From contig WIXG01000303.1 of the NCBI GenBank assembly GCA_009869945.1, positions 1-64,000 on the forward strand: a stretch of 64,000 bases of DNA. Reading direction: 5' to 3'. Source of the stretch: Mesaphorura yosii (Eukaryota; Arthropoda; Collembola; Poduromorpha; Tullbergiidae). A program made the translations under genes and the position numbers. Within the stretch, counting starts at the first letter, position 1. Each line of letters opens with the position of its first letter. The notes below the pieces were generated by a model. The model saw only the letters and a list, made by a program, of their open reading frames with translations, searched no databases and was not told the origin of the DNA. Of this stretch, positions 1 through 64,000 are shown piece by piece.

Positions 1-1559
1 TTAACAACCTGTTTTAGGTGATCTCTATTAGAACGCATTAGTCGCTTCAGAACGGTCATATAATTTTCAAACTCAAAGGCACTAAAATCATCGACAGGAC
101 CTAACACCTTCACGTCATTACGAATGTGCTTAAGAGAATGCATATTGTACGCCAACAATTCCTTATAATAGTGGGTTTCAATACCTAATACAAATTCCTG
201 TAAAAGTGCCCCAGCATAATTAACCCAATCAAGATCATTAGCTGCCTTGGAAACTAAAATATACATGCCTGTGTGGTAGAGAAGGAAATGCTTGTAACGC
301 TCCGAACCTAATATACCTCGCAACGCCACAGGACCAATGTACAGCATAAACTGTCTAAACTCACTCGCCTTAAAATGTTTCAATTCAGTCAGTGATCGCG
401 GTTTCCTGGCAAAATTATTAGGAGTGAATTTTCGAAAGCTCACTAATCTGCCCGACACAATAGCTTGCTGTGTTGCACTTAATTTGTAACCAGTTTTCGA
501 AGTCCACACTAGCAATAACTTTTTCATTATGCCTAAGCAGCACAAGTGCATATAATCTAAAGGAATCTGGAAAATCATATCCATTGACAACGGTAATAAA
601 GGTGAGTCACCCTCGTGATGTTTTTCGAACTTTTGGCTTCTGAAAGTCTCCTCAGTATACATTTCACATGTACTTCGAAAAATAACCCTACGATGCCATT
701 CACCTTTGCAATTGCACCGTTCGCAGCCGTAATATGCATTGTGATTTTTCGTGCACTTAATGAAACTACGTGCTGGAGCGTCAGCCACAATGTATCTAAT
801 TCGAATCGAATACACTAATCCGTTCGTCTCAAGTCCCTGCTCTTCTAAGTTAACAAGCTCGTGAACAAATGGCTGTAGATATTCGTTAACATTTTGGGGC
901 TTCTGGTTCCCACAAAAAATTGCAACAACAAAGGGATTTGCATCCCTTGCTTCATCTACGGACGCTAATATCGGCCATAGCTGTATATTTGAACTTTTTG
1001 AAACCGGAAGGCCGTCAATTCCTACCTTCAGTGTTATTAAATTACTAATACCGATATGATTTTGCAGAACTTTCCCCTTGTAATGAACTAGACCCTGATT
1101 GATTATCCTTATGATGTGATTTCTTAAACCAAAGTAATAGTAGCAGCCACCGCAAACTTCCGTCAATTGAATGGAACGCGGGGTTTTAAGCAACGTCCTT
1201 GCATCGGCTGGGTAATTGTCAGACGGGTACCACTTTTGCAATAATTTCAGCAAATCCGACAGGGCTGAATGCTTAAGATTATGATTAATTGCCCAAGAAC
1301 GCAAATCAACCTTTAAGCTTGACGTAGAAATTGTTTGGCTTGCACTAAATGCATGTTCTGTATTACTCGAAATCGAAACATTTTGCGGAATTTGCTCAGA
1401 CCTATGATCTGTGTTACACGATGGTTCACTTAGAACGCTCTCATTAATTGTCGCTGGCATGGCCATCGGAGTCAAGCCAGTCTTCGAGATTATTTTCGAC
1501 ATTGTTTCCCTGACCGCCCGTTGAATCTTCCTTTTCATTGTTCGGCGGGACGTTTCCAT
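1..1559 (-). CDS. CACTA/EnSpm (Tnp2-like) transposase, C-terminus beyond the left edge
   Basis: One uninterrupted frame of at least 519 codons runs on the minus strand from 1559 to the window edge with no stop. In order it shows a basic, disordered N-terminus; LRSWAINHN-type helices; DGLPVSKSSNIQLWPIL (about 1018-970); NEYLQPFVHEL; VADAPARSFIKCTKNH followed by a CxxC motif (about 795-700); DYMHLCCLG; EFRQFMLYIGP; and VDDFSAFEFENYM near the edge. This order matches the tnp2/DUF4218 transposases of plant CACTA elements and their invertebrate relatives. The DG and DAPAR aspartates are probably part of the DDE catalytic set. The start is uncertain: ATGs at 1559, 1538, 1466 and 1460 are all in frame, and an upstream exon is possible. 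The first 116 nt overlap the last exon of the DUF4806 gene in another frame. No stop or frameshift was found, so the copy looks young. Confidence 0.82.
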   Translation of the reverse strand, partial: METSRRTMKRKIQRAVRETMSKIISKTGLTPMAMPATINESVLSEPSCNTDHRSEQIPQNVSISSNTEHAFSASQTISTSSLKVDLRSWAINHNLKHSALSDLLKLLQKWYPSDNYPADARTLLKTPRSIQLTEVCGGCYYYFGLRNHIIRIINQGLVHYKGKVLQNHIGISNLITLKVGIDGLPVSKSSNIQLWPILASVDEARDANPFVVAIFCGNQKPQNVNEYLQPFVHELVNLEEQGLETNGLVYSIRIRYIVADAPARSFIKCTKNHNAYYGCERCNCKGEWHRRVIFRSTCEMYTEETFRSQKFEKHHEGDSPLLPLSMDMIFQIPLDYMHLCCLGIMKKLLLVWTSKTGYKLSATQQAIVSGRLVSFRKFTPNNFARKPRSLTELKHFKASEFRQFMLYIGPVALRGILGSERYKHFLLYHTGMYILVSKAANDLDWVNYAGALLQEFVLGIETHYYKELLAYNMHSLKHIRNDVKVLGPVDDFSAFEFENYMTVLKRLMRSNRDHLKQVV

Positions 1560-2268
1560 TTCCTTTCTTTCTGGTGGCGGTGTTTCGGAAGAACTTGGCA
1601 ATATAATCGTTCACAATAACTTCGCTCGCTGATTTATCATCCCAAAGTACTCGAACAGTTTCTGCAAAATCGACCAAGTCAGACAATTTCATGTCAGAAG
1701 CTGAGTTTTATTTTGTACCTCTGCATGCGTCTGCTAGCTTCAAGGAACCAAAGGCAAATTTACCAGACGCTGCTGTGAACCGTATTTCTCTCGCAAGTGG
1801 TTTTGATAGCATTCGTCTTAAACAATTATAGATGGTCTTCGCGACACTCGAACCCCTGACCCTCTTCAACTCACCTACCTGTTATAAATTTATTAAAAAT
1901 TTGGTGGAAGATAATCGCCATAAATTTTGTTGAAAGTAAATACCAAAAAGTTGTACTGGCCATGATCCTGGATGCACGACTCAGTTAAGTTAATCTCCTC
2001 AAGGCTTTGAAGCGGAAGAGTAGGGTAATTATATTCTTTATGATGAGATGCGGTCGGAGTCTGAACTCCAATAACTTGTCTTAGTAATTTCTTGATATCT
2101 TTCAATTTTCACCAATTTTGACGGGTTCTTGGTTTTGGGTCCAGGCCAAAGGCAAACTTCCTTGTTACTCTCGAGCCAATTCGACGGTATCACAGCATAG
2201 CGGTGCTCAAGATTAAAGTAAATCACTGAAAATAACTTTAGTGACCTTTCCTTACTGCTACCACTCAT
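1444..2268 (-). CDS. DUF4806-type accessory protein of the transposon (4 exons)
   Basis: Exons on the minus strand are 2268-2113, 2060-1944, 1878-1719 and 1661-1444, with introns of 52, 65 and 57 nt. All are GT...AG, all phases close, and the product is 216 residues. Residues 1-52 include AVIPSNWLE and CLWPGPK, like the N-terminal SNW...FWP module of arthropod DUF4806 proteins. The next two exons carry LPLQSLEEI and GSSVAKTIYNCLRRML, and the final splice restores KLADACRETVRVLWDD, typical of the DUF4806 core. The tail is acidic and Asn/Gly rich. Unspliced frames hide the gene: an in-frame TAA at 1708-1710 lies in the last intron. The function of DUF4806 is unknown. Its position head-to-tail with the transposase suggests a second element-encoded protein, perhaps a DNA-binding or regulatory partner. 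The first intron is the least certain, because reading on in frame gives an alternative short end. Confidence 0.72.
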
Positions 2269-2638
2269 TGTTGAGACTATTAAGTCTATCAGGTGAATGA
2301 AGTTCACATTCGCAGCTGGCTGCGTCTGATTCAGGACTGAATTGATACGGAGACTATGAAAATATGCAGCATGCTCGTCTCACTTTCGCCAAGATGTCTG
2401 TGATGAGAAAAGCGCCACTGAATCGTCGAGGTTTACACAGACGAATAGCGCCGCCGGTAATTGCCATACAGTTTCGGTACACAATTCGCCGCCAGCGTTT
2501 TGTCACTGCTTCGTCGGCGCGGTTTCAGCACCATTTCGATGTAGCTATTCCCACAAGGCTCATTTATGCAGGGCTACAGTACTGAATATCGCGTCACATT
2601 TTCCGTACCTCAATTGACAGCACAGATTTAGTAAGGTT

Positions 2639-3490
2639 TCAAAGCGAGTAAGTACGTAGCGCGCAAATCAGTACTGTTTCGGTATTACTCTGGTATGTTG
2701 TTAGTCGGTAACGAAATTTGCAACACGTTTTCAATGGCGAGCCGCACACTTTCATTGCGAAATCATTATGATGTGCTACTTGGGCTTCTTGATCATTCTC
2801 GCTCTTTTTCGGATCGAATCTGTAACAGGAAAAGAAATGAAGTTCGAAATTTACCAGCATAGTTTATAAAATATATATAGATAGAATTTTACCTAAGTTA
2901 TTTTCAAGAAAGTGCTCATTGAATGTGTGTAGTTGACCACGATGGTGAAGAAAAAGGCGAGACAGATGAAGGGAATCATTGACTCGTACAGCCACGCACA
3001 GCAGTACAGCAAATTGAGGACGAGGTACTCCGATCGGAAATATTTGAACAGCCTTTTCCTCTCAACGAGCAAGATAAAGTCCCCGAGGTCACTGAGGACG
3101 ACAGAAGCGCCAACGGATACAGGTACACTTTGAGCAGAGTCTCCATTCCATCTTTTTGCGCCATGTTAACTCGGTGGTATGCAGGTTGTTGGCGGGCAAA
3201 TACGTGGATCGTTGAAATGATCAAATGCCACCTGAACAGTGTTGAGCAGGTTATGCAGCTGAATCAGCGTTCTCTGGTAAACTCCGAAGACCATGGAAGA
3301 AGAAAAATGGTGCGTCATATGCAGTCCATCCTTGGTTCACGAAGTCGACTCCAATCACATGCCACCAGTTTAGACGGGACACAACGTCCAATTTGTAAGT
3401 GGACAGATTCCATTTGTACGGAAATATCGTCATCCAGTGACCGACTCGAATGAGGTAGGAAAAAAGGCGGAAGGATTCTCTAGAGATCAT
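2639..3490 (-). pseudogene. Degenerate chemoreceptor-like (Gr family) remnant
   Basis: The minus-strand frame from 3490 begins MISRESFRLFSYLIRVGHW and continues through IFPYKWNL. This matches the N-terminal pattern of the intact receptor next door (EFFRIFFEVGY...VPYKLRW). The frame then breaks in a T/C-rich run near 3295. The next frame reads VYQRTLIQLHNLLNTVQ, then stops. A third frame between about 3110 and 2930 carries ERKRLFKYFRSEYLVL and the hydrophobic LNLLYCCAWLYESMIPFICL, ending at a TAG. A good splice pair (GTAAAATT near 2893 to CTGTTACAG near 2820) follows and leads into an open frame to 2639 without helices. At least two frame changes and stops in every continuous frame point to a pseudogene. 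Unrecognised micro-introns or assembly errors are alternatives. Confidence 0.5.
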
Positions 3491-3722
3491 AGTGCCAGTG
3501 CCAGCATTGCGACTGACTAACTGCTACTGCGCGTTCTAGTCGAGCAATTTCAGAATTTAGCCGACTTTTTTAATGCGAACAATAATTGAAAATTACTTAC
3601 TAATGAGTGACTGGCTATGAGACGGGCTACTAGGCAAAACAATTGCATAAATTGCATAGTGAACTAATTTAACTAGTCAGGCTGAGCCTCGTGCGTCCAA
3701 TAATAATGTGTGTATCCTGGCC

Positions 3723-4910
3723 TTACTCGTGCACTTGGAGGATAATGATGGCGTACGCGAGTATTGTGCTGATTGCAGTGCCCACGAAGCCGTACGTGAT
3801 CGTAAACAACCCGAGCCCAGAGAGTCCGACCCTGTGATTCGTCAATTCAGCGGTCACTACGGTCAACTGCGATTGTGGGACGGCATCTCGATTCCTGGTG
3901 TCTGCCAGCCAGTTCCCGAATTCCTCAGACAGTTGCTGCTGAGCGTATGCAGCCGTAAACAGGATAAACATGAAATTGGCCAGGAAGTAAACGTATCGAA
4001 ACTGTTGGAGCCAGTTATCCATGCGGGTTAGGTCCTTGATGCTGTAGGAGTAAAACGACAGCTCCTCGAATACGTACCCGAATAGAATCGGCCCGATCGC
4101 GCGGTTCTGCGTGTCAGTGATGGATTTTAGAGTTTCGTACCGCGTCATGACGGCAGTGGTTTGCATGCGCGCAGCACCGTGGTCGCCAAGTTGGTTTACG
4201 AATTCAGCTACCATTCGCTTGAATGTGAGTGCACACATGAGCAAGTTTAAATCAGCGAAGGATTCCCGTAAGTGGTAGAAAAGCCGGTCCACAGTGCCAA
4301 GGACTGATAGGCAAGGCTCTATGATGATGCCAAAGTCGGTCTCGCTGTCAATGTAGTACAATCGTTTCAGCCATACAGCATGCGCCAGCGCAAACGCTTG
4401 GGGGCTCCAGTGACTTAGCCGCAGCAGTACTCCGTGCCCTGCGACCGAGCACGCGACGGCAGTCAGGATGTTCAGAGCACAAAGTGAGAACCCCAGCGTT
4501 CGTGTTTCTATTTTCATTCCAACACGGCTGGCACCAGCGCCAGCTTCTGAGATTTTGTTGAGCAGCGTCTGAAAAGTGGACCGGCGCCTCCAGATTGAGA
4601 CGATGTAGACCAATTTGTAGACGAACGCGGTGAATATGTTAACCACTGAGAAGTAAGTCGTTGGATCCCTCTCGTCCACCGCCTGCCGGCTTGCGTGCAG
4701 GAAAAATGTTACAATGTCGACTGCGTGAATCACTCCATAAAGAATCTGGCGGTGGACACGAGTGACAATGACAAATTCCCGTCGAATAGGTGCCCATCTC
4801 AGTTTGTAGGGCACCAAGCAGAAGAAATACCCAACTTCGAAGAAAATACGAAAAAATTCCGTCGGAGAGTCAGACGATTGCGATTTTATCATCCACATTG
4901 TGCTCGGCAT
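3723..4910 (-). CDS. Gustatory-receptor-like seven-helix protein 1
   Basis: An intronless 395-residue frame starts at ATG 4910. Hydrophobic segments recur along the chain, including YGVIHAVDIVTFFL, IFTAFVYKLVYIVSIW, ALNILTAVACSVAG, RYVYFLANFMFILFTAAYA and the C-terminal LFTITYGFVGTAISTIL plus LAYAIIILQVHE. Length, helix count, the loop IWRRRSTFQTLLNKI and the seventh-helix pattern (aromatic/Ala-Tyr-x-x-x-x-x-Gln) fit arthropod gustatory receptors. These are ligand-gated cation channels with a cytoplasmic N-terminus, in the dendritic membrane of sensory neurons. The classic TYxxxxxQF is modified here to AYAIIILQV. It is clearly paralogous to the receptor at 8.6-9.9 kb (shared PYK, DPTTYF, FVYK, SIWR and LFGYxFE) and to the remnant at 2.6-3.5 kb. 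The ligand cannot be predicted. Confidence 0.8.
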   Translation of the reverse strand: MPSTMWMIKSQSSDSPTEFFRIFFEVGYFFCLVPYKLRWAPIRREFVIVTRVHRQILYGVIHAVDIVTFFLHASRQAVDERDPTTYFSVVNIFTAFVYKLVYIVSIWRRRSTFQTLLNKISEAGAGASRVGMKIETRTLGFSLCALNILTAVACSVAGHGVLLRLSHWSPQAFALAHAVWLKRLYYIDSETDFGIIIEPCLSVLGTVDRLFYHLRESFADLNLLMCALTFKRMVAEFVNQLGDHGAARMQTTAVMTRYETLKSITDTQNRAIGPILFGYVFEELSFYSYSIKDLTRMDNWLQQFRYVYFLANFMFILFTAAYAQQQLSEEFGNWLADTRNRDAVPQSQLTVVTAELTNHRVGLSGLGLFTITYGFVGTAISTILAYAIIILQVHE

Positions 4911-5102
4911 ACTGAAAGGCTCGAAAATATTGAATCAATATTCAATATTCAGGCAATTTATTAAAGACACATTATCCTTTTAATACCACTATATGGGTTT
5001 AGCACAAATAGAATTAACGGAATCGATTCTGCCCTGCTGATGCGTCCATTAGGCAAATTATATTCATGTTCACGCTGAAAATGAAATTGTACTGCCTACA
5101 GT

Positions 5103-7293
5103 TTACTTCTTGCGTTTGCTCTTGCTTTTGCTCCGCTTCAATCGATGCCTTAAGTGAGGAGCAGCCATAGTCAGTTTCCTGTTAATCAAATTGCGAAAAT
5201 TAATAGTCAGGTCAGGCTTCTGGCCAACTCATCACTTAATATGTGGTTCAAGACTTACTTTGGCTTGCGAGGTTTCCCCGGCTCTAGGGTTAAGTCAACG
5301 GCAACTTGGGCGGCTCTGACCTTGATGGGACATACTGCGAGCAGGACAGAAAATGAAAATGAAAATTTGCTAGGTTAAGTTTTATGCTGTTATTAAGACG
5401 TTCTAGAAAAGAATTTACCGTATTTAATAGGATACTCGGGCTCGTAAAACATGGACGGGTCGGCCAAGACGGGCTGTGGACAAAGAAAGGACGAAAGTAA
5501 GGCAAGTTGCGACTTTATGGATAATGTTGTACCTTGCTTTTGTCACTTGACTTTGACTTACTCCAGTAATGCTGTCCCAGTAGCCGCCTGCATTCATCGT
5601 GTCACGGTTCTTTCTTTCAGCAATCAGCTTGTAAATCAGCGAAACGCGATTGTACAAGTCCGGCTTGTTAGCTCGATATTTGTATCCTTTGGGCTGGAAT
5701 TCCAGTCCACTTATTGCGGGTTCGTCCTTTACTGTTGCTCCATCGGCAGGGGTCTTGCTCTTGGCGATTTGGGCGTCCTTACTCGTTCCAGCTTCAGCAG
5801 CAGCAGATACTGTCCTTGTAGCCTGCTGTGCTTGCTTCGGTTTCGCTCCGGGTGGCCCTTTGTCGAATGGATCCTTCACCGCGGCCTCCATAGACTTCTT
5901 CAGATTGCTCTTCTGCTCCTGTTTAGAGACGTAGTTGATGTACTGAGCCTCCGCATACCGCGTATTATGTGTGTGGCCCATCGCCGTTCCGACAAATTTT
6001 CGATCTTTGTACTCCAGCGAGGCTTTCGTGTACGGCAAACGATCTGGCGTGTAGCAATCCCAGTAAAGGTCCTTCAGCAGAAGTGGATGGTCGTTGTACA
6101 GCTCATCGACAATAAAATAGCTGGTCTGGAAATTTCGGTCGATTAAGTAATTTACTTCAAAGTCGTCGTCGTCATTCCCAAACGGATTGATCAGCGTCTC
6201 AGCCACCCGAAGCCAGCCCATGTAGAAGAGAAACTCAAATATTTGAAACACGGGGACATAAATGTCGATGGAATCAACGTCTTCCTGATCCTTGAGGAAT
6301 TGTTTGCCCAGCAGACTAGCCACGAAGTACAGATAAGTGGCGACTGTGACGGCTTGAGAGTAGACGAGTGGAACGTTGACCCAATCATAGCCCAGCAAGT
6401 CTCCAAGCTTACCACGAAACTTTGTCAATTCGCTAATCAACAGATTCATAGAGATGTCATCCGTGATTCGGCTCTCATGTCGAGCTCTTGAAGCGATGTT
6501 CGAAGCCCAGATGAGTGGCACCCAATATTTTGGATGTTTCGACCTCAGGTTGAGTGTTTCGATGATGATCTTCTCGTGGGGTAACAGAATTCCGGCCTTG
6601 ATGTAATGCTCCAGGGTTGGAAAGCGGAGTTTGACGGCGGGGCAAATCATTCCCATTGTCAGCACGAAGCTCAGGTTAATGTACCGCATCATTGACCGAC
6701 GAAACAGGCGACTTCGTTCTTCAGTTCCTTTCACAATTGTCACGATGTGGTAGGCGAGGACGTCGGGCCACGGAAAGCTCTGGAACTCTGACCACCACCG
6801 AGTAACAATGATAGACACGTAAAACCCGAGGATGAAAGAGAGGGGAATTTCGCTGGCGTAGCGGTGGCAGTATCGGACCAGGTTTTCAAAGTATCTGCAA
6901 TGCAAAACAGCCAAAAAATTAGAACCAGGCATAGGTCAGCCAAATCATTAAACGACTTACCTGCGCTCTTCCTCCTTTTCAGGAATTTCCACCAATACGA
7001 AGCGATAGTAAAAGTTGACGATAAAGTAAACAGTGAAGTACAGGAACCTGTCTGGCCAGACCAGTTTGTAGACACTTCCCTTCCATCTGGAACAGCAGCA
7101 ATCAACCATGATTAGTTAGCAAGTATCATCAAAGTATAATAACAGCATAACTACACTGCTAACTGCCGATCAACCAGTTAACTCGCTAACTCGTACTCGC
7201 GTCAATCAATATACTAGCTCACTTGAATAGGAGACGGACGAAGTTTCCAGTCCTCTTGGAGCTGCCCACGTCTTGTGCATATGTAACTGTCAT
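5103..7293 (-). CDS. Bestrophin-family anion channel (6 exons)
   Basis: Exons are 7293-7223, 7086-6961, 6894-5562, 5473-5419, 5334-5259 and 5178-5103. The product is 578 residues and the introns are 66-152 nt. It starts MTVTY, the hallmark bestrophin N-terminus. Exon 1-2 splicing gives LLFKWKGSVYKLVW. Exon 3 has FILGFYVSIIVTRWW, LRFPTLEHY (the RFP motif after which the family is named), YWVPLIWASNIASRAR and INPFGNDDDDFE around residue 295, the calcium-sensing clasp. The family forms pentameric calcium-activated chloride channels. After about residue 380 the tail is low complexity (Ala/Gln/Lys), then GPVLADPSMFYEPEYPIKY, and ends in a strongly basic RLKRSKSKSKRKK. The donor GTAAGT at 5561 was chosen because it joins PVLADPSMFYEPE in frame. 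A downstream GTAC donor gives a poorer tail. Confidence 0.9.
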
Positions 7294-7590
7294 CTAGAAT
7301 CCGTTCGCTAACTTTAATTAATCTAATTTTAGAAAATTAAGCATCGAAGCGTAGATCGAAAAATACCCGAAGATACAGGGTTTGAAATGAGGACAGTTTT
7401 TAGAAAGATGAAACGGCGGACGCAAGCAAACAAGAGATTTTAAAATAGCAACAACTACTTTGAGCTTGCGGAGCTCGACGACTTTTGATGGAATGTATTT
7501 CCAATAAAATACCCAACGCAAAATTCAAGGTTTTAATCTTTTCGTGTTCGGCTGTTGGCTACATTCATTAAATACAGTTTATAAATTGTG

Positions 7591-8331
7591 CTAATTTACT
7601 ATTTGACTTCCGTCATGCACACTCAACAAGGAGATCACGTTCATGCTTCGAGCTTTGACATCACATCCACGAACGAACGAGCCGACGGGGAAGTCAATCA
7701 CACCAAACAAGCCAAGACCCTCAGGAGCTGAGACGCAGGTTGCGTTGCCGCTGAAGTCGGCGCCCTCGAAAAGAGTGTAACTCGCTCCACCCGTGATGGC
7801 CGCCGAAGTTGGTCGAAATGGAATTCCCGTTCCAGCAGGATTCTCAGAGTAGTACTCGTCACTTCGATAGAAGGAATGCCGATACAAGCTGATTGCTCGA
7901 ACAGACGGGTCTTGTGCCCCAACGTAGCGCACAGAGTTGACTGTTTCAAAGTACGTCAGGTTGTCGTTGGACAGGAACTGGCGAATGCCTGCGCCTGAGT
8001 AATCCGGTTCGTCGTAGCCAAACCAGTGATTTCTGTGGAGAACGGAGATTGAAACAAAATAACCATGCCTTATCTTAATACGAGTTCGTCAGTTCGTGAC
8101 GTTGTGTTCTGATTCTGCTCACCGTTCTGGGAACGTGTTGAACGAGCGAATCTTGCCCGTGAAGAACTTCCAGTCGGAGAGGTCCGGCTGCTTGTCCACG
8201 AAAGAGACGAACGTGCCTTGGAAGCCGAGGTTCTGATACAATCTGAGCTGTGTGAATTTCGCCGTAGTCGTAGTGAACGTTAATGCAGTTGTAAGCGCAA
8301 GTGCTAAAAGAGGCATTGTCGGGACCGACAT
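7591..8331 (-). CDS. Secreted beta/gamma-crystallin-like protein (2 exons)
   Basis: Exon 1 is 8331-8123 and exon 2 is 8032-7591, with a 90-nt intron (GTGAGC...CCACAG). The protein is 216 residues. The N-terminus MSVPTMPLLALALTTALTF followed by a Thr run and AKF is a signal peptide. The body carries Greek-key signatures of the Y-x-x-x-x-F-x-G type: LRLYQNLGFQG near the mature N-terminus and YTLFEGADFSG in the C-terminal half. A further ISLYRHSFY motif is weaker. Such crystallin-fold proteins are common as secreted calcium-binding or structural proteins in invertebrates, and the role here is unknown. ATG 8331 is the first after an in-frame TAA. The protein has only a few cysteines (ATCVS, RGCDV). 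Confidence 0.78.
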
Positions 8332-8619
8332 GGCCGCGGCTTGTGCGTTGTCTGTTTTGTGCAAGAATGAAAGTTAAATGACCCATTGATGATTTGCTAA
8401 TGGCTAATATTCTAACACAACATTCGTTAACTGGTTAATTGGTACTTTAAATTCTTGTAATTATAATCGTACAGAATTGTGAGATAAACAACAATTTGCG
8501 CTGTTACTTCGCACTTCTGCATTTCTGTTCACAACGACTCTGATAAAACTTGAAATTAAATTAAAGTGCTCAATGAATATGTTGGAGTTGGGCCGTTTTG
8601 ACACATAATGGAGTTAGGC

Positions 8620-9946
8620 TCAAGAGCTTCGGTTATTTCTGTTGAACTGAAGAATGATGACTGCATACGTCAGGAGGATGCTGGCAACCTAAAAAAAGAG
8701 CGTTTGTACATTCATCGCAATTGCGATGGGAATTCCAAACAAAGGGAATCGGGTGAACTGATGAACGTACTTCCCCAGCAAATCCGTACGTGAGTGTGAA
8801 AAGTCCCATTGCAGAAATCCCGACGCGGTGATCGCCAAGTTCCGTCGTAATGACAAGTACTTTCGACTGTGTGACAAGTTGCTGATTCCCTCGAACTGCG
8901 ATCCAATCTCGAAACTGCTCAACCTGTCTCGTTGCGTACGCCGAAATGAAGAGCGTGGACACAAGTCCTGACAGGAAGTACAGATAACGAACTTGGGCAA
9001 ACCAATCTTGGTGGGATCGGAAAATGTCTAGAATGTGTGAAGTGTAGAATGACGCTGCCTCGAACAGGTACCCGAATAACGTCGCCCCGGCGGCTCTGCT
9101 GATGGTGATCGAGAGAGTCTTCAGAGCCTGGTACTCCTCAAGCAGCCGGTTGACTGCCTGGGCCTGGACGTCAGGCGCAGGCATGGGCGATTGGAATGAA
9201 GACTTGAACTGGCCCGCTGCATGCTTGAAAGTCAGCACGCAAAAAACAACGCAGAGATCCGAAAGACCAGCGATCACGTGCCTGAAGAATTGAATTATGA
9301 TTTGGACTGCCGCCGCCCAGTTCGGAGCCACGCCCCCGCCACCATCGTCAGGAAACATAAACAGACGCGTAGCCAGAGCTGCGTGTTTCTGTACGTAAGT
9401 CGTAGGAGTCCAGTCTGCCGTCGAAAGAATCCCTGACCCGACAATAGTTCCGGTGATGGCTAGGAGAAGACTGAGTGTAGAAAGTCCAATTGCAAATGCA
9501 CGACCCCAGCGTGCAAATTCCCCTCCGTACTTGTATACTTGATTAAGTACAGACAAAAACGAGTCCCGCTGCCTCCAGATTGAGATCGGAAACACAGTTT
9601 TGTAGACGAACCCGGTGAAGAGTGTTACGCGAGCGAAATACGTGGTTGGGTCCGCTGGATTGATTTGGGACCAGTAAATAAGCATGATCAGGCGATAACA
9701 GTTTACGATATGAATGATGATGAAGACAATTTTGTGTGGGAGGCTGGATTTGACCTCGAATTCGTATTTCCCCGTCCGGAGCCTCACAAACTTGTACGGT
9801 AGGACACAGAAGAAGTACCCGAACGCGAAGCACGTGCGCAGGTATTCAGCAGCAGTGTACTGACACTGGCGCTGCTGCATCTTCGAGTTCGAGCTTGGCG
9901 GCGGTGGCGCCGACGGCGGCACAACGTCGGGGTTTGGAGTCTTCAT
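8620..9946 (-). CDS. Gustatory-receptor-like seven-helix protein 2 (2 exons)
   Basis: Exon 1 is 9946-8771 and exon 2 is 8688-8620, split by an 82-nt intron (GTACGT...TTTTTTTAG). The product is 414 residues. The unspliced frame reads through into a non-membrane tail. Splicing instead gives TYGFAGE joined to VASILLTYAVIILQFNRNN, which supplies the canonical Gr TYxxxxxQF signature in helix 7. The N-terminus is unusual: about 20 residues rich in Pro/Ser (VVPPSAPPPPSS) before the first conserved block (EYLRTCFAFGYFFCVLPYK). A Gly run, DDGGGG, lies in an extracellular loop. ATG 9946 is the first in frame. A possible 3' splice site (TTGCAG) just upstream at about 9976 suggests a 5'UTR intron. It is paralogous to the receptor at 3.7-4.9 kb, with bestrophin and the crystallin gene between them. 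Confidence 0.85.
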
Positions 9947-10591
9947 TCTCTCTTCTATCGTGTCAAATGTTCCCTGCAACCGTACGCGAAAAAGAATTAA
10001 CTAATGCCGTATTAAGTGATTGCTGATCATGAATAATAAATTCGTGGTTCCTCCAGCTCAAACTAATTCCTTTAATGTAAAAATTGCAGTTCACTGAAGG
10101 CTGAATTCAAATACAAGAGTTGTTATCTTTATTGCGCCTTGTTTGGGCTGAGCTCCATCTAAAAGCCTGAATTGCTTCCACTTTACGTATGAGCGTGAAA
10201 CCCTTAGCAATGCTCGCACTTTACAAACTCATCTGAAATCAAAGAACGAACTGAAATCAAATGGATCTATTTCATCTCAAATCGAATTACTACAGACTTA
10301 TTCCATTCGACCAGCTAGCTACTCTACCCACATAATTCATCTTGGAATTAATGCGGTTGCTACTAAGTTGAGCAAGCACAGTGTGTTTAGTGAATTCATT
10401 CACTGTTTGACTCTTCCCATTCTCAGTCGTTTCTATTTGAAACATTAATTATGGAATCCTAGCACTAATTCCGGGAAGCGAAGGTAAGGCGGGCGTCTAA
10501 GGCGTTCGAATAGGGTCCATTGTATCTGAATTTGGCCTTGGTCCATCAGTTGAGCAAGCAAGAGGACTTAGAATTAGTGGTCGTAGTACAA
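9947..10591. other. Intergenic spacer between receptor 2 and dipeptidase A
   Basis: About 640 nt separate the start of the receptor gene from the stop of dipeptidase A. It should hold the receptor's promoter and 5'UTR and the 3'UTR of dipeptidase A. I see no conserved TATA box, coding exon or repeat in it. Confidence 0.5.
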
Positions 10592-13500
10592 TTAATGAAT
10601 TGGTGAAAGCAAGGTCGACGTGTTGTAGCGACACTTCATGTCGTTCTGCACGTAGTGTGCGGAAATCAGCTCCTGAGCCGGAACGTCCCCGCTAGATCGC
10701 ATGCTGTCCCGAATCTGAAACCCAAACCAAGCCAGAAAAAGTTGTAAGTGGAAACGTAAGTTCAAGTTGCAAGTTTTTAACGACGCGTCCAAAGTCCAAA
10801 CTTTCCTTCCTCTGGGTCCCAAATTATAAATAACAAGCTTACGTGTTCAGCTTCTCGAAAGACACGCAGGAAATTCTGTCCAGTAACTTTCTTCAGCTCT
10901 TCCAGCGACCAGTTTGAGTATTTTGTCAGCTCCAGAAACAAGTTTGGGTACTTGGAGACGTCCTCGAGTCCTTCAGGTGTCCTGCGGCAATGCGATACAA
11001 GAATAGAACAAGTGTGTGAAGAATGTGCAAGTCATCATCATTATCTAGAATTTAAGTTGTTAAAGTTGCTTGCTGGAAACTTTGTCGCGATACTCAAAAT
11101 TCGTGTGAATTCTTGCTGATTATAAACCACAAGCGAAAAAGACGTCAAACGCGTGCGGTTGAGGAAGTTTTGCGTTTAATTTGGACCCAAAATACATTCC
11201 GCCACGTGCAACTGCAATACTTTGCTCCAAGTTCTTGATCATGCCGCTTCTGGACACTGGATTCCGGATTGTCTGCGCCTTGTCAATCGTAAGCCGTTCA
11301 GAGTTATATTAGACACATTCGGTACTAATTTAGCTATTCTTAGCCCAGATTCTCGCAGTCTTCGCGTTGACTGGCGCAAGTTGGCTGTGTTATACGCGGC
11401 TTGGAAGCACGCCGGACAAATTCAATGCAACCGCCACCGGAACTACGACGGCCGGCCCAGAAAGCCTGACAAGGCAGAAGCAAAAGCACGGCCAGCACCA
11501 ACCCCAGTTCCACGCTGGCGGAGAGAAACGGACACAAAATTATGAAAATCAGTACCAAAACATGAAGCACGCACTTCTCCACGACTGGGAACACGACGCC
11601 AAGCCGGTTCTTCTAACGTGCTGCGTCGTTACCTGCATTTGCGCGTGCCTGCAAGGCATTGGAAGCCTTTTTGGATGCTTAGCTTGTATTCAGGTGAGTT
11701 CTAAGCTCAATTTTGCATTGCAATTGAGGCAAAGGGACAAACATTTATGTAAAAGTTCCTTGCAGGTCAAGACTAAAGTGAAGCTATGGCTGATCCTCCA
11801 CTTTCTCCTCTTCTTCGCGTACGTTCTTTGTATGTTGACCATGTTTATCAGCAACATGCACCGAAAGCCTACCCAGAAATGGAGCGTGAAGGTGTACAGA
11901 TTGCAGGGGGCAGCAGAGCGAGTCTCAGACGACGCCCGCGAAGGAGATCAGACGACTCAGACTCACGGCCACGACGCGGAGGTGCAAGCCATCGGCCAAT
12001 TCATAAAATTCTCCGCGTCGTTCTTTTACATCATTGTCACGATCAACGCGAGTCTCACCCTCCTGCTTTTCTTCACAGCCATCTGGCTGATGAAGGAGGA
12101 CCGCGAGTACAAATACCAGCAAGTGGGCACGGGCATATTCAAGTGAAGCTGAAGCTGAAGCTGCGGTTTCGTACTTCGTATTCGTAGGAAATTAGAATAT
12201 ATTTGCCTATGCGCGTATCGCGTCGCGTCGCTGCGGCTGAACTGAACTCGGCTCAAGTTTTCCTGCATTTACATCCGTATTCGCTAGCGTTTCGAGTTGT
12301 GGTTTGATTTAAAAATGCTAAGCACAAAACTTTTCGTCGCCACCGTCGTCGTCGTCGCCGACTCGCGTCGCCATTTCTCAGAATTTGGTAATAAAATATT
12401 ACGTTGATAAATTGCGCCACATCGCATCGCAGTTATATTCAAATCTTCTCAATATATAATAATAATACGACCGTACTTTACTCAGGCTCGCGTCGTAATA
12501 AGCATCCTAGCAAGTTTTCACTGACAAGCAAAGGCAAAGTCGAAGCCAAGCCGTAGCTAAGATGCAGCTGAAGAAAGTGAGTAGATTTATTGGCCGAGGA
12601 AAGTTTTATGGCGCAATGTACGAGGCCCGACCGACCAACTTTGTCCGCTGTTCATCATCATTATTGCCATTGGCCGTGGGCCGCGGCGATGGCGATGATG
12701 AATGCTGTAAAACTTGGTCTTATAGTCTAGTCTTAGTCGTGAGTCATGGCAGGCAGGGCGCACGGCTTTCACTTACATTCACCACGGAGAAAGCAAAGTC
12801 AGAGTCAAAGTCAAGAAGAAGAAAGCCAAGCGAACGAAAGGTGCGTGGCGGGCCGGCGGCCAGCGCGGATACGGACACGTGAAACATTTGTACTAATAAA
12901 GAACCCGTAAGACAAGCAGACAAGTCAGGCCGGCAAGAGATCAAGTACGAACTACGAACGGGAATGCTGTCTCTAATCTCTTTACCAGTCAGCACGGCAG
13001 CAAAGCGTCTGGCCTGGCATTTTCATCTTCCGTGTGCGTGTACGCGTTCAGAGTTAAGAAGATTCGAATTCAATTCTGCCACGTACGGCAACGGCACTGC
13101 CGGTCATAAATCATTAACTAAAGCAGACACAAGGAACTGAAGGAGGTCGATGCCATCGATGGAGATGGAATGAAGCAAGAAGCACGAAGAAGAAGAAGTT
13201 GGAAGAAGACTTAAGCTGGACTGACCGGACCGAGTAAGGCAAGGCAAGAATTGAAGAAATCAGCATTCCACATTCACACAAATTTTCATTAAGTACTTTC
13301 ACTGCGTTATACGCCGAATTCTCAGCAGTCGACAGAAGAGGAGTCTATCTATCATCCTAGTAGGCATGGGCACGAGCACGGGGCACTTACCGATTGATTC
13401 CATCAAAATCACCTCCAATTCTGCAATAGAGTCATAAATCACATCACTCATTCAGCCAGTAAGAGCAAAAAGAGTGCAGGGTTCAGCTCTGACTCGCGTG

Positions 13501-15981
13501 TGCTGGTTTGCTCACCCAATATGATCGATTCCAATTCGTCCGCGAATATAATTGATGTGTTCTGAAATGGAAACGGACATTGCACATGAATCGATGCGAA
13601 TGTGAGTCGTGAATGTGAATGATGACCAGCAAAAGAGTGCGAGTGGCGATGGCGAGTGTGCGGATACGAAAGAATTTTACATACCGGCCACATCACGAAC
13701 GGTCGCGGACGCTCTGCACTTTACAAAGTAGTTATAGAACGTGACCATAACTATCCCACGATTCCAGACCTGAAAATACCCAAAATGAACAAGGAAATGA
13801 ACTATGGCTTTGGCCATGCAGCAAGCATTTAATTACACAAAAGACAAGGCACGGGCAAGGCAGAGCACGACTTACGAGTTCCTTCAGGATATCGTCGGGC
13901 ACGTTCCTCGATGAATTGCACAGAGCGTGAGCCGACGAGTGCGAAAAGATGACAGGAGCTCGGGAAACCTTCAGCGCGTCCTTCATCGTGAGCCGCGACG
14001 TGTGCGAGAGGTCGACGAGCATTCCAAGCCGGTTCATTTCTCGAACGACGGTCTAAACGAGGACGAGAAGGAAAAACAGAGGCCGCGTGACGGCGCAATT
14101 ACAATTTATTTAGCACACGTGACTGTGACCCGGCACGAGCGTTTTTTACTTACGCGCCCGAATTCGGTGAGGCCCCCATGCTGTGGTTTATGTCCTTTGG
14201 TCTCAACGAGAGACGAATCTGCCCTGAAAGGACAGACAAAAGACAATAATAAAATCGGCCGATTCTTAACTAAAAGGAAGAAGGAAGAAGAAGGAACAAA
14301 AAGGTCATTCAGAAAGACATCATCTTAATGCTCGTGCATCGTGCTTGATACTTGAACCCATGCACCATGCATGCAGTGGAATTACTTTTTTATAGCACGA
14401 TTGAGCCGCGCCGCGCGTTGGGCGACAACCGATACAAGATAAGAAAATACCAGACAAAACAACGCAATTCGCAATATAGCAATGTAAGCTTTATTTATCG
14501 CGTTTCTTATTTCGTGTCGCGTACCATGGCGAATTGCAGTTGTGCGTGAGGGTCATGTATCTCACACCAAGATCGTAAAACGCTCTCAACGTTGCCAAAC
14601 TGTTTCCAATTGAGTGGCCACCTTCGACGGCAATCAGCGACGCAATTTTGCCAGCTTTGTGTGCCTTCTCGATGTCTGAAATGACAACGACAATGACAGC
14701 GGTATCGAAAAGAAATTGATTCAGTTCAGATGCTTAGAAGCGTTAATTAACAGATAACAGATGATTCGTGACTCGGAACTCACCTTCGGCGTTCAGCGCC
14801 AGCTGCAGGTCATTCGGGTACTTTGCAATGAGTCTCAGAATCAAGTCAATTTGCTCCAGCGTGATTTGAACTGCGTTGAGGTGCTGAGCCTCGCAAGGAG
14901 CATACGCGACCCAAAACTGGGCGCCGACCATTCCTCGTCGAAGCCTGGGCAGGTCCGTGTGCGACCACGCCGAGCTTGACCACGGCTGCACGCGCTGCAG
15001 GTTCGCATTGAATTCGAATTCCTGAAGTTGTCCATGCAGGAATTTCCGAAGATTCCACGGCAAATCATTATGTCTTTATTAAATTCGCATTTCCAGTCGT
15101 TCCAAGACGTCGGAGGTCCGTTGAGAATTCCACAACCCAAGAAGCAGCAGCAGCAGAAACAAAAGATCAGGAATTCGTAAGAATTATTGCGGGCGAGTTC
15201 ATGCCCGGAATATTGAATCAAGTCGAGGCAATAAAATGATAATAAAAGAATGCGAGAAAAGTTGGAAAGAAAAGCCACAATAATAATCGTAATAATAATA
15301 AAATATTTGCGAGCAACAACGCGAATGGCGAAGGCGAATACGATACTTATCGTTATTCGTTATTGTATTTTTGAATTTGGCTCGTAAATTCTTTTGTCGA
15401 AAGAAAGAAAGTCGAAAAGACGGAGCACTAAAATAACAAAGCCAAATAATGACCAATGGTCCGTGTTCAGCCTTCAGCGTGCCTGGAATCAAATTCCTAC
15501 TTAGGAATTTCTTATTACGGCCAAAAATTGCGATTCCAAGAAATTAACTAAACTGGAAGGATCTCGACTTGGCCTGTGCTGGCATGGCGTGGCGTGGCGT
15601 GGCTTACCCGTCAATCAACGGAGATTCTCGCAGTGCGCGCTGGACAAGCGCGTAGGCCTTCGCAGTGTCGGCGTCATTAAGATGGTCTCGATACTGGTCG
15701 TGGGATTCCTCTGCAGGTGGTCCAGCGCCAGCACCTGATGATGATGTGAAATTAATTGATCCAGACGGAGACGAAGACGAGGGCACCTTTGATGATGCTT
15801 TCAAATCGATCTGGAAAATCTGGATTTTCTTGTTCTCGCCTGAATGCAATTCGAACTCAACCGCCTTATCTCCTGCTGGAGGTATTGAAATCGCCTCGGA
15901 TGTCGATAATTGCCCGATTGCAATCAAAGCCAGTAGCAGCAGTTGACAGATCTTCTGAGCCAGCGTGAACTTAATATTCAT
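10592..15981 (-). CDS. Membrane (renal-type) dipeptidase A, secreted form (10 exons)
   Basis: Exons are 15981-15608, 15073-14784, 14675-14525, 14223-14154, 14052-13876, 13769-13685, 13561-13516, 13420-13391, 10981-10843 and 10714-10592. All are GT...AG, and the total is 494 codons plus stop. This is the peptidase M19 family, which hydrolyses dipeptides and cysteinyl-glycine or leukotriene D4 using two zinc ions. Metal and active-site residues are present: HND (H126, D128), VEGGH (E239), DLSH (H312), FSH (H333), the SSRNVPDD arginine, and GGDFDG (D402). A hydrophobic segment, [14 protein letters not shown], after MNIKFTLAQ reads as a signal peptide, followed by a Ser/Pro/Gly-rich stretch before the domain. 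An upstream in-frame ATG at 16086 would add 35 residues and convert this into an internal anchor. No C-terminal GPI-type hydrophobic tail is seen. The 2.4-kb intron at 10982-13390 hosts an opposite-strand gene. Confidence 0.92.
11562..12146 (+). CDS. Nested small multi-pass membrane protein (2 exons)
   Basis: The gene lies on the plus strand inside the 2.4-kb intron of dipeptidase A. Exons are 11562-11693 and 11766-12146, with a 72-nt intron (CAG/GTGAGT...CCTTGCAG), giving 170 residues. Three hydrophobic segments are visible: [15 protein letters not shown] running into [10 protein letters not shown] (Cys rich), [21 protein letters not shown], and [24 protein letters not shown] charged loop rich in Asp/Glu/His/Thr lies between the second and third, and the tail is [16 protein letters not shown]. 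The intron is a multiple of three and has no in-frame stop, so retention would insert 24 residues without a frameshift. AATAAA occurs downstream near 12391. I do not recognise a family. The start could lie further upstream, since the frame is open back to about 11367 but has no earlier ATG. Confidence 0.6.
   Translation: MKHALLHDWEHDAKPVLLTCCVVTCICACLQGIGSLFGCLACIQVSSKLNFALQLRQRDKHLCKSSLQVKTKVKLWLILHFLLFFAYVLCMLTMFISNMHRKPTQKWSVKVYRLQGAAERVSDDAREGDQTTQTHGHDAEVQAIGQFIKFSASFFYIIVTINASLTLLLFFTAIWLMKEDREYKYQQVGTGIFK
15583..15603. repeat. Short tandem GGCGT repeat
   Basis: GGCATGGCGTGGCGTGGCGTGGC is a run of about four 5-bp units immediately beside the 5' splice site that follows the first coding exon of dipeptidase A (donor at 15607). 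It is probably a length-variable microsatellite. Confidence 0.6.
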
Positions 15982-16086
15982 ATTTCCTCGCGTCTTATCT
16001 TCAGCAGGTGAAGACAAAGGTCGAAAGATCATCTCCACTCCGTCACGGGACACTGGAACGATCATTACCCATTCACCAGTCGCCAT

Positions 16087-19000
16087 TCATGGAGAGTCTA
16101 TTAAAGGTCATTAGATTTACAATTCGCTATTCACTATTCACCAGTCACCAACTTTTTGTCTCCGCTCCTTCTTGTTCGATGATGATGGCTTTTGTTTCAC
16201 ACTTTAAGATTTTTTCAGTTCCCATCCCAGTCACGAAGCATTCAAATGGAGCGGAGCAGGCAGGAGTTCGCAGTTCACAGAAGACAAGACAAGCCAGGGA
16301 GGGCTTTGGCTTAGACAATGGAAAAACTCCAACCGTGGTGGTCTTTGTGAGTGTTCTTTCTCTCCTGAGAATATTTATTGCTTAATGGGCTTTCTCCAAC
16401 CGGGCGGCGCGCGTAGCTGCAGCGTAGACGTGAGCGTAAACGTAAACGTCTCTCTTCATAATAATTCTCGGGCTGAAAGACAAGACAAGGCAGTTTAGTT
16501 TTATTATTGTTCGGCGGCGGTGGCGGTGGCCGCTCACTCGAATTAAGCAAAACGCCGGGTCGTCGGCTGTACTCAAGAATCAAGATTCAAGAACTTACGC
16601 GAGTTAACTTCAGAAAGTTTACAACAACTTTCCAGGAGGCAGGAGCTGCTCCGGTGATCGCGAGGCGTAGTTTATGACTATGACTTTTTGATTCAGGCCA
16701 GGCAGGCTCTGTCTCGGCTGCTTGGATGGGACGGTGAACAATGAGCAGTGACAGTGCTGCGCACTTTATGACAATGACTGCGACTATCAACGTAAATAAA
16801 CTTTGGCGATAAGAGCTGCCTGCTGCCCGCCCGTCGTTCACTTAATGGATAATCTCTGGAGACAGAGCCAAGTGAAACTTTAAACTGTGCTGTGCTATAA
16901 TTCACTTATCTCACGGCTGCCATCATAATTGCCGATAATTATTCGTCAGGCTGCGAACAATTTATGGTTCTGCTAGCTCCTCTGCACGACTTCAGCTTGT
17001 ACCAATCGTCTGGACGTGAGTTTGTAACGATTGTCCTTTGATTCAATCCAAACTGGTTTCAGCACTCAATTAAATCTTTACTATTGGCGTCGCCTCGTAA
17101 AGCAACGACAAAGGATCACGAAAGCAAGCGTAGCGTACGAGCTTTGAAGTCCAAAGTCTTCCAAGATAAGAATTCACAAAGTCGAACACGGAGGTCAGAT
17201 CAGATCAGCTTCGAAGATCAGTTTTTGCATTACTCCACAGTTCCAAGCTAAAAATAGACTGCCACCGCCACCAGAGCAAAACAATCTCGGCACGCACCGC
17301 GCACGTTGAGGGACTGACTGGACTGGACCGAGTGGTCATTAAGTATTCCGGGTGGAGATGCGCAACGGCAATGGCAACACCTTGCGCCTCTCCGCCTGCC
17401 ACTGCCTGGAGCCGCCTGGAGAGTACAGTACACAAGATAAAGATACAAGTAAGTCAAGATGTTAATCTTCGTAGTTGTAGTTGGTTGTTTGCCACTTGCC
17501 GTCAGTACAGCTTGTTTTCTGTTTCTGTACCTGCGTAGATTTTCGGGTTAATAAAAACAGAATGGAGTAAATTACATTCAAAATGTATACCTGAGTGGAG
17601 TGGTCCAGAGTTCCAGTCCCAGCGCCTCACCATTCACCAAGCCTGTTGGAAGCGTGGGATGGCAGCAACAACAACAAAATGTTATGGAGTCTGTCCAGAC
17701 AGTGCCGTAATCCGTACAGTAAACAGTGTTATAAAAATACAAGAAACTACGGGCAATCTTGGGCCAACGGGCGGGCAAGGGACGAGACGAGATCATCATG
17801 TGATAAAGGATAGCAGAGAATGGAGAGCAGAAATCTGTGGAGTCAGGTACGTAATACAATCAATTTTTAATGAGACTAACTCTGGCTCTATCCAGCAGTC
17901 TGAAGTTCTTTCCAATCCACTTCACTTGCAGTTACCGTGATCATTCATCGCATTCATAATTCGCAATTCTCAGCACCGGCAATGGCAATTTCGGGCGGGA
18001 GATGGGAGAATTTCCAGGAGATTAAAGCCACTCAATGCAGAGCGGAGGTGATGAACATTTGCAACTTGTAAGAATTTTTTATTCAGTGTATTAACCGTTA
18101 ACCAAACTATTCTTTACATGCCAGGCTTCAGCGAAAACGAAAGCGACTCCAGCGACAAGACAACACAACAAGACACGGATGAGATACCAGGAAACGACGA
18201 AACGGGACCACGACCCGACCCCAATCAGAGCTCGAATTCTTCGAATTGGTGGGAAGGCAGCCGCCTTTGGCGTGTGCCAATTATCTAAGCTCCAGAGCCG
18301 GATAGCGCTCATCCGTATTCAGGATTGGAGAGCTGCAAAGGATTTCGGATTTCGCGTTTCTCTTCTCGGGAACTTAATCCTTTTTCTCTTTGGCTCGCCT
18401 CGCCTTGTCGTGCTCATTAATGTAATTAGCAGGCACTAAACGCAAGACACGCACACATAGAGTTTTAGGTCATTTGCATATTGTCACCTGCTTTGCTTTG
18501 CTGCTACAGCTCCAGACTCTGCCGTGGCCGTGGCGGTGGCGGCGCAGTGCATTGCCAGCATTGTAAATTGTAACTTCGTAGGCTTCGTCTTGGGCCGTTG
18601 TGTGATGTGATCTCTTGCACGTGTCGTTTAAATTAAAATCTCTCTATATTCATACTGCTTCAGCTCCAGCTAGGACACGGACGCCAGGAGCAAGCTCGTA
18701 ATCTCTCGGCTCACGACATCACATTTCACATCTCCTGCATGGTTTCTTGCATTAATGATTAATTATTACATCAGCTTCGTCTCGCTCCGGCCCCGGCCGA
18801 CTCTGGATTTAATGGGAATTTACTAATTTACAAATGAAGGGTTAATCACCCAGTTGCCTTCATCGTTTCAGGACCACACCACGACGCAGCCCAGCACAAT
18901 ACACAATACAAATCAGATAGACGAGAGAGATGACTTACTCGCCTCGCCCCGGCATCTTCATGTTCATCTCCGTCCGTCATGGCCCATATACGAACCTCCG

Positions 19001-20775
19001 ACTCCCAATTCCAGGCCAGGAAAAGCAAGAGCAAGTGCACGGGAAGGAAATGAAATCTAAGACGTACAGCTTAGTCGACTCGTTAACTTGATACTTTACT
19101 CACTCACTCGTCTTCTCTGCTATGATTCTTCCTGTAAAGGAAGCTCAGACTGGAGAACAGAAGAAAGCGGCAGGCGGCAGACAAGATGATTCTCGGGTCG
19201 ATGGACAAGTTGGCTTCATTTATCATTACAAAAGAACAGAAAAGACGATGAACATAACCACTCATCTTCCATCCTCGCTTGCAGTTGGTTGACTCGATGG
19301 ACGGACGGACGTGACTTTCTTCCAGCATCCAGAGCCCAGAGCTCCTTCCAGTATCTAGTTCTCGGTCTGGCCCCATGAATTCACCACCGACCTCAGAGCA
19401 CGCCAGCCGAGACGAAATTACTCGTTTAATTTCATAATTTCCAACCACACAACGACTGAGCACTAACTTGCAGGTATTTAAATAAGATACATGTTTTATT
19501 AACATCATTTCACATTTCACAATTCATAATTCGCGATTCGCGCCGCACGCGTACGCTGTGACTGTGACTCATTAACACGTACTTCAACTAAAGCTCGCTC
19601 ATTCGACTCACTCCACGCACACCACGAGTATTCTAATTACTATTTACATAACTGACATTAACGACCTGACCCACACAATTAATAATGACTAAATCTACTG
19701 CACCAACTATTCTATACTATTTCTATAATGTGAAATATTAAATTTGAATATACGTATGTAAGTAGTATTGTAAGGTTTATGGTACATGTGATTGTATAAA
19801 ACGCAATTCTCCTCTTCCACTTTCACTGTACTTTCGCCCTTCGCTTCGCTCTAAAGGTCAGGATCCGCATCGGTCCGGCCCGCCCGAGAGAAGACGCAGC
19901 GATTCGTCTCGTTCACGTTCACACTTCACGCATGACACACGATTCGAAAGATTACAAGTCATAATTTAGAGTTTCTATCACAAGAAGTACCGACGAGCAT
20001 TAATATTAATATTATGGGGCCTTATTCTATGCAGTACGAGTACGCGTATGGGGAAATGCGGTCGCCGAGGCAGGCTGACTCTGACATGACCGACTTTCAC
20101 TTTCACAGGTGAAAGTTCGGGGCCCTCCGCACTCGCTATCGCTTTTGCTGCGCGACGCTACACTACGCTATCTAAAATTTATATTTTATGTACTTGGTTC
20201 TTGAGTTCTTGACTTGACTTGGCACAATATTTTATTACACGATTGTTTATATTTTGTCCGGGGCAATCTTCATTCGTATTGCTTTTTAATTGCGTGTGGA
20301 TTATGCATGAAGTCCAGAAGTAGAAACGGAAGCAGACGGTCGAGAAAAATTGGGAGCGAAACCCGGCGGCTCGTGGCTGTTTGGAGTTTGTGGAGGCAAA
20401 AATTAAAATTCTGTGACTGGAACGTGCGCGCCTCACGCGAGATGAACGCTGGATTATTTAGTGCTTGACTTGACTTGCTGTGTGGGCGCTCGTTCGCCCA
20501 GTTCGTCGGTTCGAAATGAAATTATGAATTCTTTAAAGTTTGGAGTGGCGAGTGGAAACTTTTTGCAAGATAAGAGTGAGTTTAATTACTACTTCGGGAA
20601 AACTAGCGATGAAAGATGAATGATGCTGGTTTATAGCGAGGCCACGCTGAATGCTGGTGCTGGGCTGAAATTTGCGTAACATGGCGTCGGTTTTTGGGCC
20701 GCAATGTAAATATTCGCAGCCGCCGTCGGAGCCGCAATAAATCTACTGGGAGTCAAGCTGGTTCATGAAATCAGG
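16087..20775. other. Gene-free interval between the two dipeptidases
   Basis: About 4.7 kb lies between the 5' end of dipeptidase A and the 3' end of dipeptidase B. It contains only short open frames in all six frames, with no family similarity or convincing splice structure. It should carry the promoter of A and the 3'UTR of B. The segment near 19.6-20.0 kb is AT rich. A perfect inverted repeat sits at 20099-20116. Confidence 0.6.
20099..20116. repeat. Perfect inverted repeat ACTTTCAC-AG-GTGAAAGT
   Basis: Two 8-bp arms are separated by 2 bp. The sequence lies about 660 bp beyond the stop codon of dipeptidase B. The arm GTGAAAGT is contained in the GGTGAAAGT variant of the 9-bp word dispersed through that gene's introns. 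It could be a dimeric protein-binding site. The dyad is too short to act as a stable RNA hairpin by itself. Confidence 0.6.
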
Positions 20776-23700
20776 TCACGAGCCCATGTACACGCACTGA
20801 GTGTGGCCTTCCAGCAACTGACTCTTGATCAGCGCCTCCACCGGCTCCACCGCAGCCATCTGCCATTTATCGCGAACCTGCAGCACAACACACAAAGAAG
20901 TAAGAAGTGGAATTATGAATTAGGCCAGGCCAAGCCGGGCCAAAGAGAAAAATTGCAATCGACGATTCGCAAGAAACAATTCTCAATTCTCTTTGACCAG
21001 CTTAATAACTGTCATTGTCATAAACGTCGTTGTCGTCGTCGTTGTCGTTCTCGTTGACTGTTGACATAAATTTGGAAGCGGAAAGCGCGGGTGGGACGTC
21101 GCCATTTCATGATTATTACTGCGATTATTATTGGAAACAACGGATAATCCTAATAATTCCGTCCTAAGCCTGTCTGCCTTCTCTTCCTTAAACTTTCTTT
21201 CTTTGATAAATACTTGTTAGACTACTTTCTCCAGCGAGTAGCTACTTTTGATATTTGTCGTTGCTATTATCGAGACGACAAAGTTTTGCTGTTTTGCTGC
21301 CTGCGCTGCAGATAAAAATTGTGATGATTATGATTGAATGATGGCCGCGGCCGCGACAGCGTACGCGTACGATACTTTTTCATTACTTGTTTGGAACTGG
21401 GACGAGGATAACGACTACGAAGATGACAACGAGCGCTTCAGCAAAAGTTTTTCAATACATTCAGCTTGGTTTTCCAAGGCTGCGTGCGTTCTGTGTTTGC
21501 TACCGCGCTGTACTTACGAGTTCAACTTGTCGGAAAACGCGGAGAAAGTTTAGTCCAGCTAACTTTTTCAAATCATCAACTGACCATCGAGCGTCTTCGA
21601 GTAGCTTTGTAAACAAATTGGGATACTTGGAGACGTCCTCCAGGCCGCGTGGAGTGCTACGAAAAGACAAGAACACGGGCGCGTTAATCCTTGGGCATGA
21701 GCATGGGATAAGCATCCTTGAAATTGCCGCGTTTGGAGTTTGTCTCATGCCGGGTCTCGGGATTAGATTATTTTTGCTACGGTACGCGGCATGGCAGGAA
21801 ATATTGCGGAATTATGAGATAATTGAATGTCCGACTCTGACGTCTTTATTAAAGAAATAGAAGACAGAAACGCCGCAGTCGTAGGAGAAAACAAGAAAAG
21901 CAGGCAATTACGAACGGGCGGAGATGAAAGTTGAGCCGAAAGCCAAGGAAAAATAATAACTGTAATTTCATAATTACTATCTTGTGGCTCTGTCGTGTCG
22001 TAATAATGTCATTAAATTATAATTAAAAACAAGCACGCTGGTAAATGGAGAAAGGCTAGTCGTTTCGACTTCACTCAAGTTTCTCAAGTGCACCAGCGCA
22101 GCGAGAAGCGGAGTACGAGACGGAAAACTAATTTATTGGATGCAGACGCGATAAATTACTGGCATGGACGCACTTGGGCCAAAGTTCAGAAAAACAACAG
22201 CAACAGCTCCGCAAGGTAAATTACTATCGTGGTAAGTCAAGAGAATGCATCATCATCCACTTTGGTCTTGCCCGTCTTGCCCGTCTTACTCATGACTCGT
22301 GACGTGAAAATGCTTACATGATCATGCAAATCATTTGCATACGTATGCATAAGTCATTTGAAGTGGAGTTCTGACTATCTCGAGGCAAATAATAATACAA
22401 ACTGCGTTCAAAGTGTTTGTTTTGCAGATTTTCTGGTTGTGTGGCTACGACGTGACTCGTGACGGACTGCAGCGTCTCCCACTGGCTGAGCTGCGACAGA
22501 AGCATTTAATAAGGAATAGTAGTTCATATCAAAGTTGGTAAGTTTAAGTTGCACTTTGATGCAGTTCCTGCACTCGTTACACGAGTATCAGAAGAGAATG
22601 AGGAAAAGCGATGAATAATTAAAGAACAACATTATGAATATCACGAGCTTCATTCGATTACTCGTGTTTGGTGTTTGATCATTTCGTCGCAGTACGCTGG
22701 CACTGGCCTAGAAGCCTCACAAGTCACAAGTTTTCATTTTGAACACTACTAAATTAAGTTCACACATTTATGCTTACGCACACGCACATGCAGTCGAATT
22801 TATGCTGCTAGATTACGTTTGCGGTTTCAATTCTACTGGCTTCCTCATTATCTCTCGTTATCACAAGCTTGCTGTCAGCGAAATTATTCAGAATCTTCTC
22901 AATTTACGAATTGACTTTGCAATGCTTCCTAAAACTGAAGCCGGCTCATTTGCGACAGTTTACTCACGTTTGTCGTCGGCGTTGTCGCGTATTTCGTACG
23001 TCATGGATGCAAGAGAGAAAGTTTAATGATAAGACGCGCGCGGAAAGATAAAGGAATGAAGTAGTCTAGTAGTCGTCGTCAAAGCCAAAGGCCACGCAGC
23101 GGCTTGACTTGCCAGCAATTAAGAGCAGGAAGCATGCTCAGGCAACTGCACAAGAAATTAATTTCCGAGTGCCGTTAAGCGTATGAGTACGGAGAAAGTA
23201 ATGGGAACTTTTCTTAGAAATTGGCTGCGTCGCAGAAAAACGAGGAATTGAAGTCTTTTGCTCTGCCGCTGCTGCTACTCGTGCCGGATTTGGAATTCTA
23301 GCGAAATCTACGACCAAATGTTATGTTTTTAAATGGTTAAAATGCAAATTCACGACTTACAAATTAATTCCGTCGAATCCGGCTCCAATCCTGTGCAGAT
23401 AGACGTAGAAAGACAACAGAAAGCTAATTAGCGACTAGCGAGAAGGAAAATATTATTGCAGAAGATTTTACTCACCCAACATGATCAATGCCAGCAACGT
23501 TTCTGATATGGTTGATATGATCTGCGTGTGGAAAAGAGGTAAAGCAAAGAGTTAATCAAAAATCGGAATATTTGCTTTCGCCTTCGCTCTCGTTTCGCTG
23601 ATTCACAATTCGGAATTCGCAGCTCACTCATGCATGCGAGTGCGAGACGCGAATGGCAACAGTAAACATTTAATTAAGGCTGTAGCTCTTTAATGAACTG

Positions 23701-26700
23701 CGACTCGCTACTGCAATTTGTTGTGCTGATCCTGATTACGAGTGCAAAACGCCGACGATGGAAATGGCGATGAGATGATGAAATTACGTTCTCGTACATT
23801 AACCCAAACTATATTACGACTTAACGCTGCGTTTTGCATGCGTGGCACGTGCGTGCACACATTCCGAAGTGTTTATGCGTGTTTAAACCTGTAAAGATGC
23901 AGTACAGTGCGAATTCTGTTGGAGAATGAAAGCTCGCGCGACAAGCGAGAGAAAGGTGCGAGAAAGTACAAGAGCACGCCACGCAGCAAATGATAAAATG
24001 AAAGCGAACGACGAACGAAGAAAGAAATTCGTCTGAGAATGTGAAAAGAATTGGCTGTCTGGAGTTCGGCCAAAATATCTCAACTCAACAAGGCGCAGAG
24101 CAGAAGCACTCACCGTTCTTGCTCTTCTTACTTTCGCTCGCTTTCACTTCACGGCGATCGCAATCCGACGGCCGATGGCCTGGCTGGTTACGTTTCATTT
24201 CATTTCATATCGAACAACACGCCACGCCACGCGCCCACGCAGTGTACGCATTGTAATGGGTCTAAATATCTTATCTCATTACAAACCCATCTCATGCTCG
24301 AACCTCGAACGCGGCACGGCAAGCAAAAATTTCCGACAGCAGAAAATGAACTCGCTACAAGACAGCAGCAGCCAATGTGCGAGTCTCCCGCTCTCTTTAT
24401 TAAGATGGATTCCAATAACAGGCCAGGGCATGTCGGTGGCAATGGCAGTGGAAATAGCAACGGTAATAACACAAAATGCGTTGCCAAATATTCATGGTCT
24501 TGTCTTGTTCACGACTGCGATCAGGAGGGTATAAATGAAAAAAATGTGTTGTGGAATGGTGAATGGCAAATGGCGAGGAAAGCAGAAAGAAAGAAAGTGC
24601 AAGACGCGACCGATGCGACGCAAGATCAAAGATCCGAGAAGAGAAAAGTGTTTGGAGAAAGGAAAAGTGTCAACAGCTTGTTCTTTTTCATTGCTCTTCA
24701 CATCGCATTAATAAGACGAGCATCAGAACGGCACGGCACGGCCAGAGAAAGGCTGTGCCATGCAAAAATCAGGCACAGATGACAATATTAATGCACACAC
24801 TCTGCTGATTTTGAATGGGCTCGGGCGGGCGCAGAAAGCAGTCAAGTAAGTGGAAATGACGGCGCATCACTTATCTTCTTCTTCCATTGCTTTCTCCTGC
24901 TGCCCTGCCCTGTCGTATCTTGAACAAGCAACAATATTTCTCTATTGCATTGCATTATTACAATTACCAAGGCACAGGGTTCAGGTTCAGTGAAGGAAAG
25001 CTGAACGGCTGATGGCTGAACGCTCGCTAAACGACGAGGGCAGGACGAGTACGATGAAGACAGTGAAGAGTTATGATACGATACGATGCTGCTACTGTAC
25101 GATGCGTGAGTGTGAGCAGATGAATGGTGATGATGATCGTCATCGTCATCATCATCATTGTCGCAAAAATGTGGTTGGTGTGCATGGCGTGAATCCCCAT
25201 TATTGGGTTTTGTAATGCGATGGCGATGTTTTGGAACACAATTTTGGCATTCATTTTCAGTACGACACCCAATATAATTTACAGGCACCGCCAACACTCG
25301 AATGTGAAAATCGTTCTCGTTCCCTAGAGCATCTCATCATCACTGTCTGTTTTTGCAATATTTTAATCAACGCTTGAAGCTGTAGTTGAGCTCGTTCGGC
25401 TCATGCGGAAATTCACGACAAGCGAGCAAGCTATACTTTGTAATTTTTAATCCCAGTCAAGCTTATGCTCTCTCTTTCAACTGTTCAACACGTGAGTTCT
25501 GGAGAGAGCAATCATAGTGCGCACGGATTACCGGCCGGCTGAGTGCACTTGGGGCGGCACGCGGCATGCATGTTTTATTCAAGCATGGGCACGTTTTGCA
25601 TTTTGCATTGATGAATTTACCTGCTGACACGCCTGTGCGACAGAAATTGCCTGTGGAAATTCTATTCCAGATTCCAGAATCAGCAAATGTTGTACAGAAA
25701 AACGGAAAAGACCCGAAGACTAGAATCGTGAAATCTGAATGTCTTCAGGCCACACACGACAAATGTAGTCATGTATTATAATTTCATCTCAGCAACAGCT
25801 CGATATTCGCCGGTCGGTCGTACAAAACCACATAACCGTAATCGTACGCTTTTTACTTTCCACGCTGCTCTCCAAATCACAATTTCACTTGTCTAGCACA
25901 CGTCCGTATGAGTGTAAGCGTTCACGTGCGAGTGCCTCATTGGCGTTGGCAACAGCAGTAGCTTTCTGCCTGAATGGACCACAAATGCGAATTGCGAAAA
26001 TTGTGCGTGTAAAAATTCGCACATGCATGTACGTGCGCGTACACATGAATTTGTTACATTTCTGTTTCCTGCCTCAGTTATACTGAATAGCTCAGAATAG
26101 CAGAACATGCAGCGTTTTGTGTCAAAATATGTTGCATTCCTGGAGCGAAAGTAAAGTGGAAGTATTCAAGTAACAGAATGACCTCCTGCTACGTTTTTGC
26201 ATTTTGCTTTACTTGCTTTCATATTTCTTATTTAACATTTTTCATTTTCCGATTCCACGTGTTTCCGTACGCGTAAACTTGAATTTATGGACAGGCCTTC
26301 AGAATATCAAATTAACAACTCATCTGTCTTGGTGTTCGTCTTTGTACAGTAACGTGAAAGTGAAAGTGAAGTAAACGAAACGAAACGTAGGACGGGCACA
26401 ACACATCAAATATTGAACGCAGCATGGCACGGCGCGGCACGATATGTAGTAGAAAGTACCTGCAGTATTTTTGCAACCAACACAATAATAAAATACCTGC
26501 GTGGGCCCGAAAAGTGGAGGCCCGGTGCAAGAAATCAGGAGGCCTGAACGCTGAGGCTGAGCTGCCTTACTTTCACCAGACTTTCACTCTACTCTTCTTC
26601 TTGCTATTTCTTTGTTGATGTTACTTTTGCTTTCGATGTTGCTGTTTTAATCCCCAGAGGAGAAAGCTTTTCATATGAAATAATTCAATATTTTTCTCTC

Positions 26701-29700
26701 GCGTTCTCTCTCAATTTTGTTACTATTATCCCACTCTCACTGCTTTCTTTCCTGGCCTTGCTTGGCCTAGAATGTGTTTATCGTGTAATGTTTGCATACG
26801 CTTACGCGTTCGCTATTTCTCAGTCAGCGTCAGCGCTTTACCAAAAATTGAACGATTGATAACAGAAGCAGCACGAATCAAGCATTCAATCCCTAAAAGT
26901 AGAAGAAGAAGTGGAAGTAAGTACTTTAGGGATTCAGGGTTTGAATCAAATAAAAATATCGCACACGCACAGAGCAAAGTAACGAAAATTCAATTGGATT
27001 CAATTCGTTCGCGAACAATTCGTACTCCTTTACTCTTCTGGGCTTGGTTGCTTACTGCTTTATGTCATGTATGTTGGTGGAAGTTGGTGGCTGTGGCAGT
27101 GGGCTCGTTTCTATATAACTCGATAGTTCGAATGTGTTAAATTTTCATATCCGCTTCATAATGTCATAATGCCATAATGCAGCGTACTCTAGTCTGTGTT
27201 ACCTGCGCACAACTTTTTTCAATCAATTCTACCTGATTGAATTTCAGTATTTTTGTAACGCTGCTGGATTTCGCAAAATGCGGAAGAGAAAGATTTATGA
27301 AATGTGTCCGACCAGGTCACAGCCGTCAGGAACAGATTGCGCTGCTGGCCGACGTCGTTCTACTTTCGCATTCTTTTCCGCGTAGTGGGCGTAGGACGTG
27401 GACAACACAAACTTTAATTGAATTAAATTCTTTGAGATTACACGGACAAATACGCACGGGCACGAAGCACGTAGCCGTCCAAGCTCGACCTGACTTGTTC
27501 AGGAGAAAGCAGCTTAGTCCACATTTCCGTTGAAAATTGTAAAATCTGTCAAACAAGATTTACTGCTTGCTTACTTATCCTATTACCTTTTTCCAGCATC
27601 CTACGCTTGGCGCTCAGTTTATTTGTGCTGACAGCCAAACACAAGCTGAAACCAACCCCGTAAATCCTCCGCACTTCGAACGATGCGGTGAAGGCAGTAG
27701 TCAAGGTTGGGTAATTTTATACAATTCACGGTGAAAGTTTGGAGTCGTGTCTTCGTTTATTCTCCTCGCAAGTCGCCGTTTGCCTTTCGCCATTCGCAGG
27801 GCCGCGGACAGCTTCGCCTGACCTCTTCGCGTTTGTTCCTACGCTTGGTAAGCCATTATCAGAGTCAACTGCATACAGCGAGCGATCCGATTCTGGGCTT
27901 TGGGTTTGGCTTTGACAATCCACCTTCGCCTTCACTGGGACAAGAGACGTCTCCCGGTCGACTAATCCCGCCAGCCACCATGAAGTCGAAGGAAATTCAA
28001 TAAAGAGCAGAGAAAGTCGGTCGGTCGTCGTAAGAAACGTGGGAAACACGCGGCTCGAACGAGGTTGAGGCGAGAAAGTCATCTGGCGTGCCCGGTCGGG
28101 CCACGCTCTTCGCACAAATGCGAGCAATCGAAGCAAGGAGCTCGCTTGGAGAGTGAGAGTGAAGATTACCGAATCGTGTTGTATTTTTTGCGCTTCCTCG
28201 AACTCGAATCGCGAGCACACGCGCGCGGCAGGAATTATGAGTCTCACCGACACCAGACAGTCGTTGACTACCCACGAGATGCCCAAACTTTCTCCAGGAC
28301 CGATCCAGCCAGGATGACTTTCGCTACGCACTCGCAATTTTCCTGCCTGCCTTTGTATCTGGGTTAGTGTTATTGGTGTTTGCGGGAAGGAGAGCGTTCG
28401 TTCAAGTGTTCCCAACATAACCATTTACGGTGGCCGAGCCACCACAGCGCGTACGTATGCGTATGAGCACTCCCGAGCGCGTACGCGTATACATTACATT
28501 TATCTCCCAACTTTCTCTCAGCTGAACTGAAAAATGTGTCAAGTTGTCCCATATTTTCTTTTTTACACTGCCGCTACCGCTGAGAAGCACGAGCCCAAGC
28601 CCGAGTGCTTTTTCCTTTGTTGCTGCGTTCCCCCGCTGCTGCTTCATAAAATTCAATTTAACTTTTGTTTCCACTCTGTTTTGTTTTTTACTTTGCCGAA
28701 ATTGAGAAAACTGCAAACTGCACTAAATTTGGCTGTCAAAATTTATTTTGCACAAAACACACAACAAATAAATTGAACAACTTCTGGACAGGATGCCTTC
28801 CTTCAAGATGAAGTGCACCTCGTGGCTTAGTTTGGTTTATTGCTCATTTACAATTTACAATCGTGTGTGGGCCGGGCGCGTTCGCGTTATACACAAGAAT
28901 CTTGCGATCTTGTACGTAGTAATTTCATCATCTGATAGCAGCAAATCACGTTGACATACACGCAAAGACAGAAGACGGCCGATCTGGCCTGGGTTGTTTT
29001 ATGAGCGGGTCTTTGCAGATAACCCAATCTGCTCATGATCAGCCATTAAACTTTGACGAGCGAGTCGTATATCAGGTCGTAATGTGCAGACATCGTGCAC
29101 TGCAGCGTGTGACAGCATTTTACGGATTTTACGGCCGGAATCGGCAACAGAAGCACAATCAAAGCGTATAGCGGCAATCCGCAATAAAAAAGCGGTTAAA
29201 CTCACCAATGACGTCGTTGATACTCGCTGATTCATTGCAGGTGATAAAATAACTGTAAAAATTTACCATTACTAATCCACCATTCGAACTCTGCAATACA
29301 ACGAACAGAAAGATTTGAGTCATGAGCATCGGGCCTCGGACAAGGTCAAAGTTCACATGTTCAAGTTCGCTTACAAGTAGATGCAGGATATCATCAGGCA
29401 CATTTCGGCTGCTGTTGCACAGGCTGTGAGCGGAGGAGTGGGAGAAGATGACGGGCGCCTGCGTCACCTCCAGCGCATCTCGCATCGTCTGCACCGACAC
29501 GTGGGACAAGTCAATTATCATCCCCAGGCGATTCATTTCCTTGATAACCGACTGCAAAAGGAATTTAGAAGAAACAGAATCCAGAATTAATTGAAAGCTG
29601 CCTGCTTGCGCTTGGCACAAAACGTACGATTGAATGCGAATACGAAAGGTTATCTTTGTCAGAGGCGTTAGGGTATTCAGTTTCATTAAACCTGCACGCA

Positions 29701-32700
29701 CGCTCCTGTTCGTAATGCGATTACAGGCACAAACTCGAGTTACATTTATAAACTACCACGGTGCGATGATCAAAAGAAATTAGGAGAAATGGCTTGGTGA
29801 ATGAAACAAGAGAAATTTTCAAAGCTTAGCTGGCTCGGTTCAGCCTGGCTTTGAGTTTGCGTTTCGTTTGTGTATTCGCGAAATGGTTATGATTATAATT
29901 AAATCTTAGTGCCAATGCCAGTGCCAGTGCCAGTCTTCCGTCACGCCGCGCCAGGATAAGTTTTGTCTCCATCGCATTACCTTGCCAAATTCTTTGAGGC
30001 CACTGGATTTAGTCTTTGAACCAGGATCATCCGCTGACGAGCAATCAGCCCTGCAACGGAATGAAATGAACGAATCAATTATTAATACTACTCTTAATTA
30101 TCGCCATTGCCAAATGCGCCAGCGATTCCATTAGCAAATTTACAATTTACGCTCACAACTCCCACTTGTAAGAAGACCAAGAAATTGTCGTTCCCTGCCA
30201 TTTGCCTGTCATTGCCATTTTAAGAGCTGCAACATTTTTCGTACGCTCAACATGAAAATTTTTAACGAGTTCGCAAAGTACGCCGTATTTTGTGAGGGAA
30301 GGCGAACGGAAGAGGAAATGATGTACTCTGAACTCTGATGCTCTGCAGCTACTTTGTTGTCGTTAGTTATGCGTCAAATCACAGCCAAAAGCACAGGCAC
30401 GGGCACGGCAAAGAAGTTCAACGTTCAATCAGTAAACAAGCGCGATGCGCGACTGCGACTTGAGAAAGGTGAAAGTCCTTCAGCGTGACTGTGCCAGCCG
30501 TGCTGTGCTTGGAAATGGCAATAGCAAGGCAATTCAATGGCAGCATTGCGCAGAGTACTTGAACCATGACGGCAATAATGCAGCATACGCGAACGCGTGT
30601 ACGCTGTGTGTGAGAACACGAAGGCCCGCTGAGAACTTATTATTCGTCGTGACAACCGCCACCATAAATTAATTTACGCTCTCTGCTTTCGCTCTTTGCG
30701 TTTGCTAGCTAGTGCTTACCACGGCGTGTTACAGCTGTGCGTGAGTGTGAGGTATCGGGCTCCCAGGTTGTAAAACATCCGGAGCACGGCGATGCTGTTC
30801 CCCAGCGAGTGGCCGCCCTCCACGCCGACCATGCTCGCAATCTTCCCGCGACGGTGAGCCGACTCGATCCCTGCGATCAAGAAAGAATTGAAATCGCTGT
30901 AATTGTGGTAAAATTCTTTGGGCGCATATTTTACGATTTTTTTCAAGGAATAAATGTCGGGTCGCCAAATTCTGTGACGGAGACAGCATTTTGGACGTGA
31001 GCGCTTTCAATTTTTAAGAACTTTCTCCAAACCGTATGCATGGCTGCATTGGCATTAGTTCACTTCGCAATTCTTTTTTACGGCGCCTTTTACTGCCGCC
31101 TGGACTGCTGGACATTAGGCAACTTTTTCATGATGCTTTCTCTTTTTTAGTGCGGTCATTTGCTAAAAGTGGACATTACATGTTATTGTCGCCCTGCAAT
31201 TTTCCCGTGCGCTGCGAAATTTTGCCTGACCCGGCTGTGATGCTGTGCTTTGGCTCTTGTGAATCATAAAAAGGCAGGCAAAACCTGCCCGGCGCCGTCG
31301 TCACAAAACGGGAACGGAGCGCAGAAAGTGCAATTCAAATCTCGGGACAATGAAAAAATGGATTTCTGCATATAACCATTTGATTATTGCATGTGCACAC
31401 GATGAACAAATGCAAAAGCAACCAAATGGCAAATTGAATAGCAGCACACCGGTGAAAGTGTTTGCTTTTGCATTAAGTAATTTTCCGCGCGAGCGCCCGC
31501 GCCGGCCGAACACCGCCAAAGTTCTGAATTCTGAGGAAGAAAAGCACGTCGCCATGCACAGCGAAATGCCGATGCAATGCCAAAATGCGAAGTGAAAGTG
31601 GCAAACAAGTTTGTCTCGGCTGTTCGTCCAACTAAAACTAATATGATTGGAAAGTTATTTTTCTGATGAAGAATAAAAAACTTTAATTTAGTTTCTCGTA
31701 GTGCACAAAGTACACGAGGCGTGAGACGTCGATAGCACGTCGGATGGCATCTCCAGCACTCGAGCGCTGAAGCACGCGTAAGTTCGTTCGTTTGCTCAGG
31801 TTGAATTCTTTGAAGAAGACGAGCCACTGGAGAAACAAACTAAATTTTTTCTCCTGCACGTTTGGCTGCTGCTGCTGGTAAACTACGCTGCGAGCGAAGC
31901 AGCACAGGCTTAAGTAATTTTGTACAAGAAAAGGCCAATTTATTGCATTAAAAACATTTTCTCCGCTCAATTTCACTCACTTTCTTCACCGGTTAGGACT
32001 TCTTTTTTACTTTGGAGACTAAACTTCATTACCGAAAGTGTTCGCTCTCAAAAATGTTGCCATTTCCTGCATAAATCAAGCCAAGCATATTTTTACGCAT
32101 AATTTTCACGCACTGCACTTGACGTGGCCAAATCCGAGCGGAGACACACCTTTACGCTGTTCTTGCGGGAAATTCCTTAAATATTTGGCTAACGCGTGGG
32201 AGCAGCACGAGACATTGACTTTCACCGCACCGGTGCGAGTGGGTGCACGGCTGCGAGTGAAAGTCGAAGGAGAGCGGCCCAGTGAAGCGAGTGTTTTGTA
32301 TATTTAAATATAATTTGGCATGGAATTCAAGCGTAGTTGGCTACAATCTGTGCTTGTGTCTGCCCGCGCTGCTTTCACTGAGGAAAGAAAAGGGCTCGAG
32401 GGCAATCGCATGAATAAATGTAAAATGGTGTAACTTAAAAAATATTCACAAATCTACACCGCCGTCTTTGACAACATTTTTCATTCCCAGGGCCGGAACA
32501 GAAAATATGCTCGGGAGAATTTATTCTTGCGCGTTCATTATGCCAGGCAGCAGCAATACGATGACGCTCGCGGGGAGAACGAAGAAAGGAAATTGGCATA
32601 TTTCAAGTCTTTCTCTTGACTTGACTTTGATATTTTCACTTGACTTGATTCCTGTCCTCAATTCGTAGTTCAGCCGCTGCTGCCATTACTTATCTGCGCG

Positions 32701-35700
32701 TTGCTTTCAGCTTTCTCCACAAAAGCATACAGGTCAGACAAGCAGGCAGTGTTTTCTTTAGTACTTAAAACGGTAAATCTCTTAACGGTTCTCCCTTTTC
32801 GCCAGTTTTCGCCCTCTTCAAGCCTATAGCCTTTCCCTTTAATATGCCACGGTGCCTTCTGGATTCGTCTGATAAGGAAATGATGGACGAATGGGCTTCA
32901 ATCAGTCCGCAACGGCAGCGGCGTGCGTAAAATGGATTTCCAATAATTCATATGAATTTTGAGTCGAGCCAAAACTTTCGCCGTGGACCAAAATATTTCA
33001 TAAAAACGGGGAAATCCCAGTCTCGGAAACTTGTGTGGTACGACAGAAATTATTTTGTGAATTCAAAGAGCTAAACGGGCAACGGCACGTACATCTCCCG
33101 ATTTCAATAACGCGAAGACGAAAGCGAAACATACAAAGATGACACGACACAAAAGACAGGCAGACGCTGACGCAGAATAAAATAGAATGGAATAGAAAAG
33201 ATAAATATTTCAAATGTGAAAGAATTACAAAAGGAGAAAGAAAGGCAACGCAGCGCACATTTGTGCGTTGCGGAGTATGAAAGCGAGAGCATCGGCAGGC
33301 AAAAAGGAAAAAGCAAGTCGAGATCAGAGAGGACACAAACGAAATGCTAAGGCTGACACAAAGCCAACAGCAAAAGAAAAAGTCAAAAGTAACGTGATAT
33401 TGAAAAGTCATTTGGCAATAAATCTTGCAAGGTTGGACAAGTATGTTTTATAATGTGGCCCAAAGTGGAATACAACGCAGACTTTATCCGTTGTTTACTG
33501 ATGTCTTACCGGATTGTGTTGCTTCCTCCCACAATTTTTTGCTGATTGTAACTCATAAAGTCTGTACGCTATTTATTTATTTCTCTCGCGCGTGCACGCG
33601 ATGAAGGCGATCATAGTACAAATGAAGAAATTAAGAAATCGGCCAACCAAACAATACCTTCACGCGCATTTCGTGCTCTCACCAGTTTTCTGCTTTCTCC
33701 GGCAGATCAAAACGCTCCAGCCGGAGTTAATCTTGCATTTAATCCCTCCAGGCAGACGCGATCTTTACTTGCTTGCTAGCTACTCGCTTAATAAAGTCAG
33801 CCTGGCTGTCTGTCTGCAGAGTTTTCTTTTGCATTTGCGTCTCGAGATAAGCACGAAGCAAGAAACGAAATGAAAGTCGATGAGCGCGCGAGCGTGAGAG
33901 TTTAAAGAAGTCGGTCGGTAGCCAGTACAAGATCACGACTCCTTTGTGCATGGTCGCCGTCGCAGTGAGACGCAGAACAGAAATTGCTGGAGGGCATCGG
34001 CACCCTTATCCAAGAATGAATTTCTATACGCTCGGTCGAGCCACTCGACTCGAGTTTTTCTTTATCAGGTCCATTATTATTATGATTACTAATACACTGC
34101 ACTGCACCCACGCCAGGCCACGCCAGTGTCACGGCCGCCCGAAGCCAGGCGAGGCGAAGTAAAAACGGTCCGCTCGCACTCAAGAAGCAGAAGGAAAAAA
34201 AGCTGAAGCAGGATGCAGTCAAGTGAGGAAGAAATATTGTGTTTGTGAGCCCACGTGTGTGTTTTTGTAATGTAAAATAAATTGTGAGCACCGCAGTGCG
34301 GGAGGCACTTCAGGTTTTGATCGCAAATCAATGAACGAACAAGGAACGGTAAAAATGGCATACGCGTCGTGGCATGCAGGCAGGGAAAGATGTCAGAAAA
34401 ATTGAGTGCACAATGCCAGGCAGAGACCAAGACCGCCTAGGCCGACAAAGTGCTGCGGCTGCGGCATTTCTTGTTCTTCTGTATACTTGGCGAATTCGAA
34501 TTTGGATTCAGATTCCTTTGCTGCTGCTGCTCCGATCACAATGCAGCACAATGCAATGCTGCTTTTCATCTTGCATTTCTCACAAGAATAAGAATGAGAA
34601 TTCGTCTTCCGTCATTCTGCCCGCCTGCCTGCCCGAACTGAATGAGTGCGGGCTCGATCAATAAATGTGCATGCATCGCGTACGAAGAAAGGAGGAAGGT
34701 GAAGTCTTAATCGCGTTCTTGAGTTCATATTTCATTACCCAGCCAGGTCAATTCGATGGACGACACCGTTAATATTTGCGACTGACGATTTTTTGCGAAA
34801 TTGATTTTTGTGAACTGGCAAAACGCGAACTTCAAACAAAATAGGAAACGTGTTTCTTCAGCTTTTGCTTACCTCTGGGAGTTGTGACCCATTCTAAGGC
34901 AGTAGAATACTTTTCGGTGAGACGACGAATTACGTCTATTTGTTCAAGTGTGAGTTGAACAGCATCCAAATGTTGAGCACCACATGGGATGTACGCAGAC
35001 CACAACTGCAAGACAGACAAACACAGGGGTAAGACAATGCAATGCATATCAAGTTGGCTGGCTGGAATGGAAAGACTTAATATACGGGTGAACATGAAAG
35101 AGGATGAAAGCGGGAGCGGATGATGATGATAGATTCAAACTGGGATCAGAAAAGACGAAACCAAATCTACACGACGGCACGCACGGCAAGCAGTAGATTT
35201 GGGCAAAAACAAGTTTAAGGATGAAATGGAGAAAAGATCGGTTTTAGTTTAAGAAAGACTTTCTCCACTTCTTCATAATAAATCAAAAGCGGAGTTCTCT
35301 GCTCTCCTTTGGCATCTGCTCCACCACTCGAGAAAGAGACCGACGACGACAATGAAACGAAAACAGAAAACCAGACAACAATTTCGAGTTGGGATTCTCA
35401 TCCCGAAAATCTCTTTTGTGTTCTTATCCATATTTTATGTTTATTGTTCTACCGCGTCGTCACGACGAAGGAAGAGACGAGGACTTGGGAGATTGTGAGA
35501 TTATTACGGAGAAATTAGAAATTATTAATTAAAAATCTGCAAAGTAATCAAAGGCAGGAACAGACTGCAGACAGGAGGAGGACAGACGAGGACAAGACAC
35601 AAGACAAGAAAGAGGACGTGGACTTAATCCATGGACCAAAATTAAAAACGAAAGTTCTGTGATCTTCGTTCTTCGCAAATGAGCAGCGACAAAAACAAAG

Positions 35701-38700
35701 ACATTCTGCGAGATGGGATGTAAATAAGTAATGAATTGGGCGGCCAGGCCTGCATTGCATTGAGGTTTGAGGTATTAAATATTTATAAGATCAAATAAAT
35801 AAGGATGGGGATAAAGTTGGTGTGGTGGTCGTGGTTCCTGAAGAGGCAATGAATATAAACGAGAAGAGAAAGCAGGCTGCAACCGCCACACGCACCTGAC
35901 ATCCGACCATTCCTTGCTGGAGCCGCAGGAGATCCGTGTGTGACCACGTGGACCGTGACCAAGGCTCCACTTTACGCAGATCCGACGAGAAATTAAAGTC
36001 TTGAATTTGATTATGAACAAATTTGCGTATGTTCCATGGAAGATCATTGTGCCTGTAAAACAAAAGGTGAGTCGAATCGAGTTAGATAAATTGCGAGCCC
36101 GCGCCTTTCAACGGTAATCACATCACGACTCACGGAAACTGCGCTCACGGCCATTAAAATCGATCAATTTGGAGGCAAGCAAGCGGGAATTGACGCTAAA
36201 AGCTTTCAAGATTTTAAGGCGAGTCATTATGAATTATTAACAACTCGAAACGTACAAGCGAACGCGAATTATCTGCTTTCACCTGATGACAGACCCAAAT
36301 CCTTCGCGTACGGACGACGTACGAAGTGTCGACGCTTGTTTTATTTTTGTTTTGGTGTGCCGTGTCTGAACACTTTTGAGTTTAAGTATTAGCGTAGAGA
36401 AAACATGACAGAAGCGCTACGCTTTAATTACTGTGGCTTACTTTCTCGTTTCTCCATTACGAGCTACAGACAAATTTCATTAAATGAAATAATTTCAAAC
36501 TTTATACACTCGACAGGATTCTCTCAGTCTATAAAGTTGGGGCAGTAACCAGCCAGTCATTTCGACCGCAAACAGACTCTAAAACAATACAGGGCCTGTG
36601 TAGTTGGAGAAAGTAAATTGAGAACAATTTGGGCAGTTGGCAGTTGGCATTTTATTGTGGGATGCAGTTTATAAGCAAATGAGCCGAAGCAATCCGCGTT
36701 TGCGTCCGCAGTTGTTTTGCAGAATCTACTTTCTTTTCCTTTGCTTGGCCAATGCAATACTCTGACAAGCGGTTGGTTTGAAAGAGAAGGCACCGTGTCT
36801 AGTAACCAAATACTTTTACCTCTTCGTTCGTCGTGGATTACGACCGAAAGTGTAATTGAAACTTTGTGTTGAGAAAGACCGTGGAACAGCACAGGAAAAG
36901 CGTGCGCAAGACCAGCGGAACGTGAAGGTTGTGAGTGAGTCCGTGAAAGTACGAAGGCAGAGAAAGTTTTTTGTATTTTCATCGTGTGCTGTTACGTGAC
37001 TTAATAGTACATTAAACCCTTGCAAGTAGTACTTTCTCCGGGATACTTTCTACTTTCTCCAGTTTGTGCGCGGTGAAAGCATGCACAAAGTATTGGTACC
37101 CAAGAAGTATGAGAAACTGAAACTTTAGCTGAAACTGCTGATATTAAGAATACACTACAAAGTGGAGTGCAGTGCAGGTTTTGGTTTATTTTTCGGCGAG
37201 CAGCATTCCAGCAAGCAAGCAGAAGCAGATTTTGAGTAGATTTGCGCTGGCATACAATACATTTTTACAGGAAGCAGTAATGGAGTAATGGATCCCAGGT
37301 GACTACTTCTAAAGGATACCTTCAGACAGCCGGCCCACGGTCGTGCAACAGAAAAGCAACAGACTTTATGTGTACATAATATCTCCATCACGATACAACT
37401 CACGAGACAATACAAAGTGCATGAATGCAGTAATCGTAAAACACGAGCAGAGCGTGGAAAGGTTAATAACGTACACAATATCACGAGTCACGAGAATCCA
37501 TTACAAACATGCACATATGCACGGCAATTTCGATACAAATTGGTAATTGCAACGATTCACGATGTAAAGTGTTAATAGGCGGACAGGATGTCACCAAACC
37601 ACAGACAAAAGGCCATAAATTTTCACGCACACAATGCACACTGCAAGAAATGAAGCAGTGAAGGCAGCGATAGAATGAATGAGGAAATTTGGACTTAATT
37701 CAACCAAGCGTATTCTCGTGAACTTGCAGTACAATTGCAATTAACGCGAGTCTTAGGAAAAATGTCTCTGCCCTTTAAAAGTGTGCTTGTGCTATTCATT
37801 TGTGTGATATTCTTCGCAATAATCGAATCTCTACCAATTAACCACGCCAATCCGTACACAAGTTATTTCAATTACCAGGTAAAGTCTTCTATAAATATCC
37901 ATGCCAAGATTGTTATAAAGTGGACAAAGTTTTCAGATTTCATCAATTTTATGATTTTACAGACCCACAATGACGAAAATCAATTCATTGTCCAAGAAGA
38001 TTTGGAGCATCAGCATCCAAGATCAAAGCGAATCTTCTGCTTCTTCTTCTGGTTGATTACGAAGCGCTGCTGAAACGACGAGCTACTAGGAATTCGATCC
38101 CGGTCGGCCAGACTCCACGTTCCAGAATATAGCACGAAGCATGCTTTACTTTTTTATGTATCGTGTATTCTGAGTGGGTGCAATAAATATCGCTTGCCTC
38201 TCCCACTTGGAACATTTAAATCGCCCAGGCAGGCGTAAATTACAATTGTACGAGTATTTCTTTCATTGTGAATTACGCGAGGACGCGTCGCGAAGCGAGT
38301 GCGAGTTGGACGGGCAAATTACAATTCTAAAATGGCGCTGCAACTGCCACTGCTTGAAAATTCTTACAAAAATTCCAGCGCAGCACAACGCACGAGGGAG
38401 AAGAAATTCCGGCCGTGGCCGTAGCCATAAGTCAATGCTCATTACTCTTCGAATTCGCCAGCCGTGCCGCGCCGCGTGTCCGTGTCAATTCAGTTCCGTA
38501 TTCCGTTCTTCAGACAACTCCGTTCAGGAGGTCGTGCTAGTTATCCGCATTTTCGAGCAGTTGACAAATGTACATGCACGCACGGAATTTGCGGTTGTGT
38601 CGTCTTGATTTGGTCGTTTAGTATTTGACTCACGTACTCGGCCAGTCGGTCCAGTCGAAGCTGGCTTGGACATGGACTGAGTTCGACTTCGAGCTGCCCG

Positions 38701-41700
38701 AGCTCAGTTTGTCGCAAAAGCACAAGCAAAAGCATTGTAAATTACAACACGTGCAATTCGCAGCTCGCTCAAAGAGACAGCATTTTGTGTTCTAACTTTG
38801 TAGTAGTTTGTACACACGATGAGGACAAAGTTTACCAAAATGCGTACAACTTTCACTGCACCACAAAACACACCATGGCGATGGCAATAAATGGACAAAT
38901 GCGGATCGCAGGCCGTGCTTGCCCATGCATGCAGTCCAAATCCAGGCTACATGCACTAATTAGACTGAGACTGGAGCAGAGAAAGTTAAATAAATTGTCG
39001 TATCAATGAAACGCTCACCACACGCGCACTGCAATTTATACGTGCGTGCGTGTACACGTCGAGAGCCTTGCCTCCGCCTGCTAATGTTAAGCAGTGATTT
39101 GAGAGTTTCGAAATTTACGAGAGCACAAAGGAATCACTCATGCTGAACAAACCAACCAAAGTAACCAAAAACGGAATTCAGTGCAGCCGGATGCCGATTC
39201 GAGTGCGCATAATTCGCCTTCGACACACCACGCCATTCGCATGGCTGAAAAAGAGGAACCTCGGGCCCAACTTTCACCAGATTTCTTTCCCCGCATTAAA
39301 TTAGTGAAGGCAGGAGGACCAGCAGCAGCGCAGCAGGTTTGAAGTGCGATCGATTCAGAGTCCAATAAATAAAGAATTTCTGAATTTCATGGTGTTTGCC
39401 ATACGTACATAATATTTCATTCATTCACAATTCAAGTACGTTCAATTCGAGTCGAGTACGAGACGAGCCCGTTCAGTTTACAAAAGGCTTACGATCGTAT
39501 TTCTGTTGGTGCAGATTTTCTGCAAATGATAAAGACATATTATATGCATTAGGTTTCAAAAGAAATCCACAAAGAAAGAAAACAGCGCGTTCAATCATGG
39601 AATTTAATAATAAAATATTGCTTTATAAATAATATCGTATCGAATTCGAATACCGACGGCGGATGCGAATTGCGAACGTGGAGAAATGCGTGTCGCATGC
39701 ATTCGTGGCTGCTATGCTGCTTTCACCGAAAAGAAAGCATGTGGGATGTTCTTTTCTTTCTTCTTTTCACTGAAAGTGAGCCCGGTCCTGCCTTGTGCTT
39801 GTGATTTGTGACAACTTATTTTCGAGCAGTAAATAAAATTACGACAAACCAATTTTTACTTTTACCACAAGAAACCCAACACGAGTCGCGAGTCGCGTAC
39901 TTTGCAAGAAAAAGTCATAAAATGCGCCGCGTTGGCTGAGACGGCGGGTCGGCGCGTGCAAGTTGCAAGTATTTTAGGAGTAATAAAAAGAAAATTTGTT
40001 GTTGCTCTGCTTTCTCGGAGAAACCAAAAGGCAAAAGTCTCTGCTGCTTTTATGTGTAATAAGATTTCTTGTGCCCTTCTGTTTTCGGAGATAAGCAAGT
40101 CGTTTTTATCTCGTGGCCCGTTTCTATTTTTATGTGCGATGCCGTAGCCGTAATATTAAATTAATATCTTAATAAGTCATCTCAAAAGCCAAGCCACAAT
40201 TCCCATCTTTCTTGTTGCTGCTTTGGGTCTTGTTTCTTTTTCTGGGCCGCCAAAGGGCAGTGCCAGCGTAGAATAATGGCACAATAATTCTGGTCGCATT
40301 TGTAGTAATATGTTTTTAAAAGTTTGTGCGATTGCGGTGGTTTTAGTTTTATTACGTGGTCTTATCTCTGCTCTGCCCAATAACAAATTAAGAACTTGCA
40401 TTGACAGCAATAATTTTACGAGGCACTCAAAAACTCGTGAAAATTGCCAATTAAAGGTCGGCTCTGGCCCCTTCGCTCTGCCTGAGGCCAACTTGCACCA
40501 GACGCAGACTGCGAATTTCGCGACATTGTTTTAATTAAAAGTTCCGGCTCTAATTTAGGACCGAACATGAAATGGCTAAAGGGAACTCATAATTGTCAAG
40601 TCAAGTCAGATCCCGCTTCTAATTAATAAGAGCACAGAAGAATGCTCAATGATCAGCTCAGCTCATATGTGCAACGTGCTTCAGCGTCATGTAATTTCTC
40701 GGCAGATTAGATCGGATGCTAGCCTACAAAACTTGCAACATTTTCATAAACAACGTGAACAAATCTGTAAACTTTTACACTCAGGGCGGCAAGAGTAAAG
40801 CACTGCGTGTGAGGGCGGCACGGCAGAAAATTCCATATAATGGAACACGCCACACGCCAAAAGAGTTTGGGACCAATTAACCAAAAACTTTGCGAAAGTA
40901 TGCAAAAATTACGGCGAAATTCCCGAGTTTAATAAAACCGGCCTCCAGCGCTGCGACTTCTATTTCGACTTGGACTCTTCAGCTCTTGATCTTTAATCTT
41001 CCTTGATCTCGGCCGGCCTCACTTTTAACAACGAAACCTTTGAACGTTGATTGAATTCATTCATCTTCTCGTGCACGACGAAACACGTAACGCGTGCGTG
41101 GTCATAAATTGTTCTTTCGTTTCAAGCACAGCACAACAAATTTCTTGATTAAAATGTGAACCTTTGGTCCGTTAGCGGCAAGCAGCTTAGAAGAGCATTC
41201 TTCTTGTTCTCGCGTACCCGGGATTAAATAATTATCAAGAATTATTGCCATTGTTTATGTTTGTCTTTGCCTTGCTTCCTTGCGAGCGTGCGTGCCTTGC
41301 TCATGCTTTGCTTTTGCCTATTGCCAAGCAATGGCAATAACTTAGCACGGCACTTTCATGTTACAGATTAATTAAATTACTCGCAGAATAATAAAACAAG
41401 TTATAAATTAAAACGGCACGACACGGCGTAGCCTGGCTTGGCGATTTCTTGCACGGTAAGCATTTACTTTGCATGCTTAATGCAATGCTTAACGCTTTCG
41501 CTTAACTCGTTAAGCGCTCGTACTTGTCGAGATGAAATTAAGACTCGCGACTCAACACCCGAAAACTTGACTCGAGCTTTTTCATGTATTGATTTACACT
41601 GTCAACAAATGGTGTAGCACAGCACTGCGAATCGTACGTGAATCTATGAATCCTGTCCGCCCACGATGCAATGCTGTAATGCATCAAGTGTCCAAGACCA

Positions 41701-44700
41701 GCCGCGTCTCTTCCATGTGCAAAATCTCTTCTCACAATAACAACACGTCAGCTAGGAGTCGCGAGTTGTTGACTCAGGCTTCCGGGCCGTGCTGACAGCG
41801 AGCACTTGAAAATGATGCATTGTGAGCGAAACAGTATTTTGTCAAGTAAGCATTCGACATTCGACATGTTTACATTCCCACATCATCATCGTCACTGCTC
41901 GTCAGACTGACTGATCTTCGCGGTTGCAGCACAGCGCAGAGCTTTTCTTGCCTTCCTTTCCTGGCGCTGAAGCTGATCGGCTTAGAATTACCATGCAAAT
42001 AAGCTCAAACTCTCAATGCAAAGTGCAACTTGCTGGAAGGAAGCGAACGCAGGAATTTCCTAAAGAATTTCTTCACACTACACAACACACTTAAATCAAT
42101 ACTTCCAGCATCCAGCTCGAAGTTCAGCTCTGCTCGGTTCTTAATTTTTTAATCTCTGGACCATGAAATTAATGGCAGTGATCGTAATTCTGCACTGCAT
42201 TCAGAAGGCCGACACAAGCGTATCATCGTCTCTCGAGAGACAGACGAGGGCCCGACACTCTGCATTTCTTCTGCGTTGCCAGTGCCAGTGTTTTGTGTGA
42301 TTTTTATGGTTTCAGTGTAGTGCAGTGCCGTAAAATGGCGCAGTGATTAATGTATTGTGTCTACAAAATTACAAACTTTTCCTACCCTGCCGTGCTCGTG
42401 TCTAATTCCCATTGCGGGCATTGCGTTTGCGGGAAAGCTTTAATGTTCTGAGCTTTGTACTTCAAAAATCATTATTACGATTACGATTGTTACTCTCAAT
42501 TCGAGTCCAGTCGCGAGTTGCGAGTCCCAAATCAAAGGAAATCCGCCCTACCTACACAGAATTAGCAAATGGCAAATAGTGAATAACAAAGCGTGTGTTT
42601 GCGTGTGTGCTGGCATTTCGCATTTAATTAAAAAGCAATTTAAACTCAGCTTGTGCCATCAGCATTGTCAGAAGAATTGAAAAGTTGACCTGAGACTTTC
42701 CATGTGTCTGCCATTTGGCATTTGCGATTTGCTCTTCCGCATTTCAATTTTACGCAGACGCAAATTGTTTTTAATTTCTTACGTGGGCGACCGCATTTAC
42801 CATTTGCTTAACTGCTCGAAATGAGATAATCGTTATGGACAGTCATAACATAAAGGAGAGAGTAATGAAAATGAAACGAATCGCTGGTTAATTGAGTTCC
42901 CGCACGCGCAAAATCAAGCAAATTGACGTAAACAACGGCTTCAAGCTTAGTTTTGAACGACCCTCATTGGCCTTTGCCCCGACCGACCAGAAAACCGCGA
43001 CCGAACCGAGTCAAGCCTCGCCAATACCCAAAGCGCAGTAAAATTAAACCATTTAAAAGCCATTCTCTCGGTTAATATGCAAATTATGGTGGTAATAAAA
43101 CCGGGACGGACGAATTACGACGAGAAAGTTTTCGCAAGTGAAGTCCCGCAACGGGAGTGCCAAGTTGAGCTGCTGCACGAGATTACAAAGTTTCAAGTTC
43201 AAAAAAGTTGAGCAAAGTGAAAGTAGCAACGAGCAACGGGAAGGAAGAGTAGCAACGACCAACGGGAAGTAAAAGCAAAAATGTGCTAGAGAAAGTTTTG
43301 CTTTTGCTTTTGCATTTCTCGAATGTGTTTATGCCGTGTGCGAGTGCCCAAGTGTTTTTCGCAAGCAACGAGCATGGAGAAAGTTAAAAAATATACATAA
43401 AATGAGGGGAAGTGGGGAAAACACTGACACGGTGAAAGTATTTGAATTTTTTGCCACTGCGCGAGCCATTTACGTATTACATACTACTTTTATTAGCGAA
43501 AGTCCGTCTCTGGCTGGGAAAGATGTCTATTTCGTTGCTTTTGCTTTGCAAAGGCAGCAGGCAGTTTGGTAATGGAGAAAGTCTTAAAAGTCACTTGGGC
43601 TTTGAAGATGAGTCGTCGAATTGAACGCATCTTCGCAAGCCTAGCCGAGCTGAGCTGAGTTTGTTGCTCGCTTTTTGATGGAGAATAAAAAGAATGTCAT
43701 TCAACTTTCTCCGGTGCTTTCGCGGCGACGACTTCCACGACTACGACGGACGAACGGAATTCGTCGTCATCTCGCTACTCGCAGAGGACGACAAGAAAAT
43801 TCGAGCTGTCAATCAATCTGCTTGTCAAGTTGAGGAACGCACGCAGCGCCCGGAAACTTGGACAGACGGACATAAATTCGCTGTAACTCTCGCCTCGCGT
43901 TAGGCACCAACGCCAACGCATACAGAATCAATCTCTCGTAAAGTAAACACAATCTCGCAGCAGCCACGTCGTGCGTCCTGTTGAACAGTTTAATAACTTA
44001 CCCATCAATCAACGGCACTTCACGCAATATTTGCTGTACAGTTTGAAGCCTTTCGTGTGGCGACGGGAGAAAATCTTCGTAAATGGCGAGCGGGACTCCG
44101 ACGCCCACGCCAATCGCCGCGGCGAAGAGGACCACGCAGCAGACGAGACACCAGTGCTTCATTTTTAAGTCGACACCTGCAACACAACAGAACAGAACAA
44201 AAATGACAAAAAATGCAAAACACTTAAAATGTCAAGCGTACACGCGCATCTACGTCATGGGCCCGGACGGGCAGCAGCCATACAGCTTCAATTTGGCCAA
44301 GCAAGCTCTTAGCTTTGTGTGAAAAATATCGAATTTCTTGCCCGCATTGTTCCTGTCTTCAGTCTCCTGTCGTGACTGCCGCGCTTTGGCAAGATTCATA
44401 TTCATAACCCATCAAATGCTGCCAGCCAGCCTGCTTTGTTTTTTTTTGAGTTGACTGGCAGGTGGTAAAAGTCATTCTCTTGTTTTTCGATTACAAGACT
44501 CAAGACGCGCTCCTTTGCCTTTGTTTCATTCTTCCGTGCACTTTAAATATTCTTGTCACTCACTCGGCGCCGTTTCTTGATCATCTCAGCCCTCGCATTT
44601 CGCGATCATCTCGACCGACGACGCTTTTCATCATCTTGTAATAATTCAGTCCCTGACAGCTCTGCTGCTGCTGCTGGGCTCTATTTGAGGAACGAAGAAT

Positions 44701-47700
44701 TTATGAGCGAATCTATTTTTAGTTCTCGTCTTCTCCATCTGCCTGCCTGCTTGGCTGCATACGCACGGTTTTAGTTTTAGATTGTGCATTCTCCCCGATT
44801 GTTTACTTAAATAATTGCGATTTGTCCAAAATGATGATGATGAAGAGCTTTCGCTTCCCATTTGAACAGCGAACTCTTTCGTGTCACTGTCACGCAACGA
44901 TGACGATGACATGCCGACTGACAAATCACCGAGGCCGAACACAAGTGCAGCTGCAGCGCGACGCGACGGAATAACAAATGATATCAATTTATCCTCATCA
45001 ACATAATCGTGTCACTCGAGGCAGATTCCGAGAGATGAATGAATGGCATGGAATGGAGCCTAACTCGCCTTCGCTTTGTCATACGCGAAGGCAAAGGCTC
45101 TTACGGCATGGCCTCCGCATTGTCTGACGCTGACACTGACATTCACGCGACGCATTATTACAATGCATGAATACGAAAAATGAAAAACGAAATGCGTGTC
45201 GCACTGCAGCATACGCTTGAGCTGGAAAGATGAATGATTCGTGCGTTATGCATGTTTGATTAATTAACCACACTAACACTCACGCCGGCGCGTGCTTAAC
45301 GTACCTTTGCCTTCGCCTCCACCCGGTCCCGTTCCACTTCCAGGCCCACCGGTCGCGAGATCCTCTTTGCTGCCTGAGCTGAGCGAATCCGCTTCGATGA
45401 CAGTGGTTCCGTTGATGCGCACCGCAGACCCGTTCTGGCCTGTGTTCGGGAGACTGACGACCGTCGAGAAGCCGACGGGGGACACGCGACTCACGTCCGG
45501 GAGTTCGATCAAATTTGTACCCTGCAAATAGAATTATGGCAGGGATTGAATCGAGGCGGTGATTTTGGTAGCGGCTTGGCTTGGGTTTTCATTTGGTGGT
45601 AATTTGCATGGAGACTCAAAGCGCATTTGCTTTTGCCGGGAATTGCAGTGATGATTATGAACTTGAGAAACTTTATTATTACATGTTACGCCATTACCAT
45701 GCAAGGCAAGGCACGAGAAAGGTAAGGAGAAAGTCCCGTCGACAGAATTTGGTTTGGATTCCGGCCACGTGCGCGCAAAAATTTGCATTTGACTCGAAGT
45801 CATGATAATAGACAATGAAAGCTGAGCGCGGTGCGGCGTGCACTGCACTTGAAATCTTGAAAAGTTCATTTCGGGCCAGCGAGCTGCGTGAGTGTACATA
45901 AAAAATTGCTTAAAAACTCAGTCCACGCGCGAGCTGTACACTTTCTACTTTCTCCAGACTTTCTTTCTCCTGCAAGCAGGTTCTGCCTCGCCTTGCAGGC
46001 TTTCACCGGTGAAGGCAAGAAAGTAAAGCTTGATAAAGTGAATGAATTTTTTAGCTTTTTAGCTCCTTTTTAAGGATTTTAGCTTCATATTAAATATATT
46101 TTCATTTTCATCATCGCCGTCGCCAGGCGAATGCTGCTTCTGCTGCTGCTGCTGGTTCAGCACCTCTTTGATCTTTAATTTTCTCATCTCGATTTATGTG
46201 AAAATGCGTAGACTTTTGCCTGCACTGCCCCGCAACTGCACTCGCACTTGAAACTTGACCTCTGTCCGTGTCCGCGATGTCTGCGGCGGCCGACGAGCAT
46301 TGCCTAATACCCATTAAGAGTGTGCGAAAGCGATTTGGTCACTTTTATGGCTTGACAAATCGTTTTTCACTTTCTCCAGTCGCAATAATTGTCCCCTTAA
46401 AAACTACGGTGCTTTATGGGCTACCTTAATAGGATATGGGCCATGGCAGGCATTACATTTATTGCCGATGCCGGGACGATTGTGTAACTCGTGGAATTTA
46501 TGGATTATGACTTCCGGCGTCAGTTAACATTACATTACCGCTACTGCTACTCGAAACTTGAGCACTACGCACTACGATGAAAGAGCAGAATGTGCTGCGT
46601 ATTTTGCTGGTGGCTTTTACATGCAACTGCAGCAAGGCCCTTGTTTAATACTTTGCCCACATAAATTCATTGCCTGCCTTACTTTTCAGTGCAGCAGCCC
46701 AGCAGAGCAAGCAAGAAAGCACGCGACAGGCAGCAGGGCAAGTTTTGAGTTGACTGGAATTAATTCTGGCAGGAAGGAGGAATTTATAATTCTTTCAGCA
46801 CACACAACTTGGACGACCGACCGGCCAACTTTCTCCACGCATTATGCATGTAATATCATAATCTCTCGTAATTTATAGAATAACATGGGAACATGGCAAG
46901 CAGGCAAAGTCGCGACGAGATTACGCGTGCAGACTGCAGACTTTGAGATTCTGGCTGAGAAAGTCTGCGAAGGGGAACGGACAAAGTAATTAAACAAACT
47001 AATTTATGATCTCATGAAAAAACAAAAAGAAACCAGCAACATAATAAAAAGCTTGACTTTCTCCGACTCTGGCTTTCTGATTCTGGGTGGGCACAGGCTT
47101 TTGCGGTTTATTTGGTGCCTGTTTTAATTGAATGCAAAGGCAGTTCGCCCTCGCAATCTGAAACGACTGAATTTTGAGATTCTGGCTGACTTCTTCGACC
47201 AACTTTTTAATTGAAATCTATTCAACCATCCAAAACGTAAATCTGTTCTCAATCTGTGCCGTGCTCTTCTTTCTTCAATTATTTGCTTGAGATGAAAGCA
47301 GTCGTCGTCACCGGCTTGCATTGCAAAAAATTTATGAAATTAAGGCACAAAAATTGAATGCTTCACCCACGCTTGATTGGTTTCGTCCTTTATGAAAGGC
47401 TGAATATTTAATTACGGCACGAGCGAAGAAGAGAGAGAAACTTGTCGTAAATGAAAGGTGAAAGCACGAACGCATGAAACCGTGAACACAACTTTTCTGC
47501 TTTCACTCAATAATTTTTTAATTAAACCATTTCAAAGTTTTCCAGTTCCAAAAGCAGAACTGAGGAGGGCTAAACTGAATTAAGATTTGTCAATAAATAC
47601 TTCAGTGTGCCGTGAAATAAGTCAGAAAATATTTATTTTGCCACGCCAGACCTACCGACCAACTTTCCTCGAATCAGAACGCTGGAAACACATGTCGCGA

Positions 47701-50700
47701 TGCGCACTTTTAATTTAATTTCACCAAGTTTTGTCCGGGGTACCTGAGTGTCTGTTTTTGAAATGAAAAGCAAAAACATGCGTGGCATGGAGAAAGTTGG
47801 AATTGAACCGATGGGCCGACCGACCCACGAACTTTCACGTTTCTATTTCATGATCGAACCGAACGGCAGCCCAGATTTATAATTCTCAAATCTTCGATTC
47901 GATTGCCTCTTTCTTCGACTGCCTGCCTGTCTTCATTGAAATACATCTTCTTTAATCTGATTTGCACTCGCTTACTCTTTTGTGTCGTGCAAATCAATTG
48001 ATTGCACAATCTTTCAGGAAACGGATGCATTTCCTGACACGTGAACGTTAACCCTCCTCAAGCACTGAACAGTTCGCATTACATTTCAAGGATTTCGTTC
48101 CATAACTTTCACCGCCAGGATCTTCTTCTTGACATTGAAAAAGTTATTCGATTTGTTTGCTTGCTTTCCGTGCGCGCTACACTGCGCTGTTCTCTTTGCC
48201 TTCTACGTTTCCAACATTATTATTTTCTTTTTCTCCGTGCCGGCCCATAAACTTTCCCTTGTGCTTTCCCATTTTGTGTTTTGTATTTGTACAATTCTTG
48301 TGATGTGATTCTGCTTTCATTTAACCTGCTCGCCTTCGCCTTCGTTGGACTGGGCAGACAAGTCCATCACTTTCTCTGGCTACTGCTGTTACTGTTTGTT
48401 GTTTGTTTGCGTTGATGTTTGAAACGTGCCGTGACCTCAAACGGCGAAGCACTGGCAGCCAGGCCAGGGAAAATGTGCACCATTAAAGTTCAAGGATTAC
48501 TGCGTTTCGTACATGCACGATGCACAGCGGCTCGGGTGCTCCTCGGTCGCTACTCCATGAAATGAGAATCATTCTGTCTATGTCCGTCTGTCTTTCAGTC
48601 AATCTTCTTCATCCCGTCGCTAGTTTACTCGCCACCGCTCTTCTCGCTGTTTTGCGGACTACGAACTGCGGTTTTGCCCAAGTTTGCTGCTGAGCGTTTA
48701 CGGTTATTTTTGTGGTTGTGTCGTTCCTTTTTCCTCGTCCGTGTCCGTGTCTTCTCGGGGTTTATCCCATGCCCATTGTAAAAAATAAAATATTGTGTGT
48801 GGGCCGCTAAATCTTCCTCCGCTTGTTGTTCATCTCATCATCATCATCATTTTTCTTTGTCCCTCCAAATCTCTCTAAATCGCTTTCTTTCTTTCTTCCC
48901 TCTGCACTTTTTGTCTTGGATTGCCTTTGCCTTACCATGCCATGCCACAACATTGCATTGCTTCGTTTGCTTTTGTTTCGGTTCCCATTGTTTAAATTTA
49001 ATGAAAATAAGAACAAAACACGGTACGGTAGTACGTGAGTTAATCTGCTTCTCCTCTTCACCGAGGCGTAGTGCACGTGTACGTGTGAATTATAAATCAA
49101 ACTGTCCAATGCAATGTGGGAAGAGGCGGGGAGAGGCGCGAGAAAAATTAATCTAATCAAGACTGGATGACTGGATCGGATCTTGGACGATCTGGACTTG
49201 TAAACAAGAACAGGGCTCATCATGATTCTCCATCGCAATGATTGTCAATGAATAATACACAAGAGTGACGAATGAATCCGTCGAAAAGTACTGAAAGATA
49301 GTCGAAATTCGCAAGGGAGACGAAAAAGAGATAACGACAAGACAGCACATCGCTTCAAAGTGGGTGAAAAAGTGAAAATGCTGCTGCGTTGCGGTTTTTC
49401 AAAAGTCTAGGCGGCCACACGATGACCGGACAGTGAGGCGGAGATGGTCGAAATCGGCAACTCCACGAATCACGGTCAAAGACGCAGCTAGCCTTGCCAT
49501 GGTCTGCCACGGCCTGGTTTGATGTGGGGTGACGTGGCATAACACTTTCTCCGGAAGTTTCAAGTGGTTCAATAGTACAACGCAGAGCGGCTCAGAAACA
49601 TGATACGTCCCACTCGAGTAGGACCAAAAGTGGTCTTAGCCGCCTCACGTAGCGTAGTGTGGTCTACGTGGCACAGTCGTGTAAAGTTTGAAGTCTAATT
49701 ATACGTTGTCAAAACCCGTCCACCCGTTCTCGAGTCAATTGAGTGTAAACAGCTCAAGTCAAGGGCCTGTAATTACAAACTTCCATCCGTTCATTCTGGC
49801 GCACACACACGCCTACGTCTACGCAGCTACAAAAACAATGCCTGCTAAGCTGAAGCTGGTGCTTGACGGCGGAAACGCGAAAGCATTTCGAAAACACGAC
49901 TTTCCACTTTTGAGCTCATAATTTGCAAATGCGAAATGTGAAAGCATAAAGCGCGTTGCTTGAGTTCGTGTCAACGGCAGTTGACTAGTTCGTGTTAAAA
50001 TGCTATCATATTTTTTTCTTAAGCAAGCGAGTTTCAGGACCGCGTTTCGTGTTTTCGATTATTTCGATGAGGTCGCACATTGTCTAGGAATTGAAGGAGA
50101 TGATTGAGGATTAAGCGTCATGTCTTGGAAGTCTTGGATACTTGCGAAGTGCGATGTGCGAATTCTATAAATACAAATACGTAAAATGTAATGTGATAAT
50201 GGGAAAGAGAAGTGAAAAGAGGAAATTATGTGCCAGGCAAGATGAGTCAATTGAACCAACCAGCCAGTCCAATGAAAAGAAAGATGCGGCGAAAACGAAA
50301 CGAGGAAGGCCACGGAGATGGCGGCGATGATGAAGATTGAAGTCAAGTCATTCAAGATCATGTCGTGTCGAGCGGTTGCTGGGAACTTGGAAGAAGAAAG
50401 GAGAAAGGCGAAAGAAATTCAACGCGAATCGTGAAGCTCGTTGTTGGTCTAATCTTGTCCGTACACAGTAAACAGCAGCAGCAGAACACAAGAGCAGACA
50501 GGCAGTAAGCCAATGTAATGTGAGAAGGAAATGAAATGAGAGTTTACTCAGTGTACACAATGCAACAAGAGCCCGAGAGATGAGATGAGAGCGTTATGAA
50601 AAGGAAACACGAGCAATTATTATGAGAAGCGGCCTGCCTGCCTGCCTGCCAATGGCTTAATGGACAACGGAATTTCACTTTGCTGAAGGAAAATCAATTT

Positions 50701-53700
50701 TCTCTGCCCGCGTCCGAGTTTCTGTTTCTGTTTTGTACTTCTTTCTCACAATTTACCAAATTACTCATTACGGACGAATATTAGTATTGATTTTACAGCA
50801 AGGGCGGTGGAGGACGAAGATTCTTATTCTCAGTAAACGCTGTACGCTGGGGTTAACGCTAAGAAGTTACTAGAAGTGGACCAAAGTAACTGCTACTGCT
50901 ACAGAATTGCACGTGAGACGTGATAGAAACTTGGCTCAGGCCTGGCCGGGCTCAAACAAGCCACAAATTGTTGAATTGAAACAATAAAGTACGCGTGGAG
51001 CGTTAATCCTGCACGTGAGTTGTGAAGGAATGCTGGAGAAAGCCAGGAAAGCTGGAGAAAGTGGTGGGCGGTGTCCTTGCCTGCCTTTCTTACTGCCTTC
51101 TCCCGTAGTAAATATTTTTATCCATCTCAATATCTCGTATCTGGAGAATTCTCAGGAGAAAGTCAGTCGGTCGACAGTCGGCAATGGCCCAGACTACTTG
51201 CTAGACAATACAAAACGTTCAAGTGTACTGTGCTACAATGGAGAAAGTCAAGACAGCGGAATAAGGAAAGGCAGGCAGGGAAGTGAAAGTCCAACAAAGG
51301 CAACATTGTGCTGCCTGCCGTCATTGTGCTGCTGGCTTGCTGCTTGTTCATTGCTGAACCACTCACGCCATGGCCGCTCGTACAATGCGAGTCGTACAAA
51401 GCAGCATGTGAAGTGTACGTTTGAAGTAATCAAAAAGTCATCGTATTTCTTCACTTGGAAAATGAGGTAAGAAAGCTGGGCTTCAGCACAAATGTTCAAT
51501 ACGGAATAATATTCTGGGAATTTCTACCCTCATTTCTGCTTTGGCTTCTGCCTGTTGCAGTTACGATCTGGCCGGCCAGCGCCTGCCCGTCAGTTATTGA
51601 CTGCTCCAATTGCTCTTGCTGTTGCTTGGCTTCACTTGCAAGACACATTCATCAATTATTTTATTATTATTACTTAATAACCGTAATGATAATGTGCGAC
51701 CGACAAATGGCACAATTCGCAATTCTGTTAGTGAAAGCGCTTGCAAATTCCAGCACAAGAAAAAAATCGCGAGAGCCCGCTCTCGTCGTGTATGGCTTTC
51801 TGCGGCTGGGTCTCGTCTCGTTGCATTTTTCTCCTTGTAGATAAGATTTATTCAATCTTAAAACTTTTCACATTTTCAAATTATATTTTCTATGGTTGAA
51901 TGGAGCTTTCGGCGACTGCGACTTTGCCTCTGCCTCTGCTTCGTGCCGTGCTCCGGAATGGAATGGAATGACATGTCGGCGTCGTCGAGGAGGAAGTTGG
52001 AGACTTGAGTCGACGAGCCGCGGAGACATGTGTCTGTCGAGACTTTCTCCTCGGCACAATACCCACAATGCGAGTACCCTACAAGAAAGAATGGAGAAGC
52101 AGTCGAAGCCCAAGTTGAACGCAGTAGCAGCAGTCGCATTTCGTCGCATTGTGCTTTATTTTTTCTGGGCGCACTTGATGAAGCGGAGCAGGCACGGAGC
52201 CTTTCTCCAATATAATCCGAATGCTGCCGCCAGCATCGTGTTCTTCGATAATCTTTTTTATTAGCATGCTTATTTGACAAGCAGCAGTTTGCACATGCAA
52301 ACTTGCAATGATAATAATACGCATAGGGTGAGTGAACGAAGACGAAGAACAAGACACTGCATTCTTTCTGTCTTTGTTAAGTCATTATACTCTATGAAAT
52401 CATACGCGAGAGAGAGATTCTGCATTCATTTCCTTTCCAGACAGCACTCGAGGCCACCCCACACAGGTGCTTTGTTTGAGAAAGGTTAAATCAACTTCTC
52501 TGAGCCCATATTTTTGATGAACTAAACTTTTTTATTTGTTATTTCTCCCATTCGCATTTCGCAGTTTAAGTTGGCGATTTGTATCCCGAATCAAGCCAAA
52601 TTGCTATCCAGTTACGATCACAAGTCAAATCACATGCATGGACGACTTTCCGATTAAGTGTGCGGCTGCGCGGCGGGGTGAATTGCTTGCACAAGAAAAA
52701 TGAAGGCAGTGATGCACAGAGGCAGATTATAAATGGAGAGATTTGGTCTGGCCAATTTATTTGCTTGGCCTGAAATTACATTTATTCTTGTGCCCACACC
52801 CGCGACCGCGCCTATGCCTTTCCTGGCTGACTGGCTTATGCAGATGGGTATAATAAATGCTGGGTAATACGAACGAGGCGTGCGCGTCTCGCGTCGTAGT
52901 CGTATCTCGCGTCTCTCAGATGAATGAGTAATGGAAATTCATTCAAGATTACTGCAAGATAAAAACGGAGCCAGGCAAATGGAGAACGAGAAAGTGGGCT
53001 TCTTCTGCCCACGAAATGCGAAAGCAGCCTACTCAGAAGCCAAGCCAAGCCAGTTAGACCACAGAATAGAAAAAGAGACAAATAACAATTTATTTCTCGT
53101 TTCTTCCAAATACAATCACTCCAGCAGACTCAAGTGTGCTCATCTCGTCTCCTGAACGCACAACAAACTAAACTAGCTGACTGCGCTGCGAGTTGCAAGC
53201 AAATAAAAAGCAGAAAGCAGCCTAGCAAGGATTCGAATGCAAGCCGGGCCGATAACATCAAGATTACGATCCTTCACCACAATCCACAATTGAAGTTTCG
53301 AATTCTCGGTTCCGTTGTCGAATCCTTTTAAAAATGACAATGATCGCTTGACATTGTAATATCATCAAACGTTTCAATGGTTGACTTTTAACATCAATCG
53401 TGGGCGCTGACGCCGGCGTCGGCGTCTAGGCCGCGTCTGCAAGTCGCAAAGGGAATCGCATCGCGCCCGCTTTGATAACCCGCATCATTTACTTTATGAA
53501 CGACAACAGCACAAATCGATGCAATTTTTCCGGCGTGCCGTGCCGGGCCATCAGAGACCACGACGATCATGGAAACCGAGAGCACGAGAGAAAGCACCAC
53601 AAAAATTAAATTGGGTTCATACGAGTAGTCACGAGCAAATGCGCAGAACAGCAGATGACGAGAATCATCAAACTCAAAACGAAAATTCAAAATTGGATTC

Positions 53701-56700
53701 CTTATTGTAATAATAATGGAAATGGACTTTGGTCACATCACTTGGCCGGCAAGCTTGCTATGTGCACATGCACACAGCAGGCAAGGCAGAGATGAGAAGA
53801 CAGCAGAATAATAAAAGGATGATGACAAAAAAACCAAAACCCCATCGTCGCCATCTCATTCCCATACACTCACGCGAGACGCGGAACTGAAATATCATAA
53901 TAAAATGTAATATGTATATCGATCAAGTATGCAGATAGCTCGAGACGGCGAGGACACTTTAACTCGCCATGGGCGAGTAAATATGCAGACGAGTAAGCAC
54001 TGCCATTGCTGTCCACTGTCCAGTTTATCGATCCTGTCGCGGTCCTGCTCCGGCTCAAAAAATATGATTACGATTCTGAGACCAAGTAATTTGAGACCGA
54101 CCCGATCATCCCAGGCTTGTGTGCAGTCACAGTCGCAGTAAAACGAGAACGAGGACCAAGCCAAGCCAATAATGACAGAAATTCAATAAAAACCGACAGA
54201 AACGAGAACGAGCACGAAAGCGAATGCGAATTTATTGGTGATCAGCGAATCCTTAAATTACGATACGAGAACTGCGGTCTCCTATCGTAATTGCGATTGC
54301 GATTGGCTTTGGCGACGGCACGGCGAGGTCATCGGCCATGCGATGCGATTGCAATTGGGGCATATCAGAGAAAGGGAAAGAGGACACATGCGATAGGCGA
54401 AGGCGAAATAAGCATACAAAACAAATTGCCATTATAATGCAATATCATTTGAAATAAATGAACCCAACGCAAACGACGACGATGACGATGAAGGCGACCG
54501 ACAGGGCAATACAATGTTTTCGAATCTACTCCCTTCTCTGGCCTACGTCGCGCCAAGCTGCGAAGGAAATAAAGTCGGAAACTTTTTGTTTCGAGTTTCC
54601 ATTTTTAAATTCCCAACAGACAGGAAGGGCCAAACTCGTGTGTATCGTTTTTCTTCATCAATTCGTATCGCAGCGGTCGCAGTCGCAGCAGCGCACACGC
54701 AGTTTCAGAAAGTGCGCACTCGCATCGCGGTTTTCTGCCTTCGCTCGTTTCTTTTCTCATTTGGAGTCCTGAAATGCGCCTGTCACGCCCGTCTAATCTC
54801 GATAGAAATTAGATACGTTGAAAGCGAGAGTAAGCCTTTAGTTGTCCAGCTCTTCTCGCTTTCTTTCGTGAAATTGATTCATTATCGGATTGGTCGAGTC
54901 AATATTTGTCCTGAAGCAAATTCCGTTGCGCGGCGTGGCGTAGCATGGGTCATCAGGCTTCGTGGCATTGTGGCCACTTTCTCAGAGTAGAAACTCCAGG
55001 TTTCTTTCGTCAGTTCATTAGTCCACTTCTTTCACTCAATTTCTTCCTTCCTCTGTCTGCTTGTAGCCAGAGCCACATACTTTTTAGGACACACGACACG
55101 TACGAAAACCGTGCCTTCTCCGTGCACGTGTCCGTGTCCGACATGTACTTAAAATGTTGGAGGAATTAGTCATTATTTGCAGATGCAGACTCGCGGCAGC
55201 AGCAGCGGGAGAGAGCAGGTATAAAAGTATCACCAAACTCGGTCGGTCTTCGTCCGTTCGTCTTGGCTTTCCTGGTCGAGACCGGAACGAATTAACAAGC
55301 AGTCCGTCTAAACCAAATGTTTGAGCACTCAAACTATCACGTACTTTGCTTGCTTGCGCATTAGAGAAAGCAAACTTTCTCCAGCGTCTCCAGTAATGAA
55401 CTTCTTTTTGTGCGCTGCTCGTTGTCGTCGTCGTAGTCGCCGTCGTTTGTCGCAGCCTGTGATTGTCGTCTTGACCCAATTTCATTTTTTGTAATACATT
55501 TTCTTTTCTTTTTCAATCTGCGCGTGTGCGTACGCGTACTCATACGCCTATTTGTTTTTCCAATTGCCGAGCTCGAGCTCAAGCTTTTGCCGCTTAGCCC
55601 GAGCCTAAGCAGAGCACACCGAAATTTTTAAGTAACTGAGTACATAAAAAGCTTAAGTGTACGGCACAAAGGGCTGAAGCAGCTTTCTCCATGATACTAC
55701 TCGGCACAGTGAAAGCAGCACGGTACAATTATAATCGTGTACAATGTACAATGTGCTCGCTCACAATGCAATACAAGACAGAATTCCAAGATTAAGTCGG
55801 AGAAAATCTCCTCCTCTGCCTGCTTGCTTACTTACTTGCTCCTTTCCATTTCTCCTTGGTTCTGGTCTTGGAGATAGTAGAGAAAGTGAGCGGTAATAGA
55901 AACTGTGAGCCGCTGCTGTACAGCGATTCGCTTTTCAGCATGCTCGTCGTCTCGTAAGCCCACAGTTTCGACAAAGTTCTTTTTCTTATTCATCTGTCGA
56001 AAAAGGATTTACAAAAGAGGATCTTCCGAACAGCAGCAACGAACAAAGGCAAAGATTTCATTGTACAGTGCAGAATAGCACGCAGAATGCGTCAATTTCC
56101 AGCTGTGTCGTCGTTGTGCATCCGTGCAAATGGTCGCGTATTGAATTATTGAATAAATTGTAGCTTATCTGTCTTCCATATGAATGCAGTGTAGTACAAA
56201 GAATTCATCATCATCAACAACCTCGCATGCACTCTCGCAGAGAAATGCAATGCAATGTGGAAAAGTGCTCAAAAGAATTTGAAACGTTTCAAAAAAATTA
56301 AATTTACAAAACAAAGGAGCAGAATTTCGATTGCACACGAAGCGACGGCTGCCAAACTTTCATCATCAAAGTGAATCTCGAATTTAAATTCCAAAGTTTC
56401 AAGTTCTTCAACCACGAGCAAGGAAATTGAAGTGAGGCAATGCTTTAGCCGTCGCTTTCGCATTATTCAAAGCTTCACTTCACAATGGCCTTGGCTCCAC
56501 ATTTACGAGTTTAGTGTTTGGCAATTTAACTAATTAAATTCGCGCAAAGCGGATTTTTCTGTACAACAGCAGCACCGAACCAAAAATGAGATATTGCTCA
56601 TTCATTACATCACCATTGAAATTTACTCGGCCCAAGGGCAAAAGGATACGGAAGCTATTGCGAGATTCGGGGCTTAGCAACGGACATCACTCAACAAGAA

Positions 56701-59700
56701 TCAAGACGAAAGATCATAAAGTTCAAGAAGACGTGTCTGCAAGCTAACAGACGGGCTACCGGTTGAAAAAATATTTGCACAGCTTCACTGATGAACGAGT
56801 GACCGATTTTCTGCCTCTATATGGATGAAAATGTTTTAATTTATGTGATTTTATGAGCAGATTCAAAGTATGAAAGATAGAATTATGCCCGAACCCTGAG
56901 CGTTGCGAGCGGCCTGGTATGTTCATTTTTGGTTATCTCTCTGTTGAGATGGTGAAATAAGTCCGCCTGGCTCCAGAATTGCATTACCAGCCTCACCTTC
57001 TTCCAGGTTTCCCCTCTTTTCATGCCTGCAGACTCCAGACAGGTGACATGAATAAATTATGACAAGGCAAATTGCTGCACCACGCTTTAAAACTAATTTC
57101 TATTTCTGTTCCTGGCAGAGCCGGCAAGCAGCCGTACGACGCAGTACAACCTTTTGAAGAATTTTACTTTTACATTTCATTACAGCAAAAGTTTACAAAG
57201 TCAAATTTGATTTTTCTCGAGTGCAGCCACGGCCAAAGACACAAAAGTATAGTAATTGAAATTGTTGTCCTTCGGGGCAAAAGTATGGAATGATTTATCG
57301 TGGAAAGTGGAGAAAGTTGCTTTCTCTTCAGCTGTAAGTGCACTTTTGTCTGCTTTTTTCGAAGTAGAGCAGAGCAAAAAGCGTCTAACTGATGGGAAGA
57401 TATTATTTTTAAATACACTTTGATTATTTTTCGAGGAATAAACAAATAAGCAAATAAGCTCAAACTCAGGGACTTCATATTTCTGGAGAAACCAGCGTGC
57501 ACGCACGTGCACGTGGAGAAAGTAAATACGGATAGATTTTAATGAGATTCAAAATCGCAAATAATAATGCAGGAACTGCCCCAAAACAAAATGTTTTCTT
57601 TCTCCTCATGCATTTGAAAGAAATTCACATTTTGCAGAAATTTCACATTAGAATCTTTGCATCGTATTCCATTTTACTTCTGCTTCTTTCTCCTGCTTTC
57701 TCCGAGTATATTATTATGCGTACGCGTGCGCGTGTATTTGCTTTGTTTTCTTCGTGATCATCTTCCTTTCCTTTCTTCAGCAGGCGGGCGCTACGCGCCT
57801 ATTCCATCCGCAGCAGCAATGGCAAGAGATAAAAGGAGCCAGCTCAGAATTCAAAACAAAACAAAATAATAAGAAACGGAGGAATAAAAGGTTTCCATAA
57901 TTTGATTCCCTACAAACGATGAGAATCGCAATCGCATGGGTGACTGTAAAGCAGGACAGAGCAGAGCGTTCTTACTTTCTCTTTTTTCCAGGCTAGAAGT
58001 TGTCTTTTTATGAACTCAATTCTCACTTTCAGCCAGCATCTTTTTTTGCATTCTCTTTCTTCAGGCTGGCTGACGTAATTCTTTTGTGCATGCGAACCGT
58101 GTGAATAAAATGTGTTGATATTTTATACGTTTTACATGCATGAATGTAATTTTATTCGCAGCGCTGCTCTCAAATTGCGTTCTCTGCTTCGTATTTACAT
58201 TTTGCAGTCGGAGTGCTTGAGTTATTATTGTTGGCGTAGACAGAATGCTGGAAAATCTTTCAAAGCATTCAAATTCACAGTCGCTGCTTCTGGCGTTTTC
58301 ATTCATCGATCCAGCATCCAGGCGGCTGCAAGCGGTCCAGGCCAGGCCAGGTAATAAATCATCGGCGAGGAATGCCCAATGATAAAAGGAAATGTTTCAC
58401 GAGCCACCAGCACAGTATAGAATTCAGCCAGCATTGGCGTGCTCCGCACGCTTTGCATGTCAAATGGAATCAGGAAGGAATTAAGCTGTCGTAATGTTCG
58501 CAGTACAATACTTTTATAGTTCCGGTCTACCTTTCAGCTCAGCAGCGAAGCGAAGCATTCAATTGCACTCGCTGCTCAATGCATAAGCATTTCGGAATGA
58601 TGACAGTAGGAGTCGGGATATAAAAAATTATTTATGAATACACTTCCAGGAATCCGAACGAGGGCAGAGCCGAAGCGTGAGCGTAAAATACGTACGCTGC
58701 AATACAAAAGCTTTCCATTTCCACATCCCGGCCAGGTCCACGAGGGATTCTCAATGGAGAAAGCAAAACAATGCTTTCTGCTTTCACATTCACATTCCAC
58801 TTTCACATTTTGGCTTCGCTTAGCCTGGTATGGCGTGGCCCAGCCTGGCTTCGCCGATTTCGGTTCGATGATCAGAGTGTCTGCAATATTAATTCTAATG
58901 CTTTTTGTCCAGGTGAGTCACTGAAACTGGGTCGGCCGGCTTCGGCCACGACGCTGCGATGATTACACGAGTGAGATAATAAAACTGACTTTTTATGGCA
59001 CACTATTCCGTTCTTTACCACGGGCATAAAAAGAAAACTTTACCTATTCACAATTTTACGTACTCCTCAGCGCTCGGTGGTGAATTCCCGCTACGCACGG
59101 GACTTTTTTTTGTTTCATTTCGCTCTTTTGTCTCTGTGAATTGTGAATTCAATTTGCCAGTACTTTGCCTTTACCTTCGCCTGTACGACTACAATAATAT
59201 ACGGCTTAAATATACATGCAATTACCTTCCAGCCCGTAATTCTAATATTTCAGCTCGCAAATTGACTCTTTGCGCGCCGCGCCGCCTGTCAAGATCGTGC
59301 ATAAAGTCGGTGCTTGAATGGAAATATATGATGATGGCCTTTCTACTCTGTTCTGCGCTATTTGTACTATCAGGATCAGTGTTATCATTGAATTGGGACG
59401 GACGGACGGGACTGCTGCTGCTGCCTGCACATTATCGCCACCACGTATACGTATTCGTATTCGCCATCGCATATGCACTCATGAATTGATGTGCTAATAA
59501 ATTTCCTTGAATGGGGCGCCCATAAAATAATTTCATTGAATAGCAAATAGCAGAGCAGTACAATGATAAAAAGAATAGCAGCAGCAAAGCAATGGAATTA
59601 ATTCGGAATTCAATTGAGTGAAAGCGAAAGCCACGTCGCACGTCTCGCTCGTAATTTGTCACTATTTTTCTTCTGAATGAATAAATTTAACGCGAATTTA

Positions 59701-62662
59701 TGATGTGAATGGCAGGCAGGCAGTAGGAGAAATTCAAAAGAATTCTGGACTGACTGGATTTTGTTTCGCGAGTTGGTCGCATCGCAGTCGCATCACTAAA
59801 TTCAAAATTCACACGGTCAATCGTGGCGTGGCGTGTACTGCCGCCACCGCTGTGCTGAATTCGCACAATAAATATTCAAACATCCTGCATGTTCGTGCAA
59901 GATTCTTTGGTTGGTCACCTCAGTCGACCGAATAGCGTGCATAATTGTAATACAAAATGGCTCGGCATGTAAAATTCACGCGTACACGAGCACACGGCAC
60001 ACATGGCCAAGATGAATTGTTTCATTCATCGCAGATCGCGGTAGTGCAGCTGTCACCATTTAATATCTACAGCCCGTCTCGTCTAGTACGACGACGTACG
60101 TGCTCTTTCTTTGGTATCACGTACACGAGGGGTGGTATGGGAAAAATTCGTACTGCAAAAATTAAAGTGGAGCATCTTCGTGGCGGCTTGGCGTGGCCTG
60201 GCGCCCAGCGGGTCGTGAAGTTTAAGACGAGCATATGCAAATTCCGCCACGCTTTTGACGAACGACGACCGCAAGGCATCGCATCAGTATCAGCCATCAA
60301 CATCAAATGGGAGCTTGGGAGATGAATTAGTATTCTGGGTCCATTCTGAGCAGAGCAGCAGTGCAAGTGTGTTCCGTTCCCATGTCTGGCCTGGCTTGGT
60401 CTTTTTAATGAAGGAGCACAGTCAGATTGTGTACGTCTGTGCCTTTGGCTTTGGCGTGTGTCAGCGAAATGAGAATTTTAAGAAAAAAGCGGAAGAAATG
60501 AGGTTAACCAAATCAGGCATAGAAAATTGTAATTTAGTGCGATATGCGAGTTTTGCGGTGCGGTGGCAAAGACAGCTGCTTGCTGCTTGCTTCACTCATT
60601 CATTTGTCTTGCCGCATTATCATCCGTGACAGGCCTGCCGTTGTTCACAGATTCATAGGAAAGCACTTTGGTGATTAATTAAGGAAAAGCATGACGAGAC
60701 GGAGATCACCAGCAGCATTATTATAATATTCATCGTCAACAAGCACGAACGCGAACACGAACACACAGCACTTTCTCCACGCTATGCCGCATATTTTTAA
60801 TTTGTTGTTATTCAGAGAGCTCAGAGCCTCGAATGAATGGTGAGATGCTGAATGCCGCTGCTTTCACTCACTTTCACCATCGCATAGCGATCCGCTTGTC
60901 TCGTCACTTTCACCAAAGCTCGCCGTCGCGCGTTCATTTCGCTTTTACTTTCGCTATTCGCATTCAGTTCATTTTCTAATTTGGAATTTGGAGCTGCTGG
61001 CAGCTGCCTGGCTCGTTCATTGCGAGCCTTTTCAAGAAAATGAACTGGTTCACTGTGTCTTTGATTTCTAAAGACAGCTTGCTTTCCCTGAGCCAGAGAC
61101 ACTGCGAGAGTGTAGCGTACGTACTCTTTCAATTAATGCCGCCCGTACAACGATAATAATGTCGAATATTCAACTCCACACTCTTTCGTTCTGCTTTTGC
61201 TCATTCTGTAAAAATAATTATGCCATTGCCAGTCTAGCAGGCAAGCAGACAGGCAAGAGTGCAGAAGGCAGAAGAAAGAAATTTACTTGTCAAAGCACAA
61301 TCATTATGAGTGTGTAAGGCGGGCAGTGCAGTAATGATCAGAGAAAGTTCATAGTTCATTGGAAGTCTTTTCTCTTTCAAATTCCCGAACCAAATTTTTG
61401 CATTTTAATCAAAGTCGCGAAAAATTCTGGATTCAATCATTTGTTCCTTTCATTCATTCATTCTACTCTGCGAGCCATTCATCTGCCTGCGGAGCTAAGC
61501 TAAGCAATTGTGCGGGCATTTCAGCATTGTTTCGTACTTTCTCCATTTACGAGACTTGTCATAATTATAGGAAATTGGGGTCGGTGCTCTGTGGGAACGG
61601 GATTTCTTTTGTTTTGAGGTAGGAAAAGGAAGAAGAAAAGTCGGTTAAAGTTGTGAACGTCTTAAGTACGAAATAATGAGAAGCAACGAGGCAGCAGGCT
61701 TGCGTTCCCACAATGCGGCACATTCAAGAGAAAGTGCGAGCGCACTGCACTAGTTTATTAAGGAGCATCGCACTTACTCCAGCTCACTGCACGCAATTTG
61801 AGAAAGCGACTGGAAAAGTAGCAATCGCAGCCGCTGTTGCATTTTATTGTACGGTGCGTTATGGTGCGGATTTTAACTGTAATTTGAATTTACTTTGAGC
61901 AGCGATTTATGATTATGAAGGTTGACTTGGTTTTCAGCTTTCGGCTGCTGCCAAGCTTACTCAAGACAGGAGGGTTAAGTGAAAGCGTAGAGTAGCGTAG
62001 GAGAAAGTTGCGTAACCGCAGAGCAGAAGTAGAAATACGTAGTTTAAATAAAAGCGTGGCTTTTTTTAATAAGGAATAGCGGGCGATTATATTTCAAGTG
62101 CTCAAGTATATTTATTACGTTGAAAATTAGTCGCAGTCGCCGCATTTCCATTTTCCATTGTGCTTTCTCTCGTTCGGTGCTCTCTGCTCATTAACGGCAA
62201 GCTAACAGGCGGCTCTTGCCGGAGCCGTGCCGTGACTGCAGAATGAAATGAATCAAGGCGAATAGCGAAGGATCAATTCCCGCAAAGCAGACCAAGTCTA
62301 CAGGGAATAATTTGCAAGTTTAAACACACCAGAATCACTTTCTACTCACTGTCTTTTAATTTACACTTTACGCACTGACAAATGCGGAAATGTGTATGCT
62401 TGTTAATGCCAAATGCGATTATCGCTTGCTAATTGCTAATTACCTGGTAGTCGAGGTAGTTTCCATAGCCCATATGATCACACGTGCACGTGCAGCGTTG
62501 AATGTGTTCATGGATATTTATCGGAGGCGGCCACTGGTCGGGGGAGAGTTGCAGACCGAGGCCTGTGACAGCAGTGTTCGCGGCGCCTGTACACGAAGCT
62601 CCGAGAAGTGTTGTGCCTGAAGGAAATGGTGAACTGGATTGTCCCATTACCTCGTGTTCCAT
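20776..62662 (-). CDS. Membrane dipeptidase B, predicted type II anchored (13 exons over 42 kb)
   Basis: Exons are 62662-62444, 45521-45305, 44176-44002, 36052-35896, 35005-34873, 30870-30720, 30050-29981, 29551-29375, 29290-29206, 23521-23476, 23390-23361, 21656-21518 and 20877-20776. The total is 566 codons plus stop and all phases close. Residues 1-145 have no known domain (CTCTC near 58-61, then a Gly/Pro/Ser-rich stretch). One helix follows at about 154-179 ([19 protein letters not shown]), then the M19 dipeptidase domain. Zinc ligands are kept: H205 and D207 (HND), E318 (VEGGH), H391 (DLSH) and H412 (FSH). SSRNVPDD is also kept. The DFDG motif reads GAGFDG, so the first Asp is Gly481. 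Residues ahead of the helix should be cytoplasmic. The first two exons are less certain than the rest. A shorter form starting at MKHW (residue 151) would keep the anchor. Confidence 0.87.
23522..29205 (-). other. Intron of dipeptidase B, 5.7 kb
   Basis: It separates the exon ending ...INDVI from the exon encoding [11 protein letters not shown]. It contains several open frames over 200 codons on both strands, but they have skewed, low-information composition and no family resemblance. No internal gene is supported. Confidence 0.6.
29909..29934. repeat. Imperfect GTGCCA tandem repeat
   Basis: About four units of GTGCCA/ATGCCA in tandem lie in the 429-nt intron between the dipeptidase B exons at 29981-30050 and 29375-29551. 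It is a simple-sequence repeat. Confidence 0.55.
30871..34872 (-). other. Intron of dipeptidase B, 4.0 kb
   Basis: It lies between the exon ending WVTTPR and the exon with VEGGH. Apart from copies of the GGAGAAAGT/GGTGAAAGT words (31020, 31451, 32218), I see no coding or RNA structure. Confidence 0.55.
37762..38073 (+). CDS. Nested secretory peptide precursor with C-terminal Cys loop (2 exons)
   Basis: Exons are 37762-37878 and 37963-38073. The 84-nt intron (CAG/GTAAAG...ATTTTACAG) is a multiple of three without an in-frame stop. The precursor is 75 residues. It has a strong signal peptide ([20 protein letters not shown], cut near ESLP), a 35-40 residue spacer with acidic and His residues, then a dibasic site SKR followed directly by the C-terminal [13 protein letters not shown] and stop. 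The two cysteines bracket nine residues, and an FFFW core lies inside the loop. This layout (signal, spacer, KR, Cys loop at the C-terminus) is that of a neuropeptide or hormone precursor. It recalls somatostatin and allatostatin C, but the spacing and sequence do not match either. AATAAA at 38182 fits its 3' end. A second KR inside the loop is odd. It is on the opposite strand inside an intron of dipeptidase B. Confidence 0.62.
   Translation: MSLPFKSVLVLFICVIFFAIIESLPINHANPYTSYFNYQVKSSINIHAKIVIKWTKFSDFINFMILQTHNDENQFIVQEDLEHQHPRSKRIFCFFFWLITKRC
40310..40534 (+). CDS. Possible small secreted protein, 74 residues
   Basis: An intronless frame from ATG 40310 starts with [20 protein letters not shown] then ALP, a good signal peptide with a plausible cleavage site. 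A short, mostly polar remainder with two cysteines follows. No dibasic processing site or family was recognised. It lies in the same dipeptidase B intron and on the same strand as the peptide gene 2.2 kb upstream. A hydrophobic start can arise by chance in AT-rich DNA, so this is a weak call. Confidence 0.25.
   Translation: MFLKVCAIAVVLVLLRGLISALPNNKLRTCIDSNNFTRHSKTRENCQLKVGSGPFALPEANLHQTQTANFATLF
48830..48850. repeat. TCA microsatellite
   Basis: TCATCTCATCATCATCATCAT is a simple trinucleotide run within the first intron of dipeptidase B. Confidence 0.6.
50632..50650. repeat. CCTG microsatellite
   Basis: CCTGCCTGCCTGCCTGCC is a run of just over four tetranucleotide units in the first intron of dipeptidase B. 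Confidence 0.6.
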
Positions 62663-64000
62663 AGCACGAGGCAACCATCAACCCATGGCGGACGCGGCAG
62701 CAAAGGTTGAAGTCAGCCGCTGAAGGGCACCGCCAAAAAATCAAGACCGGCGATTATCTCAGGACTTGGAAGCTGTTGCGGAAGCGGCATCGCCTTGGCC
62801 AGAGTTCACAGTCACACCAGTGAAAGTGCAGAAATTCGCACGAGTACATGGCAATGGCAAGAGTTCACTTTCACCGCAGCACGACACAGCACGCGACACG
62901 AGTTCAGATTCGTCTACGATGAAGGATGTGTTAAAATTATATTCCGGGCACACTACACACGAGCGAGCGCGGCACGGAGGACACGTACACGTGAATCAGA
63001 GCAAAAGAGAAATGAGAGCGGGTCCAAGAAGAAAACCGAAACGAAGACCAAGACTCAAGAGTTGCGTGGTTTCAAGAATGCCAGGAACTAAAGCCAGGCA
63101 GACAAGAAGAGCGTAGCACTTTCCGGGTTCAGTGTGGATGAGTCCGCCGTAGAGCCCGCACCAGTGCTCTTGCCGTGCCGTGCTCGAGTAGCCGGAGATT
63201 TACTCCCAATCACGATTGCATCTGCGCAAGGCAAAGGAGAGATTCAGAATCGGCCTGCTTGTCGTGCTTGTACAGATACATTTGATAAATTGGGCCTTCT
63301 CCAGGAATAAAGTGAGGTTGCACAGGTGATGAGATGCAAACCGTTTCATCTTTCTCAGGTAATCTCTGTCATCATCACTCCGTATCCGCTCCGCATCTTT
63401 CATTTCAGTTTTCCGCAAGCTTTGCGGCGTAGCGCGAGAGCGCCGCATGCGCAGGATTTCTTGAGCGTTGTTGTGATGAATGAGACAGTGACAAATTAGA
63501 GCAAAGTGGAGGCGACAGTAACAGCGACAGCGACACAAGAATTTAATTCTGGGTCATGACCTGATCACATTTCGTTCGCGTTTTGCATGGCATTTCGCAT
63601 GAAGTCAGCAGCCTGGCCTGAACTAAAGAGTAATTAAATAAGACAGACAAGAGAGGACATGACATGACGCACGACACGATCGACGGAGATAGCCGATAAG
63701 AATTGAGTTGAGTAATGAGGTGAGGTCAAGAAGGTCAACATACTTAACACGCAAAGAAGCGCAAGCGTCCTAATGCCCCTGTCGACATGCGCGAGCATTT
63801 CATCAACGTATGTTCGTTTAACGTGCAAAATATTCTTGCAATTTAGTTACCAGTTGCTTATAAAATTTGCAATTTCGGGCAGCCCGGTTTTAGCCGTCTG
63901 TTTTACACACCGAATCTGCGATTTTCACTGCGTAAGACGAAGTTCAAATTCTGGATGGCGACGGCTTCTCTCGGCAGAGAAGCACAAAAACTCGGGAGCC
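62663..64000. other. Upstream flank of dipeptidase B
   Basis: About 1.3 kb lies upstream of the first supported coding exon. It should contain the 5'UTR or a promoter, unless further exons lie beyond the window. An in-frame TGA shortly above ATG 62662 supports that start. No other gene is recognised here. Confidence 0.45.

What the first reader, a model, noticed from the sequence alone, without database searches (positions are those of the whole stretch)
21224..62008. About 29 copies of one 9-bp word confined to a single gene's introns
GGAGAAAGT/ACTTTCTCC is expected about 0.5 times in 64 kb on both strands, but I count about 29, all within dipeptidase B and only one in an exon. Both orientations are nearly equal (16 and 13), which favours a double-stranded DNA-level role over an RNA signal. 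Flanks differ, so it is not a dispersed long repeat. Possibilities include a binding site for a GAAAG-reading factor (the GTGAAAGT variant resembles PRDM1/IRF-type sites), a chromatin or nuclear-organisation element, or a target preference left by a tiny mobile sequence. I know of no description of such an array.
Basis: partly seen in the sequence, partly recalled or inferred. Interest (0 to 1): 0.75.

Follow-up and report, generated by a model that had tools for sequence, protein, structure and literature searches.

The report
Dense one-factor binding-site array
A stretch of about 42 kb in and upstream of one enzyme gene of an unnamed animal holds some 87 copies of a nine-letter word that looks like the binding site of a single DNA-binding protein, a real and unusually extended cluster whose function still has to be shown.

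Summary
The core observation is real. GGAGAAAGT occurs 30 times in the window, 29 of them at 21224-62008 (13 plus, 16 minus), against 1.1 expected from a third-order model of the same DNA and 1.5 per 41 kb at the genome average. Two details need correcting. One copy lies outside (11800). Only 11 of the 29 lie in the coding span of the dipeptidase gene; 17 lie upstream of its first coding exon found (5'UTR intron or intergenic, unresolved) and 1 past the last. The word is the centre of a degenerate motif, RGWGAAAGY: 87 sites in 43 kb, 44 plus and 43 minus. All eight forms are enriched; other single changes number 0-5 each. Density is about 2/kb in 10-kb bins, tapers on the left, and is zero in 64.0-96.6 kb. 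Genome-wide the word is 3.4 times its reversed control, and close pairs are about 13 times random expectation. I read it as an extended homotypic array of double-stranded sites for one GAAAG-reading factor. Blimp-1/PRDM1, whose likely orthologue the genome encodes, is the leading but imperfect candidate. Function and conservation are untested.

The parts
21224..62875 (.). Homotypic array: 87 sites of RGWGAAAGY (29 exact GGAGAAAGT), about 2 per kb, both strands. The left edge is gradual: two more sites at 20093 and 20108
43376..47797 (.). Densest run of the exact word: 9 copies in 4.4 kb (43376, 43574, 43704, 45726, 45947, 46369, 46828, 47056, 47789)
37031..37080 (.). Tight cluster: two GGAGAAAGT on minus and one GGTGAAAGC on plus within 50 bp
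51035..51290 (+). Run of five sites, all plus (51035, 51054, 51155, 51240, 51282)
39728..43215 (.). Largest site-free gap inside the array (3.5 kb)
44001..44170 (-). First coding exon found of dipeptidase paralogue 2 (signal-peptide-like start, ends ...EVPLIDG); edges approximate
35870..36054 (-). Dipeptidase paralogue 2, exon [11 protein letters not shown]... (64% identity to paralogue 1); edges approximate; a site AGAGAAAGC (35865) sits at its edge
34868..35008 (-). Dipeptidase paralogue 2, exon (Peptidase_M19)
30701..30898 (-). Dipeptidase paralogue 2, exon (Peptidase_M19)
29195..29548 (-). Dipeptidase paralogue 2, exon(s) (Peptidase_M19), two matched pieces
23475..23525 (-). Dipeptidase paralogue 2, exon piece [17 protein letters not shown]
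21515..21655 (-). Dipeptidase paralogue 2, last coding exon found; holds the only exonic exact copy (21541)
44171..62875 (.). Upstream half of the array (44 of 87 sites, 17 of 29 exact copies): 5'UTR intron or intergenic, unresolved
   Evidence: inference
11800..11808 (-). Single outlying exact copy, inside the span of dipeptidase paralogue 1, which holds four RGWGAAAGY sites in 5.1 kb

Best explanation
The stretch of about 21-63 kb is an extended homotypic array of binding sites for one sequence-specific protein that reads double-stranded RGWGAAAGY in either orientation. It acts as a broad cis-regulatory domain (many sites bound additively or cooperatively by the same factor) of the dipeptidase gene it fills, or of a gene nested in or next to it. 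Blimp-1/PRDM1, a zinc-finger repressor with a GAAAG core, is the most likely reader (about 0.3 on its own). Shown: the array, its motif, its symmetry, its right-hand edge, the genome-wide pairing of the motif, and a Blimp-1-like gene.
For: Base tolerance typical of protein-DNA reading: exact word 29, A at position 1 11, T at position 3 11, C at position 9 9; the 24 other single changes 0-5 each. All eight RGWGAAAGY forms are more frequent per base in the array than in 140 kb of background (29,9,11,5,11,6,8,8 in 43 kb against 2,8,4,0,6,3,7,2). Strand symmetry 44:43 and 16:13. Flanks of the 29 exact copies no more alike than random stretches. No clear fixed-position signal in +/-90 bp except T/C before the word. 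Genome-wide pairs with a gap of 0-30: exact word, same orientation, 27 against 1 in the reversed control and 2.0 expected at random from the word's own abundance; wider motif 386 against 72; opposite orientation 30 matches at 27 places against 2. For the last two the random expectation from abundance was not computed. Density 1.7-3.0 per kb in 10-kb bins from 20 to 64 kb, then 0 sites in 64,001-96,567. A Blimp-1-like gene on contig C54: three exons 80, 77 and 86% identical to the typed PRDM1 fingers. Published PRDM1 consensus (A/C)AG(T/C)GAAAG(T/C)(G/T) (PMC7378894, passage): 8 matches in 43 kb of array against 4 in 140 kb. Close double cores GAAAGY(N)GAAAG: 7 in the array, 0 in 140 kb.
Against: No binding, chromatin or expression data; no sister species at hand, so no conservation test. 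The favourite word GGAGAAAGT differs at two positions from the PRDM1 consensus, and the G/T expected after the core is not preferred. Genome-wide, GGTGAAAGT is only 1.25-fold over its reversed control (1909 against 1528), though 2.2-fold over a third-order model (881). Not a general feature of dipeptidase genes: two 3-kb stretches at the C186 dipeptidases hold no site; two at the C1 dipeptidases hold 2 and 1, but those I picked after seeing the sites. Sites are mildly clustered with a 3.5-kb gap, not uniform, and the left edge is gradual. The local DNA has more short tandem duplications than background, so some neutral process acts here too.
Confidence: 0.55

Rival explanations
1. A chromosome-organisation or chromatin-recruitment array: many copies of a short site together load a zinc-finger or adaptor protein over tens of kb (as in nematode pairing centres or, recalled, dosage-compensation entry sites), with no particular link to the dipeptidase gene.
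For: Spread across introns and upstream DNA, independence of orientation, an abrupt right-hand edge, unusual extent. Pairing centres are regions in which a zinc-finger protein recognises a repeated 12-bp motif (PMC7140621, passage).
Against: The motif is also scattered and paired on very many contigs. In some searches, whose lists are complete, no contig shows more than two places; but searches list only their first 100 places, so other large arrays are not excluded.
Confidence: 0.15
2. Neutral by-product: sequence turnover in this noncoding DNA (short duplications, purine-strand bias) keeps generating GA-rich words, and one of them drifted to high number.
For: Short tandem duplications with 5-6 bp units are 2.2-2.6 times as frequent in the array as in background; several other short words are also over-represented.
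Against: Exact copies share no flanks; the reversed word is at 1 in the array; tolerated changes are confined to three positions; order-3 and order-4 models of the same DNA give 1.1 and 3.7. The parts of the contig left and right of the array also have raised duplications but few or no sites.
Confidence: 0.2
3. Promoter motif of small noncoding transcription units, as the motif upstream of nematode 21U-RNAs (recalled), scattered on both strands of introns.
For: Both strands, introns, unrelated flanks, clustered.
Against: No second preferred base at a fixed distance within +/-90 bp beyond what so many columns give by chance (best 3.2 standard deviations). The window has a 7tm_7 chemosensory receptor, which points towards an arthropod without proving it.
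Confidence: 0.05
4. Target preference or remnant of a tiny mobile element.
For: Dispersed copies with different flanks.
Against: No excess of direct duplications beside the 87 sites (2 bp: 6, 7.0 expected; 3 bp: 1, 2.4 expected; 5 bp: 1, 0.2 expected), no extended consensus, graded base tolerance.
Confidence: 0.02
5. RNA-level splicing or processing signal in long introns.
For: Many copies in long introns.
Against: No strand bias relative to the gene (16:13, P 0.71; 44:43), and half the sites lie upstream of the coding exons found.
Confidence: 0.02

Closest known systems
Homotypic clusters of transcription-factor binding sites (enhancer architecture)
   Same: Many copies of one factor's site, both orientations, different flanks, clustered beside or inside a gene
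   Different: Here 87 sites spread over about 42 kb at about 2 per kb, instead of a compact cluster (the usual size is recalled)
PRDM1/Blimp-1 binding sites
   Same: GAAAG core followed by T/C, G two bases before the core, A before that in 37 of 96 window sites; Blimp-1-like gene in the genome
   Different: Favourite form has G instead of A and A instead of T/C in the 5' half; no G/T preference after the core
C. elegans meiotic pairing centres (HIM-8/ZIM)
   Same: Short motif repeated many times over a region and read by zinc-finger proteins (PMC7140621, passage)
   Different: Motif here is found genome-wide; chromosome position and any meiotic role unknown

Membership tests
Homotypic transcription-factor site cluster | Local excess of one motif above composition and above the genome average | tested here: met
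Homotypic transcription-factor site cluster | Independence of orientation | tested here: met
   44:43; 16:13, P 0.71
Homotypic transcription-factor site cluster | Graded tolerance at some positions, near invariance at others | tested here: met
Homotypic transcription-factor site cluster | Occupancy by the factor and effect on a gene | not testable with these tools
   no binding or expression data
PRDM1/Blimp-1 site | Matches (A/C)AG(T/C)GAAAG(T/C)(G/T) | tested here: inconclusive
   full consensus 8 in 43 kb of array against 4 in 140 kb; the commonest array word does not match it
PRDM1/Blimp-1 site | Blimp-1 zinc fingers encoded in the genome | tested here: met
IRF (ISRE) site | GAAANNGAAA double core | tested here: inconclusive
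   GAAANNGAAA 21 in 43 kb of array against 32 in 140 kb, about twofold, much less than the ninefold of RGWGAAAGY; no AA preference two bases before GAAA
Nematode 21U-RNA promoter motif | Second signal at fixed distance downstream (recalled) | tested here: not met
   no clear column within +/-90 bp
Dispersed mobile element | Shared extended sequence or target-site duplication | tested here: not met
   the one repeat family checked that includes the core accounts for two sites

The most novel reading that the evidence does not exclude
A gene-sized domain is marked by an array of about 90 sites for one zinc-finger protein, used not as an enhancer but as a loading platform that gives the whole domain a distinct chromatin state or nuclear address, a kind of cis-element not described in arthropods as far as I know. 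(Lowered from 0.12 to 0.10 on checking, because only the right-hand edge is abrupt and the sites are not evenly spaced.)
Probability: 0.1. Interest if true: 0.8.

Novelty: new variant of a known kind. Interest (0 to 1): 0.5.

Why it matters
If the sites are bound, this is a natural test of how one factor reads a very long single-motif array: whether binding is additive, spreads over a domain, or organises chromatin. It also gives a ready motif (RGWGAAAGY), over-represented genome-wide in its commonest form, as a starting point for the regulatory code of this compact animal genome.

Tried and rejected
Long dispersed repeat: direct and inverted repeats of 22 bp or more in 20.5-63.5 kb gave 9 direct families of 2-3 copies and 13 inverted pairs; one family (D2) includes two sites (24889, 57695), and with 2-3 copies none can account for the array. 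Tandem repeats: 13 rows, none with the word as unit. RNA families: no match at the gathering score among 4227 families; 0 tRNAs. Fixed-distance partner signals: none convincing. Hexamers near the sites: of 681 tested the best score was 3.8, compatible with chance. Regular spacing: gap variation is slightly above random (coefficient of variation 1.25; random 95% range 0.82-1.21), so sites are mildly clustered. Coding density as the cause: no relation in background (Spearman -0.13, P 0.67, 14 blocks, open-frame cover as a rough measure). A link to all dipeptidase genes: not seen. Papers: GGAGAAAGT as a whole word occurs in 0 papers of the held library (its reverse complement was not searched). 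Searches showed no such array among the titles and abstract starts listed; most of those papers I did not open. Opened, passages only: PMC6448932 (Blimp-1 binds IRF-type elements with GAAAG), PMC7378894, PMC4497732 (Blimp1 and IRF motifs overlap), PMC8450109 and PMC6854374, the last two without a usable arthropod Blimp-1 motif, and PMC7140621.

Limits: searches with many matches list only the first 100 places, so I cannot say that this is the densest array in the genome. The bounds 20.5-63.5 kb were set after seeing the sites. No sister species. Organism not named.

Full report
Observation. The exact word GGAGAAAGT occurs 30 times in the window: 13 on plus, 17 on minus; 29 lie between 21224 and 62008 (13 plus, 16 minus) and one at 11800. 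A third-order model of 20.5-63.5 kb expects 1.1 copies; in 100 simulated stretches the word never exceeded 3 and no 9-mer exceeded 16. The whole genome (93,006,257 bases, 1127 contigs) holds 3495 copies against 1043 of the reversed word and 1331 by a third-order model of 140 kb of background. So the word is over-represented genome-wide about threefold, and this locus a further nineteenfold (29 found, 1.54 per 41 kb at the genome average). The plain Poisson tail (7e-27) overstates the case because the word is clustered genome-wide: pairs within 5 kb on contigs C1-C3 are 2.0 times the random number, and the fullest 41 kb there holds 9.

The motif. Single-base changes are tolerated at three positions: G to A at position 1 (11), A to T at position 3 (11) and T to C at position 9 (9); the 24 other changes give 0-5 each. 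The motif is RGWGAAAGY, with T or C favoured before it among exact copies (T 19, C 6, A 5, G 0 of 30). It has 87 sites in 20.5-63.5 kb, 44 plus and 43 minus. The eight forms number 29, 9, 11, 5, 11, 6, 8, 8 in 43 kb against 2, 8, 4, 0, 6, 3, 7, 2 in 140 kb of background; AGCGAAAGY is also raised (9 against 5). Flanks of the exact copies are as different as random stretches, and duplications beside the sites are not in excess.

The domain. In 10-kb bins the sites run at 1.7-2.2 per kb from 20 to 60 kb and 3.0 per kb in 60-64 kb. In 2-kb bins they vary from 0 to 9, with a gap of 3.5 kb at 39.7-43.2 kb. On the left the density falls gradually: 0.7 per kb in 10-20 kb, 0 in 0-10 kb. On the right it stops: the last site starts at 62867 and the remaining 32.6 kb of the contig (64,001-96,567) hold none. 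Fourteen background blocks of 10 kb hold 0-5 sites each, 32 in all or 0.23 per kb. Two 10-kb blocks on C3 chosen for clusters hold 4 and 7. Eight 5-kb stretches around close pairs hold 3-8 including the pair (40 in all, 24 without the pairs). Three further stretches of 4-5 kb hold 2, 0 and 4. The chosen ones are not a fair sample.

The gene. Peptidase_M19 (membrane dipeptidase type) exons of the minus strand were found by profile and by comparison with paralogue 1 at 10.8-16.0 kb: about 44.2-44.0, 36.05-35.87, 35.0-34.87, 30.9-30.7, 29.5-29.2, 23.5 and 21.66-21.5 kb. The stretch before the first of these reads like a 3' splice site (by eye), so an upstream exon is likely but not located. Of 87 sites, 42 lie in the coding span, 44 upstream and 1 past the last coding exon; of 29 exact copies 11, 17 and 1. 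'Introns of one gene' is thus possible but unproven. Paralogue 1, with shorter introns, holds four sites in 5.1 kb, more than background but less than the array. Of the dipeptidase genes elsewhere, two 3-kb stretches on C186 hold none; two on C1 hold 2 and 1, but I looked there because one search had shown copies nearby. To the right lie a sugar-transporter-like frame (71.5-72.3 kb) and a coiled-coil frame with a HOOK match above its cut-off (75.3-76.6 kb).

How it probably works. Equal orientation, graded tolerance, unrelated flanks and pairing in both relative orientations fit a protein that reads double-stranded DNA. Same-orientation pairs of the exact word number 27, against 1 in the control and 2.0 expected at random from its abundance. 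Wider pairs are 386 against 72 and opposite-orientation pairs 30 matches at 27 places against 2; part of these two ratios comes from the motif simply being more abundant than its control. The GAAAG core plus T/C recalls Blimp-1/PRDM1, whose published consensus is (A/C)AG(T/C)GAAAG(T/C)(G/T) (PMC7378894, passage). Many other zinc-finger proteins score above it piece by piece, so orthology rests on identity, not rank. Close double cores GAAAGY(N)GAAAG number 7 in the array and 0 in background. Against Blimp-1: the commonest word has G for A and A for T/C in the 5' half, and no G/T preference follows the core. I therefore commit to a one-factor array acting as a broad cis-regulatory domain, with Blimp-1 as leading reader, and mark binding, effect and target as inferred.

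What is not shown. No conservation test was possible: the search tool says that this genome has no relatives held. Genome-wide places are listed only in part where matches are many, so the rank of this array is unknown. A neutral origin is less likely but not excluded: the region is rich in short tandem duplications (5-bp units 3.65 per kb against 1.64 in background, 2.40 left and 2.06 right of the array, and 0.8-0.95 in second-order models).

Noticed in passing
10840-15981: A second, more compact membrane-dipeptidase paralogue on the minus strand next to the array-bearing one; further Peptidase_M19 matches lie at two places each on contigs C1 and C186.
   Followed up: partly
37699-38073: Plus-strand open frame inside the array with a signal-peptide-like start and a dibasic site before a cysteine-bracketed end (...[17 protein letters not shown]), possibly a nested peptide-precursor gene; no Pfam match at E 0.1.
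   Followed up: partly
20500-63500: Short tandem duplications of 4-7 bp units are more frequent than in background blocks and than in second-order models; the contig on both sides is also raised, less so.
   Followed up: partly
20500-63500: Other words raised against background: CTGCTTTC (20 against 2.1), CAGGCAG (34 against 6.8), CGGCACG (21 against 4.3), CACGTG and CGCGCG (palindromes, counted on both strands).
   Followed up: no
3723-4934 and 5424-6935: A 7tm_7 chemosensory receptor and a bestrophin on the minus strand, pointing towards an arthropod-like animal.
   Followed up: partly
L036 (G000:C375:48101-53100): Small dense cluster elsewhere: five exact copies within about 340 bp, eight RGWGAAAGY in 5 kb.
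   Followed up: partly
L009-L012 (64001-96567 of the contig): No RGWGAAAGY site in 32.6 kb right of the array, where the background rate of 0.23 per kb would give about 7.
   Followed up: partly
L042-L043 (G000:C1:91501-94500 and 131001-134000): Exact copies lie within about half a kb of the most upstream dipeptidase match of each of the two C1 genes; seen after the fact, and absent at the C186 genes.
   Followed up: partly
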